Part shown: positions 1-64,000 of the stretch, in pieces
Numbering within the stretch: the first letter of the stretch is position 1
Layout of the letters: each line of letters opens with the position of its first letter
Source of the DNA: Winogradskyella alexanderae
GTDB lineage: Bacteria > Bacteroidota > Bacteroidia > Flavobacteriales > Flavobacteriaceae
Direction: 5' to 3'
Length of the DNA: 64,000 nt
NCBI RefSeq assembly: GCF_020166335.1
Contig: NZ_JAIUJR010000003.1
Location: 62,001 to 126,000, forward strand
Translations under genes and position numbers: made by a program
The notes under the pieces: model-generated
What the model saw: only the letters and a program-made list of their open reading frames with translations
Databases searched by the model: none
What the model was told of the DNA's origin: nothing

Positions 1-131
1 TTGAGTAACAAAAGGTCTGAATTTGTTGTATTGTCAATGATGTAGGTGGTTTCAAAACCAGTGGTAATATCGTCTTCGCATTGCATCGCCAGAAAAAGTG
101 GCAGTAGCAACAGTAATATGTGTTTTTTCAT
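1..131 (-). CDS. Small lipoprotein, C-terminal part outside window
   Basis: Open from an ATG at 129-131 to the window edge, so only about 43 N-terminal residues are visible. They begin MKKHILLLLLPLFLAMQCED: a basic N-terminus, a hydrophobic core and a cysteine at residue 18, which suggests export and lipidation. The residue before the cysteine is Gln, unusual for a signal peptidase II site, which normally has Gly, Ala or Ser there. The next gene upstream on the same strand starts almost identically (MKKKLLILMLVPFLVAFQCES), so the two look like a tandem paralogous pair 26 bases apart and are probably co-transcribed. Function unknown. Confidence 0.6.
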   Translation of the reverse strand, partial: MKKHILLLLLPLFLAMQCEDDITTGFETTYIIDNTTNSDLLLL

Positions 132-157
132 AGTTAGCTATTAAAAAAATCAAGTGC

Positions 158-583
158 TTAATTTATTCTCGCCCAATCTTGCGTAATAATTGTATCGCCT
201 TCTGTGAAGTCTATAGTAAGTGTTCCTTGTGTTTCGTCAATTGAGTACGTAATCAACAACTGATCATTATCGTCGTCTATAAAAAGAATGGTTTGGTTGT
301 TTAAGTCTACTTCAAATGTACCGCTATTTACTAAACCTTGGGTATCGTTATAGGTTAATAGTCCAATATTGTCTCTAATATTATCATCTGGATCAAATTC
401 TAGAAATTCACAACATCTAGGAATCATATCTGAGATGTTTCCATTTAAAATTTCATTTTGGATTTCCCAACTTCCCAATAATCCTGTTGACTCTAGATTG
501 TCAAATGGTGCCGGATCGTTGCTTTCGCATTGAAAGGCCACTAAGAATGGCACAAGCATAAGTATTAGAAGCTTCTTTTTCAT
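158..583 (-). CDS. Predicted lipoprotein, paralogue of its downstream neighbour
   Basis: 141 residues with a signal sequence and a cysteine at residue 19 in the context VAFQCESND, followed by a globular beta-rich domain. The body (LLGSWEIQNEIL... GTLTIDFTEGDTIITQDWARIN) resembles the lipocalin-like small lipoproteins common in Flavobacteriaceae, in which a LxGxW motif opens the barrel; that is inference from pattern only. Its stop lies 26 bases from the start of the partial paralogue at the window edge. No enzymatic motif is visible. Confidence 0.7.
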   Translation of the reverse strand: MKKKLLILMLVPFLVAFQCESNDPAPFDNLESTGLLGSWEIQNEILNGNISDMIPRCCEFLEFDPDDNIRDNIGLLTYNDTQGLVNSGTFEVDLNNQTILFIDDDNDQLLITYSIDETQGTLTIDFTEGDTIITQDWARIN

Positions 584-718
584 GATATTGATTTATCTAA
601 AATTAGTTAGTAAAATATAATTCTGTGTTTCGGTTTTGTTATTAAAATGTTAGTATTAATCTGTTCATATAGATTTTGAAATCTTGCTAATAAACATTTA
701 ATGGTTGCTATTAATTAT

Positions 719-1342
719 CTATAAGTCAAACATAAATAGCAATCCAAAAGTATTTAGATTCCGCATGCGTTGTTTATCTTCAAGGCCAGACCCACTATTG
801 GATTCAAGTTTTGTAAAATCTGATTGTCCCGTAAAGTTAATACCAGTGCTAAATCGATCTGAAACTTGGAATAACAAGCCAAGGCTTAGTTGAAACCCAA
901 AATTCCAACCTTCAAAGACATCTTCTACAACAGTATCAACAAATCGGTACTCGTCTTTTATAATTCCTTGGGCATAAGGGCCTAAGTTTCCGTAAACCTT
1001 AAATGTGTCACTAAATCCATAGTCGTACGTAAACAACAAAGGGATTTTTATAAAGTCGCGCTGATGATAAAATTCACCTAAAGTACTAAAACCGTTGCCT
1101 GTTAGTTCGTTAAGGCCTACTCCTGTTGCGACACCGTACTTTTCATTGAATTTATAATAAAGAAGTAACTCTGCAGTATTACTATTTAAATTGTAGTCTG
1201 CTTCATCATCGTTGTTTACAATACCATAACCAATACCACCATAAGCAATGAACTTAAATTTTGAGTCGCTTTCATCTTGGGCTGTTACAACATTTGCTAT
1301 TACAAGGCATAGTATTGCTAAAAGGTATTTTGAATATTTCAT
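719..1342 (-). CDS. Outer-membrane beta-barrel protein (porin-like family)
   Basis: 207 residues. An N-terminal signal peptide ends near residue 21 (VVTAQ/D). The rest alternates hydrophobic and polar residues with glycine and aromatics, including FIAYGGIGYG, FGFQLSLGLLFQVSDRFS and a C-terminal strand TFGLLFMFDL ending in an aromatic-rich segment. This is the pattern of the short flavobacterial PorT/OMP_b-brl family, probably an 8-strand barrel in the outer membrane. Ligand and role cannot be read from sequence. It is followed, on the same strand, by the small lipoprotein pair. Confidence 0.75.
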   Translation of the reverse strand: MKYSKYLLAILCLVIANVVTAQDESDSKFKFIAYGGIGYGIVNNDDEADYNLNSNTAELLLYYKFNEKYGVATGVGLNELTGNGFSTLGEFYHQRDFIKIPLLFTYDYGFSDTFKVYGNLGPYAQGIIKDEYRFVDTVVEDVFEGWNFGFQLSLGLLFQVSDRFSTGINFTGQSDFTKLESNSGSGLEDKQRMRNLNTFGLLFMFDL

Positions 1343-1403
1343 AAGTTAGAAGATTTAAGATTGGTTAAATGTTAAAAGAAATCATATGTAAGTTATGTAA
1401 AAT

Positions 1404-1871
1404 TTAATCTGATAGATTGATGATCTCAAAGGACCAACTCCCATCGTTTTTGAATTTTCTATTAAAATTTGGCGATTTTGCTCCGGCAAAAACCATTCCA
1501 GCTCCAGGAAGAATCAACCAATAGGCTGTACTGTCTACTAAAACGCCTATGAGCGCTCCGAATCCAATGGCTAGACTACCAGCATAAATTAAAAAGGTAC
1601 TAGATAAAATAGAGGTTAATAATGGATTTCGCTTTAGTTCTGCAATTGCATCCAATTCTAATAGCTCATTGTCAATTCTTATTGAATTGCCCTCAATACT
1701 AAAACGACCCGTTAGTTTACGACCATCTTGGGTCTTTATTTTAATGCGTTTATTCTCTTTAATGATAATTTCCTTACCTGTACTAATTTTAGTGATTTTT
1801 ATGACTTGTTCCTGTGAAAAGACGAAGCATGAAATCAATAGGAACAAATTGAGAATAATAGGATATTTCAT
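1404..1871 (-). CDS. Hypothetical exported protein with two hydrophobic segments
   Basis: 155 residues. A signal peptide ends around residue 20 (CFVFSQE). A beta-rich region follows (residues about 22-75: TGKEIIIKENKRIKIKTQDG), then two hydrophobic stretches near 88-108 and 115-130 rich in Gly and Ala. The layout matches a family seen often in Bacteroidetes, in which a short SH3-like segment precedes a membrane hairpin, but I do not recognise it as a named family. Stands alone in a run of minus-strand envelope genes. Confidence 0.6.
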   Translation of the reverse strand: MKYPIILNLFLLISCFVFSQEQVIKITKISTGKEIIIKENKRIKIKTQDGRKLTGRFSIEGNSIRIDNELLELDAIAELKRNPLLTSILSSTFLIYAGSLAIGFGALIGVLVDSTAYWLILPGAGMVFAGAKSPNFNRKFKNDGSWSFEIINLSD

Positions 1872-1964
1872 AGCTTATTTATTTTTATTGTAGATGAAAA
1901 ACCTTTCAAAAGGTTGCGTAATAATTTTGTTAAAATTAAAAACTCTAATTTACTTTTCGTGATT

Positions 1965-2001
1965 AAAAAAAGGCTATTCCATTATGAGATAGCCTTTTTT
2001 T
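1965..2001 (-). terminator. Intrinsic terminator, 13-bp stem
   Basis: Perfect 13-bp stem made of AAAAAAAGGCTAT (1965-1977) and ATAGCCTTTTTTT (1989-2001) with an 11-base loop. It lies 17 bases beyond the stop of the lipoprotein gene at 2019-2447, so it ends that minus-strand transcript. The A and T runs on both sides would allow action in either direction. Confidence 0.9.
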
Positions 2002-2018
2002 AATTATAATTAATAGCA

Positions 2019-2447
2019 TCAGTTGCCTGCACTAAGCGAATAACTGCCATCGCCATTGAAAGAGGCCAGGACAATGGTAACTGTCCATTCACCAGGTTCG
2101 CCAGCATTAGTTACACCGTCAATAGTATCAGGCTCTGTCCCACCAGTAATTGTTCTGTTTAAAACAACGTCGCCATTAGCATCTGCTACGATCAATTCAA
2201 AAACTCCAGTAGAAGTAGCCGTAATATCCGCATTGTAATCTGCCGTGGCCAGATTATTAGTCCAGTTAATAGTTCTAGAACCACTACCGCCATCTCCGGT
2301 AAAATCGCCCCCTATATCTCCGTTAGGACCTTCATTGACTGTAATGTTTACAGTTGGGCCATCGTCATCAGAACACGATGAAAATGTTGTAGCAAAAAGT
2401 GCCATTGCACAAAAAAGTGTAAGTAGTTTAAAATTTGAGGTTTTCAT
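2019..2447 (-). CDS. Surface lipoprotein, hypothetical
   Basis: 142 residues counted from the ATG at 2445-2447. A start 15 codons further upstream is open but would put a non-hydrophobic tail before the signal peptide, so the internal Met (MKTSNFKLLTLF) is preferred. The lipobox is ATTFSSCSDDD: cysteine followed by Ser-Asp-Asp-Asp, matching the Bacteroidetes lipoprotein export signal that sends lipoproteins to the cell surface. The mature part is Gly/Asp-rich at first (GPNGDIGGDFTGDGGSGS) and then beta-sandwich-like with TVTIVLASFNGDGSYSLSAGN at the end. Ends at the strong terminator at 1965-2001. Function unknown. Confidence 0.75.
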   Translation of the reverse strand: MKTSNFKLLTLFCAMALFATTFSSCSDDDGPTVNITVNEGPNGDIGGDFTGDGGSGSRTINWTNNLATADYNADITATSTGVFELIVADANGDVVLNRTITGGTEPDTIDGVTNAGEPGEWTVTIVLASFNGDGSYSLSAGN

Positions 2448-2564
2448 ATTTAAATAATTGTTTAATTTATTTGCTATATAACAAGTAAGCACATAAAATT
2501 CCTACCCTAAATTCAATTTTTACAAAGAAATATAAACAAAGGGTGTCCTGTAATTAAATTACTG

Positions 2565-3026
2565 TTATATCTCAGTTAGTTTTAGCCACTCCGCATACGT
2601 TACTACACGTTTTTCTTCTACAGGTTGTGTAGGCCCTGGTAAAATACCAATAAACTCTAAATCATGTCCATCTGGATCTTTAAAATAAATAGATATGGCT
2701 GGCATCCAACAGAATACCATAGGTTGTTCGTTATCGTCCTGTAGAAAATTCCAGAATACTAAGTTGTGCGACTTTAAAAAGTTTACGGATTCGTTTAATA
2801 CCCATTCCGGGTCGCATTCAAAAGCAAAGTGCCTGATATCAATTTCGTCCTTGGGTCTTTCCCAAAGTCCTAGCATGGCCTGTTTATCTTCCCCAATCCA
2901 AAAGAAGGCTACTTTGCGTTCTGGATTAAAACGGCAAAGCGTTAAACCTAGAATATCCTTGTAGAACGCCACGGAGCGCTCTAAATCTTCGACAAACAAA
3001 TGGGTCTCGTAAAGTCCTTTAATCAT
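2565..3026 (-). CDS. VOC/glyoxalase-fold metalloprotein
   Basis: 153 residues with two beta-alpha-beta-beta-beta units of the vicinal oxygen chelate fold. Candidate metal ligands sit where the family has them: His9 (YETHLFVEDL), His66 (DIRHFAFE) and Glu124 (PDGHDLEFIG). No signal peptide, so cytoplasmic. The family includes glyoxalase I, extradiol dioxygenases and fosfomycin-resistance enzymes. The motif KDPDGHDLEF is shared by many uncharacterised members, so the substrate is not predictable. It is a single gene with no operon partner. Confidence 0.8.
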   Translation of the reverse strand: MIKGLYETHLFVEDLERSVAFYKDILGLTLCRFNPERKVAFFWIGEDKQAMLGLWERPKDEIDIRHFAFECDPEWVLNESVNFLKSHNLVFWNFLQDDNEQPMVFCWMPAISIYFKDPDGHDLEFIGILPGPTQPVEEKRVVTYAEWLKLTEI

Positions 3027-3160
3027 AAAATTATATTAAATATTGGCACCTATGTAGCAATTCTGTAAGAAATGAAATCTTTTTCGACTAGTGGTGCGTA
3101 TAACATATTAGTTTATTTGGATTAACCTCAAATTAATTAGTAACTAAAGTTAGGATAAAA

Positions 3161-3289
3161 ATGAAAAAGTTAAATAATAAAATAAGTCTCATAAAACCAC
3201 AACTCCTATTATTTACTGTATTATTATTGCCGTTTTACGTAGTATATTGGTTGGTAGACGATAATAGAAAACAATTTAAACAGTCTTAA
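3161..3289 (+). CDS. 42-residue single-pass membrane protein
   Basis: Short frame from ATG 3161 to TAA 3287-3289, 42 residues: a basic N-terminus (MKKLNNKISLIKPQ), one hydrophobic helix (LLLFTVLLLPFYVVYWLV) and a charged tail (DDNRKQFKQS). The positive-inside rule favours an N-in orientation. The leader TAGGATAAAAATG is A-rich, as usual in Bacteroidetes. A strong hairpin terminator begins 18 bases after the stop, which supports an independent transcript. It is the only plus-strand gene in a 13-kb minus-strand stretch. No known family recognised. Confidence 0.55.
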   Translation: MKKLNNKISLIKPQLLLFTVLLLPFYVVYWLVDDNRKQFKQS

Positions 3290-3307
3290 AGACATAGTAT
3301 AAAAAAG

Positions 3308-3338
3308 AAAGAAGGCCTCATAAACGCCTTCTTTTTTT
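3308..3338. terminator. Intrinsic terminator shared by convergent genes
   Basis: Perfect 9-bp stem AAAGAAGGC (3308-3316) / GCCTTCTTT (3326-3334), with seven T in total after the arm's C and an A-rich left flank. It sits between the 42-codon plus-strand gene and the minus-strand gene ending at 3346 and can serve both. Confidence 0.85.
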
Positions 3339-3345
3339 ATTTTAG

Positions 3346-3708
3346 CTAGAGTTTTTTAATAAGTACAGCTATATAAGCACCGAGCAACGCAAAAGGAAAG
3401 GACTGCAATCCTGCCAATACAATTTCAAATGGTGCTACGTTATGAGAGGTCGAGTCCCACAAAGATACATCGTAAACAATACGCAGTACTATGGATGTTA
3501 TAACCCCCAACATAAGGAATAAAGCAACATTTATAGGCGCTTTTTTGGATACTAATTTTAATACAAATCCACCAATAAAAGTTCCTGATCCCACAAAAAG
3601 CCACATATTGAGATTGTTGAGCTGTAGCTCTTTATATGGAACGTTCCAATAGGCTAGCGCACCTATAACTAAACCAACAAGTATTATCCAATATTTTAAT
3701 TTATCCAT
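3346..3708 (-). CDS. Hypothetical inner-membrane protein, four helices
   Basis: 120 residues with four predicted transmembrane helices at about 6-22, 35-52, 58-77 and 96-116. There is no signal peptidase site and no recognisable catalytic motif. The third loop holds a conserved-looking RIVYDVSLWDSTSHN. Gly and Val content is typical of small flavobacterial membrane proteins of unknown role. Starts 15 bases from the stop of the exported protein gene upstream (3724-4386), so the two are probably co-transcribed. Confidence 0.65.
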   Translation of the reverse strand: MDKLKYWIILVGLVIGALAYWNVPYKELQLNNLNMWLFVGSGTFIGGFVLKLVSKKAPINVALFLMLGVITSIVLRIVYDVSLWDSTSHNVAPFEIVLAGLQSFPFALLGAYIAVLIKKL

Positions 3709-3723
3709 GACTACTTTTTAGCA

Positions 3724-4386
3724 TTACTCCATCTCAGAAATCCTGAAACTCAGCACAACATAATTTGGTGAATTGTCCAACAGTTCTTGGGTGCCTTCAT
3801 CATTTTCCTTAAGGTTAACCACACCACAGAAACGGTGAAAATTAAACTGTTTGTCTAACCACGATGAAGCAAAGATGAGTAAGGGTACGTTTTCGTTGAG
3901 TTTCCACTGGGTGTCTTCATAGGCGCGCCAGTTGTAAAACTGTCTGTGGTCTGTTTTACCAAGATTAATCTCTTTGGTAGAGCCCATAGCATAAGTCCTG
4001 ATATTGATTTTAGCGAAATTTTCTTCTGTCTTGGTAAAGATCTTGATTTGGTCTATATAGGCAGGATTGTATTCCTCGTCTATCCAAAAGCCGTACTCGT
4101 TATTATAATCTACAAGGGTATCTGTTTTTATCAGCTTACTGTTTACATACTCCTCTGCAAAGATTTGGAATTTATACAGTTTGTCCATTTCACCAATGTT
4201 GAACTTGTGCACACGAATTCCAGCCAATTCTAATGCTTCTAAAAGATCTAAGGTACTCATATCTGCCTGGTTGTACATGTCGTTTGAATCTTCTTTCTCT
4301 AATTGTGATCTGGTATCAACGACTTTAGTCTGGGCGTAGCTTATTAAAGCGTTACATAAGAATGTGATTAAAAGTGTTTTTCTCAT
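3724..4386 (-). CDS. Hypothetical secreted protein (possibly DUF5041-like)
   Basis: 220 residues with a signal peptide ending near residue 19 (LISYAQ/T). The body is soluble and charged, with a segment LLEALELAGIRVHKFNIGEM followed by beta-rich sequence with WIDEEYNPAYIDQIKIFT and WKLNENVPLLIFASSWL. The phrase LLEALELAGIRVHKF is reminiscent of the DUF5041 family of exported Bacteroidetes proteins, but I cannot confirm it by eye. Likely periplasmic. First gene of a two-gene unit with the membrane protein at 3346-3708. Confidence 0.6.
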   Translation of the reverse strand: MRKTLLITFLCNALISYAQTKVVDTRSQLEKEDSNDMYNQADMSTLDLLEALELAGIRVHKFNIGEMDKLYKFQIFAEEYVNSKLIKTDTLVDYNNEYGFWIDEEYNPAYIDQIKIFTKTEENFAKINIRTYAMGSTKEINLGKTDHRQFYNWRAYEDTQWKLNENVPLLIFASSWLDKQFNFHRFCGVVNLKENDEGTQELLDNSPNYVVLSFRISEME

Positions 4387-4459
4387 AATTCCAATTTTTA
4401 ATTTTTAGATTGCATTATTATTCTCGCAATTAAATTTACTGGATAAAACAACTTGTTTT

Positions 4460-7400
4460 CTACCTTTTCAATGCGAAATGTCCAGAAAAAGATCGGCCAT
4501 CACCAAGATCTGTTGTAAACCAATAATCACTAGACTTCATTTTTTTACCGTTATATAGACCGTCCCATCCTGTATCATTAGACGAGATGAGTGCAATCAA
4601 TTTTCCGTAGCGATCGTAAACTAAGGTACTTGAATTTGGATAATTCGCTATGCCCTTTATCTGCCAATAATCATTAAAGCCATCGTTATTTGGTGTGAAG
4701 AATTTAGGATAATCCACAATGACAACTTCTTCGGCATCTTCGCCACAACCTTCTTTGTCTCTCACAACAACCGTATAAATACCTCCTTGAATGTTCGGGA
4801 AATAATTAGAGTCCTGGAAAAATTGTCCATCAATAGAATACTCAAAATCTCCATCACCAGAAGCAATGATTTCAATAAAGTTATTACCTAATTCCCCAAA
4901 GTTCACACTTTGTATTTCTGGTAATACAGAACGTACCAGACTAAAGTTAAAGGAAGATGTACAGCTAAGCCCATTACTAATTTCGGTAACCGTAACTTCA
5001 TAGTTGCCTTCCTCAATAATTTCAGCACTACTTGTAGTTGAAATCGAGGTGCCATCTTCAAAGACCCAATTATATGCATCATAGCCCGAAGCAATATTTA
5101 GGGTAATGGACGGTTCTAAATTACAGATGTAGTATTGGTCTTCTAGTATAATTTCTGGTAATGAATTGACGATTAAGTCAAACGAGGTTTCTGAATAACA
5201 CAGCGGATTTGCACTATCCTCAACACGTACGTTTATGGTTTGTGCGTAAGGCTCGGTATTTTCAAATAGAGTTGGCAAAGGACTTGTTAAGGCATTGTAG
5301 TTGGCATCGAAATAACTAATAGTTAAGCCGGTTTGGTTGCCGATAAGCTCTTGCTCAATATTGGAAGTGTTAAATAGTGCAAAGCCATTACCTGTATCAC
5401 AGGCATATAAATTATTCGGTTGATTAATGTTCGGCTGATTTACCGTTTGAAATTCCAAAGTTGTTTCCGCATAACAGGTCGAAGCCGCGTTGCTGACTCT
5501 TACCGTTATAGTTTCACTAAAAGGTGTGCTATTAGTATATGGATTTGGTAACGGACTCGGTAAAGGATTACCGTTGGCATCAAAATAGCTTACCGTCATT
5601 CCGGTTTGGCCATTTAATACTTGGCTCTCTACCGTTGAGGTATCAAAATATTCAGATATACCATCATTATTATCATCGCAACCGTTAATGAGTGACAAGC
5701 TGTTGGCCACTGGATTTTCACTTACAAAGAGTTCGATGGTTATTTCGGAGGTACAATTTGTAGTGGTATTTGTGGCGCGAGCGGTCACATAATCTTGATT
5801 AGCCACAACATTTGCAAAATTGTTATAGTCATTAAATGCAATAAGGTTATCACTACTGTCAAAAAGTTCCAGCGTTAAATTGGGTTGTCCATTTATAATG
5901 GCATTCGGTAAACTGGTCAGATCAAATTGTGAAAAACCATTAGAACCATTGTCGCAACTTGCTAATGCAGGAACGGTCTGTAGTTCTGGCAATGGGTATG
6001 TGATTAAGTCGAAGGTGGTTTCTGAAACACAACACGGATTATTTGCATTAGCCACACGAACCGTTATGGTTTCGAGTCCACTCACTGTATTGGTAAACGG
6101 ATTGGGTAAGGTATCATAGGTATTACCACTACCATCTATATAGGTGACTGTTTTACCCGTTTGGCCACCAAGGACCTGAGTCTCAATCGTTGTTATATCA
6201 AACGAGGAGGAAATTCCAGAATTTAAGGTGTCCTCACACGCATAAATGTTATTAATGCCATAGGCGTTTGGTGGCTCATTTACCTCAATGGTTTCTGTGA
6301 GTACTTCAACACTACCATCTAAGGAAGTAACGGTAGCCGATATGGTGTATGTGCCATCCACTGTAAAATCATGAAATGGTGACAAATCACTAGAGGTGTT
6401 GTCAGGTCCAGAGGCAGGGTCTCCAAAATCCCATAATACCGAATTAATGTTCGGATTACTTTCTATACTAAATTCCTTTAAAAACTCGGAACAAATGTTT
6501 GTAACGGAAATACCATAGGTATTGCTTACATGATTAACATTACCTGTTACATTTATATAAAAATTGGAGTTGGGAAACCCCATTTCTGTTGCCGTAACAA
6601 AGCCATTAACAGGTGTTGCATTTACGATACAACCACGTTGCCAAGAGACGTCATTATCTACTGTTGTACCACCAACAAAGGCTAGGGCATCACCATAGAC
6701 AATCCCTTTATGCACCTCGACTAGGATACGCTCCACACCAGCAGGCACAGTAATAGGCGTGTCAAATTCAACTTCCACCACTTCGGGATGATCGGTTATT
6801 GCAGGACTGAGTGTCTGATACTGACTACTACCTATTAAATTATCCTCTGAGAACGACGCTGGGAAGTTTTCGTCTATTTCGTAAATTCTAAAATTAATTT
6901 CCGGTAGCCAACCAACGCCACTAATGGCTACTTGACCTTTTGTAATCACATACTCCTCATTCGTTGATATCCCAAAATCCGCCAAGGTAAAGGTTCTTGA
7001 CCAGTACAAAAAGGAGGACGAGCACGAGAAAATATTAGTCCTTATAATATCACCACAGGTATTATGCGATAATCGTGTTTCTGGGCCATTACTATACACA
7101 TCATAAGCTTCACCAGTAATATTAATAAAGAAATTGGCATTGGGCTGTGGGTTGGGTAGGTCTGTAGTGGGTATAAGACTATAGCTTTCGTCACAACCAT
7201 AATAATACGAAACATCATTATCCTCTTGTGTACCAGCAATCCTAACGACAGAAGACTCCTCTTCATAGATGCCCCAATACTTTTCTACAGCTACCAGTAT
7301 CTGTTCAGTACCTGCTGGGATAATTACCGGTTCGTCAAAATCGGTTTGTACAATCTCAGGTGCACCAGTAATGGTTGGTGCCTCACCAATACCACGTGTA

Positions 7401-7726
7401 CCAAGTAAGTCTGTAGGGTATAAAGAATATGGGTAATTTGGAAATTCTGGACCCACACGATAAAAACGAAATTGTAGGTTAGCGCCAGAATAGGATTCTG
7501 CAAAGGCTATTTGCCCAGAGGTAATGGCAAACTCCTCATTAGGACCAACACCAAAATCGGCGAGATTAAAAATACGCATCCAGGTTTCGTCACCTTCACA
7601 AGAGAACATTCCAGTATCTATTGGTGTATTGCCCACATTATGGGATAGGGTAATTTGTGCAAATGAATTAAAAACCCAACTAAGGGCAACCAGGACCAAA
7701 AGGTAATATTTTAGGTATTTGTTCAT
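4460..7726 (-). CDS. T9SS type B-sorted multidomain surface protein
   Basis: 1088 residues. Order: signal peptide (1-23, NSFAQ); two related domains of about 185 residues (25-208 and 215-398), each starting LSHN and ending in FINITG or YINVTG; a PKD domain (about 425-482, SVLWDFGDPASG); four repeats of about 90 residues (490-855) with ETITVRVANA-type cores; a further beta domain; and a C-terminal type B sorting domain (from about 1003: FFTPNNDGFNDYW, YDRYGKLI, GWDGLYNGKK, DYWF). FTPNxDGxND is the hallmark of gliding-motility-type CTDs of substrates secreted by the type IX system. The protein is therefore exported by T9SS and placed on or released from the surface, probably as an adhesin. No catalytic domain seen. 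Confidence 0.92.
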   Translation of the reverse strand: MNKYLKYYLLVLVALSWVFNSFAQITLSHNVGNTPIDTGMFSCEGDETWMRIFNLADFGVGPNEEFAITSGQIAFAESYSGANLQFRFYRVGPEFPNYPYSLYPTDLLGTRGIGEAPTITGAPEIVQTDFDEPVIIPAGTEQILVAVEKYWGIYEEESSVVRIAGTQEDNDVSYYYGCDESYSLIPTTDLPNPQPNANFFINITGEAYDVYSNGPETRLSHNTCGDIIRTNIFSCSSSFLYWSRTFTLADFGISTNEEYVITKGQVAISGVGWLPEINFRIYEIDENFPASFSEDNLIGSSQYQTLSPAITDHPEVVEVEFDTPITVPAGVERILVEVHKGIVYGDALAFVGGTTVDNDVSWQRGCIVNATPVNGFVTATEMGFPNSNFYINVTGNVNHVSNTYGISVTNICSEFLKEFSIESNPNINSVLWDFGDPASGPDNTSSDLSPFHDFTVDGTYTISATVTSLDGSVEVLTETIEVNEPPNAYGINNIYACEDTLNSGISSSFDITTIETQVLGGQTGKTVTYIDGSGNTYDTLPNPFTNTVSGLETITVRVANANNPCCVSETTFDLITYPLPELQTVPALASCDNGSNGFSQFDLTSLPNAIINGQPNLTLELFDSSDNLIAFNDYNNFANVVANQDYVTARATNTTTNCTSEITIELFVSENPVANSLSLINGCDDNNDGISEYFDTSTVESQVLNGQTGMTVSYFDANGNPLPSPLPNPYTNSTPFSETITVRVSNAASTCYAETTLEFQTVNQPNINQPNNLYACDTGNGFALFNTSNIEQELIGNQTGLTISYFDANYNALTSPLPTLFENTEPYAQTINVRVEDSANPLCYSETSFDLIVNSLPEIILEDQYYICNLEPSITLNIASGYDAYNWVFEDGTSISTTSSAEIIEEGNYEVTVTEISNGLSCTSSFNFSLVRSVLPEIQSVNFGELGNNFIEIIASGDGDFEYSIDGQFFQDSNYFPNIQGGIYTVVVRDKEGCGEDAEEVVIVDYPKFFTPNNDGFNDYWQIKGIANYPNSSTLVYDRYGKLIALISSNDTGWDGLYNGKKMKSSDYWFTTDLGDGRSFSGHFALKR
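5162..6259 (-). repeat. Four tandem ~90-codon repeats inside the adhesin gene
   Basis: Residues 490-580, 581-672, 673-763 and 764-855 of the T9SS protein form four degenerate repeats. Shared anchors are a Cys-Asp/Glu opening (ACEDT, SCDNG, GCDDN, ACDTG), a VLxGQTGxTVSYFDANGN segment and an ETITVRVxNA segment followed by C-x-ET. The second copy is the most divergent. Each copy is probably one Ig-like beta-sandwich. Confidence 0.75.
6533..7654 (-). repeat. Duplicated N-terminal domain of the adhesin
   Basis: Residues 25-208 and 215-398 are a diverged tandem duplication. Common elements in order are LSHN, FSC, FNLADFG/FTLADFG, NEEFAIT/NEEYVIT, FRFYRV/FRIYEI, a FDEPVIIPAG/FDTPITVPAG strand, EDNDVS/VDNDVS and a closing NxNFxIN. 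Confidence 0.75.
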
Positions 7727-7776
7727 TTATTTGGGTTGACATTTAGCAATGTGAATATAGTAAATGTTTGTAAGAA

Positions 7777-7983
7777 TTATTGCACTTCAGCAATATTATA
7801 AAGCCAAAATTCTTCTCCCAATTGCTCTGCAGGACTTAGGCCACAATCTTCCGCGCGTTCTATACTTTCGGGATCATCTATATCTGCAATTATTTCATTT
7901 GGACAGTCGTCGTCATTAGAGCAATTGGTTAGCAAGATAATTATTATGCTTAGTACGATGTATGTTAAGCAATTTCTCCTCAT
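7777..7983 (-). CDS. Small surface lipoprotein
   Basis: 68 residues. The lipobox is IIILLTNCSNDDDCPNE, and the acidic residues just after the cysteine fit the surface lipoprotein export signal. The mature chain is only about 47 residues and very acidic (IIADIDDPESIERAEDCGL), with two more cysteines that could form a disulphide. Its start is 3 bases from the stop of the protease gene upstream, so the two are co-transcribed. Role unknown; a partner or pro-peptide-like inhibitor of the protease is conceivable but pure speculation. Confidence 0.6.
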   Translation of the reverse strand: MRRNCLTYIVLSIIIILLTNCSNDDDCPNEIIADIDDPESIERAEDCGLSPAEQLGEEFWLYNIAEVQ

Positions 7984-7986
7984 AAT

Positions 7987-9162
7987 TTATAACAACCGTT
8001 TAAGTGTAATAGTAACTTCTTTTCGAGTTCCATTTTTAGTTTCAAGAACGAGCTGACACATTTTTCCTTCTTGTTTTAAAAGCTCACGATAGGTTTCTAT
8101 ATCCTTGGTGGTAGTTCCATTTATGGAAATCAGTTTGTCACCTTTTTCAATACCTTTTTGGTAGGCCTCACTAATTTCTGTAATACTTTTTACCATAATG
8201 TTATCCTCATCCTTGGATAATGTGATGCCACTCATCGGGAATTCAAAAGGTTTTGAATAGTTCGTGTTGGGCTGTAGGTATAAATTAAAAGCGTTGTAGT
8301 CTAAAATAACATTGAATCGGCTAATTACCTTTGCGCCTAAAAGCCCTAAGTATCCTTTATAACTGCTAACGCCTTCTTCGTCATTGGCTAGTGAAACTGT
8401 CATCTCATCTAGTTTAAAGTCGCCAATGCTCATGGATTTAATCGCAATAACATCTGAGACCGATGTGGTATTAAAATTTTGGGTTTCGTTAGTAATACTT
8501 CTGTCGACTTTTTGCCTAATTCGTTTTTGTTTATTATAAGGTGTGTTTATGCTTAAGGTAAGTGCGGCACCGCTATCAAAGAAAATAGTTCCAGAAAGCG
8601 TTTCGCCGTTGTTAAGCGTAATAGAAATGTCAAACTGAGGTATAGGACTTCCGTTTTTTAGTTGGAAAGGAATAGCCGTGTAGCCTGCTGTATCTATTTC
8701 TTTAATACTGTTGTAAAACTGTAGCTTTTGGTTGTCATAGTCTATTTTTGTAACCCGATTTCTGAGTAAACTATAGCCAATTATACCATCAAAATTTTGT
8801 TCTAGCTTGCCTCTTAGTTTTACTAAATCCAGTAGCACAAACATGACATTGTCAATGGTAATCGTATGATTTAGCGCATAACTCTGATTCATAACAATAT
8901 CTACGGTTGTGATGCCTCCAGCACCTCTAATATCTTGTTTAAAATCGCCTTTTAAACCTAGTTGCTTTGCAACGTTACTATCAAGAACGTCAGTGGAGGC
9001 ACCTGTATCTAGGATAAAGGTATTTGTAGTGTCCTTGTCATTAATCTTTAGGTCTACTAATACAATATCATTTTTAAGCTCAAAGGGGATTTCAAGGACC
9101 TGCGAAGCTAGGCTACTGGTGCCTGATAATAGAGCAACTATAATTATAATGACAATTTTCAA
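7987..9162 (-). CDS. Retropepsin-like aspartyl protease with PDZ domain
   Basis: 391 residues. A signal peptide (about 1-20) is followed by two aspartyl-protease lobes with the signatures FILDTGAST (Asp52) and FFDSGAALT (Asp196), each followed by a hydrophobic-hydrophobic-Gly strand (IIGYSLL, YLGLLGAKVI). A PDZ domain occupies about residues 305-391 (KGIEKGDKLISINGTTTKDI). Both catalytic aspartates sit in one chain, as in pepsin-type bilobal enzymes, although the sequence style is that of the bacterial gag-polyprotein-like PF13650 family. Likely periplasmic or outer-membrane associated. First gene of a pair with the small lipoprotein at 7777-7983. Confidence 0.85.
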   Translation of the reverse strand: MKIVIIIIVALLSGTSSLASQVLEIPFELKNDIVLVDLKINDKDTTNTFILDTGASTDVLDSNVAKQLGLKGDFKQDIRGAGGITTVDIVMNQSYALNHTITIDNVMFVLLDLVKLRGKLEQNFDGIIGYSLLRNRVTKIDYDNQKLQFYNSIKEIDTAGYTAIPFQLKNGSPIPQFDISITLNNGETLSGTIFFDSGAALTLSINTPYNKQKRIRQKVDRSITNETQNFNTTSVSDVIAIKSMSIGDFKLDEMTVSLANDEEGVSSYKGYLGLLGAKVISRFNVILDYNAFNLYLQPNTNYSKPFEFPMSGITLSKDEDNIMVKSITEISEAYQKGIEKGDKLISINGTTTKDIETYRELLKQEGKMCQLVLETKNGTRKEVTITLKRLL

Positions 9163-9315
9163 TTTATAATCTGGATTCTATTCTTTATACTAAGTTACAT
9201 TTCGTTATTGAGTTATCAATTGGCTAATTGTACTTAAATAGCATTTTATTTAAAGTTAAACTAATTTTAGAATTGTCAAAAAAAGACCTAGTTACAAAAT
9301 GATTATAGGTTCAAA

Positions 9316-10005
9316 TTACCATTTTCGTAGTTCTTCTAAATAGGCTTTAATGTAATCTTCTTTAAATTTGAGCTTATATTGCACGATATATCTCGGATGG
9401 TCAAAGACAATGATTTCGTTAAATAATTTAACATCGTCATTAATCTTTTTAAAAAATTTTGCATTCTTTTTACCCAATAGATAACACTTGGATGTATCAA
9501 TTCCAAATTCAATCTGCTTTCGAAGCGTCCCGATAATAAATTCCTTTGAAGCCTCAAATAATTGTGGATAATCGTAATAATTACAATTTACCCAATTTCC
9601 TTTTTTATTTTTCTCGATAAACCCAAGAGGGCAAACAGAATTAATATAAAATTTATCATAGAACGCTTTACTCCCGCCATATGACCGTATTAAGTCATAC
9701 ACAAAGACTGAAGATGGTTCGTGGGTTTGAATTGACGTTGAATGAATGCCACATTCTTGTGATAGTCTTTTCGTGTCTGTAAAGGGAATTCCAGTAGCAC
9801 CAGCTCCAAGTCGCCCTGGATTAATACCTAATAGAATTCTTCTTGGCTTGTTGTCACTGAAAAACTTTTTATAAAATTCATTAAGTATTAAAAGAATCTC
9901 CTGATTGGCCTTAAAGGGATTCATCACTTGGATGTTTTCTTTAAGTTGGCCTTTGTATTCGAGATTTTTGTGAAATTCTATTACTTTATTAGCAAAATTG
10001 GCCAT
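9316..10005 (-). CDS. Uracil-DNA glycosylase superfamily protein, SMUG2-like (DUF4918)
   Basis: 229 residues, cytoplasmic. The active-site motif LLGINPGRLGAGATGIPFTD (residues 58-77) matches the G-x-N-P-G motif I of the superfamily, and FDHPRYIVQY (201-210) supplies the second His-containing motif. This arrangement is the DUF4918/SMUG2-like branch, which removes uracil or other damaged bases from DNA in base-excision repair. Its length is usual for the branch. It stands alone, with more than 100 bases on each side and no DNA-repair neighbour. Confidence 0.78.
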   Translation of the reverse strand: MANFANKVIEFHKNLEYKGQLKENIQVMNPFKANQEILLILNEFYKKFFSDNKPRRILLGINPGRLGAGATGIPFTDTKRLSQECGIHSTSIQTHEPSSVFVYDLIRSYGGSKAFYDKFYINSVCPLGFIEKNKKGNWVNCNYYDYPQLFEASKEFIIGTLRKQIEFGIDTSKCYLLGKKNAKFFKKINDDVKLFNEIIVFDHPRYIVQYKLKFKEDYIKAYLEELRKW

Positions 10006-10246
10006 AAATGGTATTTATTTCAATTAGAATGTGGTAGAAGGATCAATGTGCAAATTCTATTTGGCATTATTTCGAGCGATAAGTGTAGTTTTTTAATGGA
10101 TTTTAAAATTAAGTAGCCTTTATTTAGGACGAGTCAAATTGTACATCGGTCTTGTATATGAAAAGTAGCGAGTTTAATGAACTAACTTTTCGGTTTATAA
10201 TAGGCTTTTAATTTATTCATTTTGTTTCGATTAAGCGATTAAACCG

Positions 10247-11098
10247 CTATTTTTTATATTCCTTGTTGGATTCAGTATTTTCTTTAATTTTCAGTTTGTT
10301 TAAGAATAACAGCGTTAGAATTGTTCCAATCAAACCAATTATACACCATAAAATGATTAAAAAGTAATCTGGATTCAGATCCTGCAAATACATGCTCAGT
10401 GACATAGCCATAAGAGCAAATCCAAGAGTACTTGTTTTCGTTAGAATAATCCCGCTTAAAAGATAGCCCCAATTGGTTTTTTGATAAAGCAAAATGGCTG
10501 ATGTAAACATTAAAGGAATTATCACAGCTAAGTCCAGCGTGTAGATGATTAAAGGTGCTTCTCCATTAGGTGTGTCCGATTTATGTGCAGGATTAGTGAT
10601 ATGCGCAATAATATCGCTTAACCAAATAAATGAAAGCATTAGTGCAATTAGACTTAAATAGATGACGATTATCATTTTTAGGTTTCTGCTAGGCAAATTA
10701 AAACTGCACTTATGGTTAAAAATGCCTATGCAAGAAATAACAAATCCAATCAGTGAAAGACCAAATATTGAAGCTTGAAAAAAATACAAATAAGTCAGTT
10801 TTGCTACAAATACATAAAAGCTATATGTATAAGCAAAATAGAGAAGGACTCCACAATTTAAAATTTTCCATTTTTCCTTGTTCTTTTCAATCCCTTTTCG
10901 AATGCTAATTAATAAAAGAGGTAAAGCAATAACTAAGGTTATAATGTCTTGCCCTAGCCATTGTGCATTAGCCCATTCTCCATCCCTGTAGATATCATTA
11001 TCCGCAATACTGATTATGCAATGAATTGCTGTTAATATAGCAACCGAATAATTCATCACTTTTTGAGTTCCCATATTCGGAATTATAGTTTTATCCAT
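10247..11098 (-). CDS. Hypothetical polytopic membrane protein
   Basis: 283 residues with about eight predicted helices (near 13-32, 52-66, 80-100, 106-127, 142-163, 180-203, 208-228 and 243-266). The N-terminus is cytoplasmic-like (MDKTIIPNMGTQ) and the C-terminus is strongly charged (KLKIKENTESNKEYKK). There are no transporter signature motifs. I do not recognise the family. It has its own promoter-sized gap on both sides. Confidence 0.6.
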   Translation of the reverse strand: MDKTIIPNMGTQKVMNYSVAILTAIHCIISIADNDIYRDGEWANAQWLGQDIITLVIALPLLLISIRKGIEKNKEKWKILNCGVLLYFAYTYSFYVFVAKLTYLYFFQASIFGLSLIGFVISCIGIFNHKCSFNLPSRNLKMIIVIYLSLIALMLSFIWLSDIIAHITNPAHKSDTPNGEAPLIIYTLDLAVIIPLMFTSAILLYQKTNWGYLLSGIILTKTSTLGFALMAMSLSMYLQDLNPDYFLIILWCIIGLIGTILTLLFLNKLKIKENTESNKEYKK

Positions 11099-11215
11099 AT
11101 TGAGCTCAGCAGTTAGCTAATAACAATGTTTTTATTCCCACTATGTTTTATCCTTATAAGTTAAACTAAAATGTAAGCTATTCAACACGTATACTTAGGT
11201 ATGCTTTACTAAAAT

Positions 11216-13024
11216 TTAGTCTTTTTTCCGCGTCCCTATAAAAGTACCGTTTGGCTGTACAAACTTAATTTCTGTTATGGCATCACCTTCCTCTATAAAC
11301 TCCACCTTGAAGCCCTCTAAGGTCTTAAAGTTAAATTTATGTTCGGCTGTGGGTACCAGAGGGTATTCCGGTTGGCCCGGTACAAAGACATAGAGTACAT
11401 TTTCGTCCTTGATATAGGTTTTTATTTCTGTACCCATTAGATCGTAAAGCCCTACATACTGCTTTAAGGTCTTGGCATCTACATCTATCGTGTTTGGTGT
11501 GCGCTTAAAGGGAATGGCGTCTGTCATTGGTTCTATGTTGGCTTTCATATAATCAATGTCTCCCGCCACATTGGTAGTAAAGGTTACTTTTAGGGCACCA
11601 CCAAATTGTGTGGTGTCTATGACGCCCTCCTTAACATCTATTAGCTCGAAGGTATCGTAATGGAAATGATGCAGGTACTGTCTATTGTTATCCAATTCGG
11701 CATACATGGTATCGTTTTCTACGACAACCTCAAACTTGCCATAGCCTTTATTTTCGTAAGTGCCTGTATAGTCTAATAAAATATGTGAAGGTCTCGTGTT
11801 TTTAACATAAGATTCTTCCTTACCACCATCATCTGCCTTAGCTTGGGCTTCTACGGCCTTTTTTACTTCTTTTTTATAATCTTCTGCCCAATCGGTTTTT
11901 TCAAGCTTAAGCATATGGTCTGTCGCAATGCGGCGGATTAGTCGTGGAACAGCAGAGTTGTTTTGGTTGGTGAGCACCACAATACCCAAACTATCCCTAG
12001 GGTAGAGTGCCACGCTTGCCGAGAAGCCGTCTATATTGCCACCATGCTCCACTAAATAATGGCCTTTGTAGGAGTGTAAAAACCAACCGTAACCGTAATT
12101 GGCATAGTGTATACCTGGTAATTCCTCAGAGGGGAAACCTGCCGCTGCAACCATTTGCGAGCTCATTGCTTCTTGTACATAGTCTTCTGGCAGTAGTTGT
12201 TCTTCACCAACTTTACCTTTATTGAGCCAAAGCATCATCCATTTGCTCATATCGTTTACACTGCTGTTAATGCTTCCTGCTGGAGACATACCCGAGATAT
12301 CGTAGTAGTCCATAAGCTTTACGTTTCGGTCTTCACTAAGCGTATAGCCTTTGGCAATGTTGCTGGAGTTTTTCCAACCGATAAGCGTGGTTTGTGACCG
12401 GTCCATTCCCAGTGGTTTAAAGAATTGCTCTTCAATATTGCGTTCCCAGGATTTGCCTGTAAGCTTTTCTGCAATAACACCTTGAAGCAAAAAGCCAAAA
12501 TTGTTATAATACCATTGCTGGCGAACACCTGTAAAGGGTTCGTGGTATTTTATCCGTGCCACAAGGGTATCCTTGCTTTTATTTGGGAAAAAGTACCAGG
12601 CACCATCATGTCGTGGCAGTCCTGTACTGTGACGCATTAAATCTTTAATGATTATATTGTTGTTCATCTCGCCATTATAAAACGCCAAACCTGGAACATG
12701 CTTAATTGGGCTGTCGTCAAAATCCAGCTTGCCTTCCTCGCGCAATATACCTAACAAGGCAGCCGTAAAGGCTTTAGTAGAAGAACCAATAGCATAGAGC
12801 GTGTTGGCATCTGCTGGCAATTTTTTCTCGTAGTCCTTATAGCCAAAACCTTTGGCGTAAACAATTTTATCGCCTTCTACAATAGCCACTGCAAAACTTG
12901 GTGCCTGGCTAGTTTCTAAAACGGAATTGAAATGTTTTTCAATGCCTTTTAGGCGTTTATCGGTCTGTGCATAGGTGGTTGAGAGTATTAGGGATAGAGC
13001 AAGAAGAAGAACATTGCGTTTCAT
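11216..13024 (-). CDS. Serine hydrolase, class C beta-lactamase fold with DUF3471
   Basis: 602 residues. A signal peptide ends at about residue 19 (TTYAQ/T). A beta-lactamase/D-aminopeptidase domain spans about 25-365 with the full triad of motifs: Ser81-x-x-Lys84 (GSSTKAF), Tyr173-Asn-Asn (YYNNFG) and His327-Gly-Gly. The C-terminal part (about 415-600) is two lipocalin-like units of the DUF3471 type often attached to such enzymes. Likely a periplasmic esterase or peptidase acting on peptidoglycan or peptides; the family name does not imply antibiotic resistance. Monocistronic. Confidence 0.88.
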   Translation of the reverse strand: MKRNVLLLALSLILSTTYAQTDKRLKGIEKHFNSVLETSQAPSFAVAIVEGDKIVYAKGFGYKDYEKKLPADANTLYAIGSSTKAFTAALLGILREEGKLDFDDSPIKHVPGLAFYNGEMNNNIIIKDLMRHSTGLPRHDGAWYFFPNKSKDTLVARIKYHEPFTGVRQQWYYNNFGFLLQGVIAEKLTGKSWERNIEEQFFKPLGMDRSQTTLIGWKNSSNIAKGYTLSEDRNVKLMDYYDISGMSPAGSINSSVNDMSKWMMLWLNKGKVGEEQLLPEDYVQEAMSSQMVAAAGFPSEELPGIHYANYGYGWFLHSYKGHYLVEHGGNIDGFSASVALYPRDSLGIVVLTNQNNSAVPRLIRRIATDHMLKLEKTDWAEDYKKEVKKAVEAQAKADDGGKEESYVKNTRPSHILLDYTGTYENKGYGKFEVVVENDTMYAELDNNRQYLHHFHYDTFELIDVKEGVIDTTQFGGALKVTFTTNVAGDIDYMKANIEPMTDAIPFKRTPNTIDVDAKTLKQYVGLYDLMGTEIKTYIKDENVLYVFVPGQPEYPLVPTAEHKFNFKTLEGFKVEFIEEGDAITEIKFVQPNGTFIGTRKKD

Positions 13025-13206
13025 AAATGGATTGATTTTAGTTATTGCTACATGGTATAAGTAGCAGATCGAAGCAACAAGTTACTGAATTTTGGAGCTA
13101 ATTTTCCAAAAATTACAATTCGTCCGTAAAATTTTACAATTCGGTAATATGCGTTTTAATAAACTGGAAATGTGTCGGATATTTGTATCAAACAAAAGCA
13201 AACGTA

Positions 13207-13629
13207 ATGAATGTAGTATCAAAATTAGCAGTAATCCTTATTATGAGTATCACAACACATGTAACAAATGCCCAAAGTGGTTATAACCTTACGGTTACTA
13301 TTGAAAATGCGAAGAGTAACGACGGTAAAATGATGATTGCACTTTACGATAATGCTTCAGATTTTTTGGAGAACGAGCTTAAGGGGTTGTTTAGCAAAAT
13401 AAGTAATAATGGATGTGTAGTAACATTCGAAAATGTACCAGAAGGGATTTATGCGGTTTCAATTTTTCATGATGAAAATGATAATGACAAGTTAGACAGC
13501 AATATTATTGGCATCCCCAAGGAAGATTACGGTTGTTCTAATAATGCAAAAGGGTTTATGGGACCACCAAAGTGGAAGGATGCCAAGTTTGAATTAAAGG
13601 CAGATAAATCAATAACAATAACACTTTAA
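13207..13629 (+). CDS. DUF2141 exported protein
   Basis: 140 residues from ATG 13207; an upstream ATG (13183) is open but would add eight hydrophilic residues before the signal peptide. The signal peptide ends near NAQ/SGY. The mature domain carries DUF2141 hallmarks: LTVTIENAKSNDGKMMIALY, VPEGIYAVSIFHDENDNDKLD and GCSNNAKGFMGPPKWKDAKF. The DENxNxKLD segment is calcium-loop-like. The family is periplasmic and of unknown function. It opens a seven-gene run with gaps of 3 to 39 bases that ends in a two-component system, suggesting an envelope target or input. Confidence 0.85.
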   Translation: MNVVSKLAVILIMSITTHVTNAQSGYNLTVTIENAKSNDGKMMIALYDNASDFLENELKGLFSKISNNGCVVTFENVPEGIYAVSIFHDENDNDKLDSNIIGIPKEDYGCSNNAKGFMGPPKWKDAKFELKADKSITITL

Positions 13630-13643
13630 AAATCAATCAAAAA

Positions 13644-14267
13644 ATGAAACAGTTACTATTAATAGTGCTATTAGTTGTCTCAGGGATGACACAGGCGCAG
13701 AGCAATTACGAGAAAGGAATGGTTAAGGCTTTTGAACTTTGGGAGGCCGATAAATGGGATGAAGCCGAAAATCTTTTTGAACGTATCTCAAAAGCCGAAG
13801 CAAACGAGTGGTTGCCAAATTATTATGTGGCTTTTATGAACAGTCTTAAAAGCTGGAATGTAAAGGACGAAGCCATTTTAAAAGCACAGTTGGACAAAGC
13901 CCAAGAGCACCTTGATATTGCTATGACAAAAAGCGAAAACAATCCAGAATTGTTAGTGATGCAAGCGCAAGTTTTGACCAACTGGATCGCTTATGATGGT
14001 GCCGTGTACGGCATGAAGTATGCTGCCAAGGTAAGTGAGATCTATGCAAAGGCGTATGAGTTGGCTCCTAAAAACCCTAGAGTGGCTTACGGTAAGGCAA
14101 GTTGGGCTATGGGAAGTGCCAAATATTTTGGGCAGGACACAAAACCCTATTGTGCAGCTATTGAAGCTTCCTTAGAACTTTTTGATACCTTTAAAGCAGA
14201 GAGTCCTTTTCATCCTAAATGGGGAAAAGACAGAGCAGAGCAATCAATTGTAGATTGTAAATCCTAA
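13644..14267 (+). CDS. Exported TPR-type protein
   Basis: 207 residues. A signal peptide ends near residue 19 (GMTQAQ/S), followed by helical repeats: YEKGMVKAFELWEADKWDEAENLFERIS, then repeats around 78-100 and 125-160 (AAKVSEIYAKAYELAPKNPRVAYGKA) with typical TPR spacing of Trp/Gly/Tyr/Ala/Pro. Probably a periplasmic scaffold or partner. It lies 14 bases after the DUF2141 gene and 15 before the histidine kinase, so it belongs to that operon. Confidence 0.75.
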   Translation: MKQLLLIVLLVVSGMTQAQSNYEKGMVKAFELWEADKWDEAENLFERISKAEANEWLPNYYVAFMNSLKSWNVKDEAILKAQLDKAQEHLDIAMTKSENNPELLVMQAQVLTNWIAYDGAVYGMKYAAKVSEIYAKAYELAPKNPRVAYGKASWAMGSAKYFGQDTKPYCAAIEASLELFDTFKAESPFHPKWGKDRAEQSIVDCKS

Positions 14268-14282
14268 TAATTCATAAATGAA

Positions 14283-15638
14283 ATGAATAAGTCAATTAAG
14301 AATATAATCGTTGTTTTTATCATTGGATGCGTCATTTTTGCCATCAGATACTTTTTGATAGGCGATGAGGTTGAATATGAAAACATCAACTTTTACTTGA
14401 TTGATTTTGGTATTACGCAGCTGTATACCTTTATCTTGAGTTATGTTAATATGCTGTATTTTAGGTTTATTAAAAGACTTAATATCAGAAATTATGATGT
14501 GCTAAAACGCATTGTTTACGGTATTTCTGGAGCAACGGTAATTACTTTAACAACCATATTCATATTACGAATTATGATATTGGTCTTTTTGTACGGTCAG
14601 TCGTTTAAAACATTTCTTCAGAATGATGGATGGGGTGGCTATTCATTCGGGCTATGGGTTACACTCAGTATACTTTCAATTTTTTATGTTGGGTATTTCT
14701 ATAACCGCTATCAGAAGAATAAGGTAAAGGAACAAAAAGTAATTGCGGGAGCAGCAAGTGCTAAGTTTGATGCTTTAAAGAATCAATTGGATCCGCATTT
14801 TCTGTTCAACAGTTTAAATGTACTTACGAGTTTAATAGAGGAAAATCCTGAGAGTGCACAGAAGTTTACCACTTCACTTTCTAAGGTGTATCGCTATGTA
14901 CTAGAGCAGAAAAATAAGGAACTGGTAACTTTAGACGAGGAGCTTAGTTTTGCAAAAACGTACATGTCGCTTTTAAAAATGAGGTTTGAGGACAGTATCA
15001 TATTCGAGATACCGGAAAAAGCATTAAATCCAGAAAGCAAGGTGGTGCCTTTATCGCTGCAGCTGTTATTAGAAAACGCCGTAAAGCACAATATGGTTAC
15101 CACGAGTAAACCCTTGCATATAAAAATATACGAAGACGGTAATCACTTGGTGGTGATGAACAATCTTCAACCAAAACAAATTGTAAAAAAAGGTAGTGGT
15201 GTAGGCTTAGAAAACATTAAGCAACGCTATGCGCTACTAACCGAACGCAACGTATACATCAATCAACGAGATAAGGATTTCGCAGTAGCAATCCCGATGC
15301 TCACAAAACAAGTATCAATCATGAGATCAGCAAAACAATCAGACGACAGACTCAGAGACGAGTATGTAAGAGCACGCAAGCGCGTAGACGAGTTAAAAGG
15401 ATTTTATTACAGTTTAATTTCCTACGTCATAGTTATACCATTTTTATATTTTATTTGGTACAATTTTACACCTTTTACCATCCAGTGGTTTTGGTTCCCA
15501 ATGGTATTTTGGGGCATAGGATTACTATTTAATGCCTATCGTGTATTTGTAGACCAAGGGGCCTTTGGCGCCAAATGGGAAGAGCGTAAAATACAGGAGT
15601 ACATGAAGGAAGAAGAACAAAAAAAGCGTTGGAATTAA
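14283..15638 (+). CDS. LytS-type sensor histidine kinase fused to a 2TM domain
   Basis: 451 residues. Four N-terminal helices (about 7-25, 39-60, 81-105, 122-140) lead into a short linker and a His_kinase domain with phospho-acceptor His172 (NQLDPHFLFNSLN), N-box Asn265 (LLLENAVKHN) and G-box GSGVGLENI (304-312). After the ATPase core a 2TM domain follows (residues about 360-440: ARKRVDELKGFYYSLISYV, WGIGLLFNAYRVF, KWEERKIQEYM). That tail is homologous to the three small proteins encoded next. The partner regulator is the LytTR gene at 16681. Confidence 0.9.
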   Translation: MNKSIKNIIVVFIIGCVIFAIRYFLIGDEVEYENINFYLIDFGITQLYTFILSYVNMLYFRFIKRLNIRNYDVLKRIVYGISGATVITLTTIFILRIMILVFLYGQSFKTFLQNDGWGGYSFGLWVTLSILSIFYVGYFYNRYQKNKVKEQKVIAGAASAKFDALKNQLDPHFLFNSLNVLTSLIEENPESAQKFTTSLSKVYRYVLEQKNKELVTLDEELSFAKTYMSLLKMRFEDSIIFEIPEKALNPESKVVPLSLQLLLENAVKHNMVTTSKPLHIKIYEDGNHLVVMNNLQPKQIVKKGSGVGLENIKQRYALLTERNVYINQRDKDFAVAIPMLTKQVSIMRSAKQSDDRLRDEYVRARKRVDELKGFYYSLISYVIVIPFLYFIWYNFTPFTIQWFWFPMVFWGIGLLFNAYRVFVDQGAFGAKWEERKIQEYMKEEEQKKRWN

Positions 15639-15649
15639 AATCAATCATC

Positions 15650-15964
15650 ATGGAAAAAAAGTATTCAAATTTAAGTTATACAAGAGCTAAAAATCGCGTG
15701 GAGCGCGAGAAAGGCTTCTACACGCACCTGGCAATTTACCTTGTAGTAAACGTAGCACTAACGGGTTTTAAAGTTTGGGGTGATCTAAACAATTGGGACG
15801 ATTTTATCAATGCGCTAGTAAGCATCAACGTCTTAAGTACCTGGCTACTTTGGGGCATATTTTTAGGGCTACATTTCTTATCGGTAAAGTACGGACAAGC
15901 GTGGGAAGAGCGCAAAATAGAACAGTTTATGAACGACGAATTATCTAATAATTCAAGAAAATAG
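15650..15964 (+). CDS. 2TM domain protein, first of three
   Basis: 104 residues from ATG 15650 (MEKKYSN); an upstream in-frame ATG at 15629 overlaps the kinase gene and is less likely. Layout: a charged helix RAKNRVEREKGFYTHLAIYLVVN, a second membrane helix around LLWGIFLGLHFL and a C-terminal amphipathic WEERKIEQFMNDE. It has the same three blocks as the kinase C-terminus, so this is a free-standing 2TM (PF13239-like) protein. It probably associates with the kinase in the membrane. Confidence 0.85.
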   Translation: MEKKYSNLSYTRAKNRVEREKGFYTHLAIYLVVNVALTGFKVWGDLNNWDDFINALVSINVLSTWLLWGIFLGLHFLSVKYGQAWEERKIEQFMNDELSNNSRK

Positions 15965-15972
15965 AAGATATT

Positions 15973-16311
15973 ATGGAAAAGTACAGTATAGAGCCTTATG
16001 AAGAAAAGGACAAAGTTTCAGACTATAGAAAAGAAGAAGCATACATAAGAGCAAAGAAAAAAGTAGAATCCCTGCTTGGGTTTTACTGGCATTTAGCCGT
16101 TTACATTGTGGTTAATCTTTTCTTGATTATCCTCATAGGTGTTAATGCAGGTTTTGGTGGCTTTGGTCCATACGCCACAGCAATTTTTTGGGGCATTGGA
16201 TTGTTCTTTCACTTTATCGGTGTATTTGGTCCTGATTTCTTTTTTGGAAAAAATTGGGAGAAACGCAAGATGCAGGAGTTTATGGATAAGGAACGTCAAA
16301 ATTGGGAGTAA
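15973..16311 (+). CDS. 2TM domain protein, second of three
   Basis: 112 residues. After an acidic N-terminal extension (about 25 residues) comes RAKKKVESLLGFYWHLAVYI, helix 1, a Gly-rich loop (GVNAGFGGFGPYA), helix 2 IFWGIGLFFHFIGVF and the C-terminal block WEKRKMQEFMDKE. It lies 8 bases after the previous 2TM gene. Of the three it is the closest to the standard 2TM consensus with WGIGLxxH. Confidence 0.85.
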   Translation: MEKYSIEPYEEKDKVSDYRKEEAYIRAKKKVESLLGFYWHLAVYIVVNLFLIILIGVNAGFGGFGPYATAIFWGIGLFFHFIGVFGPDFFFGKNWEKRKMQEFMDKERQNWE

Positions 16312-16314
16312 AAT

Positions 16315-16641
16315 ATGAATCATTCAGACCATAATAAAGAGCGACTTGCAGAAGCCAAAAGGCAGGTTAAGCGCATTAAATTATTCTATATTCATTTGGT
16401 TGGTTATTTAGTAGTCGTCGCTTTAGTCTTATTGAATTTTTACATCATGGATAAGGGACTTCATGAAAAGGCCATTACATGGGTTAACACAACGACCTTA
16501 GTAGGGTGGACCATATTTATCTTTATCCATTATTGGACTGTATTTAAAGGTAGGTTCCTATTTAAGAAAGAATGGGAAGATCGTAAGATTAAGGAGTACC
16601 TCAATAAAAATACAGAGGAAGAAACAAAAATGTGGGAGTAG
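16315..16641 (+). CDS. 2TM domain protein, third of three
   Basis: 108 residues: EAKRQVKRIKLFYIHLVGYLVVV, helix 1, a short loop with GLHEKAITWVNT, helix 2 LVGWTIFIFIHYWTVF and the C-terminal WEDRKIKEYLNKN. Starts 3 bases after the preceding stop, so translation is probably coupled. The most diverged copy: KGFY has become KLFY and WGIGL has become GWTIF. Confidence 0.85.
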   Translation: MNHSDHNKERLAEAKRQVKRIKLFYIHLVGYLVVVALVLLNFYIMDKGLHEKAITWVNTTTLVGWTIFIFIHYWTVFKGRFLFKKEWEDRKIKEYLNKNTEEETKMWE

Positions 16642-16680
16642 GTTGATTTTAAACCAACTAAAAAAACTTATTTTTAAATA

Positions 16681-17433
16681 ATGAATGTAATAATTATTGA
16701 AGACGAAAAGCCCTCAGCACGACGTTTGCAACGCATGCTCAGTGCAGAAGGAATCCAAGCTGAAACCATGTTGCACTCCGTAGAAGAATCCATAACCTGG
16801 TTTCAAAATAATGCACATCCAGATCTCATTTTTTTGGATATTCAACTTAGTGACGGCCTTTCGTTTGAAATATTTGAGGCGCTTGAGATTAAATCTGAAA
16901 TAATCTTTACAACTGCTTATGATGAGTATGCGCTTCAGGCCTTTAAACTCAATAGTATAGATTACCTGCTAAAACCAATTGACGAGGACGAACTCAAAGC
17001 AGCTATAAAACAATATAAAGGTACGAATCAGCAGAAGTCCGTAACTCTAGATTTTAACGATATAAAGAAGTTGCTGGTAAACCCTATTGAACGTGAATAC
17101 AAAAAACGATTCTCAGTAAAAGTTGGGCAACATATTAAACTCATTAATATTGAAGATATTGAATGTATTTACAGTGAGAACAAAGGAACTTATGCTTATA
17201 CCAATGAAGGCAGAAATTACTTGTTGGATTTGACCTTAGATCAGTTGGAAGATGAGCTTGAACCACATGTGTTTTATAGAATAAGCCGAAAGTTTTACGT
17301 CAATATCAATGCGATTAAGGATATTATAAGCTACACCAATTCAAGGCTTCAGATAAAACTAAACCATTATAGCGAACAAGATGTTATTGTTGCCAGAGAG
17401 CGTGTTAAGGATTTTAAAAATTGGCTAGAATAA
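16681..17433 (+). CDS. LytTR-family response regulator
   Basis: 250 residues. A receiver domain (1-120) has acidic pocket Glu7-Asp8, phospho-acceptor Asp53 (LIFLDIQL), switch Thr78 and Lys98 (YLLKPID). A LytTR DNA-binding domain (about 140-248) has IEDIECIYSENKGTYAY, YRISRKFYVNINAIKDI and VIVARERVKDFKNWL. Such regulators bind imperfect direct repeats as dimers. It is 39 bases downstream of the last 2TM gene and completes the kinase/2TM/regulator operon. Its stop is 7 bases from the convergent stop at 17441. Confidence 0.92.
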   Translation: MNVIIIEDEKPSARRLQRMLSAEGIQAETMLHSVEESITWFQNNAHPDLIFLDIQLSDGLSFEIFEALEIKSEIIFTTAYDEYALQAFKLNSIDYLLKPIDEDELKAAIKQYKGTNQQKSVTLDFNDIKKLLVNPIEREYKKRFSVKVGQHIKLINIEDIECIYSENKGTYAYTNEGRNYLLDLTLDQLEDELEPHVFYRISRKFYVNINAIKDIISYTNSRLQIKLNHYSEQDVIVARERVKDFKNWLE

Positions 17434-17440
17434 TACTGTT

Positions 17441-18613
17441 TTAGTCGTCATCAATTCTATTATCATCAAAAGCAGACGGTAAAAGTTTGGGTATAAACTT
17501 TACAAAGAGTGGCAATAAAAGCATACCACCTGGTAACATAAAGATTGCCAGGCTAGGTATGGATTTAAAGATATCCAATAATTGAGATTGAACTTTTTTT
17601 TGCTCCTCGTCGGAAAGGTTACGTTGTGTAGATTGTGCCAACAAATACATAGCTTCTTTACTTTCTGATAGTTCTCGAATAAGTCGTTTGCTATTACGTT
17701 TAATCAATTTCGTTACCACTTTACTACTGTTATCGTAAAAACTTTGTGCAAGATTTTTAGAACTTAAAAAGGCTACCTTTTGCTTATGTGCGTCATAAAA
17801 GGTATTTATATCGTCTACAGAGCGCGTTATATCCTTATCGCTAAGTGCCAATATATTCTTAAGTTCATATAAAAATTCAAGTTCTGCATGGTCTATAACC
17901 TTGTCTGTCCATGAGGCCATGCATACCAAATCGATTACGTAAAGTTTTTCAAAGGTCGTGTCAATATGTTTTATTGCATCCTGATAGGATAGACCTTGAA
18001 ATTTTTTATGCCGAATTGAACTCTCAAACAATTTGATGAGGTTATGGTCATAATCCGTTTTTTGGGTTTTCTTTTCTAAGACGGTAAACACAATAGTTTC
18101 GAGCGATGCTTCAAGATTATTGACATAGTCTTTTATTGCACCAGAATCTGTTAAGTAGCGTTGGTATCCCAATACATCTACAAACAATAAGGCATTAATT
18201 AAGAAATAATTGAAGTTTTTAGTAATAAAATTATCATCTATGTGAATACGCTTATGGATCATTTTTTCTAATAAGCTATCCGATGATTTGTCGCCAAATA
18301 AGTCTTGAAAAAAGGAGCGCTTATGGTCGCTGATTGCCTTGTAATATCCAATAAGACTTCCGATAAAATCTAAATTGGTATCTGATTTTTTATAAATAAA
18401 ATAGTAGGTGAGCAGTAGGTTGATTTTACAACGTTCTTCCTCAGTGAAATCAAAAGGCTTAACGATATCTAGAACAACTTTGATATTACTGCCATAGATA
18501 AAACCTGTCTGTTTCAGCTTACTGTAGAATTCGGTCAGTTCGGTTTCTGCGTATATGGTTTCTGAAACTTCCCGAATTAACTTCTTTATCCAGCCGTGAG
18601 CTGATGGATTCAT
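17441..18613 (-). CDS. LETM1-related protein
   Basis: 390 residues, mostly helical, with no N-terminal signal. Residues about 215-300 contain a TerB-like helical block (VIDLVCMASWTDKVIDHAELEFLYEL) with acidic metal-binding-like positions. The C-terminus has one hydrophobic stretch, SIPSLAIFMLPGGMLLLPLF, followed by VKFIPKLLPSAF; this PGG...LLP...LPSxF pattern is the LETM1 signature. Flavobacterial homologues are often labelled LETM1-related biofilm-associated protein. Mitochondrial LETM1 affects K+/H+ or Ca2+ exchange; transferring that role here would be inference. Confidence 0.75.
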   Translation of the reverse strand: MNPSAHGWIKKLIREVSETIYAETELTEFYSKLKQTGFIYGSNIKVVLDIVKPFDFTEEERCKINLLLTYYFIYKKSDTNLDFIGSLIGYYKAISDHKRSFFQDLFGDKSSDSLLEKMIHKRIHIDDNFITKNFNYFLINALLFVDVLGYQRYLTDSGAIKDYVNNLEASLETIVFTVLEKKTQKTDYDHNLIKLFESSIRHKKFQGLSYQDAIKHIDTTFEKLYVIDLVCMASWTDKVIDHAELEFLYELKNILALSDKDITRSVDDINTFYDAHKQKVAFLSSKNLAQSFYDNSSKVVTKLIKRNSKRLIRELSESKEAMYLLAQSTQRNLSDEEQKKVQSQLLDIFKSIPSLAIFMLPGGMLLLPLFVKFIPKLLPSAFDDNRIDDD

Positions 18614-18711
18614 AAAGTTGGTTTTATCTTATAAAGATAATTTTTATCTGTAAATAGCAATGAATAAAAAATCCTCAAAACTGATGACTTTCTATTTATG
18701 TTTTAATAAAG

Positions 18712-19302
18712 TTATTCGATTATTCCCGCGCAACTTACCCTAGCACCTGCAGCTCCAGAAGGTTGAGAGGTTAAATCATCTTCACCTTGATGTACAATTA
18801 CAGCTTTGCCCATAATATCCTTAGTGTCATCACCGCAACCTATACACCATTCATCCGTTGTTAGTGATATTGTAGCATTTCCTTCGGCATCTGCAGTCAT
18901 ATTCCCAATATCACCTTTATGGAAACCGGTTGTTGCACCCCAAGCACCGTGAGGTTGTGCCGTTGGGTTCCAGTGCCCACCTGACGATGTTCCATCTGGC
19001 GAGGAACAATCAGCCTTTTCATGCAAGTGAATGGCATGCACGCCTTCGGTTAAACCACTAAACGTTCCTTCCATTGTAACCATACCATCTATTTCCGTAA
19101 AAACAACAGTTCCGGTAACGTTACTGTCACTTTTAGGTGACATGGTCACTGAAATAGTCTTCTCGATTTTAGTTCCTTCAACAACCTCCTCAACTTCAGT
19201 TTCAATAATTTCTTCCGTTTCTTTTTTATTCTCTTTACACGACGTGGCAACCATAATTGATAGTACGAATACCACTAGTTTAAAATATCTCATGTTCGTC
19301 AT
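18712..19302 (-). CDS. sodC: Superoxide dismutase [Cu-Zn], lipoprotein
   Basis: 196 residues. The lipobox VATSC (Cys22) tethers it to a membrane facing the periplasm. An acidic linker (24-45) precedes the Cu/Zn fold. Ligands are complete: His92 and His94 (AIHLHEKADC), bridging His110 (SGGHWNP), His118 and His128 with Asp131 (HPHGAW-like region and FHKGDIGN), and His171 (IVHQGEDD). Disulphide pair Cys99/Cys191. The enzyme dismutates superoxide to oxygen and peroxide outside the cytoplasm. An alternative start at Met4 (19293) is equally possible. Confidence 0.95.
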   Translation of the reverse strand: MTNMRYFKLVVFVLSIMVATSCKENKKETEEIIETEVEEVVEGTKIEKTISVTMSPKSDSNVTGTVVFTEIDGMVTMEGTFSGLTEGVHAIHLHEKADCSSPDGTSSGGHWNPTAQPHGAWGATTGFHKGDIGNMTADAEGNATISLTTDEWCIGCGDDTKDIMGKAVIVHQGEDDLTSQPSGAAGARVSCAGIIE

Positions 19303-19413
19303 TTTTGTTTTAAGTAAAGTTAAGTAACAATTGGCTTCAATGCAAATGGGATAAAGCTTAAGTCATAAAAGAATTCCAAAGATTCTAGTAAATGTGTATA
19401 TAATAAAGGGCAT

Positions 19414-19457
19414 ATGACAAAAATCATATTTTTTAAGCACCCTGACAACTAATTTTG
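19414..19457 (+). promoter_or_regulatory. Fnr-type site and -7 element for hemN-usp
   Basis: The palindrome ATGACAAAAATCAT (19414-19427) has the TGA-N6-TCA core spacing of Fnr boxes. A perfect Bacteroidetes -7 element TAATTTTG lies at 19450-19457, centre to centre 33 bp. The predicted transcript starts near 19460, leaving a leader of about 15 bases before the hemN ATG. The site would sit near -40, the position of a class II activator. Confidence 0.8.
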
Positions 19458-19474
19458 AGTAAGATTGATTAGTC

Positions 19475-20839
19475 ATGTGCATTTCCCTAGTAAATAAATA
19501 TAATGTCGCTGGACCACGCTATACCAGTTATCCAACGGTGCCGTATTGGGATGTTAAGACTTTTACTGCGAAAGCTTGGAGGCAATCACTGGTAAAATCA
19601 TTTAATGAGAGTAATTCTAAAAATGGTATTAGTCTCTATATTCACTTGCCATTTTGTGAAAGTTTATGCACATTTTGCGGATGCCAAAAGAGTATTACCA
19701 AAAGACATGAAGTTGAGGAGCCTTATATAAGAGCGCTATTAAAAGAGTGGGAACTATATCGTAATCTACTCGGTTACAAACCCAAAATAAGAGAACTGCA
19801 TATAGGTGGTGGTACACCAACCTTCTTTTCGCCAAATAACTTAAAAAAATTAATTACAGAGTTATTGCATGTCTCTGAAGTAGCGCGTGATTATGAATTT
19901 AGTTTTGAAGGGCATCCCAATAATACCACAAGAGAACATTTACAGGTATTATTTGATTTAGGATATAGACGTGTAAGCTATGGCGTACAAGATTATAATC
20001 CTACAATTCAGAAAGCCATAAATAGGATACAATCCTTTGATAATGTAAAACGGGTTACTGAATGGGCAAGAGAAATAGGGTACACCTCAATAGGTCATGA
20101 CATTATTTTTGGACTACCTTTTCAAACTGAAGGAGATATCATTGAAACTATTGCTAAGACAAGAGCATTAATGCCAGACCGAATAGCATTTTACAGCTAT
20201 GCACATGTGCCATGGATTAAAGGTAATGGTCAACGTGGTTTTAGAGACGAGGATTTGCCAACTCCAGAATCCAAACGACAGCAATATGAAACTGGTAAAG
20301 CTTTGCTGGAAAGGGCAGGTTATCTTGAAATTGGAATGGATCATTTTGCCCTTAAGACGGATTCCCTTTTTAAGGCGATGCAAAACGAAAGTTTACACAG
20401 AAATTTTATGGGATATACCACATCAAAAACCAAAACAATGATTGGACTTGGTGTATCGTCTATAAGTGATAGCTGGTATGGTTTTGCACAAAATGTAAAA
20501 TCTATAGAAGACTATTACAATCTGGTTAACCAAGGGAAATTACCTGTATACAGAGGCCATATTTTAAACAATGAAGATCTAATAATTAGAAAGCACATTT
20601 TAAATCTAATGTGCCACTTCAAGACCTCGTGGTTAGACACGCATATGGCTTTTAAACAGCTACCAGAAGTCCTTATAAAATTAAAAGAATTTGAGCGCGA
20701 CGGTTTACTTGAGTTTGAGAGAAAACAAGTAAGCGTAACTGATAAAGGGAAACCATTTATTAGAAATATATGTATGGCTTTTGATTTGCAATTGCAACGT
20801 AAAAAACCAAACACCCAATTATTTTCAATGACCATATAA
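19475..20839 (+). CDS. hemN: Oxygen-independent coproporphyrinogen III oxidase
   Basis: 454 residues. Radical-SAM enzyme that decarboxylates coproporphyrinogen III to protoporphyrinogen IX without oxygen, needed for haem when oxygen is low. The N-terminus NKYNVAGPRYTSYPTVPYW is diagnostic of true HemN rather than HemW. The iron-sulphur motif is Cys61-x3-Cys65-x2-Cys68-x-Cys70 (PFCESLCTFCGC). GGGTPTFF and RVSYGVQD motifs follow, with a HemN C-terminal domain after about residue 360. The start is the ATG 18 bases after the -7 element. The usp gene follows after 10 bases. Confidence 0.95.
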   Translation: MCISLVNKYNVAGPRYTSYPTVPYWDVKTFTAKAWRQSLVKSFNESNSKNGISLYIHLPFCESLCTFCGCQKSITKRHEVEEPYIRALLKEWELYRNLLGYKPKIRELHIGGGTPTFFSPNNLKKLITELLHVSEVARDYEFSFEGHPNNTTREHLQVLFDLGYRRVSYGVQDYNPTIQKAINRIQSFDNVKRVTEWAREIGYTSIGHDIIFGLPFQTEGDIIETIAKTRALMPDRIAFYSYAHVPWIKGNGQRGFRDEDLPTPESKRQQYETGKALLERAGYLEIGMDHFALKTDSLFKAMQNESLHRNFMGYTTSKTKTMIGLGVSSISDSWYGFAQNVKSIEDYYNLVNQGKLPVYRGHILNNEDLIIRKHILNLMCHFKTSWLDTHMAFKQLPEVLIKLKEFERDGLLEFERKQVSVTDKGKPFIRNICMAFDLQLQRKKPNTQLFSMTI

Positions 20840-20849
20840 AAAAGAAAGA

Positions 20850-21683
20850 ATGAAAAGAATAATAGTACCTATAGATTTTTCTGAGCAATCTGAATTTGCT
20901 CTAGAAGCGGCCGCTAACTTGGCGCAAAAGTATGGTTCTGAACTTATTGTGTTGCATATGCTAGAGTTGTCTAGTGCAATATTAACATCAAATGGTGCAG
21001 CCATTAATGACGAAGCTGTTTTCTACTTGAAGTTGGCCGAACAAAAGTTTGATGCTTTTCTAGATAAACCTTACTTAGAAGGAATAAAAGTTACACCTAT
21101 CGTTAAACACTTTAAAGTTTTTAGTGAAGTCAATGATATTGCTAATGAGCACCAGGCCAACCTCATTGTAATGGGTTCACATGGTGCAAGTGGTGTTAAA
21201 GAAGTTTTGGTTGGTTCAAATACGGAGAAAGTTGTGCGTCATTCTGATATTCCTGTGTTAGTTATTAAGCATAACCCAATTTTGTTGGATTTTGAGAATG
21301 GAGTTTTTGCAAGTGATTTTTCTGAAGATGCTATAAAACCATATCTAAATGCAAGAAGAACCTTCGCTAAACTTGGAGCAAAAATGCATTTGGTATATGT
21401 AAACTCACCTGATGGTAATTTTAGAAGTTCTTCTGAAATTGATAAGAGTGTATCCTTATTCTTGAAGAAGGCCGATGGTGATTTAGATAATCTAGGTAAT
21501 GTACATATAGTATCTGATTATTCTGTTGAAAAGGGTATACTGAATTTTGCGAATATGATAGGTGCAGATTTAATAGCTGTGGCCACACATGGTAGAAAAG
21601 GACTGGCACATTTCTTTGAAGGTAGTATATCTGAGGATATAGCCAACCACAGTACATTGCCAGTAATGACTTTTAAAATATAG
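20850..21683 (+). CDS. Universal stress protein, tandem UspA domains
   Basis: 277 residues, two UspA domains. Domain 1 (1-146) begins KRIIVPIDFSEQSEFALEAA and carries an ATP-binding-type loop GSHGASGVKEVLVGSNTEKV. Domain 2 (about 147-277) keeps ATHGRKGLAHFFEGSISEDI but starts in a degenerate way (GVFASDFSEDAI). Cytoplasmic. It lies 10 bases behind hemN and ends at a strong terminator, so it shares the Fnr-type promoter; oxygen-limitation induction is typical for such Usp proteins. Confidence 0.88.
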   Translation: MKRIIVPIDFSEQSEFALEAAANLAQKYGSELIVLHMLELSSAILTSNGAAINDEAVFYLKLAEQKFDAFLDKPYLEGIKVTPIVKHFKVFSEVNDIANEHQANLIVMGSHGASGVKEVLVGSNTEKVVRHSDIPVLVIKHNPILLDFENGVFASDFSEDAIKPYLNARRTFAKLGAKMHLVYVNSPDGNFRSSSEIDKSVSLFLKKADGDLDNLGNVHIVSDYSVEKGILNFANMIGADLIAVATHGRKGLAHFFEGSISEDIANHSTLPVMTFKI

Positions 21684-21726
21684 TTTCTTGATGTTTATTA
21701 GTTAGTATTGTTTAAAATGTCAAGTT

Positions 21727-21760
21727 AAACGCCAGAGAAGTAATTCTCTGGCGTTTTGTT
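21727..21760. terminator. Bidirectional terminator between usp and tauE-like gene
   Basis: Perfect 13-bp stem AAACGCCAGAGAA (21727-21739) / TTCTCTGGCGTTT (21744-21756) with a 4-base loop and a T-rich tail. It separates the convergent usp (plus) and cco (minus) transcripts. Confidence 0.92.
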
Positions 21761-21786
21761 TTAGATAATAATTAGTAAGTAATTTT

Positions 21787-22488
21787 TTAATGACACTCCA
21801 TTGTACTCGTTGCCATTTCTACAACTGGAGCAGGAGAAATATAAGGTATTCCAAGGCCTAAGCCTCTAAGGATAAATAACACACCTATTATTACAACAAA
21901 TACAGGAATTGCTTTTTGAATATGTTGTTTTACTGTGCTATTCAAAAATTTACCCAAATAAATAGCTGAGGTCATTAAGGGAATTGTTCCTATACCAAAT
22001 AAAATCATGTATAAACTACCTTGTAACAGACTTCCCGTAGCTATAGATCCAAATACGGCCATATAAACTAAACCACAAGGGAGGAAGCCATTTAAAAAGC
22101 CAATTGTTAAAAAGGTATCTCCTGTTTTCTTCTTTAATGCTTTTCCTAGGTTAGATTTTACTTTAGATATTATCTTATGAAGCGGTTTAGAAAGATTGTA
22201 TTTGTTAAACGTATGGTATGGTATTAAAACCACAATAATCATTAAAACACCTATGGCAATTGATAATTGTTGTTGTATCCCGAACAAATAAAGACTTTTA
22301 CCTACTAAGCCAAATACAAGGCCAATAATACTATAGGCTAATAAACGGCCAAAATGGTACATACTAATTTGGCCTATTTTCTTAAATGAATTCTCTCGTT
22401 CTACCGGAAGCATAAAGGCAATTGGCCCGCACATGCCTACACAATGTAAACTTCCCAATAGTCCTAATATCAAGCCAGATAAAAGCAT
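21787..22488 (-). CDS. Sulfite exporter TauE/SafE-like (DsbD-type) membrane protein
   Basis: 233 residues, six helices. Two internally related halves carry LHCVGMCGPIAFMLP (residues about 15-29) and GFLNGFLPCGLVYMA (about 128-142), the paired Cys motifs of the PF13386 family related to DsbD and CcdA. The C-terminus ends MATSTMECH with a Cys-His pair that could bind metal. Placed last in the cbb3 operon, 2 bases after ccoH; in many Bacteroidetes a protein of this family occupies the same place, so a role in oxidase copper or cytochrome assembly is more likely than sulfite export. Confidence 0.8.
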   Translation of the reverse strand: MLLSGLILGLLGSLHCVGMCGPIAFMLPVERENSFKKIGQISMYHFGRLLAYSIIGLVFGLVGKSLYLFGIQQQLSIAIGVLMIIVVLIPYHTFNKYNLSKPLHKIISKVKSNLGKALKKKTGDTFLTIGFLNGFLPCGLVYMAVFGSIATGSLLQGSLYMILFGIGTIPLMTSAIYLGKFLNSTVKQHIQKAIPVFVVIIGVLFILRGLGLGIPYISPAPVVEMATSTMECH

Positions 22489-22490
22489 AT

Positions 22491-22937
22491 TTAATAGTTA
22501 ATTTCGGCCTTGTAGAGATAAGGTTTATTATTGTAAGTCCAGTCTACCTTAATGTTCCAGCGACCATCTAACAAACGGTTGTCAGGTATGAGCAAATTGT
22601 GGTCAGATAATGAAATCGGTGTTTCAAAATCCAATTGTTTATTAGATGGTCTGTATAGGAACACTTTACCTTTAATTTTATTGATTTTCAATTCTTCAGG
22701 GAATGTTATAACAATTCCTTCTTCTGATTTTTTCCAACTTATATTTGTAGTTAATGCTTTTGCATTCTTTTCTTTATCAATATCTTTTTGAAATTCTAGT
22801 TCTTGCTTGTAATAATCTTCAACGACTAAATCATGATCGTATTTATCGTTAGTACTCATATTTACTACGAAGTACATAATAAATCCAATGAAGCATATAA
22901 ATGCTATAACAATTGCCGTTCCCCAGTTTATTTTCAT
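22491..22937 (-). CDS. ccoH: cbb3 oxidase assembly protein CcoH/FixH
   Basis: 148 residues. One N-terminal membrane helix (WGTAIVIAFICFIGFIMYFVV) is followed by DHDLVVEDYYKQELEFQKDID, the FixH signature with VxxxYYxxxxxYQ-like spacing, and a beta-rich periplasmic domain. FixH-type proteins assist maturation of the cbb3 oxidase complex. Located between ccoG (6 bases) and the TauE-like gene (2 bases) in the cco operon. Confidence 0.9.
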   Translation of the reverse strand: MKINWGTAIVIAFICFIGFIMYFVVNMSTNDKYDHDLVVEDYYKQELEFQKDIDKEKNAKALTTNISWKKSEEGIVITFPEELKINKIKGKVFLYRPSNKQLDFETPISLSDHNLLIPDNRLLDGRWNIKVDWTYNNKPYLYKAEINY

Positions 22938-22943
22938 AGTTTT

Positions 22944-24368
22944 TTAATTAAAGCTTCGTGGACCTAAGAAACTTACTGTTGTTGTTTCAATGAGTCGCTC
23001 ACCGCTGTAAACATCTATTCTAATTTTCTTTTTATCACCGCCAATATCACTTTGTTTCATTTCAATGAACATGGTCCCTTCAGCTAATCCTTGAGCATCA
23101 ACAGTAACTTCTCCTGTTGCTGAAACGAGTTTAATTGTACCGTTTATACCTCTAAGTTTAAAACTAACGTCTTCTATGGTTTCACTTGTTTTATTAACCA
23201 ACTTGTAGGTAAAAACATTACTAATAATATTATTTTCTTTATGCTCATAGAGTTGTCCAGGTAATCTCAAAACTCTCGCCTCTACATCATTTCTTAATGC
23301 TAACATACCCAGCAATACACCAATAAGAATAACAAGCACAGCAATATAGCCTTTCATGCGTGCTGTTAATTTAAATGGCGTTTTCTTTTCAATATTTTCC
23401 TCACTTGCATAACGGATTAATCCTTTAGGTAAATTTATTTTCTCCATTATGGAATCGCACTCGTCAATACATGCGGTACAATTAACACATTCCAATTGTG
23501 TCCCATTTCTTATGTCAATACCAGTAGGGCAGACATGTACACATTGAAAACAGTCAATACAATCGCCATGACCCAATGCCTGGCGATCTTCATTTTTCTT
23601 AAACTTTTTACGACCGTTTTCACCTTCACCACGTTTATGGTCATAGGCTACGACGATTGATTTTGTATCCAAAAGGACACCTTGCAATCGCCCGTATGGA
23701 CAAGCGATAATACAGACTTGTTCTCTAAACCAGGCAAATACAAAATAGAATACACCAGTGAATATGATTAAAGGTATAAGTGTACCCATATGTTCACTCG
23801 GTCCTTCTTTTATGTATCGCAACAGTTTGTCACTACCAATTAAATAGGCCAAGAAAATATTTGAAATTAGGAAAGATATAACTAGAAAGATGAACCATTT
23901 GGTTACACGTTTTCTAATTTTCTCTGCATCCCACTTCTGGCGAGCTAATTTCATTTGCTTGTTGCGATCGCCGTCAATCCAATATTCAATACGTCTAAAT
24001 ACCATTTCCATAAAAATGGTTTGAGGACAAACCCAACCACAAAATATTCTACCAAAACCAACGGTAAAAAGTGTAATAAAAACAACACCAATAATCATGG
24101 AGATTACAAACAAATGGAAGTCTTGTGGCCAAAACGGAAATCCGAAAATATTAAATCTTCTTTCTAATACATTGAACATTAGAAATTGATTGCCATTTAT
24201 TTTAATGAATGGCGAAACAAATAAAAACGCTAATAAGAAATAGCTAACTAATTTTCGCTTTTCATATAAGGGGCCTGAAGGTTTTTTAGGAAATATCCAG
24301 TTGCGTTTACCTTCTTCATCTATTGTGGCAATTGAATCTCTAAATACTTCGTTTGATGGTGCTTCCAT
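22944..24368 (-). CDS. ccoG: Cytochrome c oxidase accessory protein CcoG/FixG/RdxA
   Basis: 474 residues. A polytopic N-terminal half has WVCPQTIFMEMVFRRIEYWI, CPYGRLQGVLLD and helices; two 4Fe-4S clusters follow in the motif GDCIDCFQCVHVCPTGIDIR and ECVNCTACIDECDSI (residues about 255-300); then a helix (ILIGVLLGMLAL) and a C-terminal Ig-like FixG domain. CcoG reduces Cu(II) for insertion into the cbb3 oxidase. Position between ccoP and ccoH is canonical. Confidence 0.95.
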   Translation of the reverse strand: MEAPSNEVFRDSIATIDEEGKRNWIFPKKPSGPLYEKRKLVSYFLLAFLFVSPFIKINGNQFLMFNVLERRFNIFGFPFWPQDFHLFVISMIIGVVFITLFTVGFGRIFCGWVCPQTIFMEMVFRRIEYWIDGDRNKQMKLARQKWDAEKIRKRVTKWFIFLVISFLISNIFLAYLIGSDKLLRYIKEGPSEHMGTLIPLIIFTGVFYFVFAWFREQVCIIACPYGRLQGVLLDTKSIVVAYDHKRGEGENGRKKFKKNEDRQALGHGDCIDCFQCVHVCPTGIDIRNGTQLECVNCTACIDECDSIMEKINLPKGLIRYASEENIEKKTPFKLTARMKGYIAVLVILIGVLLGMLALRNDVEARVLRLPGQLYEHKENNIISNVFTYKLVNKTSETIEDVSFKLRGINGTIKLVSATGEVTVDAQGLAEGTMFIEMKQSDIGGDKKKIRIDVYSGERLIETTTVSFLGPRSFN

Positions 24369-24389
24369 CTTGATGTGCTTTTACCTTTA

Positions 24390-25373
24390 CTAATTATTTG
24401 AGGCTACGGTCGTTGTTTCCATCGTTTCAACTGCATCTTCGGTAGTTGATTCTTCTTCGTTACCTTCTTCAGTTTCATTGCCAGTTTCTCCTGCACTTTC
24501 ATCTACCCAAATTTCACCTTCAGGATCCTTAGGATTGGCTGGTGTAGTACCTTGGAACTGTAGTAAGTAACTTGATACCTGTGCAATTTCTAGTGGCTTT
24601 AAACTCGCTTTCCACGCAACCATACCTTTACCATCTCTACCACCTTCAGAAACCGTTTTAAAAACATTCTTTATTCCACCACCTAATATCCAATAGTTGT
24701 CTGTTAGGTTTGGTCCAATACCGCCACCACCGTCTGCCATATGACATACCACACAGTTAGTTTCGAATATTTTTTGGCCGGCATTTAAATCAGCTGCCTC
24801 GGTTAAGACTTCAACAGTATTTATGTCAACCAAGTTTTTAGCAGTTTTTTTGTATTCTTCGATTGCGCGCTGGGCTTCGGCATATTCTATTTCATATTCT
24901 GCAAATTGGTCGTCTGCATTAAATACATGATAACGCACCATATAAACAACTCCAAATATTATGGTTGCATAAAAACCATAGAGCCACCAAGGAGGTAAAC
25001 TGTTGTCTAATTCTTTAATACCGTCATAATTATGGTCTAATATAATTTCACCTTCTTGCTCAATTGGTTTAGATCCAAGAAGTTTTTGGTAAGTATCCTT
25101 GACCCAAACAACTAATTTAGAGGGCGCAGCCCGTTTTGCATCATATCTAGCTTTGGCTTCTTCATCCAAGCTCTGGTACAAAATATTATCCATAGAACCC
25201 ACAATACCTTCAATTGCCAACAGCACAAGAAGCACAAGTAATAAGAATAGCATTATAACCGGTTGTTCCATAAAAGCTGGTTGGTCACCAGATTCTACAA
25301 AGTATTCAACTAGTCCTACAATAATGAAAAACACTATCGGAACCCTGATGTATGATGGAATTAAATTTCTCAT
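24390..25373 (-). CDS. ccoP: cbb3-type cytochrome c oxidase subunit III, monohaem
   Basis: 327 residues. Two N-terminal helices (about 10-25 and 38-58) precede the FixP N-terminal motif YDGIKELDNSLPPWWLYGFY with a third helix (133-149). One cytochrome c domain has Cys207-x2-Cys210-His211 (NCVVCHMADGGG) and the later Met ligand in GKGMVAWKASLKP. Proteobacterial CcoP normally has two haem c domains; only one CxxCH is present here. A highly acidic tail (290-327) ends the chain. Overlaps ccoQ by 4 bases. Confidence 0.92.
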   Translation of the reverse strand: MRNLIPSYIRVPIVFFIIVGLVEYFVESGDQPAFMEQPVIMLFLLLVLLVLLAIEGIVGSMDNILYQSLDEEAKARYDAKRAAPSKLVVWVKDTYQKLLGSKPIEQEGEIILDHNYDGIKELDNSLPPWWLYGFYATIIFGVVYMVRYHVFNADDQFAEYEIEYAEAQRAIEEYKKTAKNLVDINTVEVLTEAADLNAGQKIFETNCVVCHMADGGGGIGPNLTDNYWILGGGIKNVFKTVSEGGRDGKGMVAWKASLKPLEIAQVSSYLLQFQGTTPANPKDPEGEIWVDESAGETGNETEEGNEEESTTEDAVETMETTTVASNN

Positions 25374-25558
25374 GATGTTGTGTCGTTTTGATGGTTATCT
25401 AAAGGTATATTACTTACAGTTTTGATGTATTCTTTTTTTGCAGTAAAAACCCAATAGAATAAGACTACAAAAAATATAAAGAATATGAGGAGCGAAATAA
25501 TCGGGTATATTTCTATACCTGTTATACTTTCCATATGATTTTTTACGAATTTTAACAT
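25370..25558 (-). CDS. ccoQ: cbb3 oxidase subunit CcoQ/FixQ-like
   Basis: 62 residues. N-terminal MLKFVKNHMESITGIEIYPI, one helix (LLIFFIFFVVLFYWVF) and the TAKKEYIKTVSNIPLDN segment after it, with the hydrophobic-basic pattern of CcoQ. It is a small stabilising subunit of the cbb3 complex. Its start overlaps nothing, but its stop shares 4 bases with the ccoP start, so they are translationally coupled; 6 bases separate it from ccoNO. Confidence 0.82.
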   Translation of the reverse strand: MLKFVKNHMESITGIEIYPIISLLIFFIFFVVLFYWVFTAKKEYIKTVSNIPLDNHQNDTTS

Positions 25559-25564
25559 GGCTGA

Positions 25565-27757
25565 TTAGTTTTGAGCTGTTTTACTTACATCCTTAACCTT
25601 TATATCGGTACCTAGTCGTTGCAGATACGCAATCAATGCAACTATTTCTCTATTGCGCATTTCTACAAAATCAGCTCCAGCTGAAGCTTTGTCTGCTTCA
25701 TAAGCTTTAACAAAATCAGGATCTGCATATAGATTCTTTTCAATCTGGGTTCCTTGCTCTAGCATTGCTTGTTGTGCACTCGCAATGTCTTCTTCAGTGT
25801 AAGGAACTCCAAGACTTACCATAGTCTCCATTTTCTTTTCGGTCATAGATTTATCCAATTCATTTTTAATTAGCCATTGGTATGCTGGCATTATAGATCC
25901 ACTCGATGTACTTTGTGGATCGTACATATGGTTAAAGTGCCAGTTATCTGAATACTTACCACCGACTCTGTGTAAATCTGGTCCAGTACGTTTACTTCCC
26001 CATAAGAATGGATGATCGTAAACATATTCTCCAGCTTTAGAGTATTCACCACCATAACGCTCAACTTCACTTCTAAATGGTCTTACCATTTGTGAATGAC
26101 ATCCAACACAACCTTCTCTAATGTAAAGGTCTCGACCTTCTAATTCTAGCGGTGTATATGGTTTAACACTGCTGATTGTTGGAATATTAGATTTTACTAC
26201 TAAGGTTGGGACAATCTGAACGATTCCACCAATCAATATGGCTACAGTAGCATATATTGTTAATAATACTGGTTTACGCTCTAACCAAGTGTGCCATCCT
26301 TCACCAGCAACACGACCTTTAGCCACGCGCTTAAGTGCAGGTGCTTCAGCCAATTCATCTGTTACCTTATTTCCTGATCTAGCAACAGTTACAATAACGT
26401 TGTAAACCAAGATTAACATACCCGTAATGTACAAAGTACCTCCAATGGCCCTCATCCAGTACATAGGGATAATTTCTGTAACGGTTTCTAAAAAGTTACC
26501 ATAAACCAATGTGCCGTCTGGATTGAATTGTTTCCACATACTAGCTTGTGTAAATCCAGCAACGTACATTGGTAAGGCATATAGGATTATACCTAATGTT
26601 CCTACCCAGAAATGTAAGTTTGCCAGACCAACTGAATGCAGTTTTGTTTTAAACAGTCGCGGTATTAACCAATAGATCATACCAAAGGCTAAGAAACCGT
26701 TCCATGCTAATGCACCAACATGCACGTGAGCAATAATCCAATCTGTAAAGTGTGCAATTGCATTTACGTTTTTCAGCGAAAGCATTGGGCCTTCAAATGT
26801 TGCCATACCGTATCCTGTAATAGCAACAACCATGAACTTTAGTACTGGATCTGTACGTACTTTATCCCAGGCACCACGTAAGGTTAATAGACCGTTTATC
26901 ATACCACCCCAAGATGGTGCAATAAGCATAACCGAAAATGCAACACCTAAATGCTGTGCCCATTCTGGTAGCGCTGTATAAAGTAAATGGTGAGGGCCAG
27001 CCCAGATATAGATAAAAATTAAAGACCAGAAGTGTACAATTGATAGTCTGTAAGAGTACACAGGTCTGTTAGCCGCTTTAGGAACAAAGTAATACATCAG
27101 TCCTAAAAAAGGTGTTGTAAGGAAAAATGCTACTGCATTATGCCCATACCACCATTGCACCAAGGCATCTTGAACACCAGCATATACTGAATAGCTTTTA
27201 AGGCCACTTACAGGTAATTCTAAACTATTAAAAATATGAAGAACAGCAACTGTAACAAATGTAGCGATGTAGAACCATATCGCAACGTATAAGTGCCGTT
27301 GTCGACGTTTAAGAATAGTTCCAATCATGTTAACTCCAAAGGCAACCCAAATGAGGGCAATGGCGATATCGAATGGCCATTCTAATTCGGCATATTCTTT
27401 GGATGTTGTAAAGCCTAGTGGTAATGTTAATGCGGCACCTACAATGATCAACTGCCAGCCCCAAAAGTTAATGTTACTTAACAAGTCACTAAACATTCTT
27501 GCTTTAAGTAAACGCTGCAGAGAGTAATAAACACCTGCAAAAATAGCGTTACCTACAAAGGCAAAAATAACAGCATTGGTGTGTAAAGGTCTTAAACGAC
27601 CAAAGCTTAACCAAGATATACCATCGGTTACATTTGGGAATAAAAACATGTAAGCCAAAAGCAAACCTACCAACATCCCAACTACTCCCCAAAGTATCGT
27701 GGCGTAAAGGAATTTTTTAACGATTTTATTATCGTAGTAAAATTGTTGCATTTCCAT
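25565..27757 (-). CDS. ccoNO: cbb3 oxidase CcoN-CcoO fusion, catalytic plus monohaem subunit
   Basis: 730 residues. The CcoN part (1 to about 460) has about 12 helices with the expected ligands: His59 ([10 protein letters not shown]), CuB ligands His206 (YGHNAVAFF) and His256-His257 (AGPHHLLY), and haem ligands His344/His346 ([13 protein letters not shown]). The CcoO part follows a short linker and one helix (about 497-520) and has Cys550-x2-Cys553-His554 ([15 protein letters not shown]) and a later [11 protein letters not shown]et ligand. It reduces oxygen to water at high affinity. The N-O fusion is typical of Bacteroidetes. Confidence 0.96.
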
Positions 27758-27770
27758 ATTAATAATCTAA

Positions 27771-27956
27771 TTAGTCAGTTTTTGAATTTATTGATTCGTT
27801 TGATGTTTCTTTTACGAGTTCGTCTTCAAACAGCATACGTACGGAAGGGGTATAACTATCGTCATACTGGCCTGATTTAACAGCCAATAAAAACACGACA
27901 AAGAAGGCAATGCCAACAATGACGCTAACAGTTAAAACAATATATATAACACTCAT
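27771..27956 (-). CDS. ccoS: cbb3 oxidase maturation protein CcoS
   Basis: 61 residues. N-terminal MSVIYIVLTVSVIVGIAFFVVFLLAVKSGQYDD is the CcoS signature: one helix followed by a K-x-GQ-(Y/F)-DD motif. The tail is hydrophilic. CcoS is needed for insertion of redox cofactors into CcoN. It is the first gene of the cco operon and lies 13 bases before ccoNO. Confidence 0.92.
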   Translation of the reverse strand: MSVIYIVLTVSVIVGIAFFVVFLLAVKSGQYDDSYTPSVRMLFEDELVKETSNESINSKTD

Positions 27957-27973
27957 ACCTACTTGAAGTTATG

Positions 27974-28020
27974 GTTCAAAAATAATTTTGAACGAGTTTT
28001 TAAAACATGACATTTATCAT
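27974..28020 (-). promoter_or_regulatory. Fnr-type site and promoter of the cco operon
   Basis: The palindrome ATGACATTTATCAT at 28007-28020 is followed, reading the minus strand, by a perfect -7 element TATTTTTG (27977-27984); centre distance 33 bp. The -7 element is embedded in a second perfect inverted repeat, GTTCAAAA-ATAA-TTTTGAAC (27974-27993). Predicted transcription start is near 27973, about 16 bases before the ccoS ATG. Confidence 0.8.
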
Positions 28021-28030
28021 GTCTATTAAA

Positions 28031-30406
28031 TTATTTTAATTTTCTGCCTATCAAATTTGTACATATGGTTGTAAATACCACAATACTGATAGAACTCAAA
28101 GGCATTAATATTGCAGCCACAACAGGAGCTAGTTGTCCGGTTACTGCAAAGTATAAGCCAATGACATTATATATAAACGAGAGTACAAAACTCCACTTGA
28201 TAATTTTAATACCTGATTTTGAAGCGCTAATAAATTTATAGAGCGAATTTAACTTTGTTGCATCCAAAATGGCATCACAAGCAGGAGAAAATACATTTAC
28301 ATCTTCAGAAATGGCGATACCAACACTACTTTGTGCTAATGCACCCGCATCATTAAGTCCGTCGCCAATCATCAGTACTTTGGCACCTTCATTTTGGTGG
28401 TATTTTATAAACTCGAGCTTATCATCCGGTTTTTGATTGAAGATTAGCTTTGTTTTAGCGGGTAAAAGCTTTTCAAGATTTTTGCGCTCACCTTCATTAT
28501 CTCCGGATAAAATGGCCAAATCGTAATTATTTTTTAGCTGGTTAAATAGTTTTGAAATACCTTTCCGGTAGCTGTTATAAAATGTAAATTTCCCTTTATA
28601 CTTATTATTACTGCTTATGTGCACGGTTGTATTGAGTGTGGCATTATGATCCTCATTACCTACAAAACTTGCAGACCCAACCTTTAAACTGATATTATCA
28701 TAGGTGGCTTCAATTCCTTTGCCAATGTGCTCTTTATAATTATCAAGTGTCACAATGTTATTTTCTTCTAAGATTTGGTATAAGGTTCTGCTCAAAGGAT
28801 GATTGGAACCGCGTAATGAATTTTTAAGAACAAGACTTTCTGAGTCCGTTAAACTTAGACCATCATAAACTGCATTGCTAGTTTTATTGGAGGTTATTGT
28901 ACCGGTTTTGTCGAAAATAATGGTGTTGATATGTGCTAACTGTTCAATAACACTAGCATTTTTAATATAGAATTTAAGTTTTCCAAAAATGCGTAATAAG
29001 TTGCCAAAAGTAAAAGGTGCAGATAATGCTATGGCACAAGGACAAGCAATAATTAAAACTGCGGTAAACACATTCATAGCTTTGCTAGCATCAGTGAATA
29101 GCCAGTAAGTGGTTGCAATAACCGCAATGGTTAAAATAGTGATAGTGAAGTGCTTGCTTATTTTGTTTGTAATGTTTGAGAATTGATCTTCCTTGTTTTT
29201 ACTGAATACATCATTACTCCACAATTGTGTGAGATAACTTTGTTCAACGGATTTTAGAGCTTCCAGTTCAATTACGCCAGAGGTCTGTTTGCCACCAGCA
29301 AATAGTTTGTCGCCAGATTTCTTTCTAACCGATTGCGATTCACCAGTAACAAAGCTGTAGTCAATTTTTGCATTTCCATTTATAAGAATACCATCAACAG
29401 GAATCAGCTCTTCATTTCTTATTAAAAGACGGTCCCCCTTTTTTATGTCATAGACTTGAACCGCCTCCTCACTTCCATTTCTATTGATTTTAGTTATAGC
29501 AATAGGGAAGTAGGATTTATAGTCACGTTCAAAAGATAGAAAATCATATGTTTTTTGCTGAAAAAACTTACCCACCAATAAAAAGAATACCAAACCAGAA
29601 AGACTATCGAAAAAACCAGAACCTAAATCAAAAACAATTTCTATGGTACTACGCAAGAAGAGTACGGTAATACCTAATGCAATAGGCACATCTATATTCA
29701 GAAGTTTTGCTCTAAGGCCTTTAAAAGCCGAAATAAAATAATCTTGCGCAGAATAAAACACAACAGGAACTGAAAGTGCAAACATGAGCCATCTAAACAT
29801 GTGTTTGTATTGTTCTAACCAGAACTCATTGATTTCAAAGTACTCTGGAAAAGATAAAAACATAATATTACCAAAAGCAAAACCGGCAACACCAAGTTTA
29901 TAAATAAGCGTTCTGTTAATCTGTTTTTTTCCAGCACTAAAGTCGTCTAAACTTATGTAAGGCTCGTAACCTATGGTACTTAAGAGTAAGACAACTTCTT
30001 TAAGATTCGTAGCTTCTGGATTATAAGTAACCCTAACTGTTTTTTTACCGAAGTTTACCTGAGAATCAGAGATGTCTTTGTTAAGTTTATTCAAGTTTTC
30101 GAGTATCCAGATACAAGAACTGCAATGAATATGAGGTATATAAAGTGTCACAATTTCTAATTGCTCACTTCTAAATTCGGTTAGTTTTTCAATGATGTTG
30201 TCTCGGGAAAGGAAATCGTATTTTCCTTCTATTTCTTTTGGCACTGCGCCTGGTGATTGCTGTAGATCGTAGTAACAGGTTAAATCGTTCTCATTAAAGA
30301 TCTCATAAACCGTTTTGCAACCGTTACAGCAGAATATTTTATCATCAAAAGCTATGGGATGTTGACCACAGTCATCACCGCAATGAAAACAAGATTTGTT
30401 TTCCAT
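28031..30406 (-). CDS. ccoI: Copper-transporting P1B ATPase CcoI/FixI
   Basis: 791 residues. An N-terminal Cys-rich metal-binding part (CFHCGDDCGQHP, FCCNGCKTVYEIF) precedes an HMA domain with HCSSC (Cys95/Cys98). Eight-helix P-type core: TGES (354-357), CPC (455-457), phosphorylation motif DKTGT (499-503), HP (NHPLSRTL) and GDGLNDAGAL. Exports or delivers copper for cbb3 oxidase assembly. It has its own Fnr-type promoter, divergent from fnr, and is followed by the cco operon in the same direction. Confidence 0.95.
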   Translation of the reverse strand: MENKSCFHCGDDCGQHPIAFDDKIFCCNGCKTVYEIFNENDLTCYYDLQQSPGAVPKEIEGKYDFLSRDNIIEKLTEFRSEQLEIVTLYIPHIHCSSCIWILENLNKLNKDISDSQVNFGKKTVRVTYNPEATNLKEVVLLLSTIGYEPYISLDDFSAGKKQINRTLIYKLGVAGFAFGNIMFLSFPEYFEINEFWLEQYKHMFRWLMFALSVPVVFYSAQDYFISAFKGLRAKLLNIDVPIALGITVLFLRSTIEIVFDLGSGFFDSLSGLVFFLLVGKFFQQKTYDFLSFERDYKSYFPIAITKINRNGSEEAVQVYDIKKGDRLLIRNEELIPVDGILINGNAKIDYSFVTGESQSVRKKSGDKLFAGGKQTSGVIELEALKSVEQSYLTQLWSNDVFSKNKEDQFSNITNKISKHFTITILTIAVIATTYWLFTDASKAMNVFTAVLIIACPCAIALSAPFTFGNLLRIFGKLKFYIKNASVIEQLAHINTIIFDKTGTITSNKTSNAVYDGLSLTDSESLVLKNSLRGSNHPLSRTLYQILEENNIVTLDNYKEHIGKGIEATYDNISLKVGSASFVGNEDHNATLNTTVHISSNNKYKGKFTFYNSYRKGISKLFNQLKNNYDLAILSGDNEGERKNLEKLLPAKTKLIFNQKPDDKLEFIKYHQNEGAKVLMIGDGLNDAGALAQSSVGIAISEDVNVFSPACDAILDATKLNSLYKFISASKSGIKIIKWSFVLSFIYNVIGLYFAVTGQLAPVVAAILMPLSSISIVVFTTICTNLIGRKLK

Positions 30407-30431
30407 CTTTATTTGCTCATTTTACCTGTAA

Positions 30432-30491
30432 CAAAGGTGACATTATCATCAAACTAAAAATATGATATTTGTCATGTTTGTGTTATATTTG
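30432..30491. promoter_or_regulatory. Shared Fnr-type site between ccoI and fnr
   Basis: Palindrome ATGATATTTGTCAT at 30462-30475. Toward ccoI (minus strand) a near-consensus -7 element CACCTTTG lies at 30432-30439, exactly 33 bp centre to centre. Toward fnr (plus strand) a perfect TATATTTG lies at 30484-30491, only 19 bp from the site, so a bound regulator would overlap polymerase there. Predicted outcome: activation of ccoI and autorepression of fnr. Confidence 0.7.
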
Positions 30492-30514
30492 ATACTATCA
30501 CTAAATCAATAGGT

Positions 30515-31192
30515 ATGAGTAAATGTGAATCTTGTATTGTTAAAGAATTTAATTCATTAAAAGCTTTGACAAGAGAAGAACTAATGCGAGTTTCTAACTG
30601 TAAAACGGGTAAAATCTTCAAAAAAGGTCAGGTAGTTTTTGAAGAAGGCGAAACTTTAAATGGCGTGTACTGTGTTAAAGATGGCGTCTGCAAACTGACC
30701 AAACTTAGCGAAAACGGAAAAGACCAAGTCGTAAAATTGGTTGTTAAAGGCGGTCTATTAGGAAAGCGCTCTTTGGTTACGGAGCAAAAAACAAATTTAA
30801 GTGCTATTGCGTTAAGCGATATGGAGATGTGTTTTATTCCGAAAAGCGAAATCATGGAAGATCTTCAAAAAAATCCAAAATTTACAATGGATGTTTTAAA
30901 GAAAATGGCACACGACCTTAAGGAATCAGACGAGTCTTTGGTCAATATGGCTCAAAAATCGGTTAAGCGCAGAATGGCGGAAATTCTTATGTATATCCAT
31001 GATAATTTTGGGACTGATGACGAAGATTACCTCAGTATAGTAATCTCAAGGGAAGATTATGCGAGTATTGTAGGTACAGCTACAGAATCTGCCATTCGTA
31101 TCTTGTCTCAATTTAAAAAGGAAGGAATTATCTCAACACGTGGTAAGCAAATTAGGATTGAAGATTATTCGGCCTTAAAATGGATGGAATAG
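30515..31192 (+). CDS. Crp/Fnr-family transcription regulator, Fnr-like
   Basis: 225 residues. A cyclic-nucleotide-type beta roll (about 30-125), dimer helix (126-150) and winged HTH (about 150-215) with recognition helix GTATESAIRILSQF carrying Glu191 and Arg195 in the positions that Fnr uses to read TGA. Cysteines at 4, 7, 29 and 106 resemble the Cys set holding an oxygen-sensitive 4Fe-4S cluster in Fnr (three N-terminal plus one in the roll); 53 and 59 are extra. The Fnr residue Ser212 position is Ile194 here. Lies between cco genes and lactate dehydrogenase and is the likely reader of the ATGA-N6-TCAT sites. Confidence 0.88.
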   Translation: MSKCESCIVKEFNSLKALTREELMRVSNCKTGKIFKKGQVVFEEGETLNGVYCVKDGVCKLTKLSENGKDQVVKLVVKGGLLGKRSLVTEQKTNLSAIALSDMEMCFIPKSEIMEDLQKNPKFTMDVLKKMAHDLKESDESLVNMAQKSVKRRMAEILMYIHDNFGTDDEDYLSIVISREDYASIVGTATESAIRILSQFKKEGIISTRGKQIRIEDYSALKWME

Positions 31193-31214
31193 AAGCTGAC
31201 TTTAATTTGCTTTA

Positions 31215-32372
31215 ATGTCTTATCAGAACTATCAAACCAAATATTCTAATCAATTCCCTGCCATAAAGGATCTATCAATTAAGGCAAAAAAACGTATTCC
31301 ACATGTGGCTTGGGAGTATTTAGAGTCTGGTACAGGTGATGAAGCGTTATTAGAGCACAACAGAACTGCATTTCACAGAATTCAGTTTACACCACGATTT
31401 TGTAAGGGTCATCTAGAAGCAGACATAAGTACTAAACTTTTTGGCAGAGCGTATTCCTGTCCAATTGGTATGGCTCCTGTTGGTTTAACAGGTTTGATCT
31501 GGCCAGAAGCTGAACTCATTCTTGCTAAAGCCGCAAATCGACTTCAAGTGCCCTTCAGCTTAAGTACTGTAGCAACAGAAACACCTGAACGTGTAGGTAA
31601 AATCGTTGGGGAACAAGGTTGGTTTCAGTTGTATCCACCTAAGGATTTGGATTTAACGTATGCTTTGCTGGATAGAGCAAAACAATCAGGGTTTCATACT
31701 CTTGTTATTACTGCTGATGTACCTATGGCAAGTCGAAGAGAACGAACTAGACGTGCTGGTATGCAAATGCCACCTAAAATTACAGCTCGGCTACTATGGG
31801 ATGGTATAAAACATCCTATATGGTCCTACTACACGCTTCGTAGAGGAATGCCGAGGCTTCGTATTGTTGAAGACTATGCTGAACAAACCGATTTTAAATT
31901 TGTCAGTGGTTTTGTTGGCAATAGATTAGGTGGAACGCTTGATTGGGATTACTGCAAAACTTTGAAGGATTATTGGGGTGGACCTGTGATAATAAAAGGA
32001 ATTATGCATCCGAATGATGCTAAAAAAGCTATTGAAGTCGGCCTTGACGCTATTTGGATCTCTAATCATGGTGGTCGCCAATTTAACGGAGCACCAGCTT
32101 CAATTGAAGCATTGCCAGATATTGCAAATATTGTGAATAAACGTGTCCCAATAATCTTTGATAGTGGCGTAAGGACAGGATTGGACGTAATGCGTGCCTT
32201 ATATCTAGGTGCAGATTTTGTTATGCTGGGTAGACCGTTTTTATACGGTGTTGCAGCCTTAGGGAATTATGGACCAGACCATGTGATCCATATTTTTACC
32301 GATGATCTAAAAAATAATATGATTCAACTAGGCGTAAGCAGTGTAAAGGAACTCAAGGCGTTAGATAAATAA
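31215..32372 (+). CDS. lldD: FMN-dependent alpha-hydroxy acid (L-lactate) dehydrogenase
   Basis: 385 residues, a TIM barrel of the glycolate oxidase/lactate dehydrogenase family. Visible motifs: YLESGTGDEALLEHN near the N-terminus, PIGMAPVGLTGL, VITADVPMASRRERTRRAG with the FMN-binding region, catalytic His285 in SNHGGRQFNGAP, and the phosphate loop DSGVRTGLDVMRALYLGADFVMLGRPFLYG. Oxidises L-lactate to pyruvate, passing electrons to quinone or oxygen. It starts 22 bases after the fnr stop and so shares its transcript; the symbol is by family resemblance. Confidence 0.85.
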   Translation: MSYQNYQTKYSNQFPAIKDLSIKAKKRIPHVAWEYLESGTGDEALLEHNRTAFHRIQFTPRFCKGHLEADISTKLFGRAYSCPIGMAPVGLTGLIWPEAELILAKAANRLQVPFSLSTVATETPERVGKIVGEQGWFQLYPPKDLDLTYALLDRAKQSGFHTLVITADVPMASRRERTRRAGMQMPPKITARLLWDGIKHPIWSYYTLRRGMPRLRIVEDYAEQTDFKFVSGFVGNRLGGTLDWDYCKTLKDYWGGPVIIKGIMHPNDAKKAIEVGLDAIWISNHGGRQFNGAPASIEALPDIANIVNKRVPIIFDSGVRTGLDVMRALYLGADFVMLGRPFLYGVAALGNYGPDHVIHIFTDDLKNNMIQLGVSSVKELKALDK

Positions 32373-32399
32373 TATATTTTAAGTTTTGCAATATAAAAA

Positions 32400-32440
32400 C
32401 TGTCCAAATTATTGTTTCAATTTATTTGGACAGCTTTTTT
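32400..32440 (+). terminator. Terminator after the lactate dehydrogenase gene
   Basis: Perfect 10-bp stem CTGTCCAAAT (32400-32409) / ATTTGGACAG (32424-32433) with a 14-base loop, followed by C and six T. It ends the fnr-lldD transcript 27 bases past the stop. Confidence 0.9.
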
Positions 32441-32457
32441 AAACTCTTAGAGATTGT

Positions 32458-35400
32458 CTAATCGATACCAAATAGTTTGGTTTCCTTAAACGGATCCATT
32501 TTTACCGATTTCATTTCTTCCTGATAGATTTTCCATTCATTATTAAAGAAATTATTTGTTTGGCCGAATAATTTATCAAGAGCCTCTTTGGCATGTTTAA
32601 TTAATGTTGTTTCCGTTGAGGTAAGACCAGTCTGACTATTATAAACATAACTCGCTGCCGTACCTAATCTCTGGAGCGGAGTAACTTCAGGGTTTCTGGT
32701 AATACCTTGACGCTTATCAACCTTACCTAAATATTTGTCAATTAAACTATCAATTACTTTAACCACGTTCTCAGATTTTTCGATATGATCTTTGAAACCA
32801 TCTTTATCGATCTTGCTCAGATCATTTTTGAACTTCTCCGCGATGTTTTTACTTTCAGTTAGTTGTTTTACGGCATCTGCTGCTGTTTGTTGCAATTGCT
32901 CAAGTTCTTTCGCAGCAGTATAGACGTCATCTATATTTTTCTTTGAAATATCCAATCTTGGGTCTGATTCAACCGTCACTGAAGTTTCTGAAGTCATATC
33001 TCCATAATAAAGAACCGCTTTATATGTTCCCGGTTTTGCAAATACTCCTCCAGGTTCAATGTTGTTATTTCTTTTTCGTCTCGATGGTCTATCAACCCCA
33101 GCCTCATCCACGTACCAAGTCCATTTATGCATACCATTTTTTTCTGGTGCTTTACGTTTTAAGGTTCTGATTAAACGGTCACCATCATACAGTTTTAAGG
33201 TTAATGAGTCCCATTTGACAACACTTTTACTGTCATGCTGAACTTGTTTCAGGATTTCATCATCTTTTTTCTTTTTTTCAGCCTTATCACTTTTAAGTTG
33301 TTCTTTTTTATTGAACAGATAAGTAAATCTTGCGCCACCACCACGATTTTCACCATGATACATGGCATCTGCGCCAAAGCGACTTCCTGTTGGTTGTTGG
33401 TAAGCTGCTTGATATGCTGTTGGTGGATCAAATAATTTAATATTCGATTGTATCACCGAGCTATTCTTTGCAATATCGCGTAACGGTCTAATATCGTCAA
33501 GTACCCAAGCAGCACGTCCAAAAGTACCAATTACCAAATCGTGTTCTCGTGGATGAATAACGAGATCCTTAACAGAAGTTGTTGGGAAACCTTCTGTCCA
33601 TTTTGTCCAACGCTCACCAGCATTAATAGAAATGTAAAGGCCATCATCAGTTCCTAAGAACAAGAGGTTTGGTTCTTCTAAATCTTCTACAATAGCTAAT
33701 GTGTAGCTCTGTACATCATCTCCATCTACGATGCGTTCCCACGTTTTACCGTAATTTTTTGTTCTGTAAGCATAAGGTGTGTAATTGAAACGTCTATAAT
33801 CATTAGCAACTAATAGGGCTTCACCTTTATTTTTGTTCGATGCTTTTATTTGTGCAATCCAGCTACCCGCTGGTAGCCCTTTTATGTTTTTTGACACATC
33901 TGTCCAACTTTTGCCTCCATCAGTTGTGTAGTGAACTCGTCCATCATCACTACCTACCCAAAGCAGATCTTTTTCTAATGATGAAGGTTCAATTACCAAA
34001 ATAGAACAGTGGTTTTCTGCTCCTGTAGCATCCATGGTTAATCCACCACTTTCTGATTGTTTTTGTTTTTCAGGATCGTTAGTGGTAAGATCTGGTGAAA
34101 TAATAGTCCAAGTTTCACCTTTGTCGGTTGACTTATGCACAAATTGACTACCGAAATATATTGTACTATTATCAAATGGATCAATATTAATTGCAGAATT
34201 CCAATTGAAGCGTAATTGAACATCTGGATCTGGATGTGTTGGTCTTACCGAATAATTATTACCTGTTTGCCAGTCGTAACGACTAACAAAGCCTTGCTGA
34301 CTCATAGACCAACCATATCTAGAATCATCGCGGTCTGGCACTACATCAAAGCCGTCACCAAAACTAATTTCTTGCCAATAACTATTTCTGATACCCTGAG
34401 CACGCCATACATAGGCAGGTCCTCTCCACGAGCCATTATCTTGCATACCACCATAGACATTGTAAGGATATTCATTATCTACTGCAATATGATAAAATTG
34501 GGCTACAGGCAGGTTGCCAATAAAACGCCATGTCTTTCCACCATCGTGTGTGATATTCATGCCTCCATCGTTACCATCTATCATAAAACTACCATCTTCG
34601 GGGTGTATCCACCAAGCATGATGATCTGGATGTACACCATTACTCACTCCGTAGGCTGGCATAAGCTGATTAAAGTTTTTACCACCATCTTCAGAGACAT
34701 TTACGTAAGTAAAAACGGAATACACTCTGTTTTCATTTTGAGGATCAACATAGATTTCAGAATAGTAAAAGGGTCTATTTCCAATATCATTCTTGTCATT
34801 GACTTTTTGCCATTTAAAGCCACCATCAGTGCTTTTGTAGAGCGCATTTTTTTTAGATTCAATTAAGGCATACACAATATTCGGTTTCCCAGGTGCAATG
34901 GCGATACCAATTCTGCCGAGTTCTCCTTTTGGTAAGCCATCTTCATCCGTTATTTTTTTCCATGTTTTACCACCATCATGGGTCATATGTAACCCAGATC
35001 CTTTACCACCTGATTTAAAAAACCAAGGGTCGCGTTTGTGTTCCCACATGGCTACAAATAGTTTATTTGGATTTGTAGGATCCATAACCATATCAGCAAC
35101 ACCGGTTTTATTATTGGCGAACAGGATTTTATTCCACGTTTTTCCACCGTCGGTAGTTTTAAAAACACCGCGTTCTGGATGTTCGCCCCAAGGTGAACCA
35201 ATCGCACCAACATAAACAATATCGGGATTTGTTGGATCTACAATAATTCTATGAATATGACGTGTTTTTTCAAGACCCATAGCCTTCCAAGTTTTACCAC
35301 CATCGAGCGATTTATAAACACCAAAACCACCGTTGAGTGAGTTACGTGGATTGCCTTCTCCTGTACCGACCCAAATAACACTTGGATTGGATTGCTGAAT

Positions 35401-35673
35401 TTCTACAGCACCAATCGAGGCTGTTAGTTCCTTGTCAAAAATAGGTTCCCATTTTATACCACCAGAGGTAGACTTCCAAAGTCCACCTGAAGCAGTACCT
35501 ACGTACATAATATCAGGATTATTTATGACGACGTCAATGGAAGTCACTCTGCCAGACATTCCGCCAGGACCAATATTACGTGGGGTTATATTTTTTAAAA
35601 GGTCCATTGATAATTCTTGGGCAGAAAGCGCAGCTATGCAAATAAGCATAAACAAGGAAAAAAATTGTCTCAT
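32458..35673 (-). CDS. Exported BNR/sortilin-type beta-propeller protein
   Basis: 1071 residues with a signal peptide (1-18). At least seven Asp-box (S/T-x-D-G-G-x-x-W) repeats are visible (SLDGGKTWK, TTDGGKTWN, THDGGKTWK, STDGGFKWQ, THDGGKTWR, TTDGGKSWT) over residues 25-720, the pattern of VPS10/sortilin-like ten-bladed propellers. The C-terminal 250 residues are charged with a coiled-coil-like stretch (AAKELEQLQQTAADAVKQL). Annotated homologues are called glycosyl hydrolases, but no catalytic residues can be assigned. A short Lys/Asp-rich insertion (about 785-815) encodes a foreign-looking DEILKQVQHD peptide. Confidence 0.88.
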   Translation of the reverse strand: MRQFFSLFMLICIAALSAQELSMDLLKNITPRNIGPGGMSGRVTSIDVVINNPDIMYVGTASGGLWKSTSGGIKWEPIFDKELTASIGAVEIQQSNPSVIWVGTGEGNPRNSLNGGFGVYKSLDGGKTWKAMGLEKTRHIHRIIVDPTNPDIVYVGAIGSPWGEHPERGVFKTTDGGKTWNKILFANNKTGVADMVMDPTNPNKLFVAMWEHKRDPWFFKSGGKGSGLHMTHDGGKTWKKITDEDGLPKGELGRIGIAIAPGKPNIVYALIESKKNALYKSTDGGFKWQKVNDKNDIGNRPFYYSEIYVDPQNENRVYSVFTYVNVSEDGGKNFNQLMPAYGVSNGVHPDHHAWWIHPEDGSFMIDGNDGGMNITHDGGKTWRFIGNLPVAQFYHIAVDNEYPYNVYGGMQDNGSWRGPAYVWRAQGIRNSYWQEISFGDGFDVVPDRDDSRYGWSMSQQGFVSRYDWQTGNNYSVRPTHPDPDVQLRFNWNSAINIDPFDNSTIYFGSQFVHKSTDKGETWTIISPDLTTNDPEKQKQSESGGLTMDATGAENHCSILVIEPSSLEKDLLWVGSDDGRVHYTTDGGKSWTDVSKNIKGLPAGSWIAQIKASNKNKGEALLVANDYRRFNYTPYAYRTKNYGKTWERIVDGDDVQSYTLAIVEDLEEPNLLFLGTDDGLYISINAGERWTKWTEGFPTTSVKDLVIHPREHDLVIGTFGRAAWVLDDIRPLRDIAKNSSVIQSNIKLFDPPTAYQAAYQQPTGSRFGADAMYHGENRGGGARFTYLFNKKEQLKSDKAEKKKKDDEILKQVQHDSKSVVKWDSLTLKLYDGDRLIRTLKRKAPEKNGMHKWTWYVDEAGVDRPSRRKRNNNIEPGGVFAKPGTYKAVLYYGDMTSETSVTVESDPRLDISKKNIDDVYTAAKELEQLQQTAADAVKQLTESKNIAEKFKNDLSKIDKDGFKDHIEKSENVVKVIDSLIDKYLGKVDKRQGITRNPEVTPLQRLGTAASYVYNSQTGLTSTETTLIKHAKEALDKLFGQTNNFFNNEWKIYQEEMKSVKMDPFKETKLFGID
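33231..33259. repeat. Dispersed palindromic repeat inserted in a coding region
   Basis: The sequence GTCATGCTGAACTTGTTTCA (33232-33251) continuing into GGATTTCA contains the stem CTGAA...TTCAG (33238-33242, 33248-33252). It matches the CTGAACTTGTTTCAG-type palindrome found scattered in many bacterial genomes. It is read in frame as about ten residues (EILKQVQHD) of the BNR protein. Confidence 0.65.
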
Positions 35674-35759
35674 TAGTATTAGGTTAGTTAAATGAAGCCT
35701 AAAAATAATGAAAAGATTTTTTGAAAATCTAAAAGAGATGTTAAGGTATTTCTGAGCTT

Positions 35760-36347
35760 TTATGGATCTATCGCAATAGGACTATTAGTGCTATTACTCT
35801 TATCATTGTCATTTGTTAAAAGCCATTTTGATCCATAGACATCTTTGTAAATTATTTTATATACAATTTTCTTTTTCGATAGCGCGAACCTTGTTAACTG
35901 AATATGTTCAGGATTGTTTATTTCAAGCAAATTGATTTGATCATTCGCTGGTAAAACAAATCCTTTTATAAGTGTGCTGTAAACATAGGGAATGGTATCA
36001 AGGCCTTTCGTATTATTAAATATATACTGAAATAAATCTTTTGTGTTATCATATTTGTGAACTGAATCGAGAACAATTTCAACCTCATCAATAAATGCAG
36101 GGCCAACACCCTTGTTGCCAATAATATATTTGAAGGAACCATTAGAGTTGCTAAACCATTGGTTAAGATGTGGTAAGACCGATGCACTTTGCTGCTTCTG
36201 AATAAGTTTATTCTCTTCCCTAGCTAAATAGCTCTGGTACAAAAGTGCTGTTAGCGAAATGACACTAATAAACAGAGCTGAAGAACTCATAATTTTATTA
36301 GTAGTCCATTTTATTCCTTTTTTTGGTTGTTCCGGTTCTTCAGACAT
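35760..36347 (-). CDS. Hypothetical membrane-anchored protein
   Basis: 195 residues. A charged N-terminus (MSEEPEQPKKGIKWTTNK) precedes one helix (about 20-40, SSALFISVISLTALLYQSYL) and a soluble beta-rich domain in the periplasm. The segment SVLPHLNQWFSNSNGSFKYIIGNKGVGPAFIDEVEI resembles the small immunoglobulin-like domain of bacterial membrane proteins in which a N-x-G-x-G-P-A motif recurs. No named function. Divergent from the VWA gene with 90 bases between. Confidence 0.6.
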   Translation of the reverse strand: MSEEPEQPKKGIKWTTNKIMSSSALFISVISLTALLYQSYLAREENKLIQKQQSASVLPHLNQWFSNSNGSFKYIIGNKGVGPAFIDEVEIVLDSVHKYDNTKDLFQYIFNNTKGLDTIPYVYSTLIKGFVLPANDQINLLEINNPEHIQLTRFALSKKKIVYKIIYKDVYGSKWLLTNDNDKSNSTNSPIAIDP

Positions 36348-36437
36348 TTTGATTTGTTTTCAGGTAAAGTTAATAAAATGTTAGAATCAAAATATTACCA
36401 ATGAGAGGTTATTAAAAAGCAGTATTTTTATACTACT

Positions 36438-37586
36438 ATGAACGAGAATTTAAAAAAGTCCGGTTTTGTATTTAAACAATATGAAGCACCTTTCCAATCA
36501 CCTTTTGATAAACTCTTCGAAATTTTTAAAGAACTTATTACATACACCTCAGGAGATTTTGATGAGGCTATTGACTGGTTAAGACAGTTAGACCAGGAAT
36601 ATAGTCTTACGACCCCAGAATATACCATTGAGGATTTTATTGAAGATCTAAAAAATAAGGGTTACATAAGAGAAGAAATAGATATTGATGGCTCTGGTGA
36701 TGGTGAAGGAGAAGGGAAAGGCCGCCTAAAAATAACTGAAAAAACAGAACGCGCCATCCGAAAGCAAGCCCTTGAACATATTTTTGGAAAAATTAAACGA
36801 AGTGGCGCGGGAAACCATAGAAGTAAGGGTGTTGGAATTGGTGATGAGCATACAGGCGAATTCCGATCTTACCATTTTGGAGATGCTTTAGAAAAAGTCT
36901 CTATGACTGAGAGCTTGAGAAATGCTCAGATAAATCATGGTATAGGAGATTTTAATCTCACCGAAGACGATTTGGTTGTAGAAGAGACTTTGCATAAAAG
37001 TCAAATGAGTACCGTTCTAATGATAGATATTAGCCATAGTATGATTTTATATGGTGAAGATCGTATTACGCCAGCGAAAAAAGTTGCTATGGCATTGTCC
37101 GAATTGATAATGACGCGCTATCCAAAGGATACACTAGATATTTTGGTATTTGGTAATGATGCCTGGCCCATTAAAATTAAGGACTTACCTTATTTAAAGG
37201 TTGGACCATACCATACAAATACAGTAGCTGGTTTGCAGTTAGCAATGGATATGTTAAGGCGTAAACGTAATACAAATAAGCAGATTTTTATGATTACAGA
37301 TGGTAAACCAAGTTGTTTGCGTTTACCAGATGGCCAGTATTACAAAAACAGTAATGGATTGGATCCGTTTATTACCAACAAGTGTTATGCTACTGCACAA
37401 CAAGCGAGGCGTTTACATATTCCTATCACAACATTCATGATTGCTGAAGATCCTTACTTAATGCGCTTTGTGCGAGAGTTTACGCAAGCGAATAGAGGAA
37501 AGGCGTTTTATACTGGATTGAAAGGCTTGGGCGAAATGATTTTTGAAGATTACGAGAATAATAGAAAAAGAAGAATAAAAGGATAA
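36438..37586 (+). CDS. VWA-domain protein paired with an AAA ATPase
   Basis: 382 residues, cytoplasmic. An N-terminal helical region (1-85) and a Gly/Asp linker (DIDGSGDGEGEGKG) precede a von Willebrand factor A domain (about 190-360) with MIDAS residues Asp197-x-Ser199-x-Ser201 (MIDISHSM), Thr262-region and Asp288 (MITDGKPS). Such proteins work with a MoxR/ChlI-type AAA+ partner as metal-insertion or remodelling machines. The partner gene starts 1 base after this stop. Target unknown. Confidence 0.88.
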   Translation: MNENLKKSGFVFKQYEAPFQSPFDKLFEIFKELITYTSGDFDEAIDWLRQLDQEYSLTTPEYTIEDFIEDLKNKGYIREEIDIDGSGDGEGEGKGRLKITEKTERAIRKQALEHIFGKIKRSGAGNHRSKGVGIGDEHTGEFRSYHFGDALEKVSMTESLRNAQINHGIGDFNLTEDDLVVEETLHKSQMSTVLMIDISHSMILYGEDRITPAKKVAMALSELIMTRYPKDTLDILVFGNDAWPIKIKDLPYLKVGPYHTNTVAGLQLAMDMLRRKRNTNKQIFMITDGKPSCLRLPDGQYYKNSNGLDPFITNKCYATAQQARRLHIPITTFMIAEDPYLMRFVREFTQANRGKAFYTGLKGLGEMIFEDYENNRKRRIKG

Positions 37587-37587
37587 A

Positions 37588-39051
37588 ATGAACAAAGACA
37601 AGATTACAACTTTAGGAGAGTTAAAACAATCAGGTTATCAGAGTAAATCAATAAAAGATGAATTGCGTGATAATTTAATTAAGAATATAAGGGAAAAGAA
37701 AGTCACTTTTGAAGGTATTCATGGTTATGAGAATACCGTAATACCAGAATTGGAACGTGCCATCTTATCCAAACATAATATTAATTTGTTAGGTCTAAGG
37801 GGGCAGGCTAAAACTCGATTGGCTAGAATGATGGTCAATCTTTTAGATGAGTACATTCCTTATGTGGAAGGTTCAGAAATACATGACGATCCATTACGTC
37901 CTATTTCACGCTATGCTTTAGAGTTAATAAATGAGAAAGGTGACCAAACACCAATTGCATGGATTCATCGCAGTGAACGTTTCGCTGAAAAATTGGCAAC
38001 TCCCGATGTGACTGTAGCTGATATTATTGGAGACGTAGATCCCATTAAAGCGGCCAATTTAAAACTGAGTTATGCGGATGATCGCGTAATACATTACGGC
38101 ATGATACCACGTGCCAACCGTTGTATTTTTGTTATTAATGAGTTGCCAGATTTACAAGCAAGAATCCAAGTTGCATTATTTAATATTTTACAGGAAGGAG
38201 ATATTCAAATCCGTGGATTTAAATTGAGACTACCTTTGGACATGCAGTTTGTATTTACAGCAAATCCAGAAGACTATACCAATAGAGGTAGTATTGTAAC
38301 ACCTCTAAAAGATAGAATAGGTTCACAGATTCTCACCCATTATCCAAACAACACCGAAATCGCTAAAGTGATTACGAATCAGGAATCAAGATTAGATGAG
38401 CGCCAAAAAGCTACTATCTACGTTCCTGAATTAGCAAAAGACTTAATCGAGCAGATAAGTTTTGAGGCTCGCGAAAGTGAATTTATTGACGTGAAAAGTG
38501 GTGTGAGTGCGCGAATGAGTATTACAGCCTTTGAGAATTTATTGAGTACAGCAGAGCGAAGAGCATTAATTGCTGGTGATGAATCCACCACAGTAAGATT
38601 AGCTGATTTTATAGGCGTTATTCCAGCAATTACTGGAAAGGTAGAGTTGGTTTACGAAGGTGAGCAAGAAGGAGCAGATTTTGTAGCACAAAATTTACTT
38701 GATAATGCTATAAAAACTTTATTTCCTAAGTATTTCCCAAAAATTGAAAAGCTCCAGAAACAGGATGAAGAGACGCCTTATGATGATTTAGTGTCTTGGT
38801 TTTTCAATAGTAACGGATTTGAGTTGTTAGATGACTATAACGACGAAACTTATAAAGCAAAGCTAGATGAGGTGACACCTTTAGATAAGTTGATTGAAGA
38901 ATTTCAGCCAGATATTGATCCGAAGGATGTTTATTTTGAAAAAGAGTTTATTCTTTGGGGCTTGGTGCAATTTAAAAAGCTAAGTAAGTATCGTTATTCT
39001 GAAGGACTTCAGTTTCAAGATCCTTATGGAAGCTATATCAGTGGACTGTAG
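37588..39051 (+). CDS. MoxR/ChlI-like AAA+ ATPase
   Basis: 487 residues. AAA+ core at about 35-330 with Walker A Gly69-Leu-Arg-Gly72-Gln-Ala-Lys75-Thr76 and a Walker B-like strand CIFVINELPDL, in which Asn replaces the usual Asp before Glu. Sensor 1 is in VFTANPEDYTNRG and an arginine finger-type segment in LKDRIGSQI. A helical C-terminal lid and a tail of about 120 residues follow. Forms one unit with the VWA gene upstream and ends at a terminator. A chaperone or metallochelatase-like machine is inferred. Confidence 0.88.
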   Translation: MNKDKITTLGELKQSGYQSKSIKDELRDNLIKNIREKKVTFEGIHGYENTVIPELERAILSKHNINLLGLRGQAKTRLARMMVNLLDEYIPYVEGSEIHDDPLRPISRYALELINEKGDQTPIAWIHRSERFAEKLATPDVTVADIIGDVDPIKAANLKLSYADDRVIHYGMIPRANRCIFVINELPDLQARIQVALFNILQEGDIQIRGFKLRLPLDMQFVFTANPEDYTNRGSIVTPLKDRIGSQILTHYPNNTEIAKVITNQESRLDERQKATIYVPELAKDLIEQISFEARESEFIDVKSGVSARMSITAFENLLSTAERRALIAGDESTTVRLADFIGVIPAITGKVELVYEGEQEGADFVAQNLLDNAIKTLFPKYFPKIEKLQKQDEETPYDDLVSWFFNSNGFELLDDYNDETYKAKLDEVTPLDKLIEEFQPDIDPKDVYFEKEFILWGLVQFKKLSKYRYSEGLQFQDPYGSYISGL

Positions 39052-39054
39052 AAT

Positions 39055-39083
39055 AAAGGGAAGCGATATTGCTTCCCTTTTTT
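39055..39083 (+). terminator. Terminator of the VWA/AAA+ operon
   Basis: Perfect 10-bp stem AAAGGGAAGC (39055-39064) / GCTTCCCTTT (39071-39080) with a six-base loop, followed by more T. It begins 3 bases after the stop codon. Confidence 0.93.
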
Positions 39084-39298
39084 CATATCCAACCCTATTT
39101 GAATTTAGAATTCTTTATCGATAAATGAACAAAGCGACTTGAAGAGTTGAGTTATCATATTTGTGCTAAAATACTCCAATCAAAAATATTCCATAAATGC
39201 GCTAAATACATAACTTTAAATTTCACCAAAACTCAAGTAATTTTTATCTTTAGAGACTTGAATAACAACCAATAAACTTTATAAACAATCAACATAAA

Positions 39299-41443
39299 AT
39301 GAAAAGAATAAATTATCTTCTAATCACACTTTTAATTGCACTACCATCACTCATTTTTGCTAATGAAGGTATGTGGTTTTTAATGCATATCAAGCGTCTT
39401 AATCAACGTGACATGCAGAAAATGGGACTTCAGTTAACACCTGAAGAAATTTACAGTATTAATAACCAAAGCTTAAAAGATGCTATCGTTCAATTTGGTG
39501 GCGGTTGTACCGCAAGTATTATATCAGACAATGGCTTGGTGCTTACCAATCATCATTGTGGTTATAATGTTATTGCCGAATTGTCAACTGCAGAGCAAAA
39601 CCATTTAAAAAATGGTTTTTGGGCAGGTTCCATGGATCAGGAACTAAAGCCTCAAAACCTATCGGTACGGTTTTTTGTTAGAATGGATGACGTTAGTGAA
39701 CGCATTCTATCACAAGTTAATGCGTCTATGACAGAAAAAGAACGTGAAGCTGCTATAAATAAGGAAATAGCGAAAATTCAAGAAGAGAATAACGATGGTG
39801 GAAAATATACCGTTTCGGTAAGATCGTTTTACCAAGGTAACGAATATTATTACTTCGTTTATGAGGATTACACGGATGTAAGATTAGTTGGTACACCACC
39901 AGAAAGCATTGGCAAATATGGAGGTGATACTGATAACTGGGAATGGCCACGTCATACAGGAGACTTCTCATTATTTAGAGTTTATGCTGATGCTAATGGG
40001 CAACCTGCTAGTTATTCTCCAGACAATGTGCCTTTAAAAGCAAAGTATCATTTACCAGTAAATATCAATGGTGTAAAAGAGAACGATTTTGCCATGATTC
40101 TAGGTTATCCAGGTCGAACAAATCGATGGATGCCAGCCGAGGGAATTGAACAAAACGTGAAGTATGCTTATCCGGCATGGGTAGAAGGTTCTAAACGAAG
40201 CATGGATGTCATGAAAAAGTATATGGACAAAGATGAGTCTGTTAACTTGATGTATGCTTCACAATACGCTGGAATTGCCAATTATTGGAAGAATCGTCAA
40301 GGTATGATTGATGCTTTGACCAAGCACGGAACGGCAGCAACTAAACGTAAAATTGAGGCAAAATTTGATAAATGGGCCAATAAACCTCAAAATAAAGATA
40401 AGTTTGGTGATGTTATAAAAACAATAAACAACTATTACAGCTTAACTAACGAGAAGGCACAGCACGATAATTATTTAATATCATTGTTGCGCTCAAGCAA
40501 ATTTGCCATTCTTCCATACCGAATAGGAAGTGGTCTCGAAAACTATGCAACTTCTAATGAGGCAAAACGCAAGGAGTTAAGACCTCGCTTATTGGCACTC
40601 ATCAACAGTTTATATACAGACTATCATTTACCTTTGGAGAAAGAAGTAATGGCAGCACAATTAGAATTATACACCTCAAAATCTAATTATCCGTTGCCTG
40701 AATTAATTAGTCAAGAAGAGATGAAGCTAGATTTTAATACTTACGTTGATGCTATTTTTAATCTTAGTATGTTTTCGTCTAAAGAACGTGTAGAAGCGTT
40801 TTTAGAGTATCCTGATTCCGATTTACTGGCAAATGATCCACTATACAAATTATCCTCGGCATTATTGGATAAATACAGGGAAGATCCTGAAGAGCTTCAG
40901 CAGCCTTTAAATGATTTTCAAAGATCATTTAGATTATTGGTCGAAGGTTTACGTACCTCTGGTATAAGTAGAATAAGGTATCCGGATGCAAATTCTACGT
41001 TACGCTTGTCTTACGGTAAAGTGAGAGCATTACCAAAAGACCCAAGAAATGACGCAGATAAGAATAATTATACCACTTTTAAAGGTGTTATCAATAAGTA
41101 CAAGCCAAATGACGACGAGTTTGATTTACCAAAAGACATGCTTGAGATTTATGAAAAGAAAGATTATGGTCGTTATGCTAATGAAAAAGGACAACTCTCA
41201 GTAAACTTCTTAACGGATAATGATATTACAGGTGGCAATTCAGGTTCACCAGTTCTCAACGGGAAAGGCGAATTGATTGGACTTGCATTTGATGGTAATA
41301 TCGAAGCAATGGCTGGTGATGTTATATTTGACGATAATCTGCAGCGAACAATAAATGTAGATATTAGATATGTACTTTGGTTAATTGATAATTATTCTAA
41401 CGCTAAGCATATTGTTGACGAATTGACAATTGTAGAAAACTAG
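39299..41443 (+). CDS. S46 dipeptidyl-peptidase (DPP7-like)
   Basis: 714 residues. A signal peptide (1-21) is followed by a chymotrypsin-fold protease split by a long helical insert. Catalytic residues: His86 (TNHHCGYN), an Asp in the SIGKYGGDTDNWEWPRHTGD region and Ser in TGGNSGSPVLNG. The residue that decides specificity in S46 enzymes lies in LAFDGNIEAM and is Gly, as in DPP7 (cuts after hydrophobic residues), not Arg as in the acid-specific DPP11. Periplasmic; releases dipeptides for uptake. Length is typical of the family. Confidence 0.93.
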   Translation: MKRINYLLITLLIALPSLIFANEGMWFLMHIKRLNQRDMQKMGLQLTPEEIYSINNQSLKDAIVQFGGGCTASIISDNGLVLTNHHCGYNVIAELSTAEQNHLKNGFWAGSMDQELKPQNLSVRFFVRMDDVSERILSQVNASMTEKEREAAINKEIAKIQEENNDGGKYTVSVRSFYQGNEYYYFVYEDYTDVRLVGTPPESIGKYGGDTDNWEWPRHTGDFSLFRVYADANGQPASYSPDNVPLKAKYHLPVNINGVKENDFAMILGYPGRTNRWMPAEGIEQNVKYAYPAWVEGSKRSMDVMKKYMDKDESVNLMYASQYAGIANYWKNRQGMIDALTKHGTAATKRKIEAKFDKWANKPQNKDKFGDVIKTINNYYSLTNEKAQHDNYLISLLRSSKFAILPYRIGSGLENYATSNEAKRKELRPRLLALINSLYTDYHLPLEKEVMAAQLELYTSKSNYPLPELISQEEMKLDFNTYVDAIFNLSMFSSKERVEAFLEYPDSDLLANDPLYKLSSALLDKYREDPEELQQPLNDFQRSFRLLVEGLRTSGISRIRYPDANSTLRLSYGKVRALPKDPRNDADKNNYTTFKGVINKYKPNDDEFDLPKDMLEIYEKKDYGRYANEKGQLSVNFLTDNDITGGNSGSPVLNGKGELIGLAFDGNIEAMAGDVIFDDNLQRTINVDIRYVLWLIDNYSNAKHIVDELTIVEN

Positions 41444-41459
41444 GCTATTCTAAAAAAGA

Positions 41460-42026
41460 TTATTGACGACTTTTAATATTCGAATCGCAGAGTCTTATGA
41501 TTTCTGCGATTCTTTTTTCTTTAGTGGCCTCACGTTTTGCACTATTTAGCCAAGACAAGTAGCTTTTTTGATAGCCGCGACTAAAGTTCTTGTAATTTTC
41601 ATATGCTCTAGGATTAGCGTCAAAGGCTTTTTGCAATTGCGGTGGGATAATGCCATTTTCAACATCGTCCATTGCTGTCCAAGTACCCATTTTTTTGGCA
41701 AGGTTTATCATATTATAACCTGGTTCTTGTATTAAACCAGTCTCTTCCAGTTCTAAAATATATTTTTTATTGAGTGCACTCCAGGAACTCTTTGGATTTC
41801 TGGGTGAGAAATATTGCTTACGTCTACCATTGCCTAAACTTTTTACTGTAGAATCTATCCAACCGAAACAAAGTGCAACTTTTACTGCTTCTTCCCAGCG
41901 CATAGTTGGCATACCGCTTTCCAGTTTATAAAAGATCAGGTAAACGGCACTGTGCCGATTATGGTTTTGAAGTAGCCAGTCATACCAATCGGTATCACGC
42001 TCAAAATAAAGTTCTAAAAATCCCAC
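41460..42026 (-). CDS. YdeI/OmpD-associated family protein
   Basis: 188 residues, cytoplasmic. Recognisable family blocks: WYDWLLQNH, EEAVKVALCFGWIDSTVKSLGNGRRKQYFSPRNPKSSWSALN (positions about 45-86; the WIDS and FSPRxxxSxWS motifs are diagnostic), and a C-terminal YLSWLNSAKREATKEKRIAEII helix of the bacteriocin-protection type. Biochemical role unknown. It lies 3 bases behind the M1 peptidase gene and is the last gene of that operon. Confidence 0.85.
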   Translation of the reverse strand: MGFLELYFERDTDWYDWLLQNHNRHSAVYLIFYKLESGMPTMRWEEAVKVALCFGWIDSTVKSLGNGRRKQYFSPRNPKSSWSALNKKYILELEETGLIQEPGYNMINLAKKMGTWTAMDDVENGIIPPQLQKAFDANPRAYENYKNFSRGYQKSYLSWLNSAKREATKEKRIAEIIRLCDSNIKSRQ

Positions 42027-42029
42027 AAG

Positions 42030-43658
42030 TTAAATCTGCTTAGTATAGATGTAATAATCTCTATCTACTTTAAAATCCGTTGCGTTAATTGTTTTTGTTT
42101 TCCATTCTGAGTTGGGAAAAATCCATTCCGTTTTACCATTGATTTCCACTTCAATAGGCATATCAAAATCTTGAACAATATCGGTATATCGAAATTTTAA
42201 TTCACCGTTTTCAATCTTATATTCTAGTGTTGGAACACGTATATCCCTTAGGTATTGGTCAAAAAAAGCCGTCAAGTCTTTGTTGGTTTTATGACTTATA
42301 TATTCTTCAATTTGTTTTGTTGTTACCGTCTGATGATAAAAATCAGTATTTAAACCTCTTAGTATTTGTCTCCACAATTCATCATCTTCAATTAACTGAC
42401 GTAATGTATGTAGCATATTAGCTCCTTTGTAGTACATGTCACTAGAGCCTTCGTGATTCACATCGTAATGTCCAATAATTGGCCGATCGTTTCTAATATT
42501 AGTCCGACAACCAATTACATAATCTGCCGAGGCTTCTTTACCATAATAGTAATCTAAGAATAGATTTTCAGAATAATTGGTAAAACTCTCATGAATCCAC
42601 ATGTCTGCAATATCTTTATTTGTGATATTGTTGGCAAACCATTCATGACCGGCTTCGTGAATAATGATAAAATCAAACTTTAAACCCCAACCAGTACCTG
42701 ATAAATCCCTACCTAAATAGCCATTTTGATAACCATTCCCATAGGTTACTGAGCTCTGGTGTTCCATCCCTAAATAAGGTGCCTCAACCAATTTAAAACT
42801 GTCTTCATAAAAGGGATAGGGTCCAAACCAATGCTCAAAAGCTTTCATCATTTTTGGCGCATCTTTGAATTGCTTTTTGGCTTTTTCAAGATTATAGGAT
42901 AGCACCCAATAATCCATATCCAATATTCCTTTTTCCCCTTCGTATTTCTCTGAAAAATTGGTATAATCTCCAATATTAATATTTACACCATAATTGTTAA
43001 TAGGGTTGTTCACAAACCAATGTGTGGTAAGTGTATCACCATTATCTTTAACTTCTCTAAGTCTACCATTAGAAACATTCATTAATTCCTTAGGATGAGT
43101 AATACTTATAAGCATACTATCAACTTCATCATACATATGGTCTTTGTTTGGCCACCACACGCTAGCGCCTAAGCCTTGACAAGAAGTCGCTATAAAATGC
43201 TTACCATTTTTATCTTTTTTCCACGATACACCACCATCCCATGGCGCACGTTTGGCCTCTCTTGGATAGCCTTCATAATGAATTTCAATAGAATTGATAG
43301 CGCCAATCTCTTGATTGGGTAACATTATAAAAAAGACATTGCCTTCTCGTTTTAACGCGAGCGGTTTGCCTTTTTGAAGGACGTTTGTGATTTTCATTGG
43401 CTCCTGTAAGTCAATTTGCATCACATTGTTCGATTTTAAAACTTTGTAATGAACCGTGTTCTTGCCAGAAATAAACTTTTCGTCCGGTTTTACCTCAATG
43501 TCTAAATGATAGTAGGTAAGGTCCCACCATTCTCTTTCTGGTGTAATACTTCCTCTTAACGTGTCTTGTCTCGTAAACTGGGTTTTGACTTGCAAGAGTT
43601 GAGCAAAACAGATTGTTGTAAAAAGGGTGATTGATAAAGTTAATATTGATTTCTTCAT
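42030..43658 (-). CDS. M1-family metallopeptidase, secreted
   Basis: 542 residues with a signal peptide (1-19). An N-terminal beta domain, then a thermolysin-like domain with His334-Glu335-Ala-Gly-His338 and the third ligand Glu357 (HEAGHEW...WIHESFTNY). The exopeptidase motif, GxMEN in classical aminopeptidases, reads GMEHQSS (298-303) here. It lacks the C-terminal ARM repeat domain, so it is the short type. Zn-dependent cleavage of peptides in the periplasm. Its start abuts the M28 stop directly. Confidence 0.9.
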   Translation of the reverse strand: MKKSILTLSITLFTTICFAQLLQVKTQFTRQDTLRGSITPEREWWDLTYYHLDIEVKPDEKFISGKNTVHYKVLKSNNVMQIDLQEPMKITNVLQKGKPLALKREGNVFFIMLPNQEIGAINSIEIHYEGYPREAKRAPWDGGVSWKKDKNGKHFIATSCQGLGASVWWPNKDHMYDEVDSMLISITHPKELMNVSNGRLREVKDNGDTLTTHWFVNNPINNYGVNINIGDYTNFSEKYEGEKGILDMDYWVLSYNLEKAKKQFKDAPKMMKAFEHWFGPYPFYEDSFKLVEAPYLGMEHQSSVTYGNGYQNGYLGRDLSGTGWGLKFDFIIIHEAGHEWFANNITNKDIADMWIHESFTNYSENLFLDYYYGKEASADYVIGCRTNIRNDRPIIGHYDVNHEGSSDMYYKGANMLHTLRQLIEDDELWRQILRGLNTDFYHQTVTTKQIEEYISHKTNKDLTAFFDQYLRDIRVPTLEYKIENGELKFRYTDIVQDFDMPIEVEINGKTEWIFPNSEWKTKTINATDFKVDRDYYIYTKQI

Positions 43659-45005
43659 TTATCGTTTAATTGAATTTGGAAATACTACAACACTTTCGTG
43701 TCCATTATCTCCAACAGCACAAACGCCAAAAAGAAAGTTATCTATAACAATACCATCTAGAGTAAATTCCGTGACATCACCGACATATCTGCTATAATCC
43801 CAAGTAGGTGAGGTAGTATCTCTCCAATAGATTTTGTAACCCTTAGCACCTTCAACCTTATTCCATTCTAATTTTGCTGAGGCTTCAACAATTCCTCCAA
43901 TTGCAACTTCACTTGGAGAAGGTGGAGCAGAGGCTAAGCTTGCCATTGTAATGGCATTTACTGCCGTTAATTTTTTGCAGTAAGGAAAATTGACATGTTC
44001 AAAGGTGTCACCATAGTTTATGCCATCCTCAACCCTAATATCTTGATGTTGTTGTGTATAATTTTCATGGGCCTCCATAATTCTTAATCCTGCAAATCCC
44101 AGATCATTAAATGGTCGGTGATGACCACCACGACCAAATCGGTCTAAACGGTAAACCATCATTGGGTTCATTTCTGGCATGTAAGTCTTAGTTGTTTTAT
44201 AAACATAACGGGCAAGTTGACGTGAAATTCCGTCTACCTCACCACCATAGAATCGTCTTGCTCTTGCTTGCCGTGCCAGCAGTTGCGGATCTGTGACATC
44301 TGTCGTAATTGGCTCAGAAAAAATTCTAAATGTACGATTGTCAATAACACCGTCAACCCCTTCAATATTGCCAATCATATCATTGTTTAAAACACCAATG
44401 ATATCCCAATTATTTTCCTTAGCATAGCGCGCAAGACCCTGTCCGCCAAATAATCCTTGCTCCTCACCAGAAAGGCCAACATATACAATACTGTTTTCAA
44501 ACTTATACTTAGATAGAACACGAGCGGCTTCCATGGCACCTGCCATTCCTGTGGCGTTATCATTGGCTCCAGGTGAGTCAGAAGTATAATCCGTAGGATC
44601 AGAAACTCTGGAGTCAATATCTCCACTCATTATAATATAACGATTGGGATATTTTGTGCCACGTTGTATAGCAACTACATTTACTACCATTACATCTTTG
44701 ACAATTCTTTGGTTTGTGCCTTTCTCGACCAAATCTTTTTGATAAAAAACTTCTAAACAATTGTTGCAGTCTTCTGAGATCTTGTCAAACTCAGATTTTA
44801 TCCATCGCCTTGCCGCACCAATTCCACGGGTATCTGAGAGTGTGTCACTAAGTGTGTGCCTTGTTCCAAAATCGGCTAATTTTTTAACATCATTGCGTAG
44901 ACGATCTTCGGAAACAGCATCAATGATATCATAAATTTTTGGATCAGTTTGGGCATATGCCAAAGCAAAAAATGCTAATAATAAAGTTGTAATATTGTAT
45001 CTCAT
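43659..45005 (-). CDS. M28-family peptidase with fibronectin type III tail
   Basis: 448 residues with a signal peptide (1-18). M28 domain at about 35-350: GANDNATG (Asp149), LSGEEQGLFG (Glu181/Glu182) and NNDMIGN (Asp209). The position that in M28 enzymes is His (GHxDS) reads SGDIDSR, Asp129. A C-terminal Fn3-like domain (about 362-448: SAKLEWNKVEGAKGYKIYWRD) follows. Predicted di-zinc aminopeptidase outside the cytoplasm. First gene of an M28-M1-YdeI operon. Confidence 0.88.
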   Translation of the reverse strand: MRYNITTLLLAFFALAYAQTDPKIYDIIDAVSEDRLRNDVKKLADFGTRHTLSDTLSDTRGIGAARRWIKSEFDKISEDCNNCLEVFYQKDLVEKGTNQRIVKDVMVVNVVAIQRGTKYPNRYIIMSGDIDSRVSDPTDYTSDSPGANDNATGMAGAMEAARVLSKYKFENSIVYVGLSGEEQGLFGGQGLARYAKENNWDIIGVLNNDMIGNIEGVDGVIDNRTFRIFSEPITTDVTDPQLLARQARARRFYGGEVDGISRQLARYVYKTTKTYMPEMNPMMVYRLDRFGRGGHHRPFNDLGFAGLRIMEAHENYTQQHQDIRVEDGINYGDTFEHVNFPYCKKLTAVNAITMASLASAPPSPSEVAIGGIVEASAKLEWNKVEGAKGYKIYWRDTTSPTWDYSRYVGDVTEFTLDGIVIDNFLFGVCAVGDNGHESVVVFPNSIKR

Positions 45006-45068
45006 AATAATATAGTCATTATGGTAGTAAAATTAAGGTTTTACAATTTTTATTCTTCTAAAGAACTG

Positions 45069-45188
45069 TTAATACCTATGAAAACACCCCTTGGTATTTC
45101 TTTCTAAAATAAATACCGCCATTAAAGTAGACGCAAAAGCAAAAATACCGTCACTTAGTGCTGCGACACGACCTCTCGAATGATTCAT
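45069..45188 (-). pseudogene. TMEM175-family (DUF1211) N-terminal fragment
   Basis: A 39-codon frame (ATG 45186-45188 to TAA 45069-45071) reads MNHSRGRVAALSDGIFAFA and then STLMAVFILERNTKG. The RVxALSDGIFAxAxTLM pattern is the conserved first helix of TMEM175-like potassium channels (usual form RxxAFSDGxFAIAxTLL). The frame then runs into unrelated sequence and stops; the remaining helices are absent. Interpreted as a remnant of a deleted gene rather than a functional microprotein. Confidence 0.6.
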
Positions 45189-45191
45189 TTT

Positions 45192-46334
45192 TTATCGTTT
45201 TAAGACTAAGGTTCCAAATATATTAGCATCTATCCAGCCTCTATTTTTATCCTCTCCTTCAACTGGAATAGAACCAATAAAATTTTCTCTGCTTTTGCTG
45301 TTATCATTATCACAATAGGCCAAAGCGAAACCAATGTTTTTATTTGCAAATAATTTTACTGGATAATTTTCAGCTTGGTCATTATAGGTGTTATCGTATA
45401 GTGAAATACGTACTTCCCAAATAGAAATATTGCCATCAGTTTTGCGTTTTGATTGCACATGAGAATTGTACAATTTACCCTCTTTTTTTGTGGACATGTC
45501 TACTACATTCCCATCTAATGCTATATGATACGCAAAAGCGTTATGATTGTACTGGTGTTCACCACCACTATTATCTTCATCGATAAATACTTCCAAGCAA
45601 TCATCGTCCCACCAGAATTCTAATGGATTTTCATAAATGTCTATAAGATTATCATCTTCTATCTCAGCAAGTAGATAAAGAGCATCCTCTGTCCATGTTA
45701 GTTTATATCGACCTTTAAAATCACCTTCAGTCAATTTATCACCTAACCAAATTTGATCTAAAGGATGCCAGCTACAATTTTCCCAAATATTTTCATTGGC
45801 AATTCCATCAATTACAGGAGCTGTTTTTGCTTGTTTTACCGCTATTAACTGTTTAATAGGTTTTGTATTTTTAATTTGTTTATGATAGTTGAATTTCACG
45901 ATTTCTGTTTTTCCTCCTTCATCGATATCAACATACACATTCATTTCAGCATCACTAATTCTCTCAAAGCTCATACCTTCAAAAACTACTTTGTTATCGG
46001 TAATTTCCTTTAAGGGAAAGTCAACAGTTTCATCTTTTGTTTCCCAACCCTTCAAATCAGGGCCAAAATGTTTTAATTGAAGGACAAGACTATTTTCTAT
46101 CTCCCTAATTACTTCAATCTCATAAAAGGTGACTTTGCCATCATTAATAAGTTTAAAAGTGGCCATCATTGAACCACCAGATGGTTCGCTCCATATTTCT
46201 TCGGTTATACCACCAAAGGCTTCACCACGCCATGTACCAGCGATCCAAGCTATATTCTCTAGTTTTGGATCAAGTTTTTCTTGGGAATTTAAAGTAAAGC
46301 TAATAAGAGCACAAAGTATAATGATATTTTTCAT
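45192..46334 (-). CDS. Exported protein, DUF6265 plus CBM9-like domain
   Basis: 380 residues with a signal peptide (1-17). The N-terminal domain (25-150) reads LENIAWIAGTWRGEAFGGITEEIWSEPSGGSMMATF (residues about 27-62), the DUF6265 lipocalin-like signature. The C-terminal domain (about 170-380) is a family 9 carbohydrate-binding-like fold: APVIDGIANENIW, LYLLAEIEDDNL, WWDDDCLEVFIDEDN and a closing GWIDANIFGTLVLK strand. Likely periplasmic; ligand unknown. Sits between two decayed genes. Confidence 0.85.
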   Translation of the reverse strand: MKNIIILCALISFTLNSQEKLDPKLENIAWIAGTWRGEAFGGITEEIWSEPSGGSMMATFKLINDGKVTFYEIEVIREIENSLVLQLKHFGPDLKGWETKDETVDFPLKEITDNKVVFEGMSFERISDAEMNVYVDIDEGGKTEIVKFNYHKQIKNTKPIKQLIAVKQAKTAPVIDGIANENIWENCSWHPLDQIWLGDKLTEGDFKGRYKLTWTEDALYLLAEIEDDNLIDIYENPLEFWWDDDCLEVFIDEDNSGGEHQYNHNAFAYHIALDGNVVDMSTKKEGKLYNSHVQSKRKTDGNISIWEVRISLYDNTYNDQAENYPVKLFANKNIGFALAYCDNDNSKSRENFIGSIPVEGEDKNRGWIDANIFGTLVLKR

Positions 46335-46392
46335 TGACTGAAGCTTTTAGTTTTTAAAGCACTTGTTATCTTACCTCAAGATACTATAAACT

Positions 46393-47244
46393 TTGAATAT
46401 GAACAATATACTCCGTATTGCCCTTTTACTCCTTCTTTGTTTTTCTTGTGCACAGAACTCCGATGAAACATCTCAAATAAACCCAGAAACATATTGGGGC
46501 GAAAATCCATGGCCCGAAATTAGAACCCAGCGTATTAATCAACTTTTACCGCCGGCACTTAAGTCAGCAGGCGTTGATTGTTGGTTGGTTATATGTCGTG
46601 AAAACAACAACTATCCTATAGCAGACCATATTGGTGGAGAGAATGCAGGTGGGACAGCAGCCTTTTTATTTTAAAATGATGAAGCAGGATTTCATTCTAA
46701 GGTGTATTCACCATCTGGTGAAGCCACTGCACTAGGCGATCTCAAAATTCATGATGAGGTTATAAGTGTAGCGCGCGGCACATCGGCCGTAAAGATGGCA
46801 GTTGATTTTATACTTGAAAAAGATTTTGAAACTATTGCAGTAAATTCTTCAGAGACAAACTCTATGGCAGATGGGTTGTCCTTTACACAACGACAGACTA
46901 TTGAAGAATTTATGGGAGCAAGCGCGGATAGATTAGTATCGGCGACCGAAGTAGTGTACGAATGGCTTTCCATAAAACTGCCCGAAGAAGTAGAAATATT
47001 GAAAACAGCCGCACAGCTTACGGCAGATTGGCAAATTGAAGCTTATAAGCAAGTTATTCCAGGTAAAAGTACTGATGCTGATATAGCGAGATTTTTAAAA
47101 CAAAAAATGGCGGAATATGGTGTTACGGATGCCTGGTCACCAGATCAAAATCCTAATGTAAATTCTGGTGCAGATAGAGGCCATTCACATGCCACAGATA
47201 AGGTAATTTTACCAGGAGATGTGATACAAATTAATTTTGAATAA
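46393..47244 (+). pseudogene. Truncated M24 Xaa-Pro aminopeptidase-like gene with in-frame stop
   Basis: Two pieces in the same frame, 46393-46674 and 46675-47244, are separated only by TAA at 46672-46674 (GGTAAFLF-stop-NDEAGFHS). The first has a lipoprotein signal (LLLLCFSCAQNSD) and the creatinase-type N-domain (RINQLLPPALKSAGVDCWLVICRE); the second continues it and enters the M24 pita-bread domain (EVEILKTAAQLTADWQIEAYKQVIPGKSTDADIARF, residues about 195-230, then GHSHATDKVILPGDVIQINFE) before stopping. The metal-binding Asp, His and Glu residues that should follow are missing. Its end overlaps the stop of the convergent gene by 14 bases. Confidence 0.82.
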
Positions 47245-48505
47245 AGGTAACTGTTGTAATTAATCCATTTTCAACTTCATAAATGGCAACAGCATTGAAG
47301 ATTTGACCATTGGCTGTAACTTGCTCTTCGTCAATTACTTTGTTGCCAATTACTATTCGCTGTTTGATAAAAGCTCTTAAGTCTGGAGTTCTATCAAACC
47401 AGTCCTTATAACCTTTGCGCATCGTTTCTTTGCCTTCAGTACGAAGTGTGTTTGGATAAGTATAAAGCTTTATATCATCAGCATAATCTTTCATAAAAGC
47501 ATCAATGTCTCGAGCATTGTAAGCATCAAGATTGCGTTGTACAATAGCCTCGATATCTGAGACTTCAGATTTACTTTCTGCAGGTGTTTCAATAGTTTCT
47601 GTTTCTTCATTTTGTGTTGACGTTTCATTGGTTTGAGATTCTACTGATATAGAACCCGCAATTGCCAACTTAGTCATTGAAGGATTTACAGCCAATCTTG
47701 TAATTGATGTAATTCCTAAAGAAGATAGATCGGCTATTTCTTTCCAGTTATTGTCCTTTTCTAAGGTTAGCTTGTATAGTTTAGCATCTTTTCCAGATAG
47801 AATAGTCTTACTGTTTAACCAGCAAATATCTTCAACACCGCTTATGGTATTCGCAATAAGTTTTGTTTCACCTGTTGAAGGATTTATAGATTTTATCTGC
47901 CATTGTTCATTATTCTCTTTTGAAATAAAACTAACAAGGTTTGATCCAGGAATTTCATGAAATGACCTACCGATATTTGTGGCATATTTTCGGCTTGTTC
48001 CTGAGTTAATATTTGTGCTGAATAGATTGAGATTTTCATTTTCAATAACCGCCGACACAATCGTATTGTCGTTTGACCAAGTGTAATAGGCCACAACTAA
48101 GTCATTTATTAGTGTGGTGGATTCGCCATTGCTTAAGTTATACCTATATAAACGTTGTTTGCCGTCTGTATCCAGTCTTACCGCTGAGACTTCACTTTTA
48201 TTTGGAATTTTTTGAGGTGAATATTCGCCACCTTCTGTAAAATTGATCCAAACTTTAGAATTGTAGTTAATGAAATACTGTGCAATATCAGTCTGGCCAT
48301 TTCTGGTTGATGAATACAAAAGCCTTTCATCATTTAAGAATGAAGGCTGGTTATCATAACCTTCATTATTGGATATATTCTCACCGTTTGAGACAGTTAT
48401 TGAATTATTGTTTGCCTCTATATCATAGAGAAAAATTTCAGTATTAGTCTGTCCAAAATTAAATTGCGATATAATGGAGAAAAATAAAAGAACTCGTAAC
48501 GTCAT
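47231..48505 (-). CDS. TolB-like beta-propeller with C-terminal SnoaL-like domain
   Basis: 424 residues with a signal peptide (1-18, FNFGQ). Residues 25-290 carry WD40-like PD40 repeats (GYDNQPSFLNDERLLYSST, YFINYNSKVWINFTEGGEYSPQ). After a Thr/Glu-rich linker (SQTNETSTQNEETETIETP) a SnoaL/NTF2-like domain (about 315-424) begins VQRNLDAYNARDIDAFMKDYADD and ends in ITTVTFIQN. The propeller is probably a binding platform; SnoaL-like domains bind small hydrophobic molecules. Domain fusion clear, function not known. Confidence 0.82.
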   Translation of the reverse strand: MTLRVLLFFSIISQFNFGQTNTEIFLYDIEANNNSITVSNGENISNNEGYDNQPSFLNDERLLYSSTRNGQTDIAQYFINYNSKVWINFTEGGEYSPQKIPNKSEVSAVRLDTDGKQRLYRYNLSNGESTTLINDLVVAYYTWSNDNTIVSAVIENENLNLFSTNINSGTSRKYATNIGRSFHEIPGSNLVSFISKENNEQWQIKSINPSTGETKLIANTISGVEDICWLNSKTILSGKDAKLYKLTLEKDNNWKEIADLSSLGITSITRLAVNPSMTKLAIAGSISVESQTNETSTQNEETETIETPAESKSEVSDIEAIVQRNLDAYNARDIDAFMKDYADDIKLYTYPNTLRTEGKETMRKGYKDWFDRTPDLRAFIKQRIVIGNKVIDEEQVTANGQIFNAVAIYEVENGLITTVTFIQN

Positions 48506-48541
48506 GATATAAAAATTTGCCCTTTAAAGTTAACAAAATAA

Positions 48542-48573
48542 AATAGCCAATTCGTAAAGTTGAATTGGCTATT
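48542..48573 (-). terminator. Terminator of the fatty-acid oxidation operon
   Basis: Perfect 12-bp stem AATAGCCAATTC (48542-48553) / GAATTGGCTATT (48562-48573), with a T-rich tail on the minus strand. It lies 28 bases past the acyl-CoA dehydrogenase stop. Confidence 0.9.
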
Positions 48574-48601
48574 AGATTTCTCATAAAATTTTATGGTCTA
48601 C

Positions 48602-50404
48602 CTAAAAACAGTATTTGTTTTCTGTTTTTACTTTTTCTGCAATTGTATTTCTAAGCTCAACAACATTTGGATAATTCGTGTACTTTGTAAAGCGTTTTAA
48701 GCCCATTAACATCATTTTTTGTTCATCACCTTCAGCAAATGAAATAATGCCTTCCATACCATTCTTTTTAATAATTTCAACAGCATTAAACAAATACAGT
48801 TTAGCCATAGCAATCTGCTCTTTTTGAGCTTCTTCGCCAAAGCGTTTAGCGTTTTTCTCAGCTCTTAATATTGCAGATTCTGCCATATAAATTTCAATCA
48901 AAATATTTGATGCATTAAGCAATAGTTGTTGGTGTTTTTCCAAGTCTGGTCCAAATTTCTGAACAGCAGAGCCAGCTACCATTAAAAATACCTTCTTCAG
49001 TCGCGCAATTAAATCTTTTTCTTCCGATAACAATTCGGAAAAATCTGGAACATCAAATGAAGGTATGCCCATTAATTCATCGGCAACTTTCATTGCTGGA
49101 CCTAGTAAATCTACATGACCTTTCATTGCTTTCTTAACCAACATACCAACTGATAGCATGCGGTTTATTTCATTGGTTCCTTCATAAATTCGAGCAATTC
49201 GTGCATCTCTCCATGCTGCTTCCATAGGTGTTTCTTCAGAGAATCCCATACCTCCAAATATCTGTATACCTTCATCCGCACAGTTTTGCACGTCTTCAGA
49301 AACAGCTACTTTAAGAATAGAACATTCTATCGCATATTCTTCAACACCTTTTAATTCAGCTTCCTGATGTGTATTGCCAGAAGCTTGTCTGATTGCAATT
49401 CGATCTTCGATATTCTTGGCTGCACGATATGAAGCCGATTCACCTGCATAGGCACTAGCCGCCATTTCAGCAATTTTGGATTTTATAGCGCCAAAATCTG
49501 CAATAGCCGTTTTGAATTGTTTCCGCTCGTTAGCATATTTAACGGCTGTAGTAGTTATTCGTCTTTGTGAATCCAAACATGCTGCGGCCAGTTTGATGCG
49601 GCCTACGTTAAGTGCATTCATTGCAATTTTAAAACCTTCACCACGACCAGCCAGCATATTTTCTACAGGCACCATAGTATCATTAAAGAAGACCTGTCTT
49701 GTAGAACTTGCTCTAATACCCAATTTATGCTCTTCTTCTCCTAGCGTTATACCATTTGATGGATCGTTTTCAACAATGAATCCTGTTATATTTTTATCGT
49801 CTTCTATTCGAGCAAAAACAATGAACAGTTTACAGAATCCAGCGTTTGATATCCACATTTTCTGACCATTAATCTTATAATGTTTTCCGTCTTCTGTTAG
49901 TTCTGCTGTAGTCTTACCTGAGTTGGCATCACTACCAGCACCTGGTTCAGTTAAACAATATGCGCCAAACCATTCTCCAGAAGCCAATTGAGGCACATAT
50001 TTTTGTTTTTGTTCCTCTGTACCGTAAAGTGTTATAGGCATTGTGCCAATTCCAGTATGTGCGCCAAAAGCGGTACTAAATGATCCTGTACCACTAGAAA
50101 TATAATCACATACCAGCATTGTAGAAACGAAGCCCATACCCAATCCGCCATATTCTTCTGGTACAGCAATACCCAAGAAACCAAGTTCGCCGGCTTTGCG
50201 CATACATTCTTCTGTGAAGGCGAAATCCTTCTTTTCAAATCGTTCTCGATGAGCAATAATCTCACGGTCATTAAATTCTATAACCGCTTCTTTCATCATA
50301 CGTTGCTCTTCGTTAAAATCTTCAGGTGTGAAAACATCTTCACTGTTTGTTTCCTTAACCAAAAACTGACCACCTCTTAATAATTCTTTCTCAACTGTTT
50401 CCAT
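48602..50404 (-). CDS. Acyl-CoA dehydrogenase
   Basis: 600 residues, longer than the usual 380-400 because of a C-terminal helical extension (about 430-600) like that of VLCAD-type enzymes. FAD domain: YCLTEPGAGSDANSGKT, MWISNAGFCKLFIVFARI; active-site region IYEGTNEINRMLSVGMLVK; IQIFGGMGFSEETPMEAAWRDARI. It catalyses the first step of beta-oxidation. Co-transcribed with thiolase (25 bases) and FadB/FadN-like gene. Confidence 0.93.
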   Translation of the reverse strand: METVEKELLRGGQFLVKETNSEDVFTPEDFNEEQRMMKEAVIEFNDREIIAHRERFEKKDFAFTEECMRKAGELGFLGIAVPEEYGGLGMGFVSTMLVCDYISSGTGSFSTAFGAHTGIGTMPITLYGTEEQKQKYVPQLASGEWFGAYCLTEPGAGSDANSGKTTAELTEDGKHYKINGQKMWISNAGFCKLFIVFARIEDDKNITGFIVENDPSNGITLGEEEHKLGIRASSTRQVFFNDTMVPVENMLAGRGEGFKIAMNALNVGRIKLAAACLDSQRRITTTAVKYANERKQFKTAIADFGAIKSKIAEMAASAYAGESASYRAAKNIEDRIAIRQASGNTHQEAELKGVEEYAIECSILKVAVSEDVQNCADEGIQIFGGMGFSEETPMEAAWRDARIARIYEGTNEINRMLSVGMLVKKAMKGHVDLLGPAMKVADELMGIPSFDVPDFSELLSEEKDLIARLKKVFLMVAGSAVQKFGPDLEKHQQLLLNASNILIEIYMAESAILRAEKNAKRFGEEAQKEQIAMAKLYLFNAVEIIKKNGMEGIISFAEGDEQKMMLMGLKRFTKYTNYPNVVELRNTIAEKVKTENKYCF

Positions 50405-50429
50405 TGCTTATATTATTGATATTGTTGTT

Positions 50430-51620
50430 TTAGTTTAAAAATTCGAAAATCCCAGCAGCACCTTGACCTGTACCCACGCACATAGTGACCATACCGTATT
50501 TATTTTTCATGTCTCTTTTTCGCATTTCATCAAATAATTGAACTGATAGTTTTGCACCTGTACAACCAAGTGGATGCCCTAATGCAATTGCACCACCGTT
50601 TACATTAACGATGTCTTGATTTAAATCTAACTCTCTCATCACTGCCAGTGACTGAGATGCGAAGGCTTCATTGAGTTCAATCAATTCAATATCGTTTTGT
50701 GATAGTCCACCTTGTTTTAAGGCCTTTGGAATTGCAGCGACAGGGCCTATACCCATAATTCTTGGCGGTACGCCTGCTGCCGCGTAACTTACTAAGCGTG
50801 CTATTGGTTCTAGTTTTAAATCTTTAACCATAGCTTCACTCATTACTAGTACGAATGCAGCGCCATCACTGGTTTGTGACGAGTTACCAGCGGTAACAGA
50901 ACCACCTTGTGCAAAAACTGGTCTTAGTTTAGCAAGCGCTTCTTTGCTAGTTCCCTTTCTTGGTCCTTCATCTTTGGTTATGGTGAAATTACGATTCGTT
51001 TTTTTGCCATTTTCATCAACATAAGTTTCTTCAACATCTATTGGAACGATTTGGTCTTGGAATCTATCTTCTGCCAATGCTTTTAAAGCTTTCATATGTG
51101 AGTTATAGGCAAATTCATCTTGATCTTCTCTAGATACATTAAATTTGTTAGCCACTGCTTCTGCTGTATTTCCCATTCCCCAGTAATAATCCTCATGTCC
51201 AGAATTTACGATATCGTAATTTAATTCTGGTTTAAAGCCAGTCATTGGAACGGAACTCATACTTTCTGCACCACCAGCAATAATACAATCTGCCATCCCA
51301 GCTTTTATTTTTGCAACGGCCACGGCTATAGTTTCTAGTCCGGAGGAACAAAAACGATTTACTGTAACGCCTGGAACATCAACGGTGTTTAAGCCAATCA
51401 ATGAAATAATGCGAGCCATATTAAGACCCTGAGAGCCCTCTGGCATCGCATTACCAACAATAACATCATCTATACGAGTAACATCAAAGTTTGGTAACTT
51501 ACCCATCATATATTGGATGGTCTCTGCAGCCAATTCATCAGCTCTCTTAAATCTGAAACCACCTTTTTTGGATTTTCCTACGGCAGTTCTATATCCTTTT
51601 ACTATATATACGTCTTTCAT
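50430..51620 (-). CDS. fadA: Acetyl-CoA acyltransferase (3-ketoacyl-CoA thiolase)
   Basis: 396 residues. Active-site Cys91 (VNRFCSSGLETIA), ASQSLAVMRELDL, the catalytic His in NGGAIALGHPLGCTGA and the second Cys381 (TMCVGTGQG). All residues of degradative thiolases are present. It cleaves 3-ketoacyl-CoA to acetyl-CoA and a shortened acyl-CoA. It lies 4 bases behind the multifunctional hydroxyacyl-CoA dehydrogenase gene. Confidence 0.94.
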   Translation of the reverse strand: MKDVYIVKGYRTAVGKSKKGGFRFKRADELAAETIQYMMGKLPNFDVTRIDDVIVGNAMPEGSQGLNMARIISLIGLNTVDVPGVTVNRFCSSGLETIAVAVAKIKAGMADCIIAGGAESMSSVPMTGFKPELNYDIVNSGHEDYYWGMGNTAEAVANKFNVSREDQDEFAYNSHMKALKALAEDRFQDQIVPIDVEETYVDENGKKTNRNFTITKDEGPRKGTSKEALAKLRPVFAQGGSVTAGNSSQTSDGAAFVLVMSEAMVKDLKLEPIARLVSYAAAGVPPRIMGIGPVAAIPKALKQGGLSQNDIELIELNEAFASQSLAVMRELDLNQDIVNVNGGAIALGHPLGCTGAKLSVQLFDEMRKRDMKNKYGMVTMCVGTGQGAAGIFEFLN

Positions 51621-51624
51621 TTTC

Positions 51625-54033
51625 TTAGTTTCTTAAAGGTTTACCTGTTTTTAGCATGTGCTGAATTCTTTCTAATGTTTTACGCTCCGTACAAAGCGAT
51701 AGAAAAGCTTCACGCTCTAGATCTAGTAAATACTGCTCAGTAACCAAGGTCGGTTCTGATAAGTCACCTCCTGCCATAACATAGGCTAACTTGTTCGCAA
51801 TTTTTTGATCATGTTCACTAATGTAGTGGCTTGCTTCCATAGAATCTGTACCAACCAAGAACATACCAAGAGCCTGCTTACCTAGCACTTTTACATCTTT
51901 TCTTCGAACAGGTTGTGTATATCCAGCGTCAGCTAAAAGTCTTGCATGTGCTTTGGCTGTTGCAATTTGTCTGTCTCTATTTACAACAACGATATCTTTA
52001 CCCTTTTGAAGAACGCCTAAATCATAAGCTTCATAAGCAGAAGTAGCGACTTTGGCCATACCAATGGTCAAGAAATATTCTTGAAGAACATTTAGTTCTA
52101 CATCACCTTTTCTAAATGTATCTGAGGCTCTCAATGCCATTTCCTTTGACCCTGCACCTCCTGGAATAACGCCGACTCCAAATTCTACCAAGCCAATATA
52201 GGTCTCAGCAGCGGCTACAACTTTGTCTGCGTGCATAGATAATTCACATGCACCGCCTAAAGCCATGCCATGAGGGGCAGCAACTGTTGGAATTGCCGAA
52301 TAGCGCATCCGCATCATAGTATCTTGGAAATATTTGATAGCCATGTTTAATTCATCATATTCCTGCTCTACAGCCATCATGAAAATCATTCCTATGTTTG
52401 CACCTACAGAGAAATTAGCACCTTGGTTACCAATAACTAAACCATCAAAATCTTTTTCAGCTAAATCAATGGCCTTGTTAAGTCCAGCTAAAACGTCACC
52501 ACCAATAGTATTCATTTTAGATTGGAATTCGCAATTAAGTATTCCATCCCCTAGGTCTTCAATTACAACACCAGAATTTTTAAATACCTCATTCGTTTTA
52601 CGAATGTTATCTAAAATGATAAAGCTATCCTGTCCTGGAATTTTTTCTTGTGATTTTTTAGGAATGTCATAGCAGTATGAAGCTCCATCTTTTACTGTAT
52701 AAAAGGAATTACTGCCAGAAGAAAGCATTTCACTGACCCAAGCATTAGGTTCTAACCCTTCAGCCTTTATCATTTCAATTCCTTTTTCGACTCCAATAGC
52801 ATCCCATATTTGGAATGGTCCATCTTCCCAGCCAAATCCGGCTTTCATAGCATCATCAATCTTATATATTTCGTCTGTAATTTCAGGAATACGATGAGAA
52901 ACATAAGCAAAAAGTGCGGCGAAGTGCTTTCTATAAAATTCTGCTGCTTTATCCTTTCCACTCACAAGAACTTTAAATCGATCTACTACACGATCTATGG
53001 TTTTAGTTAGTTCTAATGTTGCAAATTTTGCGCTTTGTTTTGGTCGGTACTCTAAGGTATTAAGGTCCAATGAAAGAATTTCTTTCTTTCCTTCTGCAGA
53101 CACACTCTTTTTATAAAAACCTTGGCCAGTCTTACTTCCCAGCCATTTGTTCTCCATCATGGTATTTATAAATCCTGGTATAGTAAATAGCTCTAATCGC
53201 TCATCTTTTGGGCAATTATCTTTAATTCCATTGGCTACATGAACAAGAGTATCTAAACCAACAACATCAACTGTACGGAAGGTTGCGGATTTTGGACGCC
53301 CAATAACAGGTCCTGATAATTTATCCACCTCTTCTATGGTCATTCCTAGTTCTTGTACTACATGGAAAACATTCATAATACTGAAGATTCCAATACGATT
53401 ACCAATAAAAGCAGGTGTGTCTTTGGCAACAACAGATGTTTTGCCTAAAAACTGTTCACCATACCCATTTAAAAACTCTAAAACACTCGCATCAGTTTTA
53501 GGGCCTGGAATGATCTCAAATAATCTTAAATAGCGCGCTGGATTAAAAAAATGTGTTCCACAGAAATGCTTTTGAAAATCCTCGCTACGTCCGTCACTCA
53601 TGAACTTAATAGGTATACCAGATGTGTTTGAGGTAATTAATGTTCCTGGCGTTCTGTGTTTTTCAAGCTTTTCAAAAACTTGTTGTTTAATATCTAAACG
53701 CTCAACAACAACTTCCATAATCCAATCTACATGTGCAACCTTTGCAATATCATCTTCCAAATTACCTGTAGTAATTCTATTTTTAAATGATGGATGATAG
53801 AGTGGGGCAGGTTTAGACTTTACAGATGTCATTAATGCATCATTAACCAGCCTGTTTCTTACAACTTTATCGTTTAGCGTTAGCCCTTTGGCTTTTTCCA
53901 ATTCATTAAGTTCTCTAGGTATAATGTCCAGTAATAATACTTCTACACCGATATTAGCAAAATGACAAGCTATACCACTTCCCATAATACCAGAACCAAT
54001 AATGGCTATTTTTTTTATTCTACGTTTACTCAT
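51625..54033 (-). CDS. fadN: 3-hydroxyacyl-CoA dehydrogenase / enoyl-CoA hydratase, FadN-type
   Basis: 802 residues. The NAD-binding dehydrogenase comes first (GSGIMGSGIACHFAN, Gly13/15/18) with IGNRIGIFSIMN and two HCDH C-terminal domains; the enoyl-CoA hydratase/crotonase part comes last (about 505-720: NQGANFSVGANIGM, ALGGACELSMHADKV, GVGVIPGGAGSKEMALR). This order is that of B. subtilis FadN, opposite to E. coli FadB. Performs hydration and dehydrogenation of beta-oxidation. Overlaps marR by 8 bases. Confidence 0.93.
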   Translation of the reverse strand: MSKRRIKKIAIIGSGIMGSGIACHFANIGVEVLLLDIIPRELNELEKAKGLTLNDKVVRNRLVNDALMTSVKSKPAPLYHPSFKNRITTGNLEDDIAKVAHVDWIMEVVVERLDIKQQVFEKLEKHRTPGTLITSNTSGIPIKFMSDGRSEDFQKHFCGTHFFNPARYLRLFEIIPGPKTDASVLEFLNGYGEQFLGKTSVVAKDTPAFIGNRIGIFSIMNVFHVVQELGMTIEEVDKLSGPVIGRPKSATFRTVDVVGLDTLVHVANGIKDNCPKDERLELFTIPGFINTMMENKWLGSKTGQGFYKKSVSAEGKKEILSLDLNTLEYRPKQSAKFATLELTKTIDRVVDRFKVLVSGKDKAAEFYRKHFAALFAYVSHRIPEITDEIYKIDDAMKAGFGWEDGPFQIWDAIGVEKGIEMIKAEGLEPNAWVSEMLSSGSNSFYTVKDGASYCYDIPKKSQEKIPGQDSFIILDNIRKTNEVFKNSGVVIEDLGDGILNCEFQSKMNTIGGDVLAGLNKAIDLAEKDFDGLVIGNQGANFSVGANIGMIFMMAVEQEYDELNMAIKYFQDTMMRMRYSAIPTVAAPHGMALGGACELSMHADKVVAAAETYIGLVEFGVGVIPGGAGSKEMALRASDTFRKGDVELNVLQEYFLTIGMAKVATSAYEAYDLGVLQKGKDIVVVNRDRQIATAKAHARLLADAGYTQPVRRKDVKVLGKQALGMFLVGTDSMEASHYISEHDQKIANKLAYVMAGGDLSEPTLVTEQYLLDLEREAFLSLCTERKTLERIQHMLKTGKPLRN

Positions 54034-54487
54034 TATTTAATGTCTGTTCGTTTTTAGTGTATATCTTTTTATTTGAAATCATATTATTTATTACCTCAGC
54101 TACTTCGTAAAAGTTTTGTAGTTGTTCTGAAGTTATATTACCTCTAATAGCATCGTTAAAAATTAAAACGCGCTCCTTTGAGTATTGTCGTTTCTCCCTT
54201 CCAAATTCTGTTAAGTGGATTAATACACCTCGACCATCTTCTGGATTTGGTTTACGCTCAATTAAACCCTTTTCTTCCATGGTTTTTAATGTACGGGATA
54301 AGCTAGTAGCTTCCATTCCCATTTTTGGTCCTAAGGACGTTGAAGCCGTACCTTTATCAGGATCTATACTGAGCAATGCAAAGCCGGTAGCCATTGTTGT
54401 GCCAAACTTTGAGGCTTCTTCATTATACATTTTATTGACTGCTAACCAGGTGGTTCTCAGGATATAATCTATTGTTTTTTCTTTCAT
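54026..54487 (-). CDS. MarR-family regulator of the fatty-acid oxidation operon
   Basis: 153 residues with a winged HTH: a dimerisation helix (ILRTTWLAVNKMYNEEASKF), recognition helix TSLGPKMGMEATSLSRTLKTME and wing GLIERKPNPEDGRGVLIHLTEFG, where the DxR of the MarR wing (EDGR) is conserved. First gene of the operon, with fadN overlapping by 8 bases. A perfect double operator lies just upstream, so it probably autoregulates and derepresses the operon on binding an acyl-CoA or fatty acid (inference). Confidence 0.9.
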   Translation of the reverse strand: MKEKTIDYILRTTWLAVNKMYNEEASKFGTTMATGFALLSIDPDKGTASTSLGPKMGMEATSLSRTLKTMEEKGLIERKPNPEDGRGVLIHLTEFGREKRQYSKERVLIFNDAIRGNITSEQLQNFYEVAEVINNMISNKKIYTKNEQTLNNE

Positions 54488-54504
54488 AGTTTGTTGGACG
54501 ATTC

Positions 54505-54572
54505 CAAATATAATAAAAATATACTATGCGTGCATAATAAAATAAAAAAATTATGCACGCATAGTATATTTT
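54505..54572 (-). promoter_or_regulatory. MarR-type double operator and promoter
   Basis: A perfect 23-bp inverted repeat with arms at 54516-54538 and 54550-54572 and an 11-base spacer. Each arm is itself a dyad: TATGCGTGCATA (54525-54536) and TATGCACGCATA (54552-54563), centres 27 bp apart. On the minus strand a perfect -7 element TATATTTG lies at 54505-54512, about 18 bases before the marR ATG, so the first dyad sits between the expected -33 and -7 elements, where binding would block polymerase. Confidence 0.85.
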
Positions 54573-54645
54573 AAATTTAGAGTAATTTTTTTTGGATTAA
54601 ATGTGGAGTATTTTACCCTTTGCGAAGCGGTTTTAATGGGTAAAA

Positions 54646-55094
54646 TTAATTTGCATATTGCTCTATAGTGACATTTAAAAGCGCATTAGCATCTTCAGAC
54701 TTTATCTTAACAGTATAAAATCCTAGATATGGACTATTGATAACTTTATTTATGTCACTTTTTACATTTTCCTTAAAAGTAGCATTATCCTGAGGATTGT
54801 TTGTTTTAGATCCACCAACGGCAAAGGAACCATAGTTTTCTCCAGTATCTGTATTAGATATGAGAACAGACATTGAACCCTTTAACAATTGACAGTTAAC
54901 AATGAAATGAACACTTAAACTATTCTCCGACACATAGACCTCAATAAATCTCTCCTCAGAACTATTTTCAAAGCTCAATTCACTAGTTGTTTTAGAAAAG
55001 CTATCCTGTAAAAAAGGATAAAACAGGAATTGTTAAAAACAATAAAAAAAGAAATATTGATAGTAGAGTTTTAATAGGCTCAATTTTTTTTCAA
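54646..55094 (-). pseudogene. Secreted protein gene broken at two homopolymers
   Basis: The main frame from 54978 (TTG) to 54646 encodes about 110 residues with no start signal. Just upstream, in another frame, lies a signal peptide (KTLLSIFLFLLFLTIPVLSF) that runs into TAG. Removing one base from the A6 run at 55010-55015 joins the signal to the body (LSF-LQDSFSKTTSEL), and removing one from the T8 run at 55084-55091 gives it a TTG start. The mature part is beta-rich (FIVNCQLLKGSMSVLIS). Either a recent pseudogene or two sequencing errors. Confidence 0.65.
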
Positions 55095-55162
55095 TGTGAT
55101 CAATTCATTCGATTGTATCCTTAAATGAAAACAGCAATACGTCTTATTATTAAAGTATATCT

Positions 55163-56941
55163 TTAGGAGCGGTAAATTTTCTCATACAAGGCATCATATT
55201 TCTTTCTAATGACATCACGCTTCATTTTCATAGTTGGGGTGAGGTGACCATCGTCTATAGACCAAATGTCTGTTGTGAGTTCAAAACGTTTTATTTGCTC
55301 CCATTTACCAAAGTTTTGATTGTATTTATCCACCTCTTTCTGAATACGTTTAATTACTTTTTCTGAGGTAGCTATTTCATGCTCAGATGTTCCGATATCG
55401 TCATATTCCTTATCTTCAATCCAATCTCTAATAAATTCAAAGTTTGGCTGAATAAATGCACCAGGCATTTTTTCACCTTCACCTATGACCATAACTTGTT
55501 CTATAAAAAGAGATTGTTTTAGGTTGTTCTCGAGAAGCGTAGGTATAATGTATTTACCACCGGATGTCTTAAACATTTCCTTTTTTCGTCCTGTTATCTT
55601 TAGGAAGCCATCTTCATCAATTTCACCCTTGTCACCAGTGTGAAAATAATCGCCTGTCATAACACTAGCTGTTTTTTCAGGATCTTTATAATATCCTTTC
55701 ATAACATTAGGGCCTTTGATGAGAATTTCACCATCATCTGCAATCTTTACCTCAACATTTTCAATTGGTTTTCCAACTGTTCCCACTTTATAGTGGTTGT
55801 CATCAATCATCCCAACAGACACAACTGGCGAGGTTTCTGTAAGGCCATAGCCTTCCATAACTTTCATGCCTGCAGCCCCAAATACTCTTGCAAGTCTTGG
55901 CTGTAGGGCTGCACTACCAGAAACCATTGTACCCAATTCACCTCCTAAAGCCTCACGCCACTTGCTGAATATGAGTTTATTGGCAATTTTTAATTTGAAT
56001 TCATACCAACTACCATTGGCACCATAGGGTTCCCATTTTTCACCTAAACGCACTGCCCAAAAGAATAATGCTTTTTTTAGTCCTGTTAAATCTTCTCCCT
56101 TAAGCATTATTTTATCAAATACCTTCTCTAAGAGACGTGGTACTACACTCATTAGGTGTGGGTGCACTTCTTTTGCATTTTCCCCAATCTTGTCTAAGGC
56201 CTCTGCAAAATAAATGGATGTCCCGGCATATTGATAAACATATATAAGAACGCGCTCAAAAATATGGCAAATGGGCAAGAAACTTAAAACTCTAGTTTTA
56301 CCAGAAGGTGGTAAGGGTACTCGAGGAGAACTATCTAAAACATTACTTGTAATATTCCAATGCGAAAGCATTACACCCTTTGGCCTGCCAGTGGTTCCAG
56401 AGGTATATATTATTGTTGCTAGATCATCTGGTTTAACCGCATCTTTTCGTTTTTCAACTTCAATCTGTGAACTCTCGTTCTTACCGAGTTCAAATAATTC
56501 CGAATAATGCTTACACCCTTTAATGTGGTCAAAGGAATAAACCTCCTTTACCTTTGTTTTAGCTTTAATCTTATTTACTTTTTCCAAAACCTCCTCATCA
56601 GAAACAAAACAATAGATGGATTCGCTGTGGTTAAGCACATATTCATAGTCTTCTGAACTTATGGTTGGGTATATTGGAATGTTTTGTGCGCCTACTTGCA
56701 AAACACCAATATCCATAATGTTCCATTCGGTTCTATTGGTAGATGATATGACAGCAATTTTATCATTTTTCTGAACACCTAATTGTAAAAGTGCTCTACT
56801 TACTGCATTGGCTTTATCCAAATATTCTTTTGTGGACATAGGCGTCCATTTACCGTTATATTTGGTTACAAGTGCAGAATCGTTTGGTTTGTTTTCTAAT
56901 TGATAGTAAGGGAAATCAAAAAGACGTGTAACTTCAGTCAT
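55163..56941 (-). CDS. Long-chain acyl-CoA synthetase (AMP-forming)
   Basis: 592 residues. AMP-binding motif TIIYTSGTTGRPKGVMLSHW (177-196), SFLPICHIFERV, GYGLTETSPV (about 362-371) and the hinge/C-terminal HTGDKGEIDEDGFLKITGRKKEMFKTSGGK. It belongs to the FAA1/ACSBG-like long-chain branch with a GVMLSH loop. It activates fatty acids to acyl-CoA, feeding the oxidation operon next to it. It is transcribed separately, since a broken gene and a gap lie between. Confidence 0.93.
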   Translation of the reverse strand: MTEVTRLFDFPYYQLENKPNDSALVTKYNGKWTPMSTKEYLDKANAVSRALLQLGVQKNDKIAVISSTNRTEWNIMDIGVLQVGAQNIPIYPTISSEDYEYVLNHSESIYCFVSDEEVLEKVNKIKAKTKVKEVYSFDHIKGCKHYSELFELGKNESSQIEVEKRKDAVKPDDLATIIYTSGTTGRPKGVMLSHWNITSNVLDSSPRVPLPPSGKTRVLSFLPICHIFERVLIYVYQYAGTSIYFAEALDKIGENAKEVHPHLMSVVPRLLEKVFDKIMLKGEDLTGLKKALFFWAVRLGEKWEPYGANGSWYEFKLKIANKLIFSKWREALGGELGTMVSGSAALQPRLARVFGAAGMKVMEGYGLTETSPVVSVGMIDDNHYKVGTVGKPIENVEVKIADDGEILIKGPNVMKGYYKDPEKTASVMTGDYFHTGDKGEIDEDGFLKITGRKKEMFKTSGGKYIIPTLLENNLKQSLFIEQVMVIGEGEKMPGAFIQPNFEFIRDWIEDKEYDDIGTSEHEIATSEKVIKRIQKEVDKYNQNFGKWEQIKRFELTTDIWSIDDGHLTPTMKMKRDVIRKKYDALYEKIYRS

Positions 56942-57209
56942 AGTAGTTTTTGCAAATAATTAGTCGGATTAGTACGAAAATATGAAAATCTCTTCTATAA
57001 TTATGACTAATTGAATAATGCTTGTTGTTTTTTTAACAAAATTTTGGAAATTCTATATTTCATAACTATCGTTTGTCAAAATTAAGTGTTTAGTTGAAGG
57101 TGATACTTAATTTTGAAAGTGGTGTAATAATTTAACATATTTGACTTCCCTTATTTCAAACGTTTTCGCTCAAAAACCCTTTAATTATAAGGTGTTGAAA
57201 AAGTAAAAC

Positions 57210-57253
57210 ATGATAAAAATCAGCATTCCCAATTTATTTCAAAATTAATTTTG
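57210..57253 (+). promoter_or_regulatory. Fnr-type site and promoter of pflB
   Basis: ATGATAAAAATCAG at 57210-57223 (last base off the palindrome) and a perfect -7 element TAATTTTG at 57246-57253, centre distance 33 bp. The predicted start near 57257 gives a leader of about 42 bases. These lie in the 357-base gap between the acyl-CoA synthetase and pflB; the remaining 270 bases of that gap hold no gene or repeat that I can see. Confidence 0.78.
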
Positions 57254-57298
57254 TAGCGTTAAGAAACGAAAATAGTTAAGAAATAAAACCATATAATC

Positions 57299-59524
57299 AT
57301 GGAAGTAAAACCATTCTTGGATGGTCTCTGGACCGAATCAGTTAATGTAAGAAGTTTTGTTTTTAATAACATTACGCCATACCATGGCAATGCTGAATTT
57401 TTAGAAGGTCCAACATTTAGAACTAAAAAGCTCTGGAGTATTTGTAAAAAAGCAATGGCTGAAGAACGTAATAATAATGGTATACGTTCAATCGATACTG
57501 AAACCATTTCTACAATTGATGCATTTGATCCTGGCTATATTGATAAGGAAAGTGAAGTAATTGTTGGATTACAAACAGACGACCTTTTAAAACGAACAAT
57601 GAAGCCATTTGGTGGCTTTAAAGTGGTAAATAAGGCCCTATCTGAATATGGTCTAAAACCAAATAAAAAAATAAAAGAGTTATTCTCAAAATATGTAAAA
57701 ACCCATAATGATGGTGTTTTTGATGCGTATAACGATGAGATTAAAAAGTACCGTTCATTAGGTATCCTTACAGGATTACCAGATAATTATGCAAGAGGTC
57801 GAATTATTGGCGATTACAGACGCCTTGCACTTTACGGACTAGATTTTCTAATTAAAAAGAAAACGGAAGATCTGGCAAAGGTTACTGGTCCAATGACTGA
57901 TGATGTTATACGGTTACGTGAAGAAATATCTGAACAGATCAAGGCATTGAGAGCCATGAAACGTCTAGGTGACAAGTATGGCTTAGATTTAAGTAGACCT
58001 GCTCAAAATGCCCAAGAAGCCGTACAATGGACCTACATGGCTTACTTGGCGGCTGTAAAAGAACAAGACGGAGCAGCTATGTCTTTAGGTAATGTTTCTA
58101 CATTTTTAGACATCTATATTGAAAATGATTTACAGAAGGGAAGAATTACTGAAGCTGAAGCCCAGGAGTATATTGACCAGTTAGTGATGAAATTAAGAAT
58201 GGTACGTCATTTAAGAATGAAGGCTTATGAAGAAATTTTTGCTGGTGATCCAACATGGGTAACTGAGGCTATTGGTGGTATGTTTTCGGACAGCAGAACA
58301 AAAGTGACAAAAACGTCTTTCCGATTCTTGAATACACTTTATAATTTAGGACCATCACCAGAACCAAATATGACTGTATTATGGTCTGAGGATTTACCAG
58401 AAAACTTCAAAAAATTCTGTGCAAAAGTTGCCATCGAAACATCATCATTGCAATTTGAAAATGACCGATTAATGCGCGAATTACGCCATAGTGATGATTA
58501 CGGAATTGCGTGTTGTGTTTCACATCAAGATTTAGGTAAATCCATTCAATTTTTTGGTGCAAGAACCAACTTGGCTAAAACGCTATTACTGGCGCTTAAT
58601 GGTGGTCGATGCGAGCTTACCGGAGTCCAAATATTTGAAGGTGTTCCATTAGATAAAGATGAGTATTTAGATTTCGATAAAGTGATGACCAACTTCAAAA
58701 TCGCAATGCAAGAAATCGCCCGAGTTTACAGTGATACTATGAATATCATTCATTTTATGCATGATAAGTATTACTATGAAAAAGCCCAAATGGCCTTGAT
58801 TGATACAAATCCGCATATTAATATTGCATATGGCATTGCAGGTTTATCAATAGTGGCAGATTCATTATCTGCTATTAAGTATGCTAAAGTAAAACCTGTG
58901 CGTAACGAAAAAGGTTTAACTGTAGATTTTAAAATAGAAGGTGAATTTCCTAAATATGGAAATGATGACGATCGTGTGGACCAATTGGCTGCGCAAGCAG
59001 TTTCAGATTTTAATCATGAGCTCAAACAGTTTCCTGTTTACAAAAATGCAGAACCTTCATTATCTGTTTTAACCATAACTTCTAATATTGCTTACGGCAG
59101 AAAAACTGGAGCTACACCTGATGGTAGGGCACAGGGTGTGCCATTTGCACCAGGAGCAAACCCTATGCAAGGACGTGACGAAAATGGAGCTATTGCGTCA
59201 TTAAATTCAGTAGCTAAAATTAACTACAGCGATGCACAAGATGGTATTTCAAATACATTTTCAATTGTACCAAAATCCTTAGGTCCTGATATTGAAACGA
59301 GAGTTGAAAACCTAACATCAATTCTAGATGGTTATTTTGAGAACAATGCACAGCACATCAATATAAATGTATTGGATAAAGAGACATTACTAGACGCGAT
59401 GAAGCATCCTGAAAATTACCCGCAACTTACAGTTAGGGTTTCTGGTTATGCGGTAAATTTTGTGAGACTCACGAGAGAGCAACAAATAGAGGTCATTTCA
59501 AGGTCGTTCCATGAAATGATGTAA
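57299..59524 (+). CDS. pflB: Pyruvate formate-lyase (formate C-acetyltransferase)
   Basis: 741 residues, full length. Splits pyruvate and CoA into acetyl-CoA and formate by a glycyl radical. The catalytic Cys405-Cys406 pair ([11 protein letters not shown]) and the radical Gly716 ([10 protein letters not shown]), 25 residues from the end, are both present, as is the [11 protein letters not shown] substrate-binding block. The enzyme is destroyed by oxygen, so expression should be limited to anoxia, matching the Fnr-type promoter. The activase follows after a terminator-like hairpin. Confidence 0.96.
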
Positions 59525-59536
59525 AAAGGTCTAACC

Positions 59537-59577
59537 AAAGCATCTGAAAACAAGACGATTTTTCAGGTGCTTTTTTT
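59537..59577 (+). terminator. Terminator-like hairpin between pflB and pflA
   Basis: 14-bp stem AAAGCATCTGAAAA (59537-59550) / TTTTCAGGTGCTTT (59560-59573) with a single G-U pair, followed by a run of T (seven from 59571). It should stop a fraction of transcripts between pflB and pflA. The right arm contains the GTG that starts the pflA frame. Confidence 0.85.
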
Positions 59578-60337
59578 ATCAGAGATTATAAAAACGCAAG
59601 ATAACATACTAAATGTACACTCCATTGAATCATTTGGCACTCATGATGGTCCAGGAGTGCGATTTGTTATATTTCTTCAAGGATGTAAACTTAAGTGCCT
59701 GTATTGTCATAATCCTGATACAATTGGTTTAGAAGGGGGTAAACCCTATCATATTGAGACTCTATTTAGTTTAATACTAAAATCAAAACCTTATTTTGGC
59801 AAAAATGGTGGTGTTACGGTATCAGGTGGTGAACCATTGCTGCAGGCTAAAGCGCTTATTCCTTTATTTAAGAAATTGAAAGAAGCAGGTATTCATACAG
59901 CATTGGATACAAATGGAAGAATATTAAATCATTTTGCACAAGAGCTTCTGGATGCGTATACAGATCTAGTGATGCTCGATGTAAAGCATATGACTGAAGA
60001 GGGATACCAATATATTACTGGGATGAAGAATAAAGAAACGACATTTAATTTTTCAAGATATAGGGAACTATCGAGCAAGCCAATGTGGTTGCGCTATGTT
60101 CTAATACCGGGACTAACTGATCAAACAGAGCTTTTACAATCAATGGGAAATTACTTTAAAAACTATAAAACCATTGAAAGACTAGAAATTCAACCATATC
60201 ACAAATTAGGTGTTCATAAATGGGATGCTTTAGGTTGGGACTATAAATTAAAAAATGCTAGAGAAAATACGATAGAAGAAATTGAACATGCTGTTCAAAC
60301 TTTAAAACCTTACTTTAAAAAAGTAGTTGTAAATTGA
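59567..60337 (+). CDS. pflA: Pyruvate formate-lyase activating enzyme
   Basis: 256 residues counted from GTG 59567. Radical-SAM motif Cys40-x3-Cys44-x2-Cys47 (GCKLKCLYCHNPD) after NVHSIESFGTHDGPGVRF, and GGVTVSGGEPLLQ. It installs the glycyl radical in PflB. The family normally starts three or four residues before VHSIES; no ATG is present there, so the start is either the GTG inside the hairpin or an unusual ATT/ATA codon at 59582-59610. The enzyme is needed only in catalytic amounts. Confidence 0.92.
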   Translation: MLFLSEIIKTQDNILNVHSIESFGTHDGPGVRFVIFLQGCKLKCLYCHNPDTIGLEGGKPYHIETLFSLILKSKPYFGKNGGVTVSGGEPLLQAKALIPLFKKLKEAGIHTALDTNGRILNHFAQELLDAYTDLVMLDVKHMTEEGYQYITGMKNKETTFNFSRYRELSSKPMWLRYVLIPGLTDQTELLQSMGNYFKNYKTIERLEIQPYHKLGVHKWDALGWDYKLKNARENTIEEIEHAVQTLKPYFKKVVVN

Positions 60338-60365
60338 ATATACTATAAGAACTAATGATAACTAA

Positions 60366-61634
60366 ATGAAATTAGATATGAATACTCCTAAATTAAAAAA
60401 CCGTTGGTTAATTGCACTTTCTGCCGTAGGAATTCATATATCAATTGGTTCGGTTTATGCCTATTCTGTAATTACTAATCCGGTTAAGGAAATTTTTGAT
60501 GTTGAAGGAAGTGTCATAAAATGGGCCTTTAAAATAGCAATCTTATTACTTGGCTTTTCAGCTGCTTTCCTTGGTCCTTGGGTAGAAAGGGTTGGTCCAA
60601 AAGTAAGTGGAACCACGGCAGGTATTTTTTATGGAATAGGAATTCTAGGCTCAGGTTTGGCCGTACAATTAGAGTCTTTGGTTTTGTTCTACCTCTGTTA
60701 TGGTGTAATTGGTGGTATAGGTCTTGGTCTAGGCTATATTACTCCCGTAAGTACGCTTGTTAAGTGGTTTCCTGACAAAAGAGGCTTAGCAACTGGCATG
60801 GCTATAATGGGATTTGGATTTTCTGCTTTAATCTTTGGTCCTGTTATGCAAACGTTCTTCGAAGCAGTTGGTGTAGCAAATGCTTTCTTTTTATTAGGTC
60901 TTATTTACATGATTCTTATACTTTCATCTGCAAGATATATTGAGCGTCCTCCTGAAGGCTATTTACCAGATGGTTACAAGCCAGGGCAATCTAAAACGGT
61001 AAAAGCAGACATATCTAATGTTACTGCAAGAGAAGCCTTAAGGTCGTCACGTTTTATCTACATATGGTTAATGATGTTTATAAATATAACTTGTGGTATT
61101 GCAATTATTGCGGCTGCAAGTCCAATGATGCAGGAGAAATTGAGCTACACACCAATGCAAGCGGCTACGGTGGTTGGTTTAATAGGTGTCTTTAACGGAC
61201 TGGGTAGGATTATTTGGTCAGGATTATCAGATTATCTAGGTCGTCCAAACACTTATATTATATTTTTTGCATTTCAAATTTTAGCATTCTATTTTTTACC
61301 TCAGATTACTATTGAGATAGTATTTTTAATTATTCTTTTTACTGTAATAACGATGTATGGTGGGGGTTTTGCAACACTTCCTGCATTCTTGGGAGATTTG
61401 TTTGGTACCAAACAGCTTGGTGCTATCCATGGAATGGTTTTGGCAGGTTGGGGACTTGCAGGCGTCATAGGTCCGACGATCTACGATGTAGTCAAAAATA
61501 CCACGGGATCACTCGACATCACCTTAAAGGTGTTTAGCGGTTTATTCGTGGTTGCTTTGATAGTTTCATTTTTAATGAAACGCTCTGTAAAAAAGGCTTA
61601 TTCCAAAATGGAGAACAGTACTCTTGTAGCCTAA
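60366..61634 (+). CDS. OFA-family major facilitator transporter
   Basis: 422 residues, 12 helices. Family signs: WLIALSAVGIHISIGSVYAYSV at the N-terminus, a Gly-rich helix (GVIGGIGLGLGYITPVSTLVKWFPDKRGLATGMAI, about 115-150) and GLGRIIWSGLSDYLGRP in the second half. OFA members exchange oxalate/formate or related carboxylates; beside pflBA the likely cargo is formate, lactate or pyruvate (inference). Start could be Met5 (60378). It lies 28 bases after pflA, same strand. Confidence 0.85.
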   Translation: MKLDMNTPKLKNRWLIALSAVGIHISIGSVYAYSVITNPVKEIFDVEGSVIKWAFKIAILLLGFSAAFLGPWVERVGPKVSGTTAGIFYGIGILGSGLAVQLESLVLFYLCYGVIGGIGLGLGYITPVSTLVKWFPDKRGLATGMAIMGFGFSALIFGPVMQTFFEAVGVANAFFLLGLIYMILILSSARYIERPPEGYLPDGYKPGQSKTVKADISNVTAREALRSSRFIYIWLMMFINITCGIAIIAAASPMMQEKLSYTPMQAATVVGLIGVFNGLGRIIWSGLSDYLGRPNTYIIFFAFQILAFYFLPQITIEIVFLIILFTVITMYGGGFATLPAFLGDLFGTKQLGAIHGMVLAGWGLAGVIGPTIYDVVKNTTGSLDITLKVFSGLFVVALIVSFLMKRSVKKAYSKMENSTLVA

Positions 61635-61706
61635 TTTTATGCAATTTTCTTAATCATGTTTATTGACCTTATTAATTCATATTAATGTCAAAACTTTTTC
61701 TGATAG

Positions 61707-61750
61707 ATGATAATTATCATGTAAATTCTTCCGTATTACATCTACTTTTA
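61707..61750 (+). promoter_or_regulatory. Fnr-type site and promoter of ppdK
   Basis: Perfect palindrome ATGATAATTATCAT at 61707-61720. A -7-like element TACTTTTA (last G replaced by A) at 61743-61750 is 33 bp away centre to centre. Predicted start near 61754, leader about 51 bases. Confidence 0.7.
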
Positions 61751-61804
61751 TACCGTCTTTTGGAAAATTAGACATTAAAAAAGAGAATCAAAAAATTATA
61801 TAAA

Positions 61805-64000
61805 ATGGAAGTAATGGAAGGGTTAAAAACTCGAGTTTACAGATTTGGAAACAAAACTGCAGACGGAAACAGTAAAATGAAAAATTTGTTAGGAGGTAAA
61901 GGTGCTAATCTAGCAGAAATGAGTGCGCTCGGCATACCTGTTCCTCCTGGATTTACTATCACAACTGAAGTATGTACTGAATACAATCAACTAGGCAAAG
62001 ATGCCATAATTGAGTTGGTAAAAGAAGAGGTTGAGCAGTCTATAGCTAATATTGAAACTCAAATGGGTTCAGTATTCGGGGATAAAGAAAATCCACTATT
62101 AATTTCAGTCAGATCTGGAGCAAGAGTATCTATGCCAGGAATGATGGATACTGTGTTGAACTTAGGTTTGAATGATGAGGTTGTAATTGGTTTAGCCAAA
62201 CGTACAAACAACGAACAGTTTGCATGGGATTCTTATCGTCGTTTCATTCAAATGTACGGCGGTGTTGTTATGGGGATGAAACCAGAATCAAAAGACGATA
62301 TTGATCCTTTTGAAGAAATAATGGAACACCTAAAGCATAAACGAGGCATTCAACTAGATACTGAATTTACCGTTCAAGATTTAAAAGATTTAGTGTACGA
62401 TTTTAAAGACACAATCAAAAAGCGCACAGGTAAAGATTTTCCAACAGATCCATGGGAACAGCTTTGGGGTGCAATAATGGCTGTTTTCAATAGCTGGAAT
62501 GGTGATAGAGCAGTCTATTATCGTAATATGCATGGTTACCCTGCTGATTGGGGAACTGCTGTAAATGTTCAAGCTATGGTGTATGGAAACATGGGAGATA
62601 ATTCTGGTACAGGTGTTTGTTTTACACGTGATGCCGGCACTGGCGAAAATGTATTCAATGGTGAATATTTAATAAATGCGCAAGGTGAGGACGTTGTTGC
62701 AGGGGTACGCACACCACAGCAAATCACAAAATTAGGATCTCAACGCTGGGCAAAATTAGCGAAAATTGAAGAAGACGATCGATTAGAAAATTATCCTTCA
62801 CTCGAAGAATTGATGCCATCAATTTTTAATGAATTAAACGAATATCAAGATATATTAGAGAAGCATTATCGCGATATGCAGGACATGGAGTTTACGATTC
62901 AAGATGGTAAGCTTTGGATTCTTCAGACTAGGAACGGTAAGCGTACCGGAGCGGCCACTGTTAAAATAGCAATGGACTTGCTTAAGGAAGGCATGATTAA
63001 CGAAAAAGAAGCCTTGTTGTTAATTGAACCGAACAAACTAGATGAATTATTACATCCCATATTTGACCCTACTGCATTAAAACGCTCAAATGTTATAGCA
63101 CAAGGTTTGCCTGCTTCTCCTGGAGCAGCAACAGGTAGAATAGTGTTCTTTGCGGATGAAGCCAAAAAGTATAAACACAGTATTTTAGTCCGTATCGAAA
63201 CTTCTCCCGAAGATTTAGAAGGTATGAATATTGCCAAGGGTATTTTAACAGCACGAGGTGGTATGACCTCTCACGCTGCTGTGGTAGCTAGGGGTATGGG
63301 CAAATGTTGTGTATCTGGCGCAGGGGCGCTCAACATTAACTATAAGACTAGAACACTAACTGTTGGGGATCACGTTTTTCATGATGGTGACTGGATTTCC
63401 TTAAATGGTACAACAGGAAACGTTATTGAAGGTAAAGTAGCAACTATGGAGCCAGAACTTAGTGGTGAGTTCGCAGAACTTATGACACTTGCTGAAAAGT
63501 ATGGTGAAATAAAAGTTCGTACCAACGCGGATACACCGAAAGACGCAAAAATAGCTCGAGCATTTGGTGCACAGGGTATAGGCCTAACTAGAACTGAGCA
63601 TATGTTCTTTGAGGTTGATAGAATTAAAGCGATGCGCGAAATGATTTTAGCAAATACCATTAAAGGACGTAAACATGCATTAGACGAATTATTACCAATG
63701 CAACGTGTTGATTTTGAAGGTATTTTTGAAGCTATGCAGGGACAATCAGTTACGATTAGATTGTTAGACCCGCCATTACATGAGTTTGTGCCTCACCAAT
63801 TAGCTACTCAAAAGGAATTGGCTGAAGATATGCATATCTCACTACAGGCGGTTAAGAATAAGGTCGCCGAATTGGAAGAATTTAATCCAATGCTTGGACA
63901 CAGAGGCTGTAGGTTAGGTAATACTTATCCTGAAATTACAGAGATGCAAACAAGAGCAATAATTGAGGCAGCACTTAATTTAAAAGAAAGAGGCATTGTT
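61805..64000 (+). CDS. ppdK: Pyruvate, phosphate dikinase (C-terminus outside window)
   Basis: 732 codons open from ATG 61805 to the window end; the full enzyme has about 900 residues. The N-terminal ATP-grasp begins RVYRFGNKTADG and then MKNLLGGKGANLAEMSALGI; phosphohistidine domain GGMTSHAAVVARGMGKCCVSG with His490; then the TIM-barrel PEP domain starts (GLTRTEHMFF). It interconverts pyruvate, ATP and Pi with PEP, AMP and PPi. With an Fnr-type promoter it would serve PPi-linked glycolysis under oxygen limitation; direction in the cell is not known. Confidence 0.95.
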   Translation, partial: MEVMEGLKTRVYRFGNKTADGNSKMKNLLGGKGANLAEMSALGIPVPPGFTITTEVCTEYNQLGKDAIIELVKEEVEQSIANIETQMGSVFGDKENPLLISVRSGARVSMPGMMDTVLNLGLNDEVVIGLAKRTNNEQFAWDSYRRFIQMYGGVVMGMKPESKDDIDPFEEIMEHLKHKRGIQLDTEFTVQDLKDLVYDFKDTIKKRTGKDFPTDPWEQLWGAIMAVFNSWNGDRAVYYRNMHGYPADWGTAVNVQAMVYGNMGDNSGTGVCFTRDAGTGENVFNGEYLINAQGEDVVAGVRTPQQITKLGSQRWAKLAKIEEDDRLENYPSLEELMPSIFNELNEYQDILEKHYRDMQDMEFTIQDGKLWILQTRNGKRTGAATVKIAMDLLKEGMINEKEALLLIEPNKLDELLHPIFDPTALKRSNVIAQGLPASPGAATGRIVFFADEAKKYKHSILVRIETSPEDLEGMNIAKGILTARGGMTSHAAVVARGMGKCCVSGAGALNINYKTRTLTVGDHVFHDGDWISLNGTTGNVIEGKVATMEPELSGEFAELMTLAEKYGEIKVRTNADTPKDAKIARAFGAQGIGLTRTEHMFFEVDRIKAMREMILANTIKGRKHALDELLPMQRVDFEGIFEAMQGQSVTIRLLDPPLHEFVPHQLATQKELAEDMHISLQAVKNKVAELEEFNPMLGHRGCRLGNTYPEITEMQTRAIIEAALNLKERGIV

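Follow-up and report, generated by a model that had tools for sequence, protein, structure and literature searches.

Which regulator, or regulators, would read a palindrome that recurs at one distance from Bacteroidota promoter elements is the question raised by this locus. In the window (the whole stretch of DNA analysed, 64,000 nt), a sequence-only reading had pointed to five ATGA-N6-TCAT sites with a constant 33-bp offset to a -7-like element; all five are present (19414, 28007, 30462, 57210 and 61707) and the centre-to-centre distance is 33 bp in 5/5, corresponding to 22 bp from edge to edge (gap 22) counted toward the named gene. The palindrome is exact at 19414, 28007, 30462 and 61707, whereas that at 57210, ATGATAAAAATCAG, departs from it by a single base, a point left unstated in that reading; the TAnnTTTG element is, as had been described, exact at hemN, ccoS and pflB and has one mismatch at ccoI and ppdK.

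19414..19427, + strand: hemN box ATGACAAAAATCAT, exact, 22 bp to TAATTTTG
19450..19457, + strand: hemN -7 element TAATTTTG, exact TAnnTTTG
28007..28020, - strand: ccoS-ccoNO box ATGATAAATGTCAT, exact, 22 bp to TATTTTTG
27977..27984, - strand: ccoS -7 element TATTTTTG, exact TAnnTTTG
30462..30475, no strand: box common to ccoI and the regulator gene, ATGATATTTGTCAT on +, ATGACAAATATCAT on -
30432..30439, - strand: ccoI-facing element CACCTTTG, 22 bp from the box, one mismatch
30484..30491, + strand: regulator-facing -7 element TATATTTG, 8 bp from the box
57210..57223, + strand: pflB box ATGATAAAAATCAG, one mismatch
57246..57253, + strand: pflB -7 element TAATTTTG, exact TAnnTTTG
61707..61720, + strand: ppdK box ATGATAATTATCAT, exact
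61743..61750, + strand: ppdK element TACTTTTA, one mismatch

The genes behind these sites are the following.

19475..20839, + strand: hemN, oxygen-independent coproporphyrinogen III oxidase (TIGR00538, 436.6 bits, over cut-off)
25565..27757, - strand: ccoNO, fused cbb3 oxidase subunits I/II (NF011053, 1347 bits, over cut-off)
27771..27956, - strand: 61-aa ORF preceding ccoNO, ccoS by position (its G086 counterpart L200 matches Pfam FixS)
28031..30406, - strand: heavy-metal P-type ATPase, ccoI by context and position
30515..31192, + strand: Crp/Fnr-family regulator P0001, 225 aa, with Cys4, Cys7, Cys53 and Cys106
57299..59524, + strand: pflB, formate C-acetyltransferase (TIGR01255, 1103.6 bits, over cut-off)
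59567..60337, + strand: pflA, pyruvate formate-lyase activating enzyme (TIGR02493, 280.9 bits, over cut-off)
61805..64000, + strand: ppdK, pyruvate, phosphate dikinase, continuing past the window end (TIGR01828, 1024.8 bits, over cut-off)

Family models thus back the names hemN, pflB and ppdK given earlier, together with ccoNO of the ccoS operon; the names ccoS and ccoI hold by position, the former also through the FixS match of its relative and the latter as a heavy-metal P-type ATPase.

Spacing in the window, the genome and the family

The palindrome alone is a weak signal, since the six exact copies of ATGA-N6-TCAT in the window (2.06 expected) are equalled or exceeded in 4/100 shuffles; two of these copies, at 10662 and 46321, lack a partner element at gaps 21-23. 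When at most one mismatch in all is allowed, 5/14 window matches fall at gap 22 and the remaining 9 are spread over the other 35 gaps, none of which exceeds 2 matches in the range from 5 to 40. In the source genome the exact pattern occurs 9 times at gap 22 (twice for the reversed pattern), out of 16 matches (reversed 5) at gaps 8-38, with 3 at gap 21 and 1 at gap 23. One gap-22 match (contig C22:210398) falls within the coding sequence of an M1 peptidase and was dropped as probably due to chance.

The family sample comprises 119 genera of Flavobacteriaceae, searched with the exact pattern ATGAY-N4-RTCAT/TAnnTTTG and, as a control, with the reversed pattern. At gap 22 there are 493 exact matches (control 1) and at gap 27, half a helical turn off, only 4 (control 3); the exact gap-22 pattern is present in 100/119 genera. 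The genome-wide search suggested earlier therefore yields an excess at gap 22 in the source genome, which is strong across the family and has many low-oxygen genes downstream. Against these spacing counts and the reversed control, chance in an AT-rich genome is a next to negligible explanation, even if the shuffled windows and the match inside a gene speak for it.

The spacing depends on the form of the box: in the genus and the source genome, among the matches listed, the ATGAY/RTCAT form is at gap 22 in 51/79 and sites of other form in 0/46. In the family, 99/150 of the matches listed, from 21/119 genomes, are at gap 22. The E. coli-like TTGAY-N4-RTCAA is also enriched there (30/150 among the matches listed), and a fixed spacing as a peculiarity of ATGA boxes was dropped for this reason.

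Several sites are orthologous across genera, and in the ccoS promoter the same spacing is found again in most of 36 related loci, so that a constant spacing could also have been inherited, without selection, from a few ancestral promoters such as those of cco, hemN and nos. This is very improbable in view of the 51 genus sites, in which the spacer keeps its ends and its length but varies in base composition in its middle part, of the many unrelated genes that carry the pattern, and of the difference between gaps 27 and 22.

Gene position relative to the sites sets gap 22 weakly apart: 0/20 sites at gap 22 are inside genes vs 6/20 at other gaps, and the start of a long ORF lies within 100 bp in 13/20 vs 9/20. 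Sixty gap-22 sites from 13 genera were fetched with their surroundings; 27 precede nos-type cytochrome, cco, hemN, nor-like, 2-oxoacid oxidoreductase, pta, Rrf2 or fnr genes, 16 precede genes for HPF, Usp, nadA or thioredoxin-like proteins, and 17 precede others. The earlier statement that all targets are low-oxygen functions is too broad, as pyruvate kinase, PPK2 and ppdK in the source genome are not obviously so.

Promoter geometry and the regulator P0001

TAnnTTTG, the -7 element of Bacteroidota sigma-A promoters, is numbered -12 to -5 in PMC9723704 and PMC6847099. With the start taken from this published numbering, the palindrome centre would be located at -41.5. This is the classical class II position of Crp/Fnr activators, and a dimer bound there would consequently touch the polymerase. 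The box, ATGAY-N4-RTCAT, shares TGAY/RTCA with the FNR box of E. coli, TTGAT-N4-ATCAA, and has another outer base; the difference from the E. coli box that had been proposed is thus real and consists of A instead of T, the core being common to both.

The gene adjoining ccoI encodes P0001, in which a cNMP-binding domain (PF00027, 68.2 bits) and a Crp HTH (PF13545, 54 bits) are both over cut-off, while the NCBIfam Fnr model gives 86.7 bits, below its cut-off of 228. The cluster cysteines of FNR are Cys20, 23, 29 and 122, and its recognition helix is E-xx-S-R. Cys4, Cys7 and Cys106 of P0001 align with cysteines of A. fischeri FNR, the third N-terminal Cys of FNR has no counterpart in the P0001 alignment, and Cys53 is a candidate substitute for it. 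The helix keeps Glu and Arg of FNR as E191 and R195 with Ile194 in place of Ser, and these three residues, like the four cysteines, are invariant in 63/63 aligned relatives. L032 is represented in this alignment by a second copy in tandem (60% identity to P0001), and L031, L045 and L048 are absent; these three and the first L032 copy all carry the four cysteines. The AlphaFold model of P0001 has a mean pLDDT of 73.5, with residues 1-6 below 50 and the cysteines not placeable; a Foldseek search with it returns the Crp/Fnr fold, the best match being 2gau and A. fischeri holo-FNR being within the top 20.

The preferred reading is that ATGAY-N4-RTCAT, 33 bp from TAnnTTTG, is likely (probability about 0.8) the binding site of low-oxygen activators of the Crp/Fnr family, which would recruit the housekeeping polymerase of Bacteroidota at low oxygen. 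It rests on what the genomes themselves display, namely the spacing, its dependence on the box, the downstream genes, the conserved cysteines and helix, and the occurrence of the sites together with the two families of regulators described below. P0001 would hold a [4Fe-4S] cluster through Cys4, Cys7, Cys106 and probably Cys53, would dimerise at low oxygen, and would read the box by the helix that has the Glu and Arg of FNR but Ile for Ser.

The role of a Crp/Fnr protein at the box is predicted from sequence and both candidate regulators co-occur with cco, which leaves some room for an unrelated regulator, outside this family, whose palindrome accompanies low-oxygen genes by chance. That is quite unlikely: the TGAY-N4-RTCA core is that of FNR, a centre at -41.5 is what a class II site would have, the conserved Glu and Arg correspond to the residues by which CRP and FNR read the GA core, and the number of sites tracks the two Crp/Fnr families while that of the TTGA box hardly does.

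The promoter shared by ccoI and the regulator gene

The box at 30462 also serves the Crp/Fnr gene at 30515..31192, whose own -7 element is only 8 bp away, and by the published numbering its centre would be at -41.5 relative to ccoI and at -27.5 relative to the regulator gene. P0001 bound there would therefore block its own promoter, and the position toward the regulator gene is probably repressive; a single dimer at this divergent promoter would thus activate ccoI and repress its own gene. A box with at most one mismatch lies upstream of the regulator gene in 35/37 loci, three of them doubtful. AnnTTTG is present at the place of the ccoI-facing element in 32 loci, and in none of them is it preceded by T as first base. 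That the 30462 site also belongs to the promoter of the regulator itself, at a different position, had gone unnoticed in the sequence-only reading.

A second candidate regulator and its co-occurrence with the box

Outside the window, the genome encodes a second regulator, a receiver-Crp fusion adjoining a FixL-like kinase. The best solved relatives of the kinase PAS are FixL and DosP, and the histidine that binds heme in these proteins is aligned; the G106 kinase retains the Arg of FixL, which the first PAS of the kinase of the source genome lacks. The fusion seems to share its box with the Fnr-like protein, and would with its kinase bring a second oxygen signal to it, in some genera replacing the Fnr-like protein.

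Absence of the fusion being defined as no match at E<=1e-60, and the genera not being phylogenetically independent, the mean number of exact gap-22 sites per genome is 7.38 with both regulators (n=34), 3.10 with Fnr only (n=42), 4.19 with the fusion only (n=26) and 0.18 with neither (n=17), whereas the TTGA box hardly varies (2.09, 1.90, 1.46 and 1.65 in the same order). The exact site is lacking in 4/42 Fnr-only and 1/26 fusion-only genomes and is found in 3/17 genomes with neither; it may simply be that low-oxygen genes are more numerous where the fusion is present. The low count in the last group is confounded by joint loss of the cbb3 oxidase genes, and missing sites may follow missing target genes: ccoNO is found in 2/17 genomes without either regulator vs 99/102 with one, and the contrast between no regulator and no sites is weakened because ccoNO is mostly absent along with the regulators. 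Only five genomes separate the presence of a regulator from that of cco. G074 and G162, with cco, no regulator over the threshold (weaker homologs at 1e-44 and 1e-51) and 0 sites, fit a link to the regulator, as do G077 and G121, with a regulator, no cco and 2 sites each; G079, with Fnr, no cco and 0 sites, is of no help to it.

The box and its spacing precede cco, hemN and nos-type genes both in Fnr-only and in fusion-only genera. Of the earlier proposal of one class II activator, the class II geometry (-41.5 by the published numbering) is supported, but the single activator is not. It is unlikely that the box belongs to the fusion alone and that the Fnr-like protein binds something else: the fusion-only genomes G164, G174, G137, G080 and G088 do keep box, spacing and core genes, and the fusion helix GVATETFIR has E..IR in common with P0001, but 38/42 Fnr-only genera carry the exact pattern and the box stands upstream of nearly every Fnr-like gene, as given above.

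A wider picture has about even odds, in which the family has one low-oxygen regulon with one box at -41.5 and two different oxygen sensors that share it, an FNR-like iron-sulphur protein whose fourth ligand is rewired to Cys53 and a FixJ-FixK fused in a single receiver-Crp chain under a FixL-like heme kinase. The sensors would vary between genera while box, spacing and targets stay, and the Fnr gene would alternate between self-repression (-27.5) and self-activation (-41.5).

Relation to known systems

P0001 resembles the FNR of E. coli and A. fischeri in the Crp fold, a CxxC at the N-terminus and a Cys that aligns with Cys122, and its presumed sites do so in the TGAY-N4-RTCA core, the predicted class II position, the low-oxygen targets and the presence of a site in its own promoter. 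In contrast, the box has A for T as outer base, the helix has Ile for Ser, the third-position Cys is missing while Cys53 is invariant, the protein is far below the NCBIfam Fnr cut-off, and the promoters have the Bacteroidota -7 element in place of a -10. The rhizobial oxygen cascade FixL-FixJ-FixK is similar in that a PAS kinase, whose first PAS is nearest, among solved sequences, to FixL and DosP, is beside a response regulator and cbb3 oxidase genes are among the presumed targets; it differs in that here receiver and Crp DNA-binding part are in one protein, so that the FixJ and FixK steps would be fused, and in that the fusion appears to read the same box as an Fe-S-type regulator.

No paper on a flavobacterial Fnr box was found in a search of the open-access literature. 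A Crp/Fnr homolog of a MAG from Flavobacteriales is treated in PMC8510549, where it is assigned as MalR-like and predicted to sense carbon, in contrast to the low-oxygen role proposed for P0001.

A searchable box with an exact spacing would allow the regulon for low oxygen and denitrification (cco, hemN, nos, pfl) to be predicted across the whole family and would make class II activation on a TAnnTTTG promoter directly testable. Bacteroidota abound in oceans and guts, and to our knowledge little is known of how activators act on their unusual promoters. The box would also serve as a clean example of an operator whose control two sensors share and perhaps exchange.

ANR, DNR and NnrR are regulators of denitrification, and the nos-type genes and one nor-like gene among the box targets recall them, although the flavobacterial box has another outer base. 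A separate class of sites, TTGAYnTAGGTCAA, shows the identical spacing and may be nearer to regulators of the ANR/DNR/NnrR type.

The box and its spacing

The palindrome ATGA-N6-TCAT (ATGAY-N4-RTCAT in its exact family form) and the Bacteroidota -7 element TAnnTTTG are paired at five places; gaps are given edge to edge, a gap of 22 bp being 33 bp centre to centre.

Paired sites in the window
19414: hemN
28007: ccoS
30462: ccoI and a regulator gene
57210: pflB
61707: ppdK

The sequence-only reading had placed all five correctly, and the 33 bp from palindrome centre to -7-like element hold in 5/5; four of its palindromes are exact, while the copy at 57210 has one base wrong. The number of exact ATGA-N6-TCAT palindromes in the window (6 versus 2.06 expected) is by itself unimpressive, and it is the spacing that carries weight for the five sites: when no more than one mismatch is tolerated over box and element, 5 sites fall at gap 22, and the other 35 gaps (5 to 40) share 9, with at most 2 apiece. 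The exact palindromes at 10662 and 46321, which have no -7 element at gaps 21–23 and overlap with coding ORFs, appear to be chance occurrences.

The box-spacing association is genuine and general. The genome-wide search proposed by the earlier reading, performed on the own genome (3.31 Mb; the window is contig C33:62001-126000), returned 9 exact matches at gap 22 versus 2 with the reversed control pattern, these 9 being part of 16 matches at gaps 8–38 (reversed 5). Across 119 Flavobacteriaceae genera, gaps 8–38 gave 728 matches versus 87 reversed, and among 150 matches listed (21 genomes) gaps 22, 23 and 21 accounted for 99, 11 and 6, respectively; with the pattern fixed at gap 22 there were 493 matches in 100/119 genomes (reversed 1), and at gap 27 there were 4 in 4/119 (reversed 3). 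Among the matches listed for the genus and the own genome, 51/79 sites of the ATGAY/RTCAT form and 0/46 of other forms were at gap 22; in other families of the order the former figure was 1/9 among the genomes listed. The geometry extends beyond Flavobacteriaceae, since a gap-22 excess is also present in class Bacteroidia (197 genomes searched), where 150 matches listed, from 36 genomes and none from Flavobacteriaceae, include 50 at gap 22, 16 at gap 23 and 9 at gap 21. Gap-21 sites (G000:C3:60835 in the own genome, G032:C44:19918 and others) have spacer letters in common, up to TAAATTTG, and may therefore derive from a single orthologous promoter or belong to a different system.

CRP and FNR bind at -41.5 in class II promoters. 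When TAnnTTTG is numbered -12 to -5, as in PMC9723704 and PMC6847099, the element centre is predicted at -8.5 and the palindrome centre at -41.5. At the sequence level, there is good support for reading the pattern as a flavobacterial Fnr-type box in a class II position. The open-access literature searched yielded no published flavobacterial Fnr box. PMC8510549 assigns a predicted carbon-sensing role to a Crp/Fnr homolog from Flavobacteriales. PMC9723704 reports that F. psychrophilum induces its genes for cbb3 oxidase and heme at low oxygen, and the words Fnr and Crp are absent from its main text.

The regulator encoded in the window

ORF 30515..31192 encodes a Crp/Fnr protein of 225 aa (P0001), whose closest named relatives belong to Winogradskyella, Flavobacteriaceae, and whose gene has the 30462 box in common with ccoI. 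Among 37 regulator loci (36 related ones plus that of the window, with the opposite gene established as ccoI in the window locus only), a palindrome with at most one mismatch lies upstream of the regulator in 35, being absent in L036 and L038. AnnTTTG at gap 22 points away from the regulator in 32 of these 35, and the first base of this element (window 30432-30439) is C, G or A, and T in 0/32; such a conserved weak element may make the ccoI promoter activator-dependent. Facing the regulator, TAnnTTTG with at most one mismatch is found at gap 8 or 9 in 28 of the 35. The score of L039 came from an incorrect near-match, and L048 and L049 are without such structure. Because the box has its centre at -27.5 and so extends into the core promoter, a P0001-type regulator would repress its own gene; in locus L045 and genome G138 the gap to the regulator is 22, so that self-activation would be expected there.

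Cys4, 7, 53 and 106 are present in 63/63 aligned relatives and Cys29 and 59 in 60/63 (one row is a second, tandem copy), and four further proteins agree on Cys4, 7, 53 and 106. Cys4, 7 and 106 align with cysteines of A. fischeri FNR, and the recognition helix reads TATESAIR versus LTVETISR in FNR of A. fischeri and E. coli. The predicted control through the box would work as in FNR/FixK, but the window regulator departs from FNR proper in several tests. Winogradskyella ludwigii has a tandem second copy (L032:6807-7481) that matches P0001 at 135/225 residues and retains its cysteines and helix residues.

A second regulator and the number of sites

The own genome holds five Crp-HTH genes. One product, P0122, joins a receiver domain and a Crp-type part in a single fusion protein, and its gene directly adjoins PAS histidine kinase and Usp genes. 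Among solved proteins, DosP and FixL are the closest to the first PAS of this kinase and to the kinase PAS of G106, and their heme histidine is aligned in both. Genomes G106 and G146 carry the kinase, fusion, usp and fnr genes in a single cluster close to ccoI (fnr and ccoI recognised by eye).

Exact gap-22 sites per genome (119 genera; both proteins scored at E<=1e-60)
Both: mean 7.38 (n=34)
Fnr only: mean 3.10 (n=42)
Fusion only: mean 4.19 (n=26)
Neither: mean 0.18 (n=17)

Rank tests treating genera as independent gave P=2.7e-8 for both versus Fnr only and 1.2e-4 for both versus fusion only. The near-zero value without either regulator is at least partly due to target loss, since most of these genomes also lack ccoNO (present in 2/17 versus 99/102 with a regulator); the contrast of both versus Fnr only is less open to this objection, with the caveat that fusion-bearing genera may hold more low-oxygen genes. 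The E. coli-like box TTGAY-N4-RTCAA (217 matches versus 93 reversed) varied little across the four groups; among 150 matches listed, 30 were at gap 22, 11 of them with TAGG at the place it has in TTGAYnTAGGTCAA. This second class, family-wide (e.g., G086, G169, G069) and also peaking at gap 22, probably belongs to another Crp/Fnr-type regulator with equal geometry.

Target genes

Of the nine own-genome matches, one falls within an M1 peptidase gene; the other eight are intergenic, each directed towards one of the following: hemN, ccoS, pyruvate kinase, 2-oxoacid:acceptor oxidoreductase, PPK2, a FadL-type outer-membrane protein, formate-tetrahydrofolate ligase and a cytochrome c-fasciclin-nosZ cluster. 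The survey of 13 genera with just one of the two regulators covered 60/61 gap-22 sites among the matches listed, and an ORF followed in 60/60 under a lenient rule.

First genes after 60 gap-22 sites (one member per group scanned)
Homologs of the cytochrome c preceding nosZ in the own genome: 8
ccoNO (behind a small ORF): 6
hemN: 6
nadA: 4
HPF: 4
Usp: 4
Thioredoxin-like: 4
pta: 2
ccoS: 1
Cytochrome with weak nor match: 1
2-oxoacid oxidoreductase: 1
Rrf2: 1
fnr: 1
Others, including MlaE, YceI, alginate-export porins and unknowns: 17

As a control, other-gap sites lay within genes in 6/20 cases versus 0/20 at gap 22, and had a gene start within 100 bp in 9/20 versus 13/20. The box, similar in composition, and cco, hemN and nos-type targets occur in Fnr-only and fusion-only genera alike, leaving the earlier proposal of one single activator unsupported.

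The FadL-type gene site (G000:C22:307652, locus L005) lies in a divergent promoter whose other gene encodes a type III sulfide:quinone reductase. The nos-cluster palindrome (G000:C48:127027-127101) has an Rrf2-type regulator gene on its opposite side, where an element lies at gap 23, and may act in both directions; the same gap-23/gap-22 pair is seen in G087, G159 and G176, whose genes were checked in part.
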